Both the position numbers and the translations under genes were made by a program. DNA of 64,000 nt from Tetradesmus obliquus (Eukaryota > Chlorophyta > Chlorophyceae > Sphaeropleales > Scenedesmaceae): assembly GCA_030272155.1 (NCBI GenBank), contig CP126196.1, forward strand, positions 2,728,001-2,792,000, in the 5' to 3' direction. A model generated the notes under the pieces. It was not told where the DNA came from, made no database searches, and saw nothing but the letters and a program-made list of their open reading frames with translations. Shown here one piece after another: positions 1 to 64,000 of this stretch; positions within the stretch are counted from its first letter, which is position 1, and each line of letters starts with the position of its first letter.

Positions 1-3000
1 GCAGCAGCAGCAGCAGCAGCGCCAACGCCCGCAGCCGCAGCAGCAGCTGCTGCAGAGCCGGAGGTGAGCGCTTCGGCTGCTGTGGCTGATGCAGGGGATG
101 ACGACAGCAGCGATGCAGGCGACATTCCAGAGCTGGTGGATGCAGAGAATGAGGCAGACAATGCCATGGAGCTCGGCGACACGCCAGCTGAGGCAGATGA
201 GCAGCCAGCAGCAGCAGCAGCAGTGAAGCAGTCAGCAGCGAGTGCTCAGGCCACCAAGAAGAAGGCAGCAGCAGCAGCAGCAGCAGATCCAAAGCAGCAG
301 CAGCAGCAGCAGCAGGAGAAGGGCAAGAAGCAGGAGCAGCCTGCAGCAGCAGCAGCAGCAGCAGCAGCAGGCCAGGCGCAGCAGCTGGTTGCTGCTGGCG
401 CTGCTGCTGCTCCTGCTGCTGCCAAGGCTGCTGCTGCCGAGGAGGTCGCTGTCGACGCTGCTGCCGCCAAGCCTGCAGAGGCTCCCAAGGCTGCTGCAGA
501 CAAGGCAGACGCTGCTTCTGCCAAGTCAACAGAGGCTCGCAAGCAGGAAGAGGAGCAGCGCAAGGCTGCTGAAGCTGAGGCCAAGGTGGCGGAGGCGAAG
601 CAGCGCAAGGAGGCGGCAGAAGAGGCGGAGCGCAAGGCTGCTGAGGTGAGCCTGGATATTTCCAAATATGTTTACTTTGTAGTCCAAAATATAAGTCACA
701 ATATGTAACAAACAAGGCACATTTCTTCTTTTCTAGGGCGGCTGAACTAGGCAATGTGCTGTGTGCGCACAACACTTGGTGTTTCGCGCAGTGTGGTGTC
801 CTGTGTGGCTGCGAGGTGCAGTGTGGGGTGTGCAGTAGCAGTGAGGGGCTGCCTGAACAGGTGGGGGCTGGCACATGTATGTGTCCAGGCGGCTGATGAG
901 GCTGGCGCAGCAGCAGCTGGTTGGGAGGGGGCTTTTCCAAGCATCAGGCCTAGTGTTCACGTTTTGCAGGATGTGGTGTTGGTTGGGGCTGCAAGATGCA
1001 GTGCGGGGCAGGAGTGTGCGGCAGCGTGGATAGGTGTGTAGCTGGCTCTGTCTGGCCTTCCATTCGTAACAGGAACAGGCCAGTCGTCGAATCCACCCAT
1101 CTATGTGGGCATTACAGCAAAGAACAATGGGGCTGATGCTGCTGCTACAACAAGGGCTTCCTACGCAACAGTAGCATGTCACAAGGCGGTGTTCCTGTGT
1201 CTCAAGTGTTTTGTGCCTTGCTGTGCTGCAGATGATGCAGAAGCTGCTGGCGCTGCAGATGATGAAAACAGATGTTGTTTCAAGCAGTAGCATGTCACTT
1301 TCTGTTTCTCTTTTTCACATGTTGTGAACCTGCTGCTGTGATGTAGATGATGCAGAGGCTGCTGGTAGAGGAGGAGGCGTGGAAAATAGTCTGCTTTGTG
1401 GCGTACCTCTGCGGAAGCAATAGTGTGCCACGTCGCTGTATTTCTCACAAGTTGTAAACCTGCTGCTGTGCTGCAGATGATGCAGAAGCTGCTGGCAGAG
1501 GAAGAGGCAGAAAAGGAGCGGCAGCGGCTGGAGCAGGAGAAGAAGGACAAGAAGAAGAAGAAAAAGGAGAAGCAGAAGGAGAAGAAGAAAGCTTCAGCAG
1601 GAGGGGCCGAGGGCGATCAGGATGCAGACATCGACACAGAAGCAGCAGCAGCAGCAGCAGCAAAGACAGCGGCTGCAGAGGCTAGCAGCAGCGCTGCTGC
1701 AGCTGCAGCTGGGAGCAGCAGCAGTGCGGCTGCAGCTGAGGCCGGCAGCAGCAGCGGGGCAGCAGCACCTGCTGCGCCTGCCGCACCTGCCGCTGCAAAT
1801 GACAAGAAGAGTAAGAAGGCAGCAGCAAAGGAGGCAGCAAGGGCTGAAGCAGCAGCAAAGGCAGAAGCAGCAGCAGCCAAGGCAGAAGCTGCGGCGGCAG
1901 CAGCAGCAGCAAAGGAGAAGGGTAAGGCCCCTGTGTCCAAGGTATCTGCTGCAGAAGCAGCAGCAGAGCTGATTGCGCAGCAGCATCGGCTGCAGGAAGA
2001 GAAGGAGGCGGCAGCAGCAGCAGTGCGCCAGAAGGAGGCAGCAGCAAAGGCAGCAGCAGCAAAGGCTGAGGCTGCAGCAAGGGCAGAAGCAGAGCGACTG
2101 CAGCGGCAGCAGCGCGAGCAAGAGGAGGCAGCAGCAGCAGCGGCAGCAGTAGCAGCAGCAGAGGAGCGGCAGCGCATGGATCTCATGGCAGCAGCGCAGC
2201 AGGCAGCACTTGAGGTGCAGCAGCAGCGGGTCACTTCACCAGCAGCAGCATCCTCATCTGCTGCTGCAGCTGCCGGGCATGCCGGCTCAAGTGCAGCAGC
2301 AGCAGCAGCAGCGCGGCGCTTCCCTCTGCCTGGCATTTACCCCTCTAACACTGTGTATGCGCAGCTGCACATCCCCAATGGCAGTGTGGCTGCTGCTGCT
2401 GTACGCCCCAGCCAGCGTGACTTTGAGCTGGGGAAGGTTGCAGCAATGGAGCGAGCACAGGCCGCGCTGCGGGCAGCGCAAGCAGGTACAGCAGAGCATG
2501 CAGCAGCACTTGCAGCACAGCAGGCAGCAGCATTGGAGGTGCGCAGCGCGCCTGTGCCAGCAGCAGTACCTGGCATGCCGCCTGGCTATGCACCACCAGC
2601 AGCAGCAGTGCCAGCAGCGATGGCGCACCTGCCGCCGCACCTGCAGTATGCGCAGCAGCGGTCAGTGCAGCAGCCAGCTGCGCCTGGTGCAGCAGCGGCA
2701 GCAGCAGTGCCGCAGGGTGGCCTGAGGCCAGCTGTGCAGCTGCCGCCGCACTTGGCACACCTGCCGCAGTTTGCACACCTGCGTGCAGCAGCAGGGCCGC
2801 CAGCAGCAGCAGCAGCAGCGCCAGCGCAGCCGGCTGCGAGCATGCCGCCTGCTCCGCTGCCCTTCCATGCGCCAGTGCCTGTGGCTGCCGCCCCAGCAGC
2901 AGCAGCAGCAGCAGCAGCACCTGGCTTCCCTGCAGGCGCGCCAGATCAGCAGCAGCAGCAGCAGCATGTGACGGCAATCCTGGCAGCGGCAGCAGCCAAG

Positions 3001-3240
3001 GACAAGGCGCTGCAGGAGCAGCAGCAATCGAAGTCAAAGAAGTCAAAGTCAAAGCCAGCTGTTGATGAGCACCATGACAACGAGTGCGTGGTGTGCATGG
3101 AGCGCACGATTGAGGTGATGCTGCTGCCCTGCAAGTGCTTCAAGCTGTGCACGGTGTGCAGCGATGACATCAAGGCCAAGCAGCAGCCCTGCCCGTGGTG
3201 CAGGAGCGTGGTGACCACCCACCTGCGCGTGCGCATGTAA
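1..3240 (+). CDS. Ala-rich coiled-coil protein with C-terminal RING-type finger (5' partial)
   Basis: Two exons are visible, 1-645 (open at the left edge) and 1477-3240, joined in phase at GCTGAG|GTGAGC and GCTGCAG|ATGATG. The N-terminal part is acidic, then Ala-, Gln- and Lys-rich. Charged heptad-like stretches (about 530-645 and 1480-1600) look like coiled coil, and the middle is Ala/Gln/Pro low complexity. The last 55 codons hold a zinc finger: ECVVC near 3088, PCKCFKLCTVC near 3127 and CPWC near 3193. In the RING family this end-of-protein arrangement usually means an E3 ubiquitin ligase. The position normally filled by His in a C3HC4 RING (PCGH) is Cys here. Family assignment is good; a ligase role is inferred. 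Substrates and location cannot be read from the sequence. The intron carries two decayed copies of the second exon's 5' end. Confidence 0.8.
1228..1500 (+). repeat. Tandem 5'-end copies of RING-gene exon 2
   Basis: The acceptor plus exon start (gcagATGATGCAGAAGCTG) occurs near 1229, decayed near 1345 (gtagatgatgcagaggctg) and intact at 1477. The units are roughly 115-130 bp and share intron text such as tgttgtgaacctgctgctgtg before the AG. Only the last copy runs into the full exon. Confidence 0.8.
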
Positions 3241-4871
3241 AGGTGGGCAGTCTAGCATGAAACATGCAAAGCTGCGCACCTTCAAGCATTGGTTTACAGG
3301 GCATGTAGTGTGTGCAGCGAAAGCGAGATTAGCGTGCTGGTGTGGCTCGTGTTGGTGCTGCAGCAGCAGCAGCAGCTGCAGCAATGAATGCGGCGTGGTG
3401 CTGGTGCTGCAGATACGCCGGGCAGGGTTGGTTTGTAGTGTCAGAGTCCCTTGCTGCAGCGCTGCTGACACCTGCTGGCAAAGTGGTGATGGAGGGTTGA
3501 TAATGCTCACCCAGTGACGTGCAGCTGCTGCGCTGTGGTAGCACAGGATGTTCTACACCTGTTTTGCTGCGAGCTGTTACAGCAGTGCGCAGCTGTCACA
3601 GCTGTCACGGTGACAGCAGTGCGCAGCTGTCGACATTGAGATTACCATTTGCTTGCAAGCGTGCGAGTGTGACAGCGGTGCGCAGCTGTGGCGGCAGTGC
3701 GCAGCCGTGGCAGAAGATAACGCAGCGACCCAGGCTGTTTGATCAGCTGTGATGAGCACATGCATCTGCATATGCCGTGTTGCACCTGCGGCGCGGCGGT
3801 GCAACAGCCATTGCTGGGTGGCCACCTCAAGCTGTGCAGTGCCGATGAGCTGCAACTTGAATTTGCTTCAATGCGGCTGAAGCACACAAGTGCTGTTGGT
3901 GCTGCATCAGGAATGTGTGCCTTGTATGGGCAGCATGTGTGGTGCAGTTGTGAAATGGCACTCGCTGGAGATATGGGTGGGCCTGACGGAAACTTTCCAT
4001 CTCTGCAATCGCCATGGAATTGCATGGAAAGCAACTGGCATGCGTTTGGCAGCTGGTGTCCGCTCATTGGTATGGCATGTTCGTACCCTCAGAGCTGGGC
4101 TGTGTGTTGAAATGTTACATGGATGCAGTCAGCTCTCAGTTTTGGCAGGCTCATGGAATCATTAAACCAGCTGGCATAAGCAATCGGTGCTGAGCAGGCC
4201 TGACTCAGGCTTGGGAGGCAGGGTGTCAGTATTCAATTGGGTGTCAGGCTAGTGCTGTAGGGCCGCACTGTTTTCAAGCCAAAACGCCCACAATATCGCT
4301 TATGTTTGTCCAGGGGAGTGTCCATGGGAGTGGCGTGCGGAGTGGCACGCCGTGGGCTATCCTGTGGGGCTCGCAGCAGCCTGGCTGTACAGCTTGGCAC
4401 CTGATGTATTGCCGCCGACTTGATGCAGGGCCGTTCATGTGCACCTCAGAACTTACATGAATGTATAAGCACGCTGGTAGCACTTTTTAGCCAATGGGCC
4501 AACCACAAAGTGTCCCGGTCCGGCCGAGGTGCCATGACCATTTCAAGCAGCTTTGTAACGCTAACCATCTCAAATGTTTTCCCAAATTAGACATTTGAAG
4601 TGCACGGCAGGGAGGACCTGTGGCGGTGCAAACACAAATAACAAGATCTATCGTTGGGAACTGCCATGTCTCGCTATTCCAACACTGCACAGCACCTTAC
4701 GAGTGGTTGCTGTAATCATTAAGGAGACGCGCGACCGAGAACGCCAACCGCACCACGCGCCCAGCACACCCAATCACTCACCTGGCCCCGAGTGTTCGCG
4801 TTGTCAATTGCTGCAGGATCGCATTAGTCTATTTTATTGTTGTAATCGTTATTAACGTGTCAGTGGCAGCC
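3241..4871. other. Intergenic region, RING 3' side to FLU promoter
   Basis: No gene was recognised; open frames here are short and without family features. It holds a small cluster of repeats at 3571-3710, otherwise nothing distinct. Confidence 0.5.
3571..3710. repeat. Short interspersed direct repeats with a hairpin
   Basis: The word cagcagtgcgcagctgt and close variants occur four times (about 3580, 3613, 3672, 3690). Between the first two, at 3601-3617, gctgtcac-g-gtgacagc forms a perfect 8-bp-arm hairpin. Confidence 0.7.
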
Positions 4872-7800
4872 ATGCAGAGCTGCATTGGGCGCACCAGGGG
4901 CGCCCCAAGCCTGGCAAAGCAATCCAAGCCCAGCAGGGCGCAATGCCTTGCTGTAAGGGCCACAGCAGAGCCTCAACAGCCTATTAAGCAGTCTGGACGC
5001 CGTGCCATGCTGGGCATGGCTGGCCTGGCTATTCTAGCTGGCACTGCTGCTGCTCCAGCTCAGGCAGGAGAGCCATTCCTGGCATCCACTGGAGGCAAGG
5101 GCTTCTTGGCAGATGAGGAGCAGAAGCTGCTGAACCTGCGTATTCAGGCGGAGTCCGAGGCCCGCAGGGAGATCCAGGCAGAGCGGGAGAAGCTGGAGGA
5201 GGAGGCCCGGCGCTCACAGGTGGGCATGTCAGGACACTTATGCTTGCAGGAAACCTGCCATGGGACTTCGGCATGATTGCTTGGTAGTATGTACTCTGGC
5301 TCCTTGCAGCTGCGTCGCTTGGGCTGCAGTTGGATGGCAGTGAGAGTTGTGTACGGCAGACACAGCAGCAGTACAGACGTGAGCTCAGCTGCGCCACTGG
5401 CCAGTTGCCCTGGGCTGCCAGCTTGATACCACGCGTGTCGGCTGCACTCATATTGGTTGTGGCGCAGCGAGTTATGCAAGCTGGGCGCTATCAACAGCAG
5501 GCTTGCACTCCACTGTACGGCATCAGCTCTGCTGGTGTGCGTGCAGAGCCTGACTGCCGCAGACTGGCAAGCTGTGCGCCACGCCCGTTTCTCACCTAGG
5601 GCACTCACAACAGCTGATCCATCTGTCGCACAACCACCCCTCAGATCGGCAAGCTGTGCGCCACACCGTATGGCATCGACGTCGTGGGCATCACTGAGTT
5701 CATTGCTCTTGTGGGCGCGCTGATGTTCTGACACAGAGTGGTTGACATGTTGCCGCTTATTGTAATGCTACCGCCTGCCCCCCGCCACAGATCAGCAAGC
5801 TGTGCGCTACGCCTTATGTGATTGACATCGTGGGCATCACCAAGGTCATCGCGCTGGTGGGCTACCTAGCGTTCAAACGGCTCTGTTGACATGGACTCAT
5901 CTTCCTGCCATGCTGCCGCCCGTTTCACCTCATTTCAACCGCAGATTGGCAAGCTGTGCGCTACGCCGTGTGGCATTGACATCGTGGGCATCACCGAGTT
6001 CATTGCGCTGGTGGGCGCGCTGGTGCCCTGCACCGCCCTGACACAGAGTGTTCAACAGGCTGTTCTTTATCGTAATGCTGCCGCACCACAGATCGGCAAG
6101 CTGCGCGCCACACCCTCTCTCTACCCGATACATCCACAAACCTGATCTGTATTTGTCTGCCATCCTCCTTATGCAGATCGGCAAGCTGTGCGCCACCCCC
6201 TATGGCATTGATATTGTGGGCATCACCGAGTTTATCGCGCTGGTGGGCGCGTTGGTGGGCGGCATTACGGCGCGGCAGCGCAAGGCGGAGCTGGAGCGGC
6301 TCAACGAGCAGTTGCGCAAGATCAACATGAGCCTGCGGCAGCAGGCGCGCGCGGGCACAGTGTACGCGCCAGGTAGGTTTTAGGGTGTATTCAAATGGTT
6401 TGTTTTGGGGTGTGAAGAGAGCGGGTGCAAGATTAACGTGCGCCTGCGGCAGCAGGCACGCGCGGGCACAGGGCACGCGCCAGGTGTGTTTCGGCTGCCT
6501 GTTCAGGGGCGTTGTTTGGTTGTGAGTGACCGCATAGCTACAGGATGCGGCACTGTGCGCAGTGGTAGAGGGGGCACCGTGGCACACCAAGTGCGGCAGC
6601 TACTTCTGTCAGGCCCGGCGGTGCGCGCGGTCATTCGGCCTGCTATGCTGTGTTGTGCAGTAGTGGAAGCTGCAGTCTGCTGCATGGTGTGTGTTGCAAG
6701 TCCTACGCGAGTGTGTGAGTATTTATGCTAATCAGTCAAATGCAACCTTTCCTTTGACGTGCAGGTCTGTCATATGCTCCGCCAGTCGGCGGCAACGGCA
6801 ATGGCATGCCATCCAGCAACGGCGCAACAGCAGTAGCGGAGCCTATGGGCATGCAGACCGTAACAGCCACAGTCACTGCGCCGCCGCCGCCAGCAGTCAG
6901 CAGCGCGGCGCCTGCAGCAGCACCCAGCGTAGCACCTGCGCCTGACAAGACGCTGTTCTCAATGGATGAGGAGGAGATGACCAGCGACCAAATACAATGC
7001 AGGTGGGTGCATTACCGTAAACATTATCATGCTGTGTCTGTGTTTCGCCATGTTGCCTAGGCCATAACACAGTCTGCATGCTTGTTGCTCAATGGATCAG
7101 GAGGAGATGACCAGCGACCACATACAGTGCAGGTGTGCATAGATTTTGGCATGGTTCGTGTGCTTCAAGCCGCTGCACATCATACTCAGGGCTGCCGGAT
7201 GTATGCGTGCAGCATCGTTGTTCAGCCAGCAACCTCCTCCTGCATCCTGCTCCCTGGTGAAGCCTGGTGCCTGCTGCTGTTGCTCCTGCTCATGCCGAAT
7301 GCTGTATTTCTGGGACGCGCTCATATGCTCGCGCTGCATGCGGGCAAGTGCTTCCTCAATTGCAACCACAGCACCATCACCCAGCCACCCACATCTCATA
7401 ACATGCCGCCTGCTGCTGCTGCTGCTGCCACTGCCTCCCGCATTCTTGTTATCACCGCCAGGGACGCGCTGCGCGCGGGCAATCAGCACCATTTCAGTTC
7501 TCACTGTCCTCATGCATGCTGTGCCCTTCCCAACAATTACTCATGCTGTGCGCTGCCGCTTGCTGCTGCAATTTCGCGTCCCCAGGGACGCGCTGCGTGC
7601 GGGCAAGCGCTTCCTGAAGGAGGCCAACGGCAGCGCTGCCATGGTGCGCTTCGAGAAGGCGCTCATGCTGTCCATGGCGCTGGACAACAAGGTGGGTGCG
7701 TGAGGCAAAATGGGTTGCGCAGGTCATGTTGCGCCAGTAGACAGCAGTGGGCCAGCAGCTTGTGCTTTGTGAGAAGGCGCTCAAGCTGTCCATGGCGCTG

Positions 7801-9114
7801 GACAACATGGTGGGTCCATGAGGCAGAATCGGTTGCGTAGGTCATATGTTGCGCCAGTAGAAAGCAGTGGGGCAGCAGCTTGTGCTTTGTGAGATGGTGC
7901 TCAAGCTGTCCATGGCGCTGGACAACATGGTGGGCCCCCGCCATCAACTTGATCATTGTCTTCACACAGTTTGTTCATATCATCACATACACGGCAGTGG
8001 GCCGGCAGTTTGCAGTGGGACTGCGCTTTGTGCATTACTAGCTTCGGGTGTAATTCTTGAGCATATGAGCTAATGCAGAGCAGTCAAGCAAAGCAGCAGG
8101 AAGCAGCAGCCATGGTCGCCTTTCATTGGTCCTAGGGCTCGACTGTTTCTTGTTGTGTGTGTGCTGTATATTGTGCTGCAGGTCCAGGAGCGCCGCGCCA
8201 CGCGCGGGCTGGCTGCTGCTGCGCGGCTGCAGGGCCAGTACCGCAACGCCATCAAGCACCTGGAGCGCGTGCTGGAGATCAGCCAGCAGATGCGCGAGTA
8301 CACAGGTGGGTGTACTACATAACTACATGTTGGGAGCCACCTACTACATCTGTTTGGGCTCATTCGGTGACATGCTGCTGCGCTTCACCAGTTCAGTTCG
8401 ATACACAGCTGTACAGTGGCTGATAGCGGTGTTGCATGCACGCCATGCCATCAATGTAAGGTATGGGTTGGTTGATAACATGTTGTTGACACAGCTGTAG
8501 CATTCGGCTGTGCGCGCGATGCATCCGCTGCAGGCGACGCTGACGCGTACGGCACCCTTGCCAACAGCTCTGGTTTGGTCACATGTTTCTGGCCCTTTGC
8601 TGATCACAGGCTGATCACATTCGACCTACTGTGTGTGCTGCTGCCGTGCAGGTGACGCTGATGCGTATGGCACCATTGCAGACTGCTACACCGACCTGGA
8701 TGAGTTTGAGAAGGCGGCAGCATACTACGACAAGTACATCCAGGTGGGGCCCAGTGTTGCCGCACAGCATGGATACAACCCTGCATCACAAAGCAGGCTA
8801 GATGCTGGTGATAGATACAAAGTGCACACGTCTGGCAGTGTTAAAACACAGGTATAGACGAAATAAAAGCAGGTGCAAGCACGTGATTTGTCACCCGGCA
8901 GCTGCTGTAGTGCACTAGGGTGCAAGCTGAAAGCGAGCAGTGCAGCACCACAGGTGCCAGTGCTCGGGGACCAAGATGTTGTTCTGTGTGCCGAGTTTGA
9001 GGCTGTGTTCTGTTGCATGCTGATCGAACGGCTTAGGCTTTTTCCATCCTCAACTGCTGCCACGCTGCGCTGCTTGTCCTGCTGCAGTGCATGGCCAAGG
9101 ATGGACCTGTCTGA
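4872..9114 (+). CDS. FLU: FLU-like chloroplast TPR protein, negative regulator of tetrapyrrole synthesis
   Basis: Seven exons: 4872-5219, 6177-6372, 6765-7002, 7586-7691, 8182-8305, 8652-8743, 9088-9114 (376 aa; phases agree). The N-terminus looks like a plastid transit peptide, followed by RRAMLGMAGLAILAG, a hydrophobic segment. A coiled coil follows (about aa 85-116), then the conserved hydrophobic stretch DIVGITEFIALVGALVGG with a second charged helix. After a Pro/Ala-rich linker come TPR units (YRNAIKHLERVLEISQQM; ADAYGTIADCYTDLDEFEKA). This order matches plant FLU and Chlamydomonas FLP, membrane-bound plastid proteins that restrain glutamyl-tRNA reductase. The start is the first ATG with the transit-like sequence. 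The tiny last exon (CMAKDGPV) is the least certain. The gene is packed with partial exon copies. Confidence 0.85.
5563..6260 (+). repeat. Six tandem 5'-end copies of FLU exon 2
   Basis: Copies of cag|ATCGGCAAGCTGTGC begin at 5563, 5645, 5791, 5945, 6092 and 6177; the last is the full exon. Three (5645, 5791, 5945) extend through the GITEFIALVGAL region, while 5563 and 6092 are short. Spacings are 82, 146, 154, 147 and 85 bp. The 5791 and 5945 copies carry substitutions. Confidence 0.9.
6318..6484 (+). repeat. 3'-end copy of FLU exon 2
   Basis: The exon end at 6318-6372 (gcaagatcaacatgagcctg ... gcgccag|gtagg) recurs at 6425-6485 (gcaagattaacgtgcgcctg ... gcgccag|gtgtg), downstream of the true donor. 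Confidence 0.85.
6957..7135 (+). repeat. 3'-end copy of FLU exon 3
   Basis: ctcaatggatgaggaggaga ... atgcag|gtgggtgcat (ending 7002) recurs as ctcaatggatcaggaggaga ... gtgcag|gtgtgcat, ending near 7133, downstream of the true donor. Confidence 0.85.
7311..7929 (+). repeat. 5'-end and 3'-end copies around FLU exon 4
   Basis: Exon 4 (7586-7691) is preceded by copies of its start, gggacgcgctgcgcgcgggc, near 7461 and a decayed one near 7311. It is followed by two copies of its end (aaggcgct..gctgtccatggcgctggacaacatg|gtggg), ending at 7809 and 7929. The downstream donors are spaced 118 and 120 bp. Confidence 0.85.
8534..8690 (+). repeat. 5'-end copy of FLU exon 6
   Basis: cag|gcgacgctgacgcgtacggcacc at about 8534 duplicates the true exon start at 8652 (cag|gtgacgctgatgcgtatggcacc), 118 bp upstream. 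Confidence 0.85.
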
Positions 9115-10374
9115 GTGGAGTGGCTTCAAACAGCGATGAACAGACTGCTGTGCAAGCAGTTTGGCAGCACTGATGCAGGCTTTCAGCAGTGTGAACGAGT
9201 GCAAACCTTGGCTGTCCCAAGAACAGCAGCATTGGACGCACTTTCGGCGTGCAGACCAAGCTGGTTTGGTTGCAGCACCTTCAGCAACAGAGCCTGCACA
9301 GCGTAGGCTGCAGCGCAGTACAGCTGCTGCATAGAGGGACCCCGCTGTTGTCGTGCTGCGCCTGCACCAGTATCAGCAGCAGAGAGAAGCACAGCAGATG
9401 GGCCGTCTTTGAATTGCTGTTGCAGCACATACCTCTGGTGGGGGGAGTGTGCTGCAGTTTGGGCGCATGCCTAGTCGGGCTGTCCTGCTGTAGCACGACG
9501 CATGTGTGGCATGGATTTATCTGGCGTTCTTATTCTAGCACTGACAGTTGACGCAGGGAGGGCGGCATGACTACATTGCAGCTGCAGTGCTGTATGTGCT
9601 TGTTGACGTAGTGCGGATGGGCTGCATGGGGTCATCTGCATGGCAGATGCAGCACTCTTGCTGGTGCTCGTGTGTTGGTTGTTGCTTTGTAATTTTATCG
9701 TCGTTTACATGCTCACACGTTAGGCTTTCATGCGTCCAGGACCTGATCAATGGTAGAGCTGTGCACTGACCAGCATGCGAGAAATACTATGCTGCAGTGC
9801 TCCCTGTCCCATTAACAAGTAGGTTTTGGAGGCCGAAGATCGTGCCCACTGCGTGATGGGCTCGCGTTGCTCAGCAGCAGCTGTCAAGCAGTAACTGGTA
9901 GTGACAGTTGTCAGTCACTGTCATGACATGTTTACGTACTACTGGTGGCACATGTCTCTGAAACACGCGACTGTACGTTCACTTGTTGATCGCGTGCGAA
10001 CACGGCCTGTCACCACAGTGCATGTCAAGTTGTCCGGCACTCTCACTTCAAGCAGGCTGAAGTCGCGCATGGTCTTTTAGCAGCGATCAACATCACATTA
10101 CACTTCATCAAAGTCTTATAGCAGCGTTTCCTACCAGCTCACTACCCTTCGCCGTCGCTTGCTGCACATCGCCTGTTTAGCTCTGTTGCTTTGACACGCA
10201 CTGCCCGGTCTGGCTGCTTGTGGCGCAAATATCCTTTAGTGTCGATTTCAACACCATTACGTTGCGAGCAGCCTAACCCAGCAGCCTCGGCCCGCACCTA
10301 CTAGTCAGCAGCCCCTCAGGCTGCTGCAGCAGCAGCCCTAGTCCCCAGCCGGCGCAGCAGCGCCCGCAGGAGCC
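9115..10374. other. FLU 3' region and MAK16 promoter region
   Basis: No gene was recognised. A TGTAA word at 9688-9692, used as poly(A) signal in Chlorophyceae, could end the FLU transcript. About 10170-10374 would be promoter and leader of the next gene; I see no clear TATA box. Confidence 0.4.
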
Positions 10375-12989
10375 ATGCAGAACGACGAAATCATCTGGCA
10401 GGTCATCAACCACCACCACTGCAGCTTCAAGTCGAAGACCAAGACGCAGAACTTCTGCAGGAACGAGCACAACGTCACAGGGCTGTGCAACCGCTCCTCC
10501 TGCCCGCTTGCCAACAGCAGATATGCCACCATTAAGGAAGAGGACGGCCGCTGCTACCTCTACATGAAGACAGTAGAGCGAGCACACACACCCAAGAACA
10601 TGTGGCAGAAAATTCGGCTCAAGCGCAACTATGCGCAGGCACTAGAGCAGCTAGATGAGCACCTGGCCTACTGGCCAAAGTTCTTGGTGCACAAGAACAA
10701 GCAGCGGCTGACCAAGATCACGCAGTACCTCATCCGCATGCGCAAGCTGGCACTCAAGTCGACGCCCAAGCTGGTGCCGATTGCAGCAAGGTGCGGTGCA
10801 GAAGGGAGCTGTTATGTTGCGGCTGCAAGGCGGCGTAGGGTTCAGCAGTGCATGGTGCCAACATGCTGCTGCTGCTCATGCATGGCAGAGTAGCTGCGGC
10901 AGCATTTCTTGTCAGGGCACAGATGTGGCTGTAGAGCAGCAAGGGGAAGAAGGGTAACACAAGTACATGCAGCAGCAGGCAGGCAGGCGCAGCAGCTGTA
11001 GCAGTGTGTGTCAGGAGCTGTGTGGGTGCGCATGGCCTGGGGTGCTGTGCAAGTTGCCAGCAGTAGTTGCCCGCTCCAGCAGCCTGCACGCATGCACAGC
11101 GGGGTCACGGAGCAGTTCTGCTGTCTGCTGACGCTGCAGTTGCATGCATCAGCCAAGGACCGCGCTATCACAGCTTGCTGACGTGTTTTCATAACCAACC
11201 AACGCTGCAAGACTGAGAAGCGCGAGCGCCGCCACAAGACCAAGACGCAGGTGGTGGCGTGTAATAGTCGTGCCCTTTGTCCTTTTGCTCACATTTCGCT
11301 GCGCTGTTCACTTCACATTTGACGCTGCAGGACTGAGAAGCGTGAGCGCCGCCGCGAGGCTAAGGCGCAGGTCGCGCTCACATCAACACGTTGCAGTTCT
11401 GTGTGCTGACATTTTGCTGTTCTGTGCGCCGCAGGACTGAGAAGCGTGAGCGCCGCCGCGAGGCCAAGGCTCAGGTTGCTGCGCGGCTGGACCAGGCCAT
11501 TGAGGCGGAGCTGCTCAAGCGGCTGCAGAGCGGCACCTACGGAGACATCTACAACTTCCCGCTCAAGACCTACGAGAAGGTGAGGACTGGCTAGCTGGAT
11601 AGCTAGAGCTAAGAGTGTGTGTTTGAAGCGTGCTTTGGGCCAAGCAGCTGTTGCAGCAACGTAGGGTCTTTCAGCAGCTGCTGATGTGTGCCAGGGGAAC
11701 CCTGCATTTATGTGTAATCGGTGGCTAGCTGTGGCCCTCAGACGATGTGATGCAGAACAACCACATCCTGCACTGCCTAGGCTTGCTTCACATGTAACTT
11801 ACATGCATCTGCACTGGTTCTGCTGCTGCTGCTGCATCAGGTGCTTGACCGCGAGGAGGTTGAGGACGATGAGCTGGATGCAGATGCTGATGCTGCCGAG
11901 GATGATGACATGGAGGCCTTCATTGAGGGGGATGAGGAGGAGGACGAGGAGGAAGAGGAGGTGAGGCGGTGTGGCTTGAATGTATTGACATTGTGTTTAT
12001 CAGTCGCATTGTCAGGTGACAACGGCTAGTAGTTGGCCAGGGTACCCAAGAGGTATGCATGCATTCTGGTAGCAGCATGTGTGTGTGGTCTTTGTCCTGT
12101 TCGTGCCACCTTTTCCAGCATGCGCCGCGTGCTTGTTGCGGCCCGTGGTCAAGAGGGTGGCAGATCACGCAAGTGCTGGCGGCCACGCTGCCTCGTGCGG
12201 GGCAGCAGATGGCCTTTGTGGCTGCTGCTGCTTGCCGCCAGCACCGCACATCTGCAGTCACGCTTTTCGTGTCAACTGCTGTCTTTCTGTTGTTTCTGTC
12301 AGTCAGTCACTGTCCTTTCAGCGGAACTCAGATTCAGGATGTTGCCTTTTCCCCGTTTTATCTTGCACATGCAGCAACCCACCTCGCAACCTTCTGCTTA
12401 ACAGGCCGCACTACCGCTGCGTTGCTGCTGTCACTGTCACATTCTACAGGTGGAGAATGCGGATGAGGATGACGTGCGCTGTCTCAACCCCACTGCTCAC
12501 AAGCTAGCTGCTGATGCTGTGTTTTTTTGCCGTCCCTGCTGCACATTGTGCTCTGGTGCCCTTCAGGTGGAGTATGTGGATGAGGATGACGTGCCGCTGT
12601 CAGAAGATGACATGGAGGACATCGCAGAGGAAGGAGAGTACAGCGGCGATGATGATGATGGCAGTGAAGGAGACAGCGAAGAAGATGATGAGCCCATGTC
12701 AGGCAGCGAAGGCGAGGAGCCAGGCAGCAGCAGCGGCGACGAGGACGAAGCAGCAGCAGCAGCTGGCAGCGATGACAGCGGCAACGAAGATGAAGACGTG
12801 GAAGGAGCAGCAGCAGCAGCCGGCGGCAGGCGGAGAGGCGGGCAGCAGCAGCAGCGGCCGGCGCGGCAGAAGCCGGGCAAGCAGCAGCCGCAGCAGAAGC
12901 TTGCGCGGCAGCGGCGCGGCAGGGGCGGGCAGCAGCTGGAGATTGAGTATGAGGAGGAGCAGGCGGCTCCTGTTGCACAGCGGCATTAG
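10375..12989 (+). CDS. MAK16: MAK16, 60S ribosome biogenesis factor
   Basis: Four exons: 10375-10790, 11435-11579, 11841-11960, 12567-12989 (367 aa). The N-terminus [19 protein letters not shown], the [20 protein letters not shown] cysteine cluster and [19 protein letters not shown] are hallmarks of MAK16, a nucleolar protein of early pre-60S particles. Exon 2 gives the basic [13 protein letters not shown] helix and the [17 protein letters not shown] block. The C-terminal half is the expected acidic Asp/Glu tail, here extended with Ala/Gln/Arg-rich low complexity ending in QRH. The start ATG lies in a good context (gccATGC). Introns 1 and 3 hold tandem exon-start copies. Confidence 0.93.
11211..11480 (+). 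repeat. Three tandem 5'-end copies of MAK16 exon 2
   Basis: ggactgagaagcgtgagcgc and its immediate 3' sequence occur at 11211, 11331 and 11435. Each of the first two runs to a GCGCAG|GT- or ACGCAG|GT-type junction that could serve as a donor. Only the third is the full exon. Confidence 0.88.
12451..12600 (+). repeat. 5'-end copy of MAK16 exon 4
   Basis: acag|gtggagaatgcggatgagga at about 12451 duplicates ttcag|gtggagtatgtggatgagga at 12567, 116 bp upstream of the complete exon. Confidence 0.85.
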
Positions 12990-13124
12990 GGTGGTCAGGA
13001 TTGCAGATGTTGAGGTTGAAGTGCAGCTGCTGGTGGTGCTGGTGCGGCTGGTGATGAAGTTGCTGGTGTCAGGGTGCGGCAGGTGTCAGCTGCAGTAGTA
13101 GCATCTGCTGATTGGATGAAGCCC

Positions 13125-13129
13125 TGTAA
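13125..13129 (+). terminator. Possible TGTAA poly(A) signal of MAK16
   Basis: TGTAA lies 136 bp after the stop codon, in cctgtaatgtg. It is the usual poly(A) signal of Chlorophyceae, but a five-base word is expected often by chance. Confidence 0.4.
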
Positions 13130-13920
13130 TGTGTTGTGTTGGGGTGGAGTCGTCATGTTGTCATGAACATGAACAATTCAGGCAGTCAGCCAGTGCTGTT
13201 GAGGGTTTATTGAGGTCCTCTCTGCAGATGGCGTCGCTGCATGCCAGGTGCAGCAATCTCGCTGGAGTACTCATTATGCTGCATTATACTTGAAATGATT
13301 GACCTGCTTGCACGTTGTACCAATTGAATACTGGAGTACCATGTGCTGTCTTGCAAGCAGTGGCCATTGGCGCTCGTACAGCAGCTGCTTTAAGCAGTTC
13401 TCTTGAAGAGTCTTATGCTGCTGCTTACTAGGGCACAGCTTGAAGGTGCAGCAGCTGCTGCAGCATCGGCTTCTGGTGGCTTCTGGTGAAGGTGCTGCAG
13501 CCAGTCATTGTGTTCACCAATGTTGCTCTGCCATGCATGGAGTATGCACAAGCATGATGGCATACTTGTTGACAGCACAGGAGAGCCTCAGAGCTTCGCG
13601 ATTTGCACACCAGGTACCTGGTGTGAGTACTGGTACTCACAGCCAGGTTGGTTGGTGTGGCTCAGCGCCATTGTGACCCTTAGTGCCGCAACGCAAGGTG
13701 CCAATGCATGCGTGGCATGTGGCAGGAGTGGCATTGGGTCCTGCATGCAGATCATCTGCAGCAGTGCTTGTGGATGCATGTGCATTACTGCCCGCTAGCG
13801 CTGCCCAGTTGGAGCCTGGCATGCCTGAACGCGCTCCAGAAATTGCAAGAGCGCCATGCAGACAATTACATGTGAATTCTGTAACAGGAACCAAGCACAT
13901 CGCCATCTTCTTCTGCTATG

Positions 13921-13940
13921 GTGTACATGTACATGTACAC
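13921..13940. repeat. Perfect 20-bp palindrome
   Basis: gtgtacatgtacatgtacac equals its own reverse complement. It lies in the convergent spacer, and no protein-binding role is evident. Confidence 0.85.
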
Positions 13941-14322
13941 GGCTTAAGTGGTAACATGATGATGAAGACTGCCCTTTCCAAGTTCTCTCTTGAAATTACC
14001 CCAAGGCAGCATGGCTGTATTGTCACAGTCAGCAACTGGCTGCAAAGTTGTGCAGTTACCATGCCTGAAACTGTCATTTTGCAAAGGATGCGAGGTCACC
14101 AATTGTGAGCAATCAGCAAAAACCTTGCCGTTTTGTGCATCTCTGCCGAGACGGTACACAACACCAACTAGCCGCAGCTGTGAAGAAAGCCAACAAACCA
14201 TGTGCAACTTTGATTTCTCTGTCTACTGCTTCGCAAAAGACCCGCCTAGAGCTGCCTAGTGCTCCTGTCAACCATTGGAATGCTCAGCCGGCATGCGCCA
14301 GCTGCAGCTGCTCTGTCATTGC

Positions 14323-16548
14323 CTACTGCTTGGCGCCGGCTGCATCTGCTGTCTCTGTTGCCATAGCTGCTGCTTTGCTGTTGTCTGCTGCTGCTGCTGC
14401 TGCCGCCGCCTTCTTGTACACCACCTCTGGGTGGCCTTGCTTCATCGCCTGCACACCAGCAGCAAGCAGGTGCGGCAATATGTTTGCAAGTTTTGCCCGT
14501 ACCATTGGGCAAAACCCGATGGAACGAGGAGGCAGCAGCTGCAGCTGTGGAAGGTGAAAGAGCAAACAGACCACTGGCGCTGGCATGCGCGTCCTCTGCT
14601 GCTAGATACGGCCTGTAGCAAGCACTGCAAAAAAAAGCGCAGCAGGGAGCTGCCGAATGGTGTACAGGGCTGCTCTGCGCATGCCTGGCATTACTTGTTG
14701 CCTCACCACGTAGCGAGCAGCGGTGAAGAGGTAGTCGCTGAGCCTGTTAAGGTACTTGCCCACCTGCAGCGGCAGCGGCAGCAGCAGCAGGCATCGCGTC
14801 GGGCGCAGTGCAACAACAGGGGGTGGTCTGTTTGAGCAACCAGCGATAATGCGACTGCCTTGCACATTGCCCGCTAGGAGAAGCTGCTGCTTGGCATCAT
14901 GCCGTTACAAACACGGTGCCAGCCACTGGCAAGCGCATGTAGCTGTGCAGTGCTGTGCCTGCAAGTACGGCCTTTTCCACGCTTCTGCATATGCAGGTCA
15001 ACAGCTACATCACCTGGGTAGAACAGCGTGTTACTACATGTGTTACATTGAGTGTTATAACACCTGTTGCAGGCTCACCTCCAAGTCCACCAGCTCTGCC
15101 CTCACCAGCGGCACCACGCTGCGCTCAGCACGCCGGCACACCTGCAGCACGCCGAGCACAGCATAGAGCAACGAACTGCAACGGAAGACGCAGATGAGGC
15201 AGAAGCTGCAGCAGCTGCTGGAAATAGGGACATGGTGCTCAAGTGCCACATAGGCTGCCCCAGCGCCAGCAAGACCATTGTGCTGCAAGGCAGGGTATCT
15301 GGCAGCGGCATTACATCGCGTATTGACTGCCTGCTGCCTGCAGAGCTTCAACCCATTTCAGGCTCCAGTACTGCAGCCGCCACTCACGGATCGCGCCATG
15401 TGCAGGTGTGCTGCGGCCTTGCCGCCTGATGGCAGGATGAAGTTCCGCAGCGCAGGCAGCTGATCGTCAAGGCCATCCAGCCAACCCTGCAGCATGCAAC
15501 ACATAGCAGCAGAGAACTGAGAATGATGAACAACCGTTGCCGGTGAAAGCCAAAACAATGAGATAGCCAAGGACAGCTGACTATGCTGCAGCTGCTGCTG
15601 CTTCATGTGTTTGTTGCTGAGCGTGTGTCGGCCCAGCACAGGCCAATGCCTGCGACGTCAGCGTGCGTGTGCTGCTGCTGCTGCTGTCCTGTTTGACAAG
15701 CTCACCTCCACCTCTGCTGTTGCACTGCTGGGAAAAGCCACGCGTGCCAGCTTTGACTGGCTTGATGAGTCAGCAGGGGTGGCTACTGCTGAGCCCACAT
15801 CAAGCAGGCGAGACTGGATCTCCTCCAACTGCAAAGCACAGGGGACAACAGTGAAGCAAGAGTACGCTGCTGGACAGCAAGGCTGTGCCTGGCGGAACCT
15901 GTGGTGGTGACGCTATGCTGCTGCATACACAAACCCTGCTTGTGGGCAATGCATGCTGCATGTTGTGTATGACAGCTGTGTCAAATTCTCAGGCCCACCG
16001 AGGCTGTCAATCTACTGGTTGCACTTGCACCACACCAGCATTGCATTCTGTGTGTGCAGCGTCTGAACGCAAAACTATTGGTTTGCTTGCACATGCCTCC
16101 CTGGCGCACCTGCTGTTGCAGCTTTGCCTCCTCTGTGCAGTACTCCCTGGCCACCCCTACTGCTGAGTTGAGTTCGTCCACGTCACCAAGCGCATGGAAC
16201 ATGTCATCATCCTTTGGCAGGCGCTGGCCATTGTACAGCGAGGCTGTGCCCTTGTCGCCTGTCTTTGTGTATATGCGGAACCTGCACGTGAACCAGCTTG
16301 TTCAGCTGCCGCTGTATTGCTGCAATAAATCGTGTTTGACTTTCTAAAGAGGCGTTTGCTTACTTGCTGCTCCCACTTGTCATGGCTCTGCTTGCTGTGC
16401 TGCCTGCTGCTGCTGCGCTGTCTGCTGCTGCTGTGCTTCCCGGGCCTTGGAGAGTGCTGCAGCTAATCCTCAAGCTAGCTAGCCGGGCTAGGCACCTATA
16501 GCTACTTCTACTAGTTTGGAACACTGAAGCGAGTCCTGGGCCGTACAT
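14323..16548 (-). CDS. MMAB: Cob(I)alamin adenosyltransferase, PduO/MMAB type, probably mitochondrial
   Basis: Seven exons, in gene order: 16548-16364, 16281-16110, 15828-15706, 15486-15388, 15141-15079, 14763-14707, 14448-14323 (274 aa; all phases agree). Exon 1 encodes an Arg/Ser/Ala-rich leader, as expected for mitochondrial import. Exon 2 gives the ATP-binding start RIYTKTGDKGTASLYNGQR followed by HALGDVDELNSAVG. Later blocks are ILPSGG, VCRRAERSVV and YLNRLSDYLFTAARYV, then AMKQGHPEVVYKK and an Ala-rich tail. PduO-type enzymes transfer the adenosyl group of ATP to cob(I)alamin, giving the cofactor of methylmalonyl-CoA mutase. I found no partial exon copies here, unlike most genes in the window. 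Confidence 0.93.
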
Positions 16549-17073
16549 GCACTACCACGACGGCGTGTTCATACGTGAGGTGATGCGTGGTGGTGATCAA
16601 CGTGCCTGAACACCTGCGGTTACATCATCTTCGAAGCAAGCTGCAACTCAAAGTTAAAGCGTTCACATCTAGCAGATTTGCTGAACACAGACAAGTGCTG
16701 ATCGACGAATATGTTCCAGGGTTCTGAAGCCACCCTGTTCAACCCAGCTGTCGCAAGCTCAGTCCAGAAATCCTTGCATCAGTGAAACGCGTTCACAGGC
16801 CTCAGACAAATCCCCTGCTACACGATTGGTGGTAAACGTTGGGCTTCGGACAATATTGAGCACCAGCAGTCTGCAGCAGGTGTTGCATCTGTTGTGCCAA
16901 CGCACCACAGGCTGTTGGCTCCATGGGGGCCGTAGCAGCACGATGGCTGCCAGCATGCTGAGGCGGGTGTGCAGGCACACCAACCGCTGCAGTCAGCGGC
17001 TGCCTACAGGCAGCTGTTCTACACATGCAGAAAGGTTGTGGAGTCACGACAGTGATCGATCCGCAGTGACTGT

Positions 17074-17122
17074 GCTCAGCACCTGGTGGTGCAGGCTGCA
17101 CCACCAGTGGCTGGTGCTGAGC
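17074..17122. repeat. Long near-perfect hairpin
   Basis: The left arm at 17074-17094 (gctcagcacctggtggtgca + g) pairs with the right arm at 17096-17122 except for a four-base insertion in the right arm. The loop is one base. Confidence 0.85.
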
Positions 17123-17184
17123 AAATCCCTGACCTAGGCGGCCATCTCCTGGCAGGCAGCGGACAATGGCTGCCGCCTTTGCTC

Positions 17185-17233
17185 AAACAATGAATCCATC
17201 AAAAATACTCAAACAATGAATCCATCAAAAACA
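17185..17233. repeat. Two-copy direct repeat of about 25 bp
   Basis: ctcaaacaatgaatccatca followed by aaaa occurs twice back to back, separated only by ta. Confidence 0.85.
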
Positions 17234-18048
17234 CATGGAAAGCAGGCAACATCAAGTTGATGGCCAGGCAGCTGCAGCTGGAGGGCAGGCCGGCATTGAG
17301 GACAAGCGACATCCCAGTGTACACAACCAGCCACAGGGTGCGACTGCCTCTATGCCACTGCAGCCGCTGCACGATAGTCAACTAGACGCCTTGGTAACCG
17401 CTGTCACGTAGCGCTGTAGTCTTGCAGTGAGCTTGGTCTTCCATAACTAACACTGCGACAGCACAGTGCAAGCACAAAGTAGCATCGTCAGTACACTGTA
17501 CTGTGACAGGCCTGTTGCCAACTGCACGTCATGCCAATATAATCAATTGACAAAGCAACATTCACCAACAGCAGACTGCTCGCACAGCTGTGCTGACAAG
17601 GCAGTTTGCCATGTAGTGGATGCAAGCAAGCAATCCAGCCTGTTCAATTACTGCCTCTTACCTCTTGTTCTCTTTGTCCTTCCACCACTGGCAAATGAAG
17701 GGCACACAACAATCTAGAGACCGAGCTCATTTGGACCGTACATGGGCTGTTTACGTCCGTCGGACGGATTGAAAAGATCCCGGAAGTATGGGGGCAGTAG
17801 TAGGTTCCACCAACCTGCAAGACATAGCCAGATGTAGCACTTTGAAAGTGCCGCTGCAGCAGTGCTGCCACCTTCAATAGAGCGCACAGCCGCCATGAGG
17901 CACAGCACACCAACAAGGTTGTGTTGCCAAGCCATGGGGCTCTGCTCCTCCAGGGAGGGCTCAGTCAGCACATGTGTTGCACAGAATGAAATGCTCCTGC
18001 CAATACTGCCCCCGTCCTTACTATGTGTCATGGGGTGCAGCACTGACA

Positions 18049-21000
18049 TCAGTGATGACGCTTAATGGATAACATGATGATGGCGTGGTGATCATGCTGC
18101 AGTACGCCGCTGCAGCAGCATTCTGTTGTGACATGCCACAGCCAGCCAGTCATGCGCACAGTCGGACCGTCTTGGCACTTGCCTGACCTCGCCTGGCTTG
18201 ACGAATCTGGAGGTTTGTCCAAGCTGTTGCCAAAGTACTTGAGCGGCAGGTTGGCAAAACCTGCTGGCAGGCGGCTAATGCTGCTACATCCTGACAAGCT
18301 GACGACCTGCAGCTGCTTCAGTTGTGTTATGGAGTCTGGCAGGGCCTGCAGGCTGCAGCAGCCTGACAGCCAAAGGACAGTCAGGCACTGCAGCTGCCCT
18401 AGTGAGTTTGGCAGGCTCTTCAAACGGCTGCATCCATCCAAAACGAGAGATTCCAGGGACTTCAGATCAGCTGTGGCGTCCGGCAGCTCTGTCAACTTGC
18501 TGCAGCCGGACAGCTTCAGCCACCTGAGATTCGTCAGGAGGCCAAGCTCATGCGGCAGCTGCTCCAGGCTAGCATCGGTCAGGTCCAGGTGCAGCAAGGC
18601 CGCGGCCGGTGCCCGAATAATGTTTGGTGGCAGCTCTGCGTATGGCCAACGCCGCAGCTGCAGCCATCTCAAGTCTGGCACTCTCATGCTGCCAAAGAGT
18701 TGCATGGAGTCTGCGCGTAGCTGCTCATAGGGCACGCACGACAGCTGCAGCCACCTGGACTGCGGCACCAACTGCACACAGTCATCGATGATAAAAACCT
18801 GCAGGAGATGCTGCTGCGTTTCAGATGACCAAGTGGCATCATGCCCATGCCGCGAACTCTGAGAAAGGGAGGCCATAATGTCACCAGCAGCTGCCACCTC
18901 CAGCCACTGCAGGTTGGTGCCCTGGGCCAGCACTGCTGCCAGGTCATCCACGCTGTGCACCCTCAGCACACGCAGCTGGCCGAGCAGCGGCAGGTTTTTG
19001 ATGCTGCAGCTGGCACCGGGGGCCATCAGGCCCACGCATTTTGCCTGTAACGAGCGCATAGAAAGGCAGGGGTGTAAGGTGCAAAAGCAGGATCATAAGT
19101 TGCATGGCATCATGTTGTGGTTCAGCAGTTTCTTGGTCCTGCAGTCACACAGCTGGCAGTAAATATCCATGTATTCAAATGCGCACCTTCAGTGCCGGTG
19201 ACAAGCTGATGCTTTGTGACTTGGGATCGAGCCTGAGGCAGGGGTTCTTTCCCTGCAGCCCAGTCATGCCTGCAGCCATCCTCAGCAGGAGATCATGCAG
19301 CACGACCTCCACCATTGCTTCTCTAGTGGTTGGGGATTTCCAGCCTATGTAACGCAGGGCTATCAAGCTACGGTCTTCAAGCGTGCGTAGCGTGTGCTCG
19401 CCAAACAAGCACTGCAGCTGAAGACGATTATCAAAGCGATGCCGTGAGTACATCCAGGCCAGGTTGAGCCAGGCTGTCTGCAGGTCCTGGGATAAGCAAT
19501 CCACGCTGAAGCTGAGTGCTTTCACAAGCTGGTCTTCTTTGCCAACACTGAAGGTGCCGTGGGAATTCAAGGGACCAATCAGAAGTGCAAGACTTGTAAG
19601 GTCGTCTTCTGCCAGCAGTGCGCGGTTCAGCAGCGTCAGTGCCAGAGGTAAGCCCTGGCAGAACTCCAGGGCTGTCGTCAGCTGTGTGTCATCCAGCGGC
19701 ACACGCCCAGCCAGAAGCACCTTTTTGGATGCCTCACGTTCGAGGCATCCCACATGATACTTGTCAGCTTTTAGCCGCAATCCCTGCGCTGCCTGGTTCC
19801 GGCTGGTGAACAGCACACGGCTCCTGCACGGCCAACAGCAGAAGAGCTCACATGTGAGCAGAGCAGCAGAGCCAGCAGCCTGTCCTACGCTGCATGCATG
19901 TAGTGTTTTGAGTGCCCTAGCAAAAATGAGAGAGACGGGTCAGTACATGTGGGTCCTGGCACCAAATATGCAAGCAAGAAATGCAATGTAACTATTCTAG
20001 GTGACAATGGCGCTGCGGTTGCGACATCAAGCTTGTGGGCTGAGCTGGTATGCAGGCATCACATGTTGTGACGTGGATTGTCGGTGACGTCTCTTGTAGC
20101 CAGTATCACATGTTAAATACTATGCAAGAAGAACAAGAAAACCCTGGCAGGCATCACTGCCAGAATCTAACAATCCTGCAGCAGTGCACAGCAAGGTGTT
20201 GAGAAGACCGTATGTTGCATATACCGCACAACACATGCACGATCTACAGCTACATGCACTTAAAGTAGCACACTCACCCATCTGCCAAGCAGTCCTGCAG
20301 GTTTGCAGGCAGCAGGTCTCCTATGCCGCTGTCACCTTCAGGCACGTTGTCAATGACCAGCAGCACAGGCGTGGGCACACTGTGATCCTCCATGATCCGG
20401 CGCAGCTCAAGCTCCACGTGCTCTGCCCCCACGTCCATTGACACAGGCATGGACTCGCTTTGCTTTGTGATAGCAGACAGCAGCCTTTTCTGCGCGCATA
20501 GCAGGGTGTCAACATCCGCTGAGTACTGTGTTTCAGTCTGCACCGAGACCATGTAAACACCGCCAGTGAAAGCGCCAGCAGTTTCCAGTTGATTTGCCAG
20601 CATGGTGGCCAGCGTTGATTTACCCACGCCACCCATGCCATGCAGCAGCAAGCCACGCACGCCACCCCTTGACAACAGCTGCAGCTGCAGCTTGCGCAGA
20701 ACCTCACCCCTGCCCTCTGCAACAGAGACAACAACACAAACAAACAGGAGCTTGATGAGCAGCAAAACCTATGTTGCAGCGGTTGCCAGCTGTGCTGCCA
20801 GCAGACAGCGGAAGCGGACATATATCCAACACCACGATGAAGGCAGTCCTGAACTCCCTACTGTATGCTGAATCTCTGCCAGAGCTGCAGGACCATTTAA
20901 GCCAGGGCTACAGCTGCAGCCTTTGGAATACATGCAAAGCTTGATGAGTCATTGATCCTGGCTCCATCAGCCCTGTAGGCTGGTACCAACTAACCTTTGC

Positions 21001-21753
21001 CCTTCAGCTGAGGCACTGCCCTGTAATTGCTGCTTTTTCAATGCATCAGCTGCACGTGGCTGCGAAGCATCAAGAGCCAATTGACTCTGATACCATCAGC
21101 GCAGTAGATGAGCAGCAACTGACCTTTGCCCTTCAGCGGAGGCACTGCCCTGTACTGGACCAGCAGCCTGCTCAACAGCAGGCGACTGTCTGCCAGCAGA
21201 GCCCCCAACTTTACATTCAGCGCGTCTGCCTTGCCCGCAAGTGCCAGCTGCTGGACAGTGATCAGCTGTAGCCGCAGCTCATGCAGGACTGCAGCCTGGC
21301 TGACAAGCGCGTCTTTGTGCTCATGTGCCAGCGCAAACCTGCAGGAACGGCAGTGGCGGCAGGTAGCAGTGGTGGCGTAGCAGTGGGTGAAATGAAGTAA
21401 AGTGAGTTAGTAACTAATGCACTGTAATCAAGACTGCTGCATCACCTCTAAGGCATTGGTGTTCATTGTTGCCAGATGAACACAGCTGATGCTGCACGCT
21501 TGCAATGGCTACAACTTGGCTGCATGCATGCGCGGACGCACGGAGGCTCACACGAACGCATGCACGCATGCACGCACGTCCGCACAGCATGGATGTAATC
21601 AGTGCGAAAGTCACAACCGCCTTAAGGGTGCCACCAGTGGCAGCTGGTAGCATGTGACATGGAGTGCCCCGCACCTCACGAGCGGCCCTTTCTTGTTAAA
21701 AACCACACACTGTGCAGCAGCCTCTGAGACAAGCTGCAGCCAGCGCTGCAATC

Positions 21754-21794
<41 letters not shown>

Positions 21795-22702
21795 AGCAGC
21801 AGCGCTTGTGGCGTGATGCCAGGCCACGCCTGGTTGAGGTCAAACAGCAGGTCCCTGCACGACCACAGCAGATCCAGCGCCTCCTGCGGTACCTCTTGGC
21901 ATGTTGACCACTGCTTGATGGCGTACCCAAACAGGGCAAACACGGGTCCGATGTATGACAGGGAGCTGCCTGCGCTGAGCAAGGCGCTTGCCGATCCGCC
22001 CAATGCCTGCCATGCGTCAGGACTCAGGAGTGCGCCATCCTTCACCTGCGAGGCATCAATACGAAGACAGACACAGAAAAAAAAGGGCCAGGAAAGGAGC
22101 AGCACCAGCAGCAGCAGCAATGGTAGCAGCACAGCAGCAATGGCAGCAGAAAGCATCAGCGCAACAAGTTATGAGCCCAAGTGTCACATGCTGTTGTACA
22201 CTGTTACGGCATCATAGCCCTGGTTTCAAACAGAAATTGCATGGTGTACTCGCTGACACCTGCCACGTGACGTGGTGCACTGCTGTGGCACATGTGCTGT
22301 ACTTGTCACTATTGCTTATTGCCTATAACAAAAGCCTGCTGCAAGCGCGGGCACAAGTGTCACTCACGTCCCATATGGCACCCTTCAGTGCTGATGCCAC
22401 TGCAGCCAGGTTGTCAACGTGAGGCTGCACTGCTTGCACTGAGCTCTGCGCTGCACTCGCGATGCTGCTGCGTGGCTTAATTGCAGCCTGAAAAGCCTGG
22501 TCAACCAGTTCCAGCACATCCTGAGGCACTGGGCAAGTTGCTGTTGAGTCACTGCTGCTGCTGCTGCTGCTGGCATTGTCGACTAGCTTCTGCAGCTTCT
22601 CTACCAGCTGGTCATGCACTGCAGGCGCCTGCTGCTGCTGCTGCTGCTGTTGCTGTGGAGGTGCCTGCTGCTGCTGCTGCTGCTGCTGTTGCTGTGGAGG
22701 TG

Positions 22703-22764
<62 letters not shown>

Positions 22765-22820
22765 AGCGGCAGAGATGGTCGTGACAGTGCCTGCTGCTGC
22801 TTGGAGGCAATGCACCCCAT
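18049..22820 (-). CDS. NB-ARC/LRR protein (plant-type NLR) with N-terminal acylation motif
   Basis: Six exons, in gene order: 22820-22368, 22045-21675, 21338-21124, 20716-20278, 19823-19187, 19044-18049 (1036 aa; phases agree). It begins MGCIASK, a classic N-myristoylation plus palmitoylation context, then a long polyQ. Exons 1-3 encode mainly helical sequence (GPVFALFGYAIKQW; KDALVSQAAVLHELRLQLI) that may be a helical-bundle signalling domain. Exon 4 has the P-loop GMGGVGKST and kinase-2 VLLVIDNV. Exon 5 has the RNBS-B-like GSRVLFTSRN, GLPLAL and an LHD in place of the MHD motif. Exon 6 has LRRs of the LRWLKLSGCSKLTELP type. In land plants such proteins are intracellular immune receptors; the algal role is inferred only. 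The acylation motif suggests membrane attachment. Confidence 0.88.
20985..21165 (-). repeat. 3'-end copy of NLR exon 3
   Basis: actgacctttgcccttcagc, with ggaggcactgccctgta following, is the exon 3 end at 21118-21155. It recurs at about 20992-21030 as actaacctttgcccttcagc with tgaggcactgccctgta, on the downstream side for this minus-strand gene. Confidence 0.8.
21756..21805. repeat. CAG/CTG run inside NLR exon 2
   Basis: About 13 CTG triplets (CAG on the coding strand) give a polyGln run in the helical N-terminal part. Confidence 0.9.
22629..22763. repeat. Long CAG/CTG array inside NLR exon 1
   Basis: Three CTG blocks are separated by two copies of tgttgctgtggaggtgcc. On the coding strand this is polyGln broken twice by Ala-Pro-Pro. 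The last block is over 20 triplets, so length variation is expected. Confidence 0.92.
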
Positions 22821-23643
22821 CCTGCAGCTGCACAGTCAGCTGATGGCAACGACAGCACGAAGCAGTCCCAAGCAGCCCTTGACGCGAGAGGCTACGGTGA
22901 AGGTTGCCCGCAGTACTAATGATTGTCAAGTCGCAGCAGATACGGGTTGTCACAGCTGGTAGCGCGTTCACTGTGTGCACCAACACGTGGTCACCTCTTC
23001 GTGGTGGTACGACAAACAGGTCCGAGCACCATCGCCGTGTGTATACATGTGGCATAAGCGGTTTTAAACCTGTCAACGGTGTACTTGAACGGTTCACAGC
23101 GCCGGGCTGTTACAGGGGTTCGCGTGTCAGCTCAGAGCTAGGTACCACAGCTCCCGGTGTGCTCGCTGATCCTGATGGAAAGCTGCTGTAGTTGATAGGT
23201 ACAAACATGCTGCTGCCGTACACTCATGCAGCTTACTGAGTCGCCTGCTGCAGTGACCTTCGCATGGGGAGCAGGCTGGCCAGCTTGCTGGACAGCAGGC
23301 CCAGTGACATTGTCACCACCACTGGTGACAGAGCAGAAGTCACGCCAGCAACCAAACATATACCTCATTCCTTGATCATTAGGCTGCAAACCAAAGCTGG
23401 TTACATCACCACTGTCCACAAGCCTCCTCCAGCATCCTGACAGGCACACATGGGCACAACATCGATGCAGCCAGCGTAGGCTTTGCAGTGTGCTACACCA
23501 GTGGTTGCTGCAGGCTGCAGCAATGCATCTCATGTTCTATCCTTCCACTCTTGCCGCACACAGGACTGCCACCTGGCAGCAATTCACAAGGTTGCTCTGC
23601 TTCCCCAAGTGCTGCTGACATTGCTGCTGCTGCAGCTGCAGCA
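22821..23643. other. Spacer between NLR 5' end and UCH 3' end
   Basis: No gene was recognised. It should contain the NLR promoter. A TTACA (TGTAA on the minus strand) at 23401-23405 could be the poly(A) signal of the hydrolase gene. Confidence 0.45.
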
Positions 23644-24225
23644 TCAAGCGTCTGCGCTGGCCAGCGCTATGAGGTTGAAGTTGAGGCTGTTGGTGCTGCA
23701 GGGCAGGGCGCACACAAGGCATACAGGACAGACACAGACAAGGCGTATTAGGCGGTGCAGGGGGCAGCATCGTCAATGCTGACAGCTTTGCCTGCAGCGG
23801 GGCTTTTGTAACCCAAAATGCTCAATGCTAGAGCTGCTGATCACGTTGTGCAGCAGAGTACGCCCGTGTCAGAGAGCAGATCAGGATTTTTTTGAGAGCC
23901 CAAACATTATCAAGCTGCACAGCCAGTGTTACACCCGCCCAGGAGCCTGGTTCTGTAGTGCCGGCCTGCCTGTGATGAATGCACACCGCACTTGTCCCTA
24001 CAACATGAAAAAGCACTTGTCACAGCAAGCACCTGTAAGCCTGCAAGCAGTATCTGCAGCCAGTTTCTGCACACGCTTTGTACTTGACCCTCTCTGCTCC
24101 ACCCAACCCACCGTGCCATGAAGTCCTTAGCAACGCGCGCCACATCCTGCAGCAGGCTGTCAGGCTGGCTGGGCCCGTGGCTGATGGGGCCCTTGCGGCG
24201 GCCATCAAGCTCCCACAGCTGGCCT

Positions 24226-24258
<33 letters not shown>

Positions 24259-26190
24259 CGGCAGCGCACACCACATGAAAGCATTCTCAGTGTGCCTTTG
24301 TAACTGTGACAGCGTGCATTGTGAAGGCCCTGAGCATGTGACATCGCCGCTCCTACATGGCTGCTTGCAGATACTTCTGTGCGATGTGGCTTTCCATCAA
24401 ATGCCACGCGCTCACCGCCGTGCTCCACAAAGGCGATGAAGTGCAGGTCCACATCCTGCTCAGCGGGCGGGGGTGCAGTGTCACCCTGCGCACCAGCAGC
24501 CTGCAAAGGACATGCAGCCACAGCACCGCGGCAGAGTGCACAGCAGTGCGCAGGGTTCAGCACCGTGCACGGCCATCAGCACATGCAGGAGAGCAGGGCC
24601 AGAGTGCTGCAGCCCCCAGAAGCAGCCCCATGTGCCACTGTCGGTCATGGAACAGTCATCGTCAAGGTGCAGTTGATCCCCTGCCCATTCGCTGCAACCA
24701 TGCCCTCTAACGCCGTTGCGTCCTTGCTTGCAACACTGTCGCCACAGTAACTTCCTGACATATAACAATCCTGTGGTCCTGTTTAGACAAACGTGGAAGG
24801 TACAATAACCGCTCCGTTCATAAGTACGTACAAAGTCACACCACCTCCCACCTGGTGCGCCTCCTCTATGTCTGGCGCGTCGCCTGGCGGGCTCTCCAGG
24901 TAGGCGCCACGCTCCGCTGCGCCCATGGGCTGCGTGGCCTCAAAGAAGCGCGTCAGGAACGACCCGGGCTCTGCGCACGGCGGCAAGAGCATGAAGGCAT
25001 GGTGCTCAGTACAGGAAAGATAATACATGGGCTTGCTGGCCTCAAAGAAGCGTGCCAGGCAGGAGTGCTGCACAGTCTGCAGCCACACCCCTGCAGTTAT
25101 CTCTGCAAAGCGGTCCAGTGTCTGCACAGCGGTTGCTGGTTGCATGGGCACGTGCACATGCACTCCTCCACGGTGCTGCTGCAACAGCGCGGTCACTCAC
25201 TCAGCTGCAGCCGCTGCCTGTTGTTGCCGATGCTGTGCAGCATGGCAATGGTGCCGCATGCGTTGCCGATGGTCTGCTTCATGTAGTACAGCTGCTCCGG
25301 TACTGCTGCATCTGCTGGCCGCTCAGCATCAGCTGCAGCCCAAGAACACATGCAGAGACACAGGTGAGCATGTGCGAGTGAACAACACAGCTGCATGCTG
25401 TTGGTCATGCTTTGCGCATCTGCTGTTCTTGTTAGGTTTCCTGGCAAATTAAAATGAGATTTGAAGCAGGTTGCACACGAACAGAGAGGGCAGCGAGTAA
25501 AAACCAGTATGCAACAGGGCCAGGTGCTGGGCGTTGCTTCGTCAGTACTTCTGCTCTGCTGGAGGCTTGTGCAGTGCACCCTGCTGCGGTGTGCTGCTGG
25601 CAGTACTGCACAAGCGAAGCATGGACAGCTGTCAGGCTGCTCACCCTTCTTGTCTGCCTCTTCACTCTCTTTGGTGATGGGGAACAGCAGCATCACAGCC
25701 AGCACTGGCTGCGGCACCATAGCCAGCAGCTGCAGGGAATGCATGTACAATGCAGGCCAGAGGGGTTGCAAAGTGAAGGACAGCACGGAGCCGTTATTTA
25801 CTGGTGCATGTATTTGGAGGCGGTTGCAGTGCAGAGAGGCGCTACACGTGCATCCTTCCCTGGTAAAGTGCTGAAACAGGATGCTGGACTCGAGCATTGG
25901 ATGACCAGCAGCTCGCATTGCACTGCTGTTGCATGCTTGCATATTCATTAGGCACCAAGCTTAACTCTTTGATGACAAATATTACAAAACTCCAAACACA
26001 CTGGTGTGCTAGCTGTGATCCAGCAAGGCCAGAGTTCATATGCACACAGGTCAGCAGGTGCTGTGCTCACCTCCTCATCCAAGCCAAACACGTCATGGAA
26101 AGCCCACTGCTTGGTGTCCAAGCCTATGCGAGAAGCAAACTCTGTAATGACCTCTGGGTTGGACTCGAGGGGGATCCACTTCTTAGGCAT
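23644..26190 (-). CDS. Ubiquitin carboxyl-terminal hydrolase, UCH (peptidase C12) family
   Basis: Seven exons, in gene order: 26190-26071, 25729-25645, 25332-25201, 24970-24852, 24500-24416, 24223-24112, 23695-23644 (234 aa, the usual size of UCHL1/UCHL3). It starts MPKKWIPLESNPEVITEFAS. The active-site segment is QTIGNACGTIAMLHSIGNN, with the catalytic Cys. The His segment is DLHFIAFVEHGG, followed by LWELDGRRKGPISHG with the catalytic Asp. The C-terminus LNFNLIALASADA is typical. The enzyme removes small adducts from ubiquitin C-termini in cytosol or nucleus. Upstream it faces the alanine aminotransferase gene across 782 bp. A decayed exon 4 start copy lies in intron 3. Confidence 0.93.
24930..25072 (-). 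repeat. 5'-end copy of UCH exon 4
   Basis: On the coding strand the exon 4 start (TRFFEATQPM) has a diverged copy at about 25027-25070 (ARFFEASKPM), upstream of the full exon. On the plus strand both read catgggct, a variable triplet block and tggcctcaaagaagcg. Confidence 0.8.
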
Positions 26191-26972
26191 CGTGCACTGC
26201 TGTGCTCTTGCTGCTGTACTGTACTGTGGAGGTGATCTTGCTATTTCGCGCTCGACGGCAGCGGATCAAGCACGAGACGTTTGAATCAAAGCAAAAGTAT
26301 GGTACCGAGCACATGCTTGCAGCTGCGCTCGGATCACCTGCCTTTCAGGCTCGTCATGTGCAGTTGTCACAACAGACAGTGAAGTCTACTACTCTTCCTG
26401 CCGAGAACAATAGATGAACTTTGCTCTACGGTCACCTCTTATCGATATAAGAACGCAAGGCAGCAGCACAAGCAGTTCACGGTGCTCAGTGCGCCAGCCG
26501 GCAAGGTTGCCGCGTCTTTCGACGCTGCATTAACTACTTGCGTTGATATATCCAAATCTTAGTATAGCAGTCGTTGTTTAATTGATATCGGTGTTGTAGC
26601 CTTCAGCAGGGAGAAGTCATACCACTCACACCAGGTACACACCACAGGCACTGCGATAGCTCATTGATGCGTATGTATGCAATCTCATTGGTAATGCAGA
26701 TATGTTTATGACTGAGGCGCATGAGCATAGCTGTTTAGCTGAGCATCAGATGCTGTTGCTCTTGCTACTGTTGCTGCTGCCGCTGCTTTTGTGTCAACCA
26801 ATGCTGCACAACCTTAGCGGGGGAGATCTGTACTGTAGTGGTCTGTTTTGAAGCCTTGAGTCCTTTTTTAAACAATACTCCCGGTGTTTGCAGGCGTTGA
26901 GCCATTCAGTGCCAAGCTGCAGCACACCTCAGCGGCAAAACCCCCACTAGCAACCGAAGCAGGCCCTGCAGC
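26191..26972. promoter_or_regulatory. Divergent promoter region, UCH / alanine aminotransferase
   Basis: This 782-bp spacer lies between two divergently transcribed genes and must hold both start regions. No clear TATA box or shared motif was picked out. It is more AT-rich than the exons. Confidence 0.5.
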
Positions 26973-29900
26973 ATGGCAGCAGCAGCCTCGCGCGGCCTGT
27001 CTGCTGCTGCCGGGGAGGCAGCGCAGCTGCGTGATGTAGTGGCACCTAAGCTATCAGTGGCAACCATCAAGCCGCGCGTGGTCGCAGCAGAGTATGCAGT
27101 GCGTGGCGAGATTGTGAGGAGAGCGCAGCTGCTGGAAGATGAGCTGCAGGCTGGCAAGCGCAAGTTCCCATTTGAAAAGGTTGGTGGCTGCAGTTGAAGC
27201 AGCCGACACAGCAAGCAGCAGCAGCAGCAGCAGCAGCAGCGGCAGCAGCAGCAGCACACCTAATGAACATGGTTGATCCATCAGCATTGGTTAAGCGCAT
27301 GCTCTGCAGCGTCGTCTGGCCTGCGGCGTCGTTTAGGCAGTGCCTGGTCATGTTACTGGGCTTATGTTGGTTGCCGAGCTGCAGCAGTCAGATGTTTCTG
27401 TGGCTTAAACACACAGCATCTGGCTCCGTGTGCAGGTGGTGTGGTGCAACATCGGCAACCCCCAGATCCTGGGCCAGAAGCCCATCACATACTTCCGGCA
27501 GGTGCTGTGCCTCTGCGAGTACCCGCAGGTGAGACCCAGCAGCTGGTTGCAGCAGCAGCAGCAGCAGCATGCCAGGAGCAGCGGTGCCAGTCAGCCAGCC
27601 AGGAGCAGCAGCAGGGGCAGCAGCAGCAGCAGAAGGGGCACACGCGGCAGCGGCAGCCATGGGTGTTAACAGACTCCAGTCACATATATTCAGTGCTGGC
27701 ACCCGCACGGGAGCAGCAACAGCAGTAGCGTGCTGGGCAGTGGTTCCCAATTGGCGCACCAGGGCTATGTCGCACAGCCATCGCACCCCGCGTGGATGCG
27801 TGGCTGCTACAGCTGGGGCTTGACTCAGCAACACAGTCGCAGCTGCTGGTAGGGAGCAGCAGCAGCAGCAGCAGCCCACGCATCAACAAGTGACCAGCAT
27901 CAGCAGCGCTTGCTCGCAGCTGAAGTGCACCACACCAACTCCTCTTGCTTCCTTTTCTGCTGCCTGCGTGCTGCTGCAGCTGCTGGACCATCCACAGATT
28001 GGTGCGCTGTTCCCAGCAGATGTGATTGAGCGGGCGCGCGTGTTCCTGTCAGACATCCCTGGCGGTGTGGGTGCGTACAGCGACAGCGCGGGAGCACTCG
28101 TGTTGCGCAAGCAGATAGCAGCAGCAATTGAGCGGAGGGACGGCTACCCTGCTAGCCCTGATGAGATCTACCTAACGGTGGGTGGCTGGGGAGGGTGAAA
28201 GCGTTGTGTGGTCATAGTTGAGAGCTCCTGGTTGACCCGTGTGTGCCCTGCACAGCCTACTTCGGGCCCATACAACATGTGTTGCTCGCTTAGAGGAGGC
28301 GCATCCCCCGCTGAGCACCGAATGATGGAGGTTAGCTGCTGCTGCCTGCATACACGCTGCATGTATGTGCAGCACATCCCACATTGCATAAGCACCTGTG
28401 CTGCTTGCAGGACGGCGCGTCTCCTGCGGTGCACTACATGATGGAGATGCTGCTGCCTGCATCAACTCTGCATGTGTTTGTTGCTGTTTGCTGTGCTGCT
28501 TGCAGGACGGCGCCTCCCCTGCTGTGCACTACATGATGGAGATGCTCATGCGCAGCGGGCAGGACGCTTTCTTAGTCCCAATCCCGCAGTACCCGCTCTA
28601 CAGCGCCACACTCACGCTGTATGGCGGGCGGCTGGTGCCGTATGAGCTGGATGAAGCGGCAGGCTGGGGGCTCAATGTAGACAACCTGCAGGTGCGGCGC
28701 GGGTTTGCTTTCACTACATTCAGTGCCTGGCTTCGATAGCTCTGGCTAGCTTTGCACGTGACGTGATGGGGGCCGGTGGGGCGGGGCGGCTGGTGCCTTA
28801 TGAGCTGGAAGAGGCTGCGGGCTGGGGGCTCAATGTAGACAACCTGCAGGTGCGCAAGGCGCGCCGGCAGGCGCGATTTGAATTCGTATCATGTGATTCA
28901 CTTGTGTGCTAGCATCACTGCTGGTCCACTGACCCAGCATGTATTTTGGAGTGCTGTTTTTCTCTATGCACCTGCCTTGCCTGTGTGATGCTGGAACCTG
29001 TGAACCTGATGCAGCGTCAATCTGTGCACGTGTGCTTAATCCCTCTTTGACTTCCGTTGCAACCTGCAGGCGCAGCTGGCCGCGGCACAGCAGCAGGGCC
29101 TGTGTGTGCACGGGCTGGTGGTCATCAACCCCGGCAACCCCACAGCTGATACTATCTGCCTGCTTTGATGCTTTTTGCCTGCAGGCGCAGCTGGCCGCGG
29201 CACAGCAGCAGGGCCTGTGTGTGCGCGGGCTGGTGGTCATCAACCCCGGCAACCCCACAGCTGATACTATCTGCCTGCTTTGATACTTTTTGCCTGCAGG
29301 CGCAGCTGGCCGCGGCACAGCAGCAGGGCCTGTGTGTGCGCGGGCTGGTGGTCATCAACCCGGGCAACCCCACGGGGCAGTGCCTGGGTGCAGACAACCA
29401 GGCGGAGATTGTGCGCTTTTGCGAGCAGCACGGCCTGGTGCTGATTGCTGACGAGGTGTACCAGGTGCGCCTTGCTGCTGCTGCAGCTGCTGCTGGCGCT
29501 GCTTGTGCTTGTCGGGTTCTGCTGGCGTATAGGCGTGGTTGCAGGGCAGCGCGTGCTACGATGATTGCTCTAGTCTGCACAGAAATCATGTGTGTTTCTC
29601 ACTTTCCTTGGTGCCTGTTGCCGCACCTGCAGGCCAACATCTACGCAGCGGATCGCACTTTTACCTCCTTCAAGCAGATGGTGCGGCAGCTGGAGTCATC
29701 TGCCATGCTGGTCAGCCTGCACTCCACCAGCAAAGGATTTGTTGGGGAATGCGGCAGGCGCGGCGGCTACATGGAGGTGGTAAACTTCCCGCCCGGTGAG
29801 CAGAGGGTTTTGGGGTTTGGGGTGAATAACTAGGGGCGTGGGTTGTAGGGCTTGCTTGTGATGCTGGTCAGCCTGCACTCCACCAGCAAAGGGTTTGTGG

Positions 29901-31768
29901 GCGAGTGCGGCAGGCGCGGCGGCTACATGGAAGTGGTAAACTTCCCGCCAGGTGGGTGTGTTTGTGTTCATGTGCGAAGCTCGCGCTGGTGTTCCTATAC
30001 GTGCTCGTTTGGCTCTGCGTGTGTCATCGCAAGTGGCACTACTAGCGGCTTACGTCCGGGGATAGCAGTCCATGCTGTGTCTGACTCAACTGCTTTGGCT
30101 GACTCAACCAACAGCAGCCCAGCTAAGCCACACCTGCTGCTGTCTTGCTGCCTCTGTCCCGCAGATGTTCACGAGCAGATCCTGAAGCTGGCCAGCATCA
30201 ACCTGTGCCCCAACGTGTCGGGCCAGATCTGCTGCACGCTCATGATGACGCCACCGGAGGAGGGCGAGCCCTCATATGACCTCTACGTGCAGGTGAGAGG
30301 CGCTTGGTTGACAGTAGCAGGCACTCATGGCTACAATGCTGCGGCTCAGCATGCGCGGGGCTCAATGCTGCTGCGATGTTGAAACAAAAGCTTGTGCTGC
30401 TTGTACAAGCTGTTGCCACACTGCAGGAGCGTGATGCAGCACACACAAAACGAACTTGCTGCTGACATGCTAATCTTTTGTTGGGTTGTATGTGCCTTGC
30501 AGAAGCGTGATGCAGCACGCAAATACAAACTTGCTGCTGCCATGCTAATGTTGCGTTGGGTTGTATGTGCCTTGCAGGAGCGTGATGCAGCACGCACACA
30601 CAAACTTGCTGCTGCCATGCTAATCTTGCGTTGGGTTGTATGTGCCTTGCAGGAGCGTGATGCAGCACGCAAACACAAACTTGCTGCTGCCATGCTAATC
30701 TTGCGTTGGGTTGTATGTGCCTTGCAGGAGCGTGATGCAGTGCTGGGCAGCCTGGCGCATACTTCAGCATGCACACACTAAACTTGATGCTGCTGCATCA
30801 TATTGAGCAACACTGTGTTTTGTAATGTATGTGCGTTGCAGGAGCGTGATGCAGTGCTGGGCAGCCTGGCGCACACTCGAGCATGCACATCCAGAAACTT
30901 TGATGATGCATGATGTTCAACTACACGATCTGTTGTATGTCCCTTGCAGGAGCGTGATGCAGTGCTGGGCAGCCTGGCGCGGCGTGCGGCCACGCTGGTT
31001 GCGGGGCTCAACCAGCTGGAGGGCGTCAGCTGCAACGCAGCGGAGGGCGCACTGTATGCCTTCCCAAGGTGCGCTGATGAACAAGCGGCGGGATTCAACA
31101 TGTGTGTGCAGAAGTCAAGTGTCCAGCAACGTTTTGGGCTCGGCATGTATGTGCAAATGCAGCGCTGCTCAGGCAGTGTCATCTTCCTAGCTTCCAACGT
31201 TTTTCTTGATCCCAACGCCTGTTTATCTTCTGCTGTTTTTATCCGTCGCTTGCAGGGTAACGCTGCCGGCGAAGGCTGTGGCAGCAGCTGAGGCACTGAG
31301 CAAGCCCGGCGACTGGTTGTACTGCCAACCTTGTGTCACCATCTCATCCCTGACGCTTTCCTGTCAACTGCTCTTGCCTGTTGTCACTTGCAGGATAACG
31401 CTGCCGGCCAAGGCTGTGGCAGCAGCTGAGGCGCTGGGCAAGCTGGAGACTGGCTGTACTGCGCTGAGCTTGCACACATTATTCAACAACTGCAATCCTT
31501 GCGCTTGTTATTTTCCTGCAGGATAACGCTGCCGGCCAAGGCTGTGGCAGCAGCTGAGGCGCTGGGCAAGCCTGGAGACTGGCTGTACTGCAGCGAGCTG
31601 CTGGAGGCCACTGGCATTGTTGTGGTGCCTGGCAGCGGCTTTGGGCAGGCGGCAGGCAGCCTGCACTTCCGCACAACCTTTTTGCCGCCTGAGGAGGACA
31701 TTGAGGGAGTGGTACGCAAGCTGGGTGTGTTCCACAAAGCATTCCTTGAAAGGTATGGCGGCCTGTAG
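26973..31768 (+). CDS. Alanine aminotransferase (glutamate-pyruvate transaminase family)
   Basis: Nine exons: 26973-27179, 27436-27528, 27980-28177, 28506-28691, 29300-29464, 29633-29795, 30165-30292, 30950-31068, 31522-31768 (501 aa). Diagnostic blocks are CNIGNPQILGQKPITYFRQV, DGASPAVHYMMEML, IPQYPLYSATLTLYGG, VVINPGNPTGQCL and LIADEVYQ. SLHSTSKGFVGECGRRGGY carries the PLP-binding Lys, and the C-terminus reads LHFRTTFLPPEEDI. The enzyme is a fold-type I PLP transaminase interconverting alanine and 2-oxoglutarate with pyruvate and glutamate; some plant members also accept glyoxylate. A short Ala-rich N-terminus leaves organelle targeting open. Six exon-boundary copy arrays sit in its introns. 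Confidence 0.95.
28300..28545 (+). repeat. Three tandem 5'-end copies of ALT exon 4
   Basis: The exon start gacggcgcctcccctgctgt ... tacatgatggag occurs decayed near 28297, well preserved at 28411 and in the complete exon at 28506. Intron text between copies (tgctgctgcctgcat) is also repeated. Confidence 0.87.
28625..28858 (+). repeat. 3'-end copy of ALT exon 4
   Basis: The exon end at 28625-28691 (ggcgggcggctggtgcc ... aacctgcag|gtgcgg) recurs at 28781-28850 as ggggcggctggtgcc ... aacctgcag|gtgcgc, downstream of the true donor. Confidence 0.88.
29070..29390 (+). repeat. Three tandem 5'-end copies of ALT exon 5, 115-bp unit
   Basis: gcgcagctggccgcggcaca through gtggtcatcaaccc begins at 29070, 29185 and 29300, a unit of exactly 115 bp. 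The first two copies differ at very few positions, including the intronic tail agctgatactatctgcctgc, so the duplication is recent. The third runs on as the full exon. Confidence 0.93.
29702..29955 (+). repeat. 3'-end copy of ALT exon 6 (PLP-lysine exon)
   Basis: The segment encoding MLVSLHSTSKGFVGECGRRG and its donor (29705-29795) is repeated at 29861-29951 with a few synonymous-looking changes and its own GTGGGT donor. Confidence 0.92.
30427..30990 (+). repeat. Seven tandem 5'-end copies of ALT exon 8, mostly 75-bp units
   Basis: The exon start gagcgtgatgcag begins at 30427, 30503, 30578, 30653, 30728, 30842 and 30950. The first five are 75-76 bp apart and share the intronic text cttgctgctgccatgctaat and ttgggttgtatgtgccttgc. 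Only 30950 continues as the full exon. Confidence 0.93.
31257..31590 (+). repeat. Three tandem 5'-end copies of ALT exon 9
   Basis: gcag followed by gataacgctgccggccaagg occurs at about 31257 (ggtaacg, slightly changed), 31395 and 31522. Each carries the next 50-60 bp (gctgtggcagcagctgaggc). The last is the complete terminal exon. Confidence 0.92.
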
Positions 31769-33395
31769 TGGCCGCAGGGGAGAGTGAGCGCTGTAGCAGG
31801 GACAGATGGATTCCCGATTGTATGCAGGCCACGTGGTGTCAGCCGGACCCATTCTTGATTGTTTGGTGCCTGCAAGGATTTTTGTTGGTGGTACCTAGGT
31901 GACCATGCCAAACAGGTTTTGTGCTGTGGTGCATGTGTATGGGGCGTGGTGCATAACGCATATGCTGTGAGGCCTTCGCAGCCACGCGTCTGCTGGTGTG
32001 GACACAGGCGGGGGTTAACTTGCGCATGGCAGGTGCTGCAATGCTCCCCAGCGGCATTGCAACATGCTGCTTGTGCTCTGCAGTCACCAACAGCTTGCAG
32101 GACGTTGCACAGCAGGTCAGCAGCACAGCAGGTCAGCAGAACAGCTGGGAAGCTGTGCGCTTGCTTGCCAAGTTGCGCATGTGAAGCACGCAGCAATTGC
32201 TGTGCGACTGTTGCAGGCCTGGGAACGTTCAAGGCACCTTGTTGCATGCCGCAGGCAAGCTTCATCTGTTGTACACAGCAGCTTTGCTGAATCTGGGCTT
32301 CTTTCTTTAGTTCATAGCTGCTGTGCACATTGCGTGCTTGTTGATTTGATTTCCACATCTGCACACAGCTGTAGTGCACTCCAGTCAGCACGTGCTGACT
32401 GTGTTAGCTCTGTGCTGCAGCTGCACTCACCCTGCAGCAGAGTGTGGCGTGGAGGCTCTGGCCATGCACAACATGACAACACTCTGTCCATGCTTGTTCT
32501 GCACTGGTACACATACTATGTAGTACCTTTTTTGGAGGCTGGCTTGCAGCAGATGGCCCCAACACATGGCCTAGCCGGGCCCAGTCAATCGGGCTGACAT
32601 CATCAGGGTTTGTTTCTGTATGTTGAACCTGCCACAGCCAGAGGCTCAGTACAGTGCCTTTGTTTTTGTTGAGCGTCCATTTAAAGCCTGGGACGCGTGC
32701 AGGAGTCTGGGTAACTGTGTCGCTTGCTTTACCATCTTGCTGTCACAGCCGTGTTGCCATCATTGCCAGCAGCTGCTGCCTTCGACAGGCAGCGGCAAAA
32801 GGCAGTAGCCTATACACGGTGTTGTGAGGCTGTGCGGACTTGGCTGCACATGTTGCGCCACTACAGCGTATACCTCTGCAGCCGTCCCTCGGCTGCATCA
32901 TTCAACTGGCTGTTTCATGCACTGCCAGCTGGCTTCAGCAAGTGGCACTGGCTTCTGCTGCACCGAGATGAGAGCATCATCCCTGCAACCAGTCACGATC
33001 CTAACAACTAGCAATACAAGATGTGTGCGAGCCCGTGTGCTAGTCGCCATTGGCGCTGGCCAAAAGCCGCGAGCAGCGCCAACCCGGCGGGTTTTGATGT
33101 GACATACACGTGCTGCGTGCAAATAAAGGCTCCATGTGACTCTTAGCAACATTGTTGTTGTACATATAGTCCCCTGATGCGTATGCTAGTTTGTGAGCCG
33201 AGGGTGCAGTTGCAACACTCGCGCGCCTTTCGACAGGGAAGTGCAATGTGTGTCGCTGCTAGCTCCTAGGCCACCTGTACAGATTGTAGAGATAAAAGTT
33301 GAAGTTGTTGTCGGTAGCTCTTGCTGAACAGCGAGCTTCGCTACAGGCGTGGGAGTGTAGAACAGCAACCTAGTTGGAGCATCCTATTCGTCAAG
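31769..33395. other. Intergenic region, ALT 3' side to SEC14 promoter
   Basis: No gene was recognised; open frames are short and lack family signatures. Confidence 0.45.
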
Positions 33396-35613
33396 ATGCA
33401 GCTCACGGAGGCTGAGGTTTATTGGTGGCTTGAGGGAAATGTGTCAGAGGAAAACGAGGCCAAGGTGTCTGAGCTGCGGCAGACGCTTGGAGCGCTGCTG
33501 GTGCCTGGCCTGGACGACAGGGTCTCCCTGCTGCGCTTCCTCAAAGCACGACACTGGAATGTCGCCAAAGCGGCCAAAATGTACCAGGTGATTCATTTGG
33601 GCAGCTTTGCACGCAGATGCAGCAAGCCTGGAGCTGCTGGGGAAGAGCAATGGCCGCACTACTGTCTACAGCACCCCCATAGTAGCAATGTAGTTTGTGT
33701 AGTATGAAGACCCCCCTGCACTCTGCAATACAGGCTGCATTGCACATGCCCGTGCGTGCGACAACACAAGGTGCCTCTCATTTCAAATTATCTGCAGCTG
33801 TGGCAGCCCGTGTAAGCCAGGCAAGTGCAGTGGCGCCACATTGACGCAGGCGCTGCTGCTGCTATCTCTGCTGCTTTCGCCATGTTACAGGCCATGGCCA
33901 CCTGGCGCACAGAGCATGAGGTGGACCAGCTTCTGGATGGATTTGAGTTCCATGAGCTGCCGCTGGTGCGCAAGCACTACCCGCACTTCTACCACAAAAC
34001 AGATAAATACGGACGGCCAGTCTACATAGAGCTGCTGGGGCAGTGCGACATCGACCAGCTGCTGAAGGTACGGCAGTGCTTCAATCTTTGGAGTTGATAG
34101 CAGGACCTGTTGGATTCAGCTGCAGCAATGACAGCCATGGCGGAATTTCAAAGCAGACATCAACAGTGAATTTCAAGCAGACAACAACAGTGCATTGTGC
34201 ATTATACACATGCGCAGCCAGCCAGCGCTTCCAATTGCTCGCTGCAGTGCATCCTGCAAGATTAACCCCTAGAACTGGCTGCCAATGCTGCACTTGGTGC
34301 ACCCTGTGCAGAACCACTAAATCACATCTGTTCTGCTCCACTGCCAGGTCACCACCATCGAGCGCTTCACAAACTACCACATCCAGCAAAGTGAAGCCTT
34401 CCGCTGCCACAAGCTGCCGGCATGCACCGCTGCTGCCGGCCGCACCATGCTCACGCACACTATCATTCTGGACATGGCCGGGCTGTCACCTACACGGCAC
34501 TTCACACTCACTGTGAAGCACTTCCTAGAGAACATCAGCCGGATAGACCAGGTGCGCCAGCAGATGCTGTTGACAGGCTATTTGGGCGTCAAAGGACCTG
34601 CCTATGCTTGCTCCTGCCACGCTGTACGTGTCTGTCTTGCCTAAACACCGCTTGCGTCTGACCTGCTGCTGCGCCTTGTGCTGCTGCTGCTGCTGTTGCT
34701 GGCTGCAGAACAACTTCCCTGAGCACCTGGGCTGCCTGTTCATGATAAACACGCCGCTGCTGTTCCGCGGCTTCTGGAGCGTCATCAAGGGCTTCCTGGA
34801 CGAGCGCACGCTGGCCAAGATCAAGGTGGGCTGCTGCGCTGTGGCTGTGACTCGGCTGTTGTGCCTGTATGGAACAACTAGATGTGATGTTGTTGGGAAC
34901 GCTTGCAGGAAACATGCGAAGGGCCTACGGTGGGGCGATGGCAGTGGCAAAGGTTACGCACAGAGCAGTAGCACTTGCGTTGCTGCAGGATTCAGTGCAC
35001 ATGACAACAGCATATAGTCGCTGTGGTCGTGCTGATGCTGCAACCAGTGCTGCTGTTGTTGGTGTTGGTGCTGCTCGCAGGTGCTGGGCAGCGGCTACTT
35101 GCCCGAGCTGCTGGCGGTGATCCCTGCTGAGAATCTGCCCACCATGTTTGGCGGCAAGAGCGCCTGCGACTGCACAGACCTCGGACCCTGGCAGGTGCGT
35201 GTGGGTAGACCTGTGACACGCTCATGTTGCTGGGCCCCTTTCATTGTGGCCCACAGCAGGATGTGCCACGCGTGAATAGTGTATGCACACAGGCAGGGTG
35301 TTGCCTGCTCAGCTGGGCGCTTGTTACTGCATGCGGTGCAAGGATCCAGAACTTGCAGGACAGGTGCTGCTGGTCTCAAGTTCTGACCCTGTTTGTGGCT
35401 GGAATCTTGCAGGACGCATCGGTTGTCAGCAACGACCCAGCACTCATCAAGGCAGCTGCAGCGGGGCAGCTGGAGCTCACCTCTGGCCTGGCAGGCAGCA
35501 GCAGCAGCAACAGCTTGAAGCACAGTGGCAGCCTCATCGGCACCGCCATCCAGATAACAGCGGGCAGCCCCAGCAGCAGCGGGGTGCTGGACGAGGCGAT
35601 TGCAGCCCAGTAG
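33396..35613 (+). CDS. SEC14-like CRAL-TRIO lipid-transfer protein
   Basis: Six exons: 33396-33587, 33891-34067, 34348-34551, 34709-34825, 35081-35194, 35413-35613 (334 aa; every exon is a whole number of codons). The CRAL-TRIO N-terminal helices are seen in [20 protein letters not shown]. The lipid-binding domain follows: [72 protein letters not shown] and [16 protein letters not shown]. This fits the yeast Sec14 type, which exchanges phosphatidylinositol and phosphatidylcholine at membranes. The tail is Ser/Ala-rich and probably disordered. No exon-copy arrays were seen in its introns. Confidence 0.93.
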
Positions 35614-37345
35614 CAGCAGCAGCAGCCACAAGTGGTTGCTGGGGTAGTGTGTGCATAGGAGTAGGCAGGTGTATGTGCAGCAGCGGCCGCATGTGCCACT
35701 GCTGGCCAAGTACAATGGAAAGCTTGTGCTGTTCACATGCTGCAATACAGCAGGATTGTGGCGGGTGGTGCTGATGTGGGGAGGGGTTGATGCTGTGGGT
35801 GTCAATCTGTGTGAGTCTGTTGTGGCCTGCTGTACATACCTATGCAGGGCTCACGACTGCTTGGAAGGCTGGGTGTACGAGCGCCATGTGTGTATCGCAG
35901 CTTTGTGGAAACAGCATGCTGTGTTGTATCAGTCTGATCTTGCTGTATAGGCGTAGCAAAGCCCCGTGCTGTGTTGCAGCTGTGGTTCATGCAGTTTGTA
36001 CTACATGCTTCAGAGGCAGGGTGAGGATACAGCTTTGTTGCAAAGAGTGTCGCTCTTGTTGATGCGCACTGCCATCATGCACATGTGTAGTCTGCTAATA
36101 AACTCTTTTGCTGTGAGGTCATGTGTGTCATGTTGCCCTGCGCATGTGAGCCGGTGGTTTGCCAACTCATGTGATAGCGAAGTGCATTGGCCACCGAAAT
36201 GTGGCAAGCACAGTTGCTCCGCTCATCTGCATGCTGCCTATGTTTGTTTTCCCATGACCATCGAGACTACTGCCAGCGATGAGGCCGGATGCCTGATCTG
36301 CCAGAGACTGTCTGCAGTTCATGGTTGCCATGTTGTGACCTGGCATTTTGTTGTAGTAGGAGTAGGCGTGTGACGGCATTTGGCCGTGCTGTATTGCGAC
36401 CGGCAGAGTGAAGGTGTTTTTTTCCGTGGCGCTGTGTGTGCAGCATTGGCTGCATATTAATTATCAAATGATGCAGCGAGGGATGGCTGCAGCAGAACTG
36501 TTTGACGCAGCAAAGTTTCCTGCCCAACCGTCGGCGGCAGGACAAGGCATGCCGCTGGCTGCTTTGCTCGGCAGCCGGCAGTTGGGTGCTGGCAACTCGA
36601 GTGTGTTCAGCTAGCATTACAGCATAGCTTTCAATATGCGGCAAAGTCACGGCAGTGGTTTTGCATTATGGCGCATACTCAAGGGTCTTGCAATGAAACG
36701 TCACCGGCCTTTGGTGGAAATGTAGGGTCCGCAGGTATAGTGTCGGGCTGGCATTGTGCCTGCTCTTGTTGCCATGGGCCATTTGGTGTGGTGGATGTCA
36801 TTACTGGAGCAAGCTGGCTGTGTGCGCATATGCATTTCTGTTCGCAGAGGTCGTGCTGCATGAGTGTGGGCATGCGCAAGCACCGCCGTGCCCGTGCAGA
36901 GCTCTTGTATCAATGATGGCAGCGTGTTGTGCAGAAAGGACAAGCCGCGGCGGCTGAGTTGAGCCACTGAATGTCGTGCCGCTTGCTCAAGAGCAAAAAC
37001 CTAAGCCGTTGAGGAGCGATGATGGCTCATGCTTGGCGTGCAACTGCAACATCAGTGAAGCGGGAAGCCGCTGTGACCAAGAACCTCAGGTTCAGGCTCA
37101 AGTTGTAACAAAGTTCATCTATCTACTTGCAGACGTGGTGGTAAAGTGAGGCAGTTACCCAAGATGATACTATACTATGCCATAGTATCCACCTCCCGCA
37201 ACATAATAACTGATGAATTACACAAAAATTTGTACACACGCAGCAGCATGCCACATGCACGGTGCGCCGACGTCGCGTTGTCGACAGCACGAGCTGTCCC
37301 AGCGCGCCCTTGCCGCCTGCCGCTGCCTCGACCAATCGTAACCAT
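35614..37345. other. Convergent spacer between SEC14 and CHI-fold genes
   Basis: No gene was recognised. TTACA at 37218-37222 (TGTAA on the minus strand) lies 124 bp past the stop of the CHI-fold gene and may be its poly(A) signal. Confidence 0.4.
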
Positions 37346-37798
37346 TCACTCGTTCATGAGCGCAACCAGGCCCTTGCCGATGCTCTTCTTGGCGTCTGCG
37401 CTGACGGGGTCTGGCCCCACGTAGATGTCAAACAGCGCCTTGACCAGCGCAGGCGACTGGATGCTGCCCACCTGCAGCAGCAGCAGCAGCAGCAGCAGCA
37501 GCGCAGCGAGGGTGAGGCATGCGAACAGCAGCGCGTTGCTGCAGGCTATATGGTTGGCATAAAAAGCCTCCACTGGAGCTGTCACAGACACGGTGTGATT
37601 ATGTTATAACATGCCCCGGGCTCATGGTTCTGCCGGCAGGTCACACCTGCTTGCCGTCGATCTGTGTGACCAGCTGCCCCTTGTGGTGTGTGGAGAAGGC
37701 GATCTCAGTGCCGCGCCTGAAGTTCACGCCATCAAACAGGCCCTCAAACGCCTTCATGGTGCTCTCAGCCTCCTTGGCCTGAGGATGGCAGAACGCAA

Positions 37799-37844
<46 letters not shown>

Positions 37845-38421
37845 CAAGATATAGTGTCTTCAAGCTACTGCAGAGCAAGCTGTGACAGCCCCCCAGCCGC
37901 CAGAACATCGCGTGAGGCTTGCAGGCAGCGGAACTGTGACGCTGCTGTCGTGTTATACTTGCAGCAGGACACCAATGCCTGCGCCATGCTTTGGCTCAGC
38001 GTTGATGCTCTTCCACCAAGTCGCACCCGTGCCCCTTCCTGCACCTTCATTGCTGGCTCTGTCACCCTGCCAACACGCTGTGCTGCACGTCACATGAGCA
38101 CCCACTAAGGTACTATCCAGGCCACTGCGCTGTATCTGCAGCACCTACCTTGGCCAGCTCAGGCTTGAGCCGCTCTTCGAGTGGGTGAGGAACAGACTAC
38201 TGTGCTGCTGGCCAGGCAACCCACAAACACATTCTTGTATACCTTGCACACGTCAAGTGTTTTCCTGAAGCAACCGTTACAAAAACTGACTGCAACACTC
38301 ACCTTGGCCAGCTCCGGCTTGAGCCGCTCCTCGAGTGCGTTGAGGAACTGGCTGCGCTTGAGCGAGCCGAAGGAGATGACCAGCCGCAGGCTGCGCTCAA
38401 AATGCGTGTCGCCGACCAGCG

Positions 38422-38456
<35 letters not shown>

Positions 38457-39824
38457 GGCGGCAGGGGGGGCAGCAGCAGTAGCGCCGCAGGAGGGGCTGG
38501 TTCAGCTGATGGGAGCTCACAGCATATGCATTGCAGCTAAGTGTGTGCCCAACAGCATAGCATATTTGGCTATTGCAGCTGCTGGAGTTGCTGCTGGCAA
38601 GCTTCTGCTGACAGCACCACTATGCTTGCACCCCCTTCATGGTATGCTGCTTCGCCTGCATTCTGTCAATTGCTGGCTCTGTTGCGGCGCAGCGCTGCTA
38701 AAACCTAGCTGGCTGCTGAGCTGCAGCTAAAGCTGCTCCTTAGTGCCATTCCAAATTTTGCAGCAGCAATGCTGCCGATGTTCGGTCCCTTAATTGCTGC
38801 TGCTATTGCTGCCACCTTGCTGATGTGCCGCATCCTCTACACGCGTGCCATGAGCCTTTCAGGCGGACAACTCAAAAACAGGTCGTGCCTTTGCTGCTTT
38901 CCTGTTGCTGCTGGTATGATTCAATGTTTGCTGCTGCTGCTGCTGCTGCATGCCTTACCGTCGAACAGCTTCTGGTTGCCCATCAGCTCATCTACATCCT
39001 CCCCTTTGTACTTGTGCAGTGCCTTCTTTGCCCCGTGGGCATCAACATACATGCCCACGCTGTACACTGCAGGAAACACACGTCAACACATGGTTACATT
39101 GCTGGAATTTGGCAGGTGCAACAGCAGTTGCTGGTACTGCTGCCTGGCCATGCAGGCAGGTGGGCTAGCAGTGCTCTGCTGGCAGGGGGCCCAAAAGCTT
39201 GCGCAGCTCCCGTGGGCAGGCCATTACTGCAAACACATGCTGACTCGTATTGTGTAGTTCTGCTGACGCAAACCCATACATAATTGTTTAGAAAGCAGCT
39301 GCTTTGCATCTTTCATGGTCTACTGCTACTCTCTACGATATACTACAGCTGTGGGCGTTATCTTGCCCAGCCTGTACTGCTGCTGTTCTGGTATGCTTGC
39401 AGCACCACACCAATGCCCGCGCCACGCATTGGCTTACCGTTGATATTCTTCAGTCCCAAGATGCGCTTTGCACGCACCCTGCACGTAAGTATAGCGATGT
39501 GCGCGACAATCAAAGAACGTGGGACGACCCTGGTTACTGGCACTGCAATCTACTTGGGATTGTTCCTCACCCCACGCCAGCCAGCTGCGGGCAATTCTTC
39601 TTTGTCAGCACGCAGCATTCCGCCGGATACTCGATCCCTGTTGCTGGTTCCTGCTGTGCATCCCCAAACTTGTGATGAAGCTGATGGTGCGCAGTGATGC
39701 TAGCAAAAGGTGCAGCAAAAGCGACTCTCTGCTTGGGCAAAGAGAACGTTAAGCTTGCAAATGGAGCAGCCCTGGGCATGCAAGCGCCTAATGGCACCTG
39801 GGCATTGCTCTCCCTGAACGACAT
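37346..39824 (-). CDS. Chalcone-isomerase-fold protein (CHI-like / fatty-acid-binding type)
   Basis: Six exons, in gene order: 39824-39571, 39478-39438, 39066-38959, 38421-38303, 37778-37647, 37471-37346 (259 aa). The core reads EPATGIEYPAE, LAGVGVRAKRILGLKNIN, VYSVGMYVDAHGAKKALHKY and then ERSLRLVISFGSLKRSQFLN. The C-terminus has GLFDGVNFRRGTEIAFSTHH and ALFDIYVGPDPVSADAKKS. This is the CHI fold. In algae without flavonoid pathways such proteins are usually grouped with plastid fatty-acid-binding CHI relatives, so true chalcone isomerase activity is not claimed. The first ATG of the first exon is taken as start, and its N-terminus could be a plastid leader. One exon-end copy lies in intron 4. 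The gene is divergent from xylose isomerase across about 400 bp. Confidence 0.85.
37474..37503. repeat. CAG run in CHI-like intron 5
   Basis: About ten CAG triplets lie next to the acceptor of the last exon. Similar runs flank acceptors at 37801-37842 and 38426-38455 of the same gene. Confidence 0.9.
38143..38345 (-). repeat. 3'-end copy of CHI-like exon 4
   Basis: The exon end on the plus strand, caccttggccagctccggct tgagccgctcctcgagtg (38301-38338), recurs at about 38150-38186 as taccttggccagctcaggct tgagccgctcttcgagtg, downstream in gene direction. Confidence 0.85.
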
Positions 39825-40226
39825 GGTGCAGCTACGTTATGTGCAGCTTCTCATAACCAATGCAACAAACGTCCAGGATCCGCTCCTGCTTGCACACGTA
39901 GTTTGAGACGATTGGGAGTGGAGCAGACGCATGGCATGTCACAACCGTCTCTGATGCTCGCAGGTTCAGTAATGCCGACCAGCAACCACCTTGAAATCTG
40001 TTGATTGTGCTTTGTACGCAGTGTAAGGCGTACCGGAGCGGCTGTCCAAAGTTGAATTTTGCTGTCCACACTACGAACAGGTTCTCTCCACAAAAGCAGC
40101 ACGGATCACGCCATAAAGGTATGCGGATAACTTGTGAAACCATGCTCGGCAATGGCAGGAGGTTCTCTGGAGCATGACGGAAGCAGACGTGTTGATCATT
40201 GAACGGTGGTTGTCCTGCAGGCCTGG
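39825..40226. promoter_or_regulatory. Divergent promoter region, CHI-like / xylose isomerase
   Basis: These 402 bp separate the two start codons on opposite strands and must contain both promoters. No core element is obvious. Confidence 0.5.
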
Positions 40227-43200
40227 ATGGCTCGCACGCATTCCGTGCTACTGTTGGCTGTGCTGGTGAGTAGTTTTGGTTGCTGCTGTTCCAGCAGCTG
40301 CACGCTATCGCAGAACACAGGACAGCATACATCAGGCACCCTACCCTCTCACCCACATAAAGTTCACATATCTGCTCCAGGCCTGTGTGCTGCCCCCAAC
40401 AAAGTATTGCTGAGTTTACAGGTTCTAGTGTGTGCATGTCATTCTTTGTGCTCGCTTCTCCCAGTACACCATGCATCTCCAGCAGCGCACACCATTGCCG
40501 TTTTGCGGTGACAAGGCTCATTCTCATCTGCTGCTGTCGCACACCATCCGCCAGGTCAGCGCATGTGCATGCGCTGCCACATCAGAGCAGCAGACGTGCA
40601 CTGCACCAGACAGCTGCACCAAGGAGAAGGACTACAACCCTGAAGCAGGGGAGTGGTATGGAGAGTTCTTCCCAGACATTCCAAAGATCAAGTGAGCGCT
40701 GCGCTACATAACGATCCACCAATCAGCCACTACAATTATAATGTATAAACACAGCGAGGCGAGCGGTACAGGACATACACATTTACTTTCCAGCGCGGTT
40801 GCGCTTACAAACAGCAGCGCTCTGAGGTAGTGAAGGTGGTAGATGTGAGTGAGGGGGTGAGCAGCAACAAGCAGTTTCAGTGCGGTGACATTGTGGTAGA
40901 GAGGGTTAGAGAGGGCGTTGGATCATGGTGTGCTCTGCTGCTGGATGAAATGCACCGCTCAAGAGCCCCAGCAGCATCAAATCAAGGATGCGCTGATAGG
41001 CACCAGCCTGAGCATGTGTATGCTGCTGCTGGCTGTGTTGCTGTGCTGCTATTATGCCATATGTGTCTGCTGCTGTCTGCCACGTGCAGGTAGGATGGCC
41101 CCAACAGCACCTGTTTGCTGTCACCTGTCAGCAAATACAGAGCTGGTGCCTGACCATGTGTAGCTGCTGTGTGCTTCTGTGCCTGCTGTCTCTGCTGCCT
41201 GCTGGTACTTGCATCTGCCATGTGCAGGTATGAGGGCCCCAGCAGCACCAAAGCCCTGTTCACCAGCTATTACAATGCAGAGGAGGTGCTCGACTATGTG
41301 CTGCTGCTGTTTGTCTTGCTGTGCTTAGGTGTTGTCTCTGCTGCTGTCTGCCATGTGCAGGTATGAGGGCCCCAACAGCACCAACCCGCTGTCCTTCCGC
41401 TACTACAATGCAGAGGAGGTGGTGCTGGGCAAGAAGATGAAGGAGTGGTGAGGCAGCAGCAGCAGCAGCAGCAGTTGGCATGCAGCAGGGACAGCAGACA
41501 GGACAGCAGCAGCTGGAGCTGGCATGCAGTAATGGCATTTGTGGCAGTAGCAGTAGCAGCAACAGACACAGACACAGCAGCGTCTTCATCTGCACCGGTG
41601 CGGTCCAGTGCTAAGAGCAGAGCGAAACACACGAAGGGGAATTGGAGCAGTGACACGTGCCTTGAGCAACGGCAGCATTCGCCACAACAGCGGCAGCTAC
41701 GCCTTGGTGGCATGCGTTCAAGAGAAAGCATGCCAGCTGGGCATGCAGCAGCAGCATCAAAAGCCAGCTGGCACAAGCAGCAACAGTGCCAGTGGCACCG
41801 TGGCAAGCGGAGACAGCAGCATGCAACTGGCAGCGCAGCTGCAACAGCTGCAGCCGCTACCGTTTCACAAATCATATATGCAGTGTGCTGCCCATGGTGC
41901 AAGCGTTCCTCGCAAGTACTTTGGTCACTCAAATCATCTGCGCATGTGTATGTGTGTTGGTTTATGTCATTGTGCTGCTGCTTGTCTGCAGGCTGAAGTT
42001 CAGTGTGGCGTTCTGGCACACCTTCAAGGCTGACGGCAGCGATCCCTTTGGCAGCGCCACCAAGGCATGGCCATGGGACAAGGAGAAGGACCCGCTGCAG
42101 GTGCGGCGCTGTTGCATCATTTTTTTAACATGCATGCATGCTCAAATGTGTGCATAATACTTGATTATTTTTGTTTGGATGTTGCAATTAAGCAAGCAGT
42201 GGCCCTGGGACAAGGAGAAGGACCCGCTGCAGGTGCGCCCCTTGTTGTTGACAGTGAGGTTGCAGTTTGCATTTCAGCATTCACATGTTGTAAACATGTT
42301 GTAAGCTCGTCATCACATACATGCTGTTGCCATTCTTGCACCCAGACAGCACCTGCGCAGTGCTCTGCCGCCTTTGGCTCTTGCTGCTGAGCCTGTTATT
42401 GTGTGCATGTGCACACACACCAAGGATCGTGACAGGAAGATAAGACAACCCCATGCTTCAACGCCGCAGGCGTCCTTCAAGGCCATGCACGCCAACTTTG
42501 AGTTTATGTCCAAGCTGGGCGTGGACCGCTGGTGCTTCCATGACAGGTGGGGGCATCGGTTGCAACCGCGCTGCAGCAGCAGTGCGGCATGCATGACGAG
42601 TGCAGGATATAGTGAGGAAGCGGCTTAGCCCCGAGTGCTTGCGGCAGCCCTGTGCAGGCACCAAAGTATGCATGCTCATGCGCGGTACACTTGATGCAAT
42701 TGAAGTGACTTGTGCATGCCAGCAGGTGCCCCTGAGGCAGTCAAGGCTTGCTACATGTCAGCACTTGTGTATCAATGTTTGTCCTGCGCAGGGACATTGC
42801 CCCAGAAGGAGCCACGCTGGCTGAGACCAACAAGAACCTCGATCTGGTGGCTGAGGTGGCGTCTCACTGGCGAGCGATCCTTCTGATGGTTTTTGTTTCA
42901 TTGCCTGTGCAGGGACATCGCCCTGGAAGGTGCCACGCTGGCTGAGACCACCAAGAGCCTTGACTTAGTAGCTGAGGTGCTAGCTTGCATGACCTATTCT
43001 GCAATGTATGTGTTGGTTCCTCTTCTTGTGTTGCAGGGACATCGCCCGGAGGGCGCCACCCTGGCTGAGACCAACAAGAACCTCGACCTGGTGGCTGAGG
43101 TGGCGCCTGTGCCGCTTTCTCTCTGAACATTCCTTTGTTGGTCCTGTGTTCTATTGGCTGGCTGTGCAGGGACATTGCGCCTGTGGGTGCCACGCTGGCG

Positions 43201-46200
43201 GAGACCAACAAGAACCCCGACCTGGTGGCTGAGGTGGCGCCTTGCGCTTTTGTTTTTCCTCTCACCAAAACATGTTTCACTAATGTGTATCCAATCATAT
43301 ATCATGTTGCCTGCGCAGGGACATCGGCCCAGAAGGAGCCACGCTGGCTGAGACCACCAAGAACCTTGACTTGGTAGCTGAGGTGCTAGCTCAGATGACC
43401 TATATCTGCCATGTATGTGTTGGTTCCTCTTCTTGTGTTGCAGGGACATCGCCCCGGAGGGTGCCACCCTGGCTGAGACCAACAAGAACCTCGACTTCGT
43501 GGCTGAGGTGGCGTCTCACTGGCGAGCAATCCTTCTGTTTGTTTCATTGCCTGTGTTGCAGGGACATTGCCCCAGAAGGAGCTACCCTGGCTGAGACAAA
43601 CAAGAACCTTGACTTAGTAGCTGAGGTGGCGCTGGAGCTGCAGAAGGGCACCAGCATCAAGCCGCTGTGGGGCACAGCGCAGCTGTTCAAGCACCCGCGA
43701 TACATGCACGGCGCAGCCACGAGTGAGTGATCTGCGCACATGAGCATGGCTTGGCATATGTTGCGGTGGATGCATGCAGAACCGTGCAGTGCAAGCATGC
43801 ATGCTGACTGCTGGTGCTCATGTGCCAGTGCTAGACTGCACGCACTGTCCACGTGCCTGCAAACGCACTCGGCGTCAAGCACCCATGCTGCATGCACGGC
43901 GCCGCCACGAGTGAGCACCCGCGAGTGCGGCTCGGCATTTGCTTTTGAAGGCTGACCTGGCGGCATGCTGTGACAGTGGTGCCGCTGGGTCTGCGGAGGC
44001 ACGAGTGTGGAGCGCGTTGTATTGCCTGCAGACTGCTCTTCGTGAGGGGCTGTCACATGCCAGCGCTGATTTGCTTGTCGGCTGCCCACGCTGTACACAG
44101 ATTGTGTAAGCATGCTTTTGCCCAAACACTGCCTGTCCCTGCTCTGCTTCCTGCAGGCCGCAACGCGGCCATGTTTGCGTACGCTGCTGCGCAAGTGGAG
44201 TGATGTTTTTGGATGCGTCCTCAATGCCTGCCCCTGTCATCTTGCCTGCCAGCCCTCACACGACGTGTTTGTGTGCGCCGCTGCGCAAGTAATGTATTAT
44301 GCATGCATTTTTCTGTAACGCCTTGCCCTTCTGTTTTGCTTCCCGCAGGCCCCAACGCGACCGTGTTCGCATATGCGGCTGCTCAAGTGAAGAAGGCGAT
44401 GGAGGTCACGCAGCTGCTGGGTGGCGAGAACTACGTGTTCTGGGGCGGCCGCGAGGGCTACCAGAGCCTGGTCAACACCGACCTGGAGCTCGAGATGGAC
44501 AACCTGGGGCGGTGCGTTTGAATCTGGTTAGAATGTTGTTACATCTGGTTCAAACTATTTGACAATGTTAGAGTGGTGCATGAGCAGTGTAGGGGGCCGT
44601 GAGGGCTACCAGAGCCTGGTCAACACTGACCTGGAGCTGGAGATGGACCACCTGGGGCAGTGCGTTTTACTTCTTGTTACAAAGGTGTTACAAATTTGTT
44701 ACATTGTCACAGTGGTGCATGAGCAGTGTAGGGACCCGTAAGGGCTACCAGGGTCTGGTCAACACCGGCTTGTAGCTGATATGGACAACCTGGGGCGGTG
44801 CGTTTGACTGGCGTCACAAAGTGGATGAGGGTCTTGACAGAACCACTGTCATTACTCAACCACTTAGTAACGCCGTTCAAACGACTGAGCTATCTAGGGG
44901 GCCGAAAGGGCCACATGGGTTCGGTCAACATGAATGTGCAGCTGGAGCTGGATAGCCTGAGCCGGTGCATTCTACAATATTGTTACAAAGCTGCTACATT
45001 GCTGCAATATGGTGGCAGCATGGGGAGCAGCTACCCTGCACAGCAGCAATGTCCAGGGCATGCTGCTGTTCGCATCGACGCACCTTCCTCGCACATGTGC
45101 AAATTTCCTACCCTTGCAGCGCAGTCGAATCGTGTCTTCCTTTCTACCTCCTAACCCCGCCTGCAGCTTCATGAAGATGGCCAATGACTTACAAGCACAG
45201 CATCGGCTTCACTGGCACGCTGCTGCTGGAGCCCAAGCCGCACCAACACATGTGACACATCCTACTGACACAAACACCAACACACGCTGTCTTTCTGATT
45301 CATTGCAGCTTCATGAAGACGGCCATCCTCATGGCGAATGACTTAAAGCGCAGCATCGGCTTCCAGGGCATGCTGCTGCTGCTGCCCATGACAGTGATCC
45401 CAATGTACAAGCCCTGCAGTCCACCCCTTCTAACTCTGCACTCTTCCCACTTTCCAATCCTTGCAGCTTCATGAAGATGGCAAACGACTTCAAGCACAGC
45501 ATTGGCTTCAAGGGCACGCTGCTGCTGGAGCCCAAGCCGCAGGAGCCCACCAAGCACCAGTACGACTGGGACGCCGCCACCAGCGTGGCCTTCCTGCACA
45601 AGTACGGCCTGCTGGAGGACTTCAAGCTCAACATCGAGTGCAACCACGCCACGCTGGCAGGTGCGCGGTGTAGTGTCTTTCCATTTTTGATATATGGGAG
45701 AGATTTTGAAGAGTAGCGGCTTGTGCTCTGCTGGAGGTCTTCAAGCTCAACATCGAGTGCAACCACGCCACGCTGGCAGGTGATCTCAAGTGTTAGTAGC
45801 ATGTAGTGTGGGTGCATTTAGCTTGTAGTGTGGCCTGCACAACTAGCGTGAATTGAAGCTCAACATCGAGTGCAACCACGCCACGCTGGCAGGTGCGTGT
45901 CAAGTAATGATAGCCGTAGTTCTTGATAACAGCTTGCAGTGTGGTTTTCCTGCACAAGTACGGGTTACTCGAAGACGTCAAGCTCAACTTAGAGTGCAAC
46001 CACGCCACGCTGGCAGGTGCGGCGGCTGTGAACCGACAGTGCCTACTTTTCCTTGGATTTAGTTGAAACCATGTAAGCTGTAAAATTGACTGTAACAATG
46101 CCACGATGGCAGCTATTGCAAATTGCGTTGCAGGTTTATGTTCCACTGAGCTGCATAGCCTAACATTCAAACGCATGACGCGTCCACGCTGCTGACACTG

Positions 46201-47934
46201 CTGCTGCTGTAGGCCACAGCTGTGAGCACGAGCTGGAGGTGGCGCGCATCAACGGCGTGCTGGGCAACATCGACGCCAACACAGGTGGGTGGAGCACTTG
46301 CTTTTTGTCAACTGATGAAGTGCTGCCCAGCACCTGCAGCAGTACAACGGGCATGTGGTCCGATGCACGCCAGCCACAACTGCAACAGCTCCTTGATGCA
46401 CGCACATAATCCGCTGTCTGCATCCGCCCTGCTTTACTTGCTCTTAGTACATTGAAACGCACGCGTGCGCCTTTGCCAACAGGTGACGCCCAGACTGGTT
46501 GGCACACTGACCAGTTCCTGACCGACCTCTTGATGGATGAATTCACATAATTCTGATGTTTCTTGCAATCATGTGCAACAAGTGACGCGCAGACTGGCTG
46601 GGACACTGACCAATCCCTGACCTCTTGATGGATGTGAATTCTCAACACTCTGATGCATCTTGCAATCATGTGCAACAGGTGACGCGCAGACTGGCTGGGA
46701 CACTGACCAGTTCCTGACCGACCCGCGCATGGCCACGCTGGTGATGGCGGTGGTGGTCAAGAACAACGGCCTGGGCAGCGGCGGCATCAACTTCGACGCA
46801 AAGATCAGGTGCGTTGCACTTTGGCAGCTTGCGCGCCTGCGATGTTGAGCCTTTCTTGTCTATTTTTTATTGTATTTTATTGACAAAGGGGTTTGAAAAC
46901 CCGCAGGTGTGCGTGGCAAGTGTCTGGCATGTGCATGCATGGCATCAGCAGATGCCACTTGAAACACCACCAACTGTGTTGCTTGCCTGCAGGCGTGAGA
47001 GCATCAGCACGGAGGACCTTTTCTACGGCCACATCTCAGGCATGGATGCCCTCGCGCGCGGCCTGCGCAACGCAGCAGCACTCAAGGTGGGGCGGCACGG
47101 CTGCGCCACTGCTGCTGCTGCTGCTGCTGCTGCTGCTACTACTACTGCATTGTACGAGCTGGTGGTGTTTTTGCGTAAAATCTGTTCCTTACCGCCTTCT
47201 TATGGCTGTTGCTGCTCGTACGCCATGCTTGAAGCCATGAACTCAACGCTTCACTGCTGCTGCTGCTGCTGCTGCCGTTGCTGCCTGCATCTGCTGCTGC
47301 AGGAGGCTGGGCAGCTTGACGGCCTAATCGCTGACAGATATGCCAGCTGGAAGGCCAAGGGCGGCCTGGGGCAGAAGATCATCAACGGCAAGGTGAGGCC
47401 TGATGCAGCTGCATTGAGTGTAAGCCAGCTGCGATGTTCATTTGCCACCACTTCTGCTGCTGCAATCCTCTGTGCAATTGCTGCCTTGTCTGCAAGCAAC
47501 ATTGCATGCGCGCGCCATATTATAAGCGCCACATTGTCTGCATGTGGCATGTTAATGCACGTAGTGCACCTGCGCCTGCCGCAGGTTGGCTCTGCCAAGC
47601 TCGAGAAGTGCGTGCTGTCCAACTCTGATTGGCTCCTGCATCTCACACAACCATCTGTTCTTAGAGAAGCTGCGCATGTTGTTTACCTGCATTTGCCGCA
47701 GGTGGGCTTTGCTGAGCTGGAGAAGTATGCGCTGTCAAACCCCGACCCCGATAATCCCATGGCCAGCGTACATGCAACCCCCTGTCCTTTTAAACACGTT
47801 ATTTTGTGTGCCTGCGGCAGGTGGGCTTTGCTGAGCTGGAGAAGTATGCGCTGTCCAACCCCGACCCTGGGTCATCCATGGCCAGCGCAAAGCAGGAGCT
47901 GGCGGAGATCTACCTGGACATGGCCACCAAGTAG
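40227..47934 (+). CDS. Xylose isomerase (XylA family), plant-like, with N-terminal leader
   Basis: Thirteen exons: 40227-40265, 40465-40691, 41361-41447, 41992-42100, 42470-42546, 43562-43722, 44349-44511, 45467-45660, 46213-46284, 46679-46808, 46993-47086, 47303-47392, 47821-47934 (518 aa). [13 protein letters not shown] suggests a secretory or ER leader, as in plant homologues; the acceptor of exon 2 is the least sure junction. Family blocks are [42 protein letters not shown] (catalytic His), [43 protein letters not shown] and [15 protein letters not shown] with metal ligands. The enzyme interconverts D-xylose and D-xylulose. More than half the exons have tandem partial copies, so most of this 7.7-kb gene is copy-filled intron. 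Confidence 0.95.
41080..41430 (+). repeat. Three 5'-end copies of XI exon 3
   Basis: The exon start tgcag|gtatgagggccccaacag occurs decayed near 41090 (gtaggatggccccaacag), well preserved at 41228 with the following 60 bp, and complete at 41361. The intron tail tctgctgctgtctgccatgt is repeated with it. Confidence 0.88.
42070..42235 (+). repeat. 3'-end copy of XI exon 4
   Basis: tgggacaaggagaaggaccc gctgcag|gtgcg at 42074-42105 recurs at 42204-42235, downstream of the true donor. Confidence 0.88.
42792..43630 (+). repeat. Seven tandem 5'-end copies of XI exon 6
   Basis: Copies encoding [20 protein letters not shown] begin at 42792, 42913, 43037, 43170, 43319, 43444 and 43562; only the last continues into the full exon. 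Spacings are 121, 124, 133, 149, 125 and 118 bp. Copy 3 has lost one base. Flanks of copies 1 and 6, and of 2 and 5, are nearly identical, so the array grew partly by duplication of multi-unit blocks. In every partial copy the exon text stops at gctgag|gtg, where the coding gtggcg of the true exon reads as a possible donor. Confidence 0.95.
44156..44400 (+). repeat. Three 5'-end copies of XI exon 7
   Basis: caggccgcaacgcggcc with tacgctgctgcgcaagtg near 44157, a decayed copy near 44250-44290 (cgtgtttgtgtgcgccgctgc) and the true exon start at 44349. Confidence 0.8.
44443..44965 (+). repeat. Four 3'-end copies of XI exon 7
   Basis: The segment encoding [20 protein letters not shown] ends the true exon at 44511. 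It recurs near 44595-44660 (well preserved), 44732-44800 (with an in-frame stop) and 44897-44965 (strongly decayed), all downstream. This gives an age gradient along the array. Confidence 0.9.
45170..45540 (+). repeat. Three 5'-end copies of XI exon 8
   Basis: The exon start cttcatgaagatggccaatg (FMKMAND) with the following 60-70 bp is found at about 45168, 45309 (altered, with an insertion of about 9 bp) and complete at 45467. Confidence 0.9.
45608..46115 (+). repeat. Five 3'-end copies of XI exon 8
   Basis: aacatcgagtgcaaccacgc cacgctggcag ([11 protein letters not shown]) ends the exon at 45660. It recurs ending near 45779, 45893 and 46017, plus a decayed copy near 46111 (gactgtaacaatgccacgat). 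Each of the first three is followed by GTGATC, GTGCGT or GTGCGG. Confidence 0.92.
46480..46725 (+). repeat. Three 5'-end copies of XI exon 10
   Basis: acaggtgacgcccagactgg, acaagtgacgcgcagactgg and the true acaggtgacgcgcagactgg lie at about 46480, 46578 and 46676. Each is followed by ttggcacactgaccagttcc or a variant. Intron text tgatggatgaattcac is repeated as well. Confidence 0.92.
47584..47890 (+). repeat. Three 5'-end copies of XI exon 13
   Basis: cag|gtgggctttgctgagctgga ([14 protein letters not shown]) is seen diverged at 47586, well preserved at 47701 and complete at 47821. Spacings are 115 and 120 bp. Confidence 0.9.
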
Positions 47935-48012
47935 ATCTGGATTTTGATCTAGATGCAGATTTAGATCTAGATTACTTTGAAGGTGTCTACAAGCATCCAA
48001 GCAGTTGGTTTT

Positions 48013-48060
48013 GAGATCTATTTGGACATGGCATCGAAGGAGTTCCTGGTGCAGATCTAG
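48013..48060 (+). repeat. Copy of the XI C-terminal coding end in the 3' UTR
   Basis: gagatctatttggacatggc atcgaag at 48013-48039 matches gagatctacctggacatggc caccaag at the end of the coding region (47905-47931), and both are followed by a gatct-rich stretch. Confidence 0.75.
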
Positions 48061-48674
48061 GATCTGGGTATAGATATGGATGCATTCAGGTGTTGGAAGC
48101 GCGTTTTACGAGCGAGGGTTGTAGCAGTCGTTGATGACATTGCTTCACGTGTGCTGCTGTGCCGTTTTTCAATACACGAACAAGTTAGGTAGGCAGCGGC
48201 ATGCCACATTGTGTTGTGGGTGGGCATGCCGTGCCATACAGGCTGGTTTGGTGGGCTGCCGCAAGCAGCTGGCTTGAGTCAGGAGCGTTGAATCATTACG
48301 ACAATAGTGATTGTTTTTATGGCGCTGCACAGCGTGCACAGCGTGCTATACAAGTGGTGCAAGCACCTTCTGCACAGAACAGCAGGCAAGCATTCATCTT
48401 GTGGCATTCTTTGGTTGAAGGAAACACGAATGCGTGGTGTGGCCTTTGAGAGAAGGCCGTTTTTCTGTGTAAGTAAAGAGAGACCCAATGTCGGCCCGAC
48501 ATCCGGTACCGGGTACTGGACAATCAGCCCTGTGCACAAATGGCAAGAGTGTGCTGTGGGACGTCCTAACAAGGCTGCAGGCAGATATGCTGCAGCAAAG
48601 CGTCACTGAACAGACGGCAGCGTCGCCGATTTTAAAATATTCGAAAATCCATGAGGTGTACCGCACACCAGGTT

Positions 48675-49273
48675 AAGGTTCGTTCTGGGACCTACCTTGC
48701 CCCACCCAAAAAGTACTAATCGGAACCAAGGCATCCCAGGAGCTTCACCTGCAACCATTAGCATTTCTGTTTGTGTTGAAGCAATTCGAAGCTGCTGACA
48801 TGTCGATCGCGGTCACCACAATTGACATGCCTCTGCACTCGGCCGGAGAGTGCTCGGGAGACAAATGCCGGGCTTCTGCTGAGTTTAGACCGTGCCTACT
48901 GTTGGAAACAAAGGATATCATTCTATATGGACTAGTGCAAGTGTTCGTGATCGAGGGCAGCGAGCTGTTGTGTGAGATTCAAACAGTGGTAGTGCGCAAG
49001 GGTGTAAAAGTGGCTCAATACGCATTCCGCCACGTTGTATAAATAGATTTAACCGATTTTCGGCTTGCTGTGGCAATTCACAAGCGACAATACGTGCCAA
49101 GATCCTGAGCCAAACAAGCCAGGGCTGCTGACACTTGGACCTCGCACAACGCTGATCGCCTCAAACCAAAGCAATCATATACTAACATCTATTTTTGGGC
49201 GTGCCGGCAGCAATCAGCACTGTCTGAGCGGCGAAAATCCGCCGAATTGAATCGACTTCTGAGAACGAACCTT
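48675..49273. mobile_element. Possible remnant bounded by a 12-bp inverted repeat
   Basis: aaggttcgttct at 48675-48686 is the exact reverse complement of agaacgaacctt at 49262-49273, bracketing 599 bp of different base composition. No convincing target-site duplication or coding capacity is seen. A 12-bp match at this spacing could be chance. Confidence 0.25.
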
Positions 49274-49646
49274 TTAGTAGTGTGCGGTTGACGTCATGTA
49301 ATCAAGACGCAAACTGACACGTTGCACATCACAGCACTAGGCTCCGGTGCAGTAAATCGCTCCAGGCGTTGGTACGGTACCGTATGCTCAGCAAGACCAT
49401 GGGTGGCCACCGGTGCTTGCCAGAACATGCTGCCGCAGCATGCGGCATCCAAGCGTCATGCTGTGCCAACAGTTGGGTGGCACAGAACCATGACTGCCCA
49501 TCAACAGCCATGTGGCTTTCTAGCAGCCCTTGAAGCCTGTCGTTGTGCCAGTTTCAGCAGCAGCATGCTTGCGCATGCAACCGCATGTGGCCACACCGCA
49601 AGCCACTCTGCCACAATGGAGGCTCCACAGCACATCGGCACCCCTC

Positions 49647-49683
49647 ATCATCATCATGTTACCCATCAAGCCATAGCATCAAC
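49647..49683 (+). repeat. Dispersed 37-bp repeat, copy 1
   Basis: Identical over 37 bp to 63728-63764 (core gttacccatcaagccatagc). It is flanked by catcggc at 49633-49639 and 49686-49692, that is, inside a direct repeat. Confidence 0.9.
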
Positions 49684-50929
49684 GCCATCGGCCCCGCGCC
49701 CCAATGGAGCGGCAACAAAAGGGACTACACCGGCACCCCTACAGCGTGGTGTTGCACACTGTCACACACAGAGAACGATACGTGTGATACGCCGCACCTG
49801 AACAGTAGCACCTAAAATTCAACTACAAGCAATGCTGAACACACGGCCACTTGCAGCCCAGCCATTGATGCAGCTGGCTGCTATGCAGTCAGCTCTATCA
49901 GTAACGTGCTATGCAGCAGCTGCTGCACACCAATCTCCTTGAAGCTGCAACAAATGCAGCAACAGGAGAACCTCCACTAGGTCATGTCATGCATGCAAAC
50001 ATGCCACACCAACAGCTGCAGGCACCTGGCCCAACCCTAAATAGCGCAAGGAGCAACAACAGATCCTGACACACACAGGCAGCTGATGGCACTGCTGCAC
50101 GCGACACAAGGTGCATACCGCATGGCTATGCATCTACTGTGTAGAGCTGTCCTCTTACAAGGATTGTCAAGGAGGCAGACCATGCCTGCATTGCACATGC
50201 GCAATGACAATACAGTAGCAGCTCTCTGCTGAACTGCAGTGCACTGTACATCAGCTAGTGTGAAGGTGTACTGCAGCAGTGGGCGCTTGAGCAGACAACC
50301 TGACGTGTTGCTGAGTGCTGAAATGACAGCCGAGCTCACAGCGACCTTGCAAAAGCACTCCATACCAGACACTGTTATTCAATTGTGTTGCAGTACTGTC
50401 CCACAAGGTTCAGCACCTGCCCACAAACAATGCCTCCCTCAGCGCGGACGCATTGCAATCCTGTCACAGCAGCTGCTGCAGATCTGCAGAAAACCCGCGC
50501 AAGCAATGCACAGGGCGCACCTTGCGCCATAGCCGCGGTACCATGCCATGATAGCATCTTATGGCGTGCAGCTGGCCAAAGACATGCAGACTGGTCATCA
50601 TTATTCTAGGCTTGATGTCAATGCAGCTGACTGTGCCAGCCTGCATTGCTGCAAAAGTCAGCCCCAACCAACCTACAGCCACACCCATGCACGTGCTTCA
50701 GCAAAAGCCTACTCACCAACAGTCAACGTCCCAACCCCAAGCAGCACTCACAGCACACAAGCAATGCCAGTCAGGACCCGCGCTCACAACGGCACACATC
50801 TACACACAACATTGTCGCATACACTGTAATTGTCAGCCACACTACACAAGATTATTGCCGCTGCTCAGTTGGCGGCATGCCGTGGGCGGGCAAGTCGCGA
50901 AGACCCTTTGTAGTGAGCCCTCATCAGGC

Positions 50930-52698
50930 TCAATCGCTGCCGCCGCCCTCCGCTGCTGCTGCTGCGCCGCCGGCGCCGCCGCCCATGTATTTGGGCCGCT
51001 TGCCCCCTCCCTGTTCGCTCTGGTAGCCCACGATGCACAGGAACTCCTCCGCAGTCATCAACTCGCCTGTGCGATTGTTGGGCCGCGGGAAGTCTGCAAG
51101 TGGGGCACAAGCAACACCAGCACACACGCAGTGGTCACAATCAAGCGCGGATGCACAGGAACTCCTCCGCAGTCATCAGCTCGCCTGTCCGGTTGTTGGC
51201 CGCGGAAAGTCTGCAAGAGGGGCACAAGCAACACCAGCGCACACGCAGTGATCACAATCAAGCGCGGATGCACAGGAACTCCTCCGCAGTCATCAACTCG
51301 CCTGTGCGGTTGTTGGGGCGCGGGAAGTGTGCGGATCACAGCAACAGAGGTTTAAGTTGCGCCGGTACAACATCACTGAGTGAGCAAAGCAGACCGCCTG
51401 TGTGTTGCTCGCAGTTCCTCTGGTGGTGCTGGGAAGCAAGTGAGCCGCCTGGCATGATGCCAGCGTCGCTGCAGCAGCCGTTTCCAAAAACTCACGAGGG
51501 AAGGCCGCCGCCTCAAACATGCCTAATTGCGCACAATACCAAGATCCGCACACCTGCAGCTTGCCGGCCAGCAGTAGCTGGCTGGAAGAGAATGCACCAG
51601 TCCATTCGACACCAAGCCAGCACTCACCGACCATGCGCAGCATCCATCACATGATACGAGCTGACGCATTTGGTCAAGCTTACGACACTTTCAAACCTGC
51701 ACTAGCGGCTGTCCGTCCTAGCCGGCAGCTGGTGCTGAAGGTGCTGGTACCATGTCAGTAACACTCACCGACCATGCGCACGTGGCGGCGCCACTTCTTG
51801 ATTCGCTCCTCGCCCGCGTAGCGCAGGAAGTCGGCCACGCCCTTCAGCACCTCCTGGCCATGCTGGCTGAAACTAACCACGCAGCGCCCGCCCTGCAAGT
51901 GCAGAAAGCAGGTTTGAAATTTAAGTATCGCAGGTGGGTCCTGAACTCATGGCAGACAGCGTGAGCCGCAGGCCAATGGAGAGGTGCGTATCTGGCTACG
52001 GCTGCGTTCATGCACAGCGTAATACGCGTCGATTGGGTACTTGGCGTGACAGCCGTCAGCAAGCACTGCTCAGCAACAGCCCCCCTCACCTGCACGCTCA
52101 TCACACCCGCTACGCCGTTGCACACCACGCGCGCGCACCGCGTGCGCTCCCAGTGCTCCGCACACATTGCATGCAGCTCCTGAGGGAACCGGCTGACCCT
52201 GTACTGCACTGACTTGATGCAGTTGAGCCGTGGGTCGCTGCGCTTGCGCTTCAGATCACAGCCGCCAGCGGCAGCAGCAGCGGCAGCGGCGGCGGCTGCA
52301 CTGCCAGCAACAGCAGCGCCAGCGGCAGCGCTGGCATACCAATCAGCTGGTGCTGCGTAGCCACCAGCAGCAGCAGCCACTGCTGCTGCTGCATCTGGTG
52401 CGCCGTAGCCTGCTGTGATGCCGCCGTATCCTGCTGCCATAGCAGCAGCAGCTGCTGCCGCTGCTGCATCATGGCTGTAGCCGCCATAGCCTGCCACAAT
52501 GGCTCCAGGCAGCAGCTGCTGCTGGTGCTGCTGCTGCTGCTGCATGGCTGCTGCAGCCCAGGCTGCATTTGCATCCTGCAGCTGTGGGCGCGGCAGCAAG
52601 CTACTGCCTTGTAGCATGCCTTGATACTGCTGCGTGTGGGGAGCTGCATACTCCAGCAGCGGATCACTACCAGCAGCGTACTGGCCCTGCAACCCACC

Positions 52699-52733
<35 letters not shown>

Positions 52734-53167
52734 TGTCATGTTCGGTTTGAGACCTGCCGTAGGCGACAAGTGGCGGATGCTGCTGCTGCTGCTGATCCTG
52801 ACCGGCTGCGCCAACTGCCGCATACTCAGCGCTGGCTGCTGCTGCTGCTGCTGCTGCTGCTGAAGCAGCCTCAGCAGCTGCACCCCTCCCTGCTGTGAAC
52901 GGCACGTCTTCGTGAGTGGGAATGCCTGCGCTTGCAGCCGCTGCTGCTGCTGGTGCTGCTGCTGCTGCCGCATCACCCTGCAGCTGCGCGTCTGCTGCTG
53001 GTGCTGCTGCAGGCTCTGTGCTGCCCTGCACCACAGCCAGCGCATGCAGCCCCTTGCGCAGCAGCAGGTTGATGACGTCGTCTGTCAGTGCTGCAAGCGG
53101 CTGTGCGCTGCTGGCTGCTGCTGCTGCTGCTGCTGCTGGCTCTGCTGCATTGCCAGCAGCAGCAGCA

Positions 53168-53214
<47 letters not shown>

Positions 53215-54439
53215 GGCAGTTTCTTCTGCTCTGCCTGTTAAAGATGCTGTTGCTGTGGGTGAGGCACTGCTGCTGCCGAGCTTGTCTGTTGCAGCTGCAT
53301 CTGCAGGCTCAGCTGCTGCTGCTGCTGCTGCTGCTGCAGACTGCTGCTCCTGCTGCTGGACGCTGCTGCCTGCTGGGGGCTTGCTGGCAGGGGCATCCGT
53401 CGCTGCTTCACTGTCGTCCGCAAACCTCGGTGCGGCAACGCCGGTTGTGTCAGAGGTGGTAGACAGCAGCCTTCCTGGCACAGCCTCTGAGCCTGGGCCT
53501 GCTGCTGCTGCTGCTGTTGGTGCTGCTGCTGTGGCCGCTGCTGCATCTGCAACTGCCTGTGCATGTGCCAGCTGCGCCTCAATTAGCTTGCGGGCAATAG
53601 GAGCGGGCAGCTTGCCCACCTTCAGCAGCAGCAGCAGGAGCAATAGGAGCAGGAGCAGCACACCATCACAGCAACAAGGTGTGAGAGCCAGCGGCAGGCA
53701 GGTGAGGTGTTACAGGCACGTTGGAAGCTCTGCACACGTGCTGCACCTGGTACGCACTGCAAAGCTACACCAGTATGTCTGCTGCACTGCTCGCATCAGC
53801 AGCCCACAAAACTGTTGTAAGGCTCGTCCAGCGCAGCTGCAGCAGCAACATTTCTAAGCAAAAACAAACGTCCTATTCCAATCACAGCAACTGCAGCTGC
53901 TTGCGTTTGATTCGAGCTCACACAGCCCTCCAGCAGCAGCAGCTCACCAGCGCTTGGCTCTGCTTCTGAGCATCCACAGCAGCTTGCAGCGTAGGAAACA
54001 GCCCGATGAACACCGGCGCTGCCTCTCCTGCAAGCTGGATGTGTGTGGATATCTGCAGGCTGCCTTTCAGCATGACTGGCTTCAGGCCTTCCACAAAGTC
54101 AGATGACAGCTGGGAGCTCAGCACGTCCTGCAAGGCACCACCTAAGCGCTGCATGCTGGCAGCCTGTGCTGCGGTGTCCGGCGGGTTGACTTCCTGCTGC
54201 TGCGGCTGCTGTTGGTGTTGCTGCTGTGGAGCAGTGCAGTCAGCTTGCTGCTGTTGCTGCTGGTCCTGCTGCGCATGCTGGTTGGGGCCAGCAGTAGCAG
54301 GTGCTAGCAGGCTAGGGCTGCTGTGCACACTGGCTCCGCCTGCAGGCATGCTGACAGCAGGGGCTGCTTCTAGCACCTGTTGTGCGCTGGCTAGGCTGTG
54401 TGACACAGCACTGCTGCAGCTGCCTGATGGATCCACCAT
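50930..54439 (-). CDS. Ala/Gln-rich protein, possibly SAND-like, function unknown
   Basis: Four exons, in gene order: 54439-53948, 53619-52090, 51892-51769, 51093-50930 (769 aa; phases agree). The start is ATG in gccATGG context. The first third has Gln-rich sequence, then a compact part (LQDVLSSQLSSDFVEGLKPV; LAGEAAPVFIGLFPTLQAAV). Exon 2 adds a helix (KLPAPIARKLIEAQLAHAQA) and about 380 residues of Ala/Gln/Gly/Tyr low complexity. The ordered C-terminus holds KRKRSDP, NCIKSVQYRVSRFPQELHAM, VADFLRYAGEERIKKWRRHV and FPRPNNRTGELMTAEEFLCI. The FxxxAGxxxxKKWRRHV pattern faintly recalls SAND domains (KxWK core), which would suit a transcription regulator, but I am not sure. Acceptor AAG|GTGGGC of exon 2 is unusual. 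Confidence 0.65.
51027..51335 (-). repeat. Three 5'-end copies of SAND-like exon 4
   Basis: On the plus strand, gatgcacaggaactcctccg cagtcatcaactcgcctgt occurs at about 51031 (true exon), 51158 and 51267. In gene direction the two extra copies precede the full exon. Spacing is 109-127 bp, and the intron text caagcaacaccagc is repeated too. Confidence 0.92.
51618..51790 (-). repeat. 3'-end copy of SAND-like exon 3
   Basis: cactcaccgaccatgcgca occurs at 51762-51780 (true donor) and again at 51624-51642, downstream in gene direction. Only the last few codons and the donor are copied. Confidence 0.75.
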
Positions 54440-55643
54440 GGCCTGCAGCAGGCAGTTGCTGCTGCAGCCTGCAGCAGGAGATGGCAGCAGCAGGCAGGAG
54501 AGGTAGCGCAGAGTATTCGGCGCGCCTAAAAAAGAAGGGACTTCTGACTTCACGTGAATGGTCACCCCTAGTCTCCTCCTTCTGTCCCATCCAAAGATGG
54601 GACCAAAGTCTGGCGCGCCGTAGCTGCCGATCGAGCGACCATGTCCACACCGGAATGTGTAACATGTTGAAAATAAACACCTCAAGCGTTTACAGCCGCT
54701 GACAGCGCACCTGTTGAACAACAGCCCAGTCTCCGAGCGTCGAGGATTGAAGAGCTTACTCCAGTATCAATTCACAGCAGTGCCTAGAACAAAGAAAGTT
54801 GATTAGCGTCGCTGCTGCAGCAAGGCAAGATCGACTGTGGCTGGTGGCACCTGGCCTGATGCCTTGGCTCGCAGCCTAACCCACAAACAGAAAGGCACTT
54901 GTATGATGTTACAAAAACTCAAAAATGGACTTGGCTGCCTGAACAAGGCAGGCTACGCTGCCCAGTCAAGGGAATGGGACCTGCAAGGGACTTCTCGGTC
55001 AAGGCCAGACATGCCGGTGATAACGATCAAGAGAAAATTTAGCAATTACTGGGAATGACATCTACAAGACGCCTTCCTGAGTGTAATGCATGTGATGCAT
55101 ATGACACACCATGTCACTCATGTTTCCACGCTGTGTAAAGCTGTCAAAGCATGCAAAACGCGCAATATCTGAATTTAATACTTAGTCCATACGCCTGGGC
55201 GCGCAATACACGGTTCCTATACGCCAGCGGCAACTGTCAGCAGGTAGGCGGGAAGGTCGTGTGATGCAGCAGTGCTTTGCAGCCCCTCGTCAAACGGCGT
55301 TCACGAGAACACCGATGCAGTCATTGAAGTACCACAGAACCACTCAGGGTCAACAACCAACATGTGGCCACGTGGGTCACCATGAACAACATCACACCAG
55401 GTTGGTCACCAGGCAAGCTGCCAGCCTGGCTGGGCCACCTTTACTCCTCATAGCAATGGACGCTAGCTGCCCCTTCGATAGGATCAAACGTACATGAAAA
55501 AACACGTGACAGATCAGCACGCTCCAGCCCACACGCAGGACACAAGCAAGCCGTCATCAAACATCAACTCTGAAGCCTCTGGGGCTTCAGCCTAGGCCTG
55601 AGGCGCAGGCCTTTGCTACCCTCGAGCCTGCATGCATGCCGTG
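54440..55643. other. Spacer between SAND-like promoter and SLC25A38-like 3' end
   Basis: No gene was recognised. Two ggcgcgcc sites (about 54519 and 54612) lie in a region free of CAG runs, likely the promoter and leader of the SAND-like gene. TTACA at 54909-54913 could be a poly(A) signal for the carrier gene. Confidence 0.4.
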
Positions 55644-58600
55644 TCACCGCCGCCGGCTGCCCTCCGCATCTGCTGCTGCAGCCCGCCGCTCGCTGTCAGC
55701 GTCCTGCTGCGCTGTGGCCAGCATGCACAGCGCTGACATGCGCGGCACCAGCTCCTCATACAGCGTCCACACCAGCGCTGTCTGCAGCGTGCGCTTGAGG
55801 ATGCGCGGCGCAGCACCTGCAGCGCAGCGCGGCGGCCAGAAGCCAGGCAGGAAACAAAGCATCACATGTGTGTCAGTATGATGTAGCATTGCATGAGTGT
55901 GGTGCAGTGCTGATGCAGAGCTGTCTGCAGCATGCGCTTGAGGATGCGCGGCGCAGCACCTGCAGCGCAGCGCGGCCGCCAGGGGCCAGGAGGAAGAACA
56001 ACAGGGTCGGCTGTTTGTCAGCATGGTGCAGGTTGCATGTCTGTGTTGAGTGGTGATGCACAGAATGACGTCAAGCCGCTGTACGTCGTCCAATCTGAGA
56101 CGCTGCGAGCGAGGTGCATTGACTGCTGGATGTTGTGTGGGTCACTAGCTGGCCAAGCCACTGCAGCTGCTCAGCCAGCCACCGCCACTCGTCTACACAT
56201 TGACACCTCTGCGCCTGCAGCACCACACAGTTCTACCATTGAGTACGACCAGCTTCTGCAGTGCCAACATCGTTGGCGACACGTGCATGCCCCTTCTATC
56301 CCACAGCCCACCGCCCACCGCCCACCTGCCAGCAGCGCATTACAACCGCTGCTGCGCAGCACGTGCCCCAGTGTAGCCTGCGCATTGCCTAAACTATGTA
56401 GCTCATAGGCTAGAACAGCCACTGTCCATGCTGCATCTTCCACTTCAAGACCGCAAGCTCTCTGCTGTTCCAAGAGCAATGCAGCGCTGACCTTGCCTGA
56501 CTACTGCAGTGCCAACGTCACTGGAAACACATTGCTCCACCCACATACTGCGCATTGACCCAGAACCCCCCCGACTACCCACCTGCCAGCAGTGCATTGG
56601 GCCCGCTGCTGCACGTGTCCCAGCGTAGCCAGCGCATTGCCTTTTGCCACCCCCCGGATGCCCAGCTGCAACTTCTCACATGGAATTACGCAAACGCAAA
56701 CACCGATCAGCTGTACCAGCAGCGACGCAACCGGAGCTTCTAGTACTACCAGCTGCTATAGCGCCAACATCGTTGGCAGCCTGTGACCCACCTGCCAGCA
56801 GCGCGTTGGGCCCGCTGCTGCGCAGCACGTGCCCCAGCGTAGCCAGCGCATTGCCTTTCGCCACCCCCGGGATGCCCAGCTGCATGCGCGTGCGCACCAC
56901 GTCGCTCGGCTGCGTCAGCAGCGTGGCCGCCGTCGCAGCACACACGCCACTGACAAAGTTCACAGCAGTCGTCGGCAGGCTGCCGCCGGCCTGCGAGCCA
57001 CCGATCGCGCCTTTCAGCTGCGTGTATAGCATGTAGTACAGCGCCGAAAACGGTGCATTGGTCAGGACAGTTGGCCACAGGCCTCGGAAGAGTCCGCGGG
57101 GGCCTTCTGTGGATGCGATTGTGGCCAGCGCGTGTGCGGTGTTCTTGTAGGTGATGTGGTTGGGCCCTCCGTACTCCATGCGGGTTTTTACGAGCGTGAC
57201 GGGGGACATCACCGCCGCAGACATTGCACGAGCCATGCCTGGTGATGATGGTGATGATGGAGAGGACAGGTGAGCAGTGGATGCAGCAGCAGGGGCAGGG
57301 CGGAATCAGTGAGGCAAGAGCATAATATCACGGCAGCAGACATTGCGCGAGCCATGCCTGGCGCGCCAGATGGTTGTGACACGCTACAATATGCGGCAGC
57401 AGGGCCGGGCTGACGCCAGCCAGGCATGCTGCTTGCTGGTAACCCAGCTGCCGCGACACATGCAGCAGCACCTCCAGCATGATGTGCTTCAGCCGCTGAA
57501 GCCTGTTACACATACACACAGCTCACTCCCTTCTCTCCCGCCCAAACCACTGCGCACCTGCCACTGATGCAGCCTGCACCTCTAGCATCATTCAGCCCAC
57601 TCACGCCTTAAACACAACCACACAGGCACAGGCACACCCGACAGCCCCACTACTGCTCACCTCCTTCTGCCGCTGCCTGCAGGTATCCCAGCTGCTCGGA
57701 TGCATGCGGCAGCACCTCCAGCATGATGTGCTTCAGCCACTCAAGCCTGATACATGCACAATTACAACAGTCCCCCTTCCCCGCACAATTGCAATGCACC
57801 TCCCACTGCCGCAGCCTGCAGGTATCCCAGCTGCCCCCGGCGCATGCGGCAGCATGTCAGACCGCTCACCCTTTCATTTATTTTTACAGGTGAAACCCAT
57901 GGCCCCTCGTCTGCTCACCTCCCACTGCCGCTGCTTGAAGGTATCCTAGCTGCCCCGAAGCATGCGGCAGCACCTCCAACATGATGTGCTTCATCCGCTC
58001 AAGCCTGTTACATACTCCCTCTCCTGCCACGACAATTGCGCACGTCCCACTGCCGCAGCCTGCAGGTATCCCAACTGCCCCGAAGCATGCGGCAGCACCT
58101 CCAGCATGATGTACTTCAGCCACTCAAGCCTTATATACATTACAACCGCCACGCACCTGGGCCCAACCACTGCTCACCTCCCACTGCCGCAGCTTGCAAG
58201 TAGCCCAGCTGCCCCGAAGCATGCGGCAGCACCTCCAGCATGATGTGCTTCAGCCACTCACGCCTGATACATGCACAATTTCAACAGTCCCCCTTCCCCG
58301 CACAATCGCAGCTCACCTCCCACTGCTGCAGCCAGCAGGTTTCCCAGCTGGCCCCAGCGCATGCGGCAGCACGTCAGACCGCACAAGCCTTTCATTCATC
58401 TTGACAGGTGAAACCCATGGCCCCTCGTCTGCTCACCTCCCACTGCCGCTGCCTGCAAATATCCGAGCTGCCCGGAAGCATGCGGCAGCACCTCCAGCAT
58501 GATGTGCTTCAGCCGCTCCAGAGCCACAAAGTTGATGCCAGCACCAATCGACAGCCGCACCACAGTGGGGCCTGTGCCGCGCCACAAGCCCCGCACGCCA

Positions 58601-58991
58601 TACTCGTTGAGGACCACCTGCAGCGTCTGGCCCACGCTCCTGCAGAAGGCAGCATGCAGCGGCAGTACCACAAGCACGCATTTGTTCATTGCTTCTCTGC
58701 ACTATGCAGGAGGCATGCCGAGCACAACGCCTGCAACACACTGCTGCTGCTGCTGGCGGTGTGAATGCCACATCCTGGTGAAGTGCATGCAGCAGGGTGG
58801 CCGCCCACACGGGGAAAGGATAGGACCAGCAGCTTGCAGCACAACGCACTCAGCTGGTGTGCCGGTTGCAAGTCAAGGCAGGTACGCCACTTGCAGCGCA
58901 AGGCACAAATTCATAGCAGCTTATGGCTTGCATAGTGACTGCCAAGATTTGGGTTTCGCTGCTGCAGGCATGATACACGCACGCAGCTGCT

Positions 58992-59043
<52 letters not shown>

Positions 59044-59669
59044 CGCCCCACCTGCTCATGCCCATGGCAGTGTCTGCCTGCATGCGGGTTCGCAGCACGT
59101 CCAGCGGCTGCAGCATGGAACCATACACACCAGCAAACACACGTTAGGCATGTGCCCGATGGCAGAGCAGCTGCCTGCCTTCGCATCCCTGTTTCAATCT
59201 AGGTGCATGTATCAATCTAGGTGCATGTTAGAGAGCTCCCTGTGACTGTGGTGTTGGCACTGGCCTGAGCCTGAACAACAGCTGCCACAGGGTGTGCTCC
59301 TGCAGGTGCATTGCAATGCAACTGCTGCAAAGCTGCTGCAATCTAGCTTCTGCATTTTGTCGCTGCATATGGCAGCTTCGCCAGTCCGAAATGAGGCAGT
59401 AGTTGTACGCTTGCACATACCCTTGCCACTGCATGCATGCATGGCTGTATGGTTACCCCAAAAGCAGCTGCTGTGTGCGGCATGCAGCCAGAGGGCAATT
59501 ACACATCACAATTACACTGTAGATTTGCATTTCATTGATGTTATTGATGGGGCCCAGTCCTCACCTGCACGCATGCGCTGATGATAGCGCCAGACATTGC
59601 TCCTGACACTGCTGACGCCAAAGCTGGCGGAGGCTTGCCATCTCTCTTCCTACTTTCATCCCTGCCCAT
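55644..59669 (-). CDS. Mitochondrial carrier, SLC25A38/Hem25 (glycine importer) type
   Basis: Five exons, in gene order: 59669-59565, 59107-59052, 58639-58437, 57238-56792, 55816-55644 (327 aa; phases agree). The start ATG is preceded by in-frame stops. Three carrier signatures mark three repeats: PLDVLRTRMQ, SPVTLVKTRMEYG and QPSDVVRTRMQLG, with GLWRGTGPTVVRLSIGAGIN and GLFRGLWPTVLTNAPFSALY between. The C-terminal APRILKRTLQTALVWTLYEE closely fits SLC25A38 and yeast Hem25, which bring glycine into mitochondria for the first step of heme synthesis in non-plant eukaryotes. Because green algae make ALA from glutamate, the substrate role here is open. Four exon-copy arrays occur, one with eight units. 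Confidence 0.9.
55910..55970 (-). repeat. 5'-end copy of carrier exon 5
   Basis: gcttgaggatgcgcggcgca gcacctgcagcgcagcgcgg is present at the true exon start (about 55792-55830) and again at about 55934-55972, upstream in gene direction. Confidence 0.9.
56325..56880 (-). repeat. Three 3'-end copies of carrier exon 4
   Basis: cacctgccagcagcgcgttg ggcccgctgctgcgcagcacg is the exon end at 56790-56830. It recurs at about 56580-56640 (with following gccttttgccaccccccgga) and more diverged at about 56326-56390, both downstream in gene direction. Confidence 0.9.
57226..57362 (-). repeat. 5'-end copy of carrier exon 4
   Basis: cagacattgcacgagccatgcctgg (true acceptor, 57219-57242) recurs as cagacattgcgcgagccatgcctgg at about 57338-57362, upstream in gene direction. 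Confidence 0.88.
57410..58530 (-). repeat. Eight 3'-end copies of carrier exon 3
   Basis: The exon end (plus strand ctcacctcccactgccgctg ... gcatgcggcagcacctccag catgatgtgcttcagcc) is complete at 58431-58530. It recurs downstream near 58314, 58178, 58046, 57918, 57787, 57658 and 57410. The 58314 and 57787 copies share a variant (gcagcacgtcagaccgc, then acaggtgaaacccatggccc), so a block of at least two units was duplicated together. Confidence 0.93.
58993..59043. repeat. CTGG tetranucleotide microsatellite
   Basis: About 12 uninterrupted copies of ctgg in carrier intron 2, next to the donor of exon 2. Confidence 0.95.
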
Positions 59670-60280
59670 TTATCACGGCAACCAGAATGGTTGCAGCAGT
59701 GCTACTTTAACGGAAACCCATGCCTAGAGTCAAGCTGCCTTTTGGTGTGAGGTGTTGTTGTGGCGGCAGCAGTAGTAGCAGCAGTGGTGGTGGTGGTGGT
59801 AGCAGCAGCAACAGCCTAAGACCTCAGCACGATCGCTCCCGACTTCTTTGGTTTGACTGCGAAATTGTTGAAATGATATAGAAGAATTCAATTGGCGAAG
59901 CTAAGTGAATGGCTCTTTGTCTTGCGCTGGTGACACCAGGAGTTGTCAGGCCGGGGTTCTTTTCCCGGCTGGCTCACCCGACATTGTGATTTGCTAAGCA
60001 AAGCCGCAGCAATCACAACATAAATGGCGTTGACTCCGGGCCTCCGTATGCAATTTAGAGTCCTGCACCTGTAGCCGGTTTACAGGTGGCGATCTCGAGG
60101 CACCATCTCGAGGCATCAGCTGCTTGGTGAATCGCTGCATACTAGCATTTCCGTCGAATAAGTGATATTTTGCCTGCTGTGCTGGGAGCTGCAGCCCAAG
60201 GGCGTTGGCAAGTAGATAGACTGTGCTAGGCAGCAGCAGGCAGGCTAAGCAGCGATTGCCTGGATTAGCGGTGTAGCAAG
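59670..60280. promoter_or_regulatory. Divergent promoter region, carrier / FKBP-like gene
   Basis: A 611-bp spacer between opposite-strand start codons, with no clear core motifs. It contains a gtggtggtggtggt and agcagcag stretch near 59770-59815 and a small hairpin, gccggg..cccggc, near 59952-59971. Confidence 0.45.
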
Positions 60281-61152
60281 ATGAAGCTGGCGCAGCAGCA
60301 GAGCAGCAGTAGCCCCTGCACACCATGCAGCAGAGGCAGCAGCAGCAACAGGCCAATGCACCGACCTGTGCCTGGCTTACAGCAGCAGGTAAGCCTGGTG
60401 GATTTGCATAGATGCCCGCCTAGCATGCTGCAATCACAGTCTAATGCCTTACTCATTCCTGTTGAACCATATCCTTGCGCTATCAGTCGCCAGGCTGTGC
60501 TTCAAACAGCGCGTGCCGCACCCTGTGTTCAATGCCTGCTGTACACCGGCTCATCACCGCACCAACTTCTTCACCTCATTTCCTGCAAACTCTTACACCT
60601 CTGCATCCCTGTAACAGGCTCGCATGCAGCACACCAGCAGCCGTCCCCTGCCCCAGCCACCAGCAGCTGCCGCAGCAGACCTCACAGCCTCAGCACTGCC
60701 CTACATCAGCCCCAGGGGCCCAAAGCTGCACAGCAGGCGCATGCAAGGCAGCCCACTGGATGGCCTGTGGGGTGCAGCATCTGCGGCGCTGCTGCAGCTG
60801 GAGCTGGCAGCAGCAGCAGCAGTGGACAGGCATGCACGATTCGGGCCGCTGGTTGCCAGTGGCCTAGCTGGCGTCGCTGCAGGCATGGTGAGGGGCTGCA
60901 CTGTGGCACGAGGTTATTGATATAGCAGGACGCTTGCCGTTGTGCCAGCTTGCGTGGGTGACGCGCCAGCAGGAGGTGTGCACCGCAGCGCTGAAAAGTC
61001 ATGTTGTGTGTACCTGAAAGGGGCTCTCTTGCGGCTGCACATGAGCTTGCACTCTTTTGCTACTTTCCGCTGTCTGCGCATCTCGGCGCAGTTGCGCTGC
61101 TGCCGACCTGCTTGCCCAGACCTTACTATGCTGGCTGCCAACACTTGCACCA

Positions 61153-61184
<32 letters not shown>

Positions 61185-62964
61185 TGCAGGGCATCGACGC
61201 CTTCACGCTGCTGCAGTACGGCCTGCCTGGCTACTTCCAAGACCTGCTGCTGGCTGCATTCGGTGCCTGGGACACCACCCTGTGGGCTGTCGCCCTCACA
61301 GCAGCAGCACTGCCAGTCACAGCATGGGCTGTGCGCTGCTGGTGGGCCGCAAGCATGCAGCTGCTAGGCGGCGAGGGCGGTGCTGTGCAGCAAATGCAGC
61401 AGATGATTGAGCAGCAGGATCAGCAAGCCAGCAGCAGCAGCAGCAGCAGCAGCAACAGCGGTGGTAGCGCTTGGGTGGCTGGCGTGGTGGGTATTGCCAG
61501 GGCGTTGTTGATTAGCTCGGCAGTAGGCAGCTTCAGCAGCGCGCTTAGCAGCAGCAGCAGCAGCGTTGTGACAGCAGTTGTAGCGGCATTGTCCGGTGTT
61601 GTAGCAGCGGCTACTGCTGCTGCGCCAGTTGCGCTGCAGCTGGTGCATCGGAGCAGCAGCAAGCGCTCGCCAAACAATCAGGCTATAGCTGTGCAATTGC
61701 TGGCATTGGAAGCAGCTTGGACAGCAGCCATGGTTGGTGTGGCTCCCCTGCTTAACTTTGCAGCAGCAGCAGGCATTGCAGCAACGCTGCTCAGCTTGCA
61801 CAAGCAGGTGGTAGCTCCTCGGCTGCTGCAGTACCAGGCAGTAGCAGGGGACCGCTTCCAGGCCCACATCTCCCTGAAACTATCAGGATCTGCTGTTGCA
61901 TTTGACACTACGATCAGTGCGGAGCCAGTCTCCCTCGTGGCAGCGCAGCGCAGCAGCGAGCATGCTCAGAACTGGAAGCAGCTCGGGTCTGATGACTTCT
62001 GGGAAAAGCTTGCAGCTCAGCAGGACGCTGACGCACCACCAGCAGCAGCAGCAGGGGAGGCTGGTGCGGCCACACCAACAGCAGCAGCAGCAGCAGCAGC
62101 AACAGCGCAGCTGCGCAGCATTGCTCAAGGTGTGAAGGGCTGGCTGGGCACTCCTGCTGCTCGGTGGGAGCCGCTGCTGCCGTTTGTGGCTGACGCTGCT
62201 TGCGGCATGTTTGTGGGCGAGACGCGCAGCGTGCAGCTGCTGAACCCTAAGGCAGGCGGCTACTGGAACCCTAGCTTCAGCTGGTGGCAGCCCACTGCGG
62301 ATGTGATGGCAAAGTTCAGGGGTCAGGTGAGATGAGGGCCAAATGGGGTGTGGCAGCTGGATTGCGTGGAGCATGCAGCGCGTGGAAAGCATGCTGAGTA
62401 TTGATATAAGTGTGCGGAGTGCTGGCCAAGCTCAAGTCAGAGGTTGGGCAAGCCGCATAAAGGAAGGCCAGCTGGCTGGTGTTGGTGACTCTGCCAGGAC
62501 AGTAACATGTAGCATGACGCGAATGAAAGACCGTTGCCAGCAGTTTGCGTGGCTGTCATGTTGTTGCGTGTGCACGGCGTTGAGTCACATCGGCACAGCT
62601 GACTCTTGCTGTTCCCCGATCATGCCCCGAACCCTGTCCTGCTGTTCTGCGCTGCCCATCTGCTGCAGATGCCCGCCCCGGGTGACGTGTTCCTGCACCC
62701 CGTGGGTGAGGGCGCCTACGTGCCCTTTGTCGCTTCTGGGCTTGCATCTCTCACATGCACTACCTGCACGCCTGCTGCACTGCACATGTGCCGCAGATGC
62801 CCGCCCCGGGTGACGTGTTCCTGTACCCCGTGTCCGAGGGCGCCTACGTGCCCACGCGCGTGGCTGCCATTGGCGAGAAGTATGTCGAGCTGGATGCTAA
62901 CTATGGCGTGACTGGCGCAGCGCTGCAGCTGGAGGTGACCCTAGTGGCACTGCAGAAGCAATAG
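60281..62964 (+). CDS. Membrane protein with C-terminal FKBP/SlyD-like peptidyl-prolyl isomerase domain
   Basis: Four exons: 60281-60388, 60618-60887, 61190-62326, 62797-62964 (560 aa; phases agree). The Ser/Arg/Pro-rich N-terminus could be a plastid leader. Hydrophobic segments (DTTLWAVALTAAALPVTAWA; VVTAVVAALSGVVAAATAAA; GVAPLLNFAAAAGIAATLL) suggest several membrane spans. The C-terminal part resembles an FKBP domain: FDTTISAEPVSL, LPFVADAACGMFVGETRSVQ (compare LPG-EEALLGMKVGEKR in SlyD types) and VPTRVAAIGEKYVELDANYG then LEVTLVALQK. Isomerase or chaperone activity is inferred, and key active-site aromatics are not all evident. Copies of the last exon's start lie in intron 3, and copies of its end fill the 3' UTR. 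Confidence 0.65.
62667..62850 (+). repeat. 5'-end copy of FKBP-like exon 4
   Basis: gcag|atgcccgccccgggtgacgt gttcctg..cccgtg occurs at about 62669 and, complete, at 62797. Spacing is 128 bp. Confidence 0.92.
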
Positions 62965-63455
62965 CGGAAGCAGAGGCCAGCAATGCTGCGCTGCGCTGCC
63001 ATAGTTTGAAGTACCTGGCACTGGCACACGCAAGGTGACTGGCGCAGCACTGGAGCTGGAAGTGACGCTGGTGGCGCTGCAGAAGCAATAGCCGTAGAAG
63101 AGGCCAGCACAGGTGTGGAGTGCAAGGCAAGGCTGTGGAGTACCTTGCACTGGCGCACGCAAGCTGATATGTGCAGCGCTGCAGCTGAAGGTGACCCTCC
63201 TGGCGTTGCACAAGCAGTAGTGACGAGTCAGGCGTTCTGCGCTGCCGCAGTGTGGAGTGCCTGGTGCACACGCCAGGGGACATGTGCAGCGCAGCAGCTG
63301 GAGGTGTGACGCTGGTGGCGCTGCAGAAGCATTAGTCAAGAGTGTAGCGAGTGATGCTGTGCAGTGCTCCCAAAGTGTAGAGTGCCTGATACATGCAGGG
63401 TGACTGGCGCAGCGCTGCAGCTGGAGGTTACTCTGGTGACGCTGCAGATGTAGAG
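62905..63455 (+). repeat. Five tandem copies of the FKBP-like C-terminal coding end, four in the 3' UTR
   Basis: The last codons plus stop (gtgactggcgcagcgctgca gctggaggtgacc ... ctgcagaagcaatag) at 62908-62964 recur ending near 63091, 63220, 63335 and 63454, at about 115-130 bp spacing. Each keeps an in-frame TAG at the same place. Confidence 0.93.
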
Positions 63456-64000
63456 GTGTGTGAGTGCAGATGTAGTTTTTATATCGCTACTAGTAATTGT
63501 GCAGCAGGCGCTGCAGCAGCAACCTCCGCAGGCGCTGCAGCAGTACCACCTGCGCTTGCATGCATCTGGTGAACTGGTTTCAGCCTGTCTTTCGTGTGTA
63601 GTGCTGCCCATCTGAGCTGCCAGTGCATGGCTTCGAGTGACCGTCACTCTTGCGGATAGTTCTGGGTGTTCACTGATGGATTGATGGATTATTCTGATCC
63701 ATCCCCACTGTTTGTTCACTCGTTGGTATCATCATCATGTTACCCATCAAGCCATAGCATCAACACTCACTCGTTGGTATGTACGGTGTAACAGTGGTGC
63801 TGCTAGGGTGTTGGTTTGCTCATCCGCATGCGCAAGGTCGGCGCACAGCAGCAGCATGGCTACTGAACTGTGCTGCGTCCAGTGACAAGCGCAGGCGGAA
63901 GTGACAGACAGACGGCACCAATGTGACTCAATGGCTGGCAGCCGCTACCTGGTAGCCGCTAGCTGGCAGCTGTACCAGCACAACTGTAAAAGGACGAAGT
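62965..64000. other. 3' region of the FKBP-like gene
   Basis: After the C-terminal copies no further gene was recognised. It contains the second 37-bp dispersed repeat and a 51-bp direct repeat. Confidence 0.45.
63717..63780 (+). repeat. Dispersed 37-bp repeat, copy 2, inside a 13-bp direct repeat
   Basis: The 37-bp word at 63728-63764 is identical to 49647-49683. cactcgttggtat flanks it at 63717-63729 and 63768-63780, 51 bp apart. Confidence 0.9.

Follow-up and report, generated by a model that had tools for sequence, protein, structure and literature searches.

Copies of exon ends and their splice sites recur in the adjoining introns of many Tetradesmus obliquus genes

Why should the introns of a green alga carry copies of the exon ends that adjoin them? 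The question is raised by a window of 64,000 nucleotides of the Tetradesmus obliquus genome (contig CP126196.1, positions 2,728,001 to 2,792,000; coordinates below are those of the window), in which an initial annotation had reported tandem copies of partial exons. Two proteins encoded in the window are 100% matches to this species. In many T. obliquus exons, the last 30-100 letters together with the splice site are repeated one to several times in the intron alongside. Instead of merely decaying, these extra copies seem to be continually exchanged with the functional exon or renewed from it.

Self-BLAST of the window yielded 79 self-matches (73 near and 6 far), and since 72 of the near matches in the window were direct and only 1 was inverted, inverted structures were ruled out. 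After low-complexity filtering, which disposed of microsatellites and CAG runs, the near matches clustered into 29 arrays covering 18% of the window's bases; order-2 Markov sequence, used as the shuffled control, gave 0 arrays in 264 kb. Because the filter lost at least two clear arrays (6316-6517 and 29063-29373), the resulting count of at least 31 is a lower bound, and it bears out the 25 or more first reported. The arrays consist of head-to-tail direct copies at regular spacing, as in short tandem duplications and minisatellites, with a minimum spacing of 130 bp in the median (quartiles 117 and 160) across the 66 filtered arrays of the window and a random genome sample. These spacings fall 22, 20 and 24 times on remainders 0, 1 and 2 modulo 3, which rules out in-frame periodicity. 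The highest copy count, leaving aside the copies of the longest array (57428-58521), is 7 with the exon included, reached by the acceptors at 30422-30980 and by the array at 42783-43632. When the 16 predicted gene models were merged into 13 genes, arrays were present in about 10 of them; the pervasiveness described at the outset stands, at this count rather than at 11 of 13. The copies are, as the initial annotation had it, local, direct and partial, they lie on both strands within introns and one 3' UTR, they range from near-identical (29070/29185) to degraded (44897), and nothing about the arrays within the window is transposon-like. Outside two genes that could be verified against published proteins, the arrays were as follows.

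1169-1508, plus strand: units spaced 116-130 apart at predicted acceptor 1477
5557-6257, plus strand: predicted exon-start copies in a TPR gene, five aligned rows, the first degraded
6316-6517, plus strand: exon end with donor, 2 copies
6954-7140, plus strand: exon end with donor, 2 copies
7653-7937, plus strand: exon end with donor, 3 copies; homology stops 5-8 nt beyond the last donor
11202-11479, plus strand: acceptor copies in a MAK16 gene
12444-12601, plus strand: acceptor copy in the MAK16 gene
20933-21154, minus strand: copy of exon end with donor in an NB-ARC/LRR gene, flank similarity still 0.74 (z 6.9)
38136-38348, minus strand: donor copy in a chalcone-isomerase-like gene
51032-51332, minus strand: predicted acceptor 51093, 2 copies
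55773-56063, minus strand: predicted acceptor 55816 of an SLC25-type carrier, whole-unit tandem copy with 5-bp overlap
56321-56884, minus strand: predicted donor 56792 of the SLC25-type carrier, 2 copies
57208-57361, minus strand: copy of predicted acceptor 57238 of the SLC25-type carrier
57428-58521, minus strand: longest array of the window, in the SLC25-type carrier, spacings 120-140 and larger
62647-62853, plus strand: copy of predicted acceptor 62797
62908-63448, plus strand: predicted CDS end including the stop codon, 4 copies extending into the 3' side

Arrays of this kind are also present in random parts of the genome. From 200 random places, drawn up to approximately the highest kinase match of each contig and with contig 17 left out, the first 20 were used as 10-kb stretches; arrays were found in 17 of the 20, at a mean of 1.85 per 10 kb. 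The window, which might have proved exceptional, is therefore not so in kind, although its density of 4.5 arrays per 10 kb is about 2.4 times that mean. Extrapolated from this mean, which comes from 0.2% of the genome, about 19,000 arrays (roughly 12,000-27,000) would be expected genome-wide. Arrays cover a predicted splice boundary in 26 of 29 cases in the window (null 15.5 +- 2.6, p <= 0.0005) and in 23 of 37 in the random sample (null 16.8 +- 2.7, p 0.022), an association that is real but weaker than it appears because boundaries are dense. At a score of 50, copies were detected for 29 of 211 acceptor and 25 of 215 donor boundaries (control 5/852), and the similar frequencies argue that the copies are not tied to one splicing step. 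Because the gene finder mistakes some copies for exons, such counts on predicted genes mix some copy-copy with exon-copy pairs. Only 2 of the 66 arrays are wholly exonic, though 27% of the sequence is exon, and repeats confined to introns exist as well: 33 of 366 searched flanks have a match, 18 of these 33 without an exon match. In five two-copy tandems the match is as long as the period, with junction overlaps of 8, 5, 4, -1 and 53 bp, the last from a 72%-identical, poorly phased tandem; with so few clean junctions, no repair pathway can be named.

Published proteins, mapped exactly and with the fewest introns, defined two verified genes, encoding alanine aminotransferase (26973-31765) and xylose isomerase (39823-47931, with exons 7-8 at 42470-43722, and with weak splice sites at its first small exons). 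Exon-end copies were found in the adjoining intron at 15 of their 44 splice boundaries, with 0 of 44 in an antisense control; this is 34% of borders as against 10% in the random sample. The arrays of these genes are listed below, with amino-acid-changing (N) and silent (S) differences from the exon given for some of them.

28283-28546, plus strand: alanine aminotransferase, copies of acceptor 28506
28626-28854, plus strand: alanine aminotransferase, copy of donor 28691, 1 N, 4 S
29063-29373, plus strand: alanine aminotransferase, acceptor 29300, 3 copies, 98% identical
29705-29954, plus strand: alanine aminotransferase, copy of donor 29795, 0 N, 5 S
30422-30980, plus strand: alanine aminotransferase, acceptor 30950, 7 acceptors counting the exon
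31245-31599, plus strand: alanine aminotransferase, acceptor 31522, 3 copies
41006-41421, plus strand: xylose isomerase, copies of acceptor 41361, scored copy 7 N, 2 S
42068-42247, plus strand: xylose isomerase, copy of donor 42100
42783-43632, plus strand: xylose isomerase, acceptor 43562, exon and six intronic copies, 8 N, 49 S over the six
43687-43915, plus strand: xylose isomerase, copy of donor 43722
44444-44998, plus strand: xylose isomerase, donor 44511, 3 copies, the final one degraded
45162-45541, plus strand: xylose isomerase, acceptor 45467, 2 copies
45581-46021, plus strand: xylose isomerase, donor 45660, 3 copies
46477-46723, plus strand: xylose isomerase, acceptor 46679, 2 copies, AG lost in one
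47694-47887, plus strand: xylose isomerase, copy of acceptor 47821, with stop and frameshifts

The similarity between exon and copy has a sharp step at the splice site, falling from about 0.95 to near background within about 10 nt at donors and about 20 nt at acceptors. In the verified genes the match is 0.93-0.99 within 5 nt of the site, 0.38 at donor positions +5 to +9, and 0.18-0.36 further out. Simulated neutral decay, using random sequence, two indel rates and a detection rule similar to that of the real scan, did not reproduce this step: an exon match of 0.89 gave way to 0.78-0.81 in the intron at +10, and the intron fell below 0.6 only if the exon match was 0.72 or less. The flank is nevertheless not always unrelated. 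Clear flank homology (p<0.01) was present at 20 of 53 boundaries, and the 30 boundaries above p 0.05 were still skewed to low p (KS p 0.004), so that many flanks were once duplicated too; minus-strand positions were corrected for this profile, as for the nearest-copy and splice-score comparisons and the N:S bootstrap below. Flank z-scores exceeded 4 in 30 of 44 pairs of intronic copies (many from two arrays) as against 30 of 78 exon-copy pairs, and 27 of the 37 best-preserved exon-copy pairs, several of which share an array, showed no ungapped homology more than 15 nt inside the intron, some minus-strand ends being one base off in both of these measures. In the multi-copy arrays at 7653, 29063, 51032 and 46477, the outermost copy ends 4-8 nt beyond the site.

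Within the verified genes, copies differ from their exons by 43 N and 99 S changes, that is 30% N where a model of a dead copy beside a constrained exon predicts 59% (bootstrap over the 15 boundaries 0.19-0.49). Without the array of acceptor 43562 the counts are 35:50 (0.27-0.52). The deficit is smaller over all predicted genes (177:205, or 46% N), and several arrays look simply dead, for example that of acceptor 41361; the N:S counts are unaffected by the minus-strand correction. The splice dinucleotide is retained in 26 of 27 verified-gene copies, with a frameshift in 5 of 28 and a stop in 2 of 28. That all copies are coding, an idea suggested by one pair with silent differences only, was dropped on the 244 N and 276 S found over all 99 matches in predicted genes; the N deficit of the two verified genes partly revives it.

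Some copies, moreover, appear to be mosaics. The copies at 42792 and 43444 differ at 1 of 42 spacer positions (12 gaps) but at 8 of 64 in the exon part, and those at 43037 and 43444 at 3 of 63 in the exon part and 7 of 39 in the spacer (18 gaps); at 31245-31599, copy 2 combines the exon part of the exon with a flank like that of copy 1. Exon part and spacer have different apparent histories in three arrays (42783, L012 and 31245), in comparisons that involve small counts and were chosen by eye. Of 15 arrays, 12 have a nearest copy that resembles the exon more closely than the remaining copies do on average, 2 have one that resembles it less, and 1 is a tie.

The reading we favour, to which we give an even chance, is tandem duplication, followed by recurrent unequal exchange between the exon end and its intronic copies. 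Short tandem duplications (~75-250 bp) would arise in the gene-rich part of the genome; those inside exons would mostly be purged by selection, and those straddling an exon/intron or CDS/UTR border would be tolerated, since they leave the functional exon unharmed and add the extra copy to noncoding sequence. The array would then act as a minisatellite with one coding member, and wherever its exon part and intronic copies are still similar, sequence could go on being exchanged between them by unequal crossing-over, slippage or gene conversion. Expansion would shift the current exon end into the intron, and contraction or conversion would turn a copy into the exon end or rewrite a copy from the exon. 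Copies that would harm the exon on their return would be lost, so that reading frame and splice site would be better preserved in the copies than in dead DNA, and the intron-side flank would be free to diverge. We infer exchange, its direction, and that exchange rather than function lies behind the preservation; against it stand the N:S over all predicted genes, which is closer to neutral, the dead-looking arrays, and the frameshifts (5/28) and stops (2) of verified-gene copies. Exchange should in principle also keep the flank similar, and the account of why only the exon part escapes decay is a matter of argument.

Were the arrays plain tandem duplications decaying independently, the pattern being a by-product of detection through constrained exons, one would expect the intron-only repeats, the flank similarity between intronic copies and the 46% share of N changes across the predicted genes as a whole. 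The simulated decay, run with a similar detection rule, came nowhere near the step, N:S in the verified genes is too low, and we consider this account unlikely. The copied stretch might instead itself stop at the splice site, through repair or RNA-templated copying into the intron with unrelated filler between copies. The 27 of 37 pairs whose ungapped homology ends within 15 nt and the outermost copies ending 4-8 nt past the site would fit, but residual homology at 20 of 53 flanks, with the rest leaning likewise, the equal frequency of donors and acceptors, and a CDS-end array (62908-63448) with no splice site at its border make it quite unlikely.

A function for the copies, as mutually exclusive exon ends or as decoys that slow or regulate splicing, could account for the N deficit and the retained dinucleotides, and the copies' splice scores come close to those of the real sites, with 29 of 69 equal or higher; in the array of acceptor 43562, AG|GT stands at the inner end of every copy. 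Yet the inner ends of the copies listed, inspected by eye with some minus-strand ends one base off, do not regularly carry GT or AG, the 43562 exon has an internal acceptor with a score of -3.4, and AGGT mini-exons were thereby ruled out as a general rule. Two usable splice sites per copy, as mutually exclusive exons have, were not found, single arrays (43562) being arguable. Across the predicted genes as a whole, 69 of 78 copies retain the dinucleotide, about the rate at which neighbouring exon bases are retained, and partner sites are neither enriched nor depleted. Copies are also no different from random intron windows, which rules out pseudo-exon avoidance. Published proteins contain each copied part once, though swapping an exon for a copy with silent changes only would leave the protein unchanged. 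With frameshifts and stops in addition, neither general mutually exclusive exons nor splice decoys are supported, and a functional account is improbable. A duplication joining two long-diverged haplotypes, alike in exon and unlike in intron, would make each copy a recent working exon end of another lineage and would yield silent-rich differences, kept splice sites and unrelated flanks together; it is very improbable, as the 43562 array could only come from about five haplotypes with many silent differences among them, and many arrays retain flank homology. Assembly artefact, conceivable only for near-identical arrays (29063, L008 9368), is scarcely credible given exon parts that differ by up to ~20% and many private spacers.

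Minisatellites undergo concerted evolution through unequal crossing-over or gene conversion. The T. obliquus arrays share with them head-to-tail units, common spacers and some apparently mosaic copies, but one array member is the functional, selected end of an exon, and it is mainly that part which stays alike. Mutually exclusive tandem exons resemble the arrays in having exon-like tandem copies with good outer splice sites; here, however, the copies are partial and lack a regular second site. The statement in the initial annotation that no named feature class fits was too strong, since short tandem duplications across exon/intron borders are known from single cases. In potato RdRp, according to PMC4974935 and a review (PMC3443670), a short tandem duplication within the gene likewise carries splice signals and duplicated an intron-exon border; unlike it, the T. 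obliquus copies sit inside introns, at 10% to 34% of borders examined. Vertebrate repair-mediated duplications by SDSA capture (Pace et al. 2009; PMC2671141) are also local and can include exon/intron pieces, but of the 824 donor sequences there only 4 are entered as "partial exon/intron", whereas T. obliquus copies as a rule involve the exon border, in arrays of up to 7 copies. Introners, near-identical introns in dispersed families that according to PMC9860276 occur mainly in lineages that evolve fast, green algae among them, similarly add sequence to introns, but T. obliquus copies resemble their own adjoining exon (73 of 79 self-matches near, 6 far, in the window). No paper describing these arrays was found among the best matches listed from the open-licence literature, and the main text of a Sphaeropleales genome paper (PMC12571836) has no word beginning intron, exon or tandem. 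What is unusual here is the scale and the evolution of the copies, whose similarity to the exon stops at the splice site and whose exon part is preserved, and which carry few N changes in the verified genes and in some cases look mosaic-like.

Should the random sample be typical of the genome, thousands of introns would naturally contain between one and six duplicates of a splice border next to the genuine one, allowing a test of what else, beyond the site and exon-side sequence, marks the real border for the spliceosome. The arrays also illustrate, at many natural stages, the route by which tandem duplication is proposed to change introns and exons. Duplication with exchange may in addition be a case of purifying selection reaching intronic DNA. 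More tentatively, and as a reading less likely than not, we suggest that at a large proportion of exon borders the coding end and its intronic spares may take turns ("revolving exon ends"); with exon ends moving into the intron and back, "intron" sequence would come under part-time protein selection, and the genome would hold thousands of reserve splice borders for splicing to ignore. For gene prediction the arrays are already misleading, as seven copies in the two verified genes, those from 29070, 29185, 29849, 31256, 42913, 43037 and 43444, were called as exons.

The exon-border arrays, which the initial annotation had described as pervasive tandem copies of partial exons, proved both real and local. 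When the window was compared with itself, near matches comprised 72 direct and 1 inverted, with 6 far matches, and 29 arrays were retained (a filtered count, at least two further arrays having been dropped), whereas order-2 Markov sequence totalling 264 kb yielded none. Elsewhere in the genome (104.66 Mb in 17 contigs, the window being positions 2728001-2792000 of CP126196.1), 20 randomly drawn 10-kb stretches held 37 arrays, with at least one in 17 of the 20.

Two genes, termed verified, were mapped exactly to the window from published proteins: alanine aminotransferase (26973-31765, +; 9 exons; query of 487 residues, full length, 100% identical to Tetradesmus obliquus OEZ86_003901) and xylose isomerase (39823-47931, +; 15 exons; 338 residues, 100% identical to Tetradesmus obliquus OEZ86_003904), both with GT-AG introns. 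The species assignment rests on these two matches. All others are predictions of a gene finder that, trained on the window plus the 20 random stretches, returned 58 genes and a splice consensus of CAG/GTGAG for donors and TGCAG/G for acceptors (slash, splice site). Searching exons against adjacent introns at a score of 50 gave matches at 54 of 426 boundaries (window 26/146, random 28/280), compared with 5/852 for antisense or other genes' introns and 9/388 for non-adjacent introns of the same gene; at a score of 44, the verified genes had copies at 15 of 44 boundaries, versus 0/44 in antisense. Predicted boundaries coincided with 26 of the 29 window arrays (null 15.5 ± 2.6, a clear excess over random placement) and, in modest excess, with 23 of the 37 from the random sample (null 16.8 ± 2.7). 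The remaining 17 of 66 were intron-only (7), intergenic or UTR (8) or exon-only (2). One long array (random stretch L017, 3-1556; spacing 186) lies in sequence with no predicted gene.

Acceptor-type copies lie upstream of the exon and consist of ...TGCAG plus the exon start, mostly 30-100 nt, while donor-type copies lie downstream and carry the exon end, likewise mostly 30-100 nt, plus the donor; the working copy is the member joined to the remainder of the exon. A splice site is not needed for an array, since one repeats a predicted CDS end:

62908-63448, + strand, CDS-end array: end of the predicted CDS including the stop codon, with copies continuing downstream

In the verified genes, exon and copies matched at 0.93-0.99 up to 5 nt from the splice site, with a sharp fall farther into the intron. 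On the donor side the match was 0.38 at +5 to +9 and 0.18-0.36 farther out; on the acceptor side, where the match includes shared splice consensus in part, it was 0.96 over the last 5 nt of the intron, 0.57 and 0.53 over the next ten, then 0.23-0.44. All predicted genes gave a similar profile. In simulations of a tandem duplicate decaying neutrally beside a constrained exon, the intron still matched at about 0.78 at +10 when the exon matched at 0.89, and with age spread and a detection threshold the settings tried gave 0.71-0.89 in exon and 0.55-0.81 in intron. Among 53 boundaries, 20 had plain flank homology (23 passed p<0.05) and the remaining 30 leaned toward low p, so that in many arrays the flank once lay within the repeat.

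Differences between copy and working exon were rich in silent changes. Over 28 copies in the verified genes there were 43 nonsynonymous and 99 synonymous differences (3 and 19 in alanine aminotransferase, 40 and 80 in xylose isomerase), a nonsynonymous share of 30% (bootstrap over boundaries 19-49%) against 59% expected for a dead copy beside an exon changing silently only, with the substitution pattern taken from intronic flanks. Leaving out the six-copy xylose isomerase array gave 41% (27-52%). Across all predicted genes the share was 46% (177/382), which may reflect dilution by mislabelled exons or frames, or two unusual verified genes. The splice dinucleotide was kept in 26 of 27 verified-gene and 69 of 78 predicted-gene copies. 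Frameshifts in 5 of 28 verified-gene copies and stops in 2 of 28 indicate that the copies as a class are not translated at present.

In three arrays, with small counts and comparisons chosen by eye, some copies look like mosaics. The xylose isomerase array at 42783-43632 has six intronic exon-start copies, all with good acceptors, two of which outscore the real site. Here the copies at 42792 and 43444 differ at 1 of 42 aligned spacer positions (12 gaps) and 8 of 64 exon positions, and those at 43444 and 43037 at 3 of 63 exon and 7 of 39 spacer positions (18 gaps). In random stretch L012, the copy adjacent to the exon carries the same spacer as three distant copies (0.95), but its exon part is nearer to the exon (0.93) than to those copies (0.82-0.84; minus-strand position off by one base). 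In the array at 31245-31599, the central copy differs from the exon by 0 substitutions and three indels, and its flank is that of the outer copy. The copy lying nearest the exon resembled it more closely than the remaining copies did on average in 12 arrays, less closely in 2 and equally in 1 (sign test p 0.013).

We judge it nearly certain that the arrays originated by short tandem duplication; they represent an extreme form of such duplication at the borders of genes, genome-wide by our sample. A two-copy tandem in random stretch L008 (9368-9805; 215 bp, 99% identical, junction overlap 8 bp) crosses predicted exon borders and is probably a very young event. Together, the similarity step, silent-rich differences and mosaics point to ongoing exchange between exon end and copies, in which array expansion and contraction would shift sequence between exon and intron, and selection would filter whatever passes through the exon. 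It is possible that copies are directly functional in single arrays, above all at 42783-43632, whose six upstream acceptors have scores of 6.2-10.4 beside 8.5 for the real one; however, the internal acceptor that an AG/GT route to exact exon replacement would use there is very weak (-3.4), and copies in general have no regular second splice site, the same absence from the general pattern that sets the arrays apart from mutually exclusive exons. Neither these nor intron gain by the AGGT model fit the arrays as tested; comparison with introners covered the window.

Other features were also observed in the window. The gene at 18327-22820 (-) of this green alga combines an NB-ARC domain (E 2.6e-5) with leucine-rich repeats (E 1.2e-16), an arrangement typical of immune receptors in plants. 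Positions 1-3240 and 51844-54766 are highly CAG/GCT-rich, with predicted proteins carrying long Q, S and A runs, and 58992-59043 is an error-free run of 13 GCTG units.
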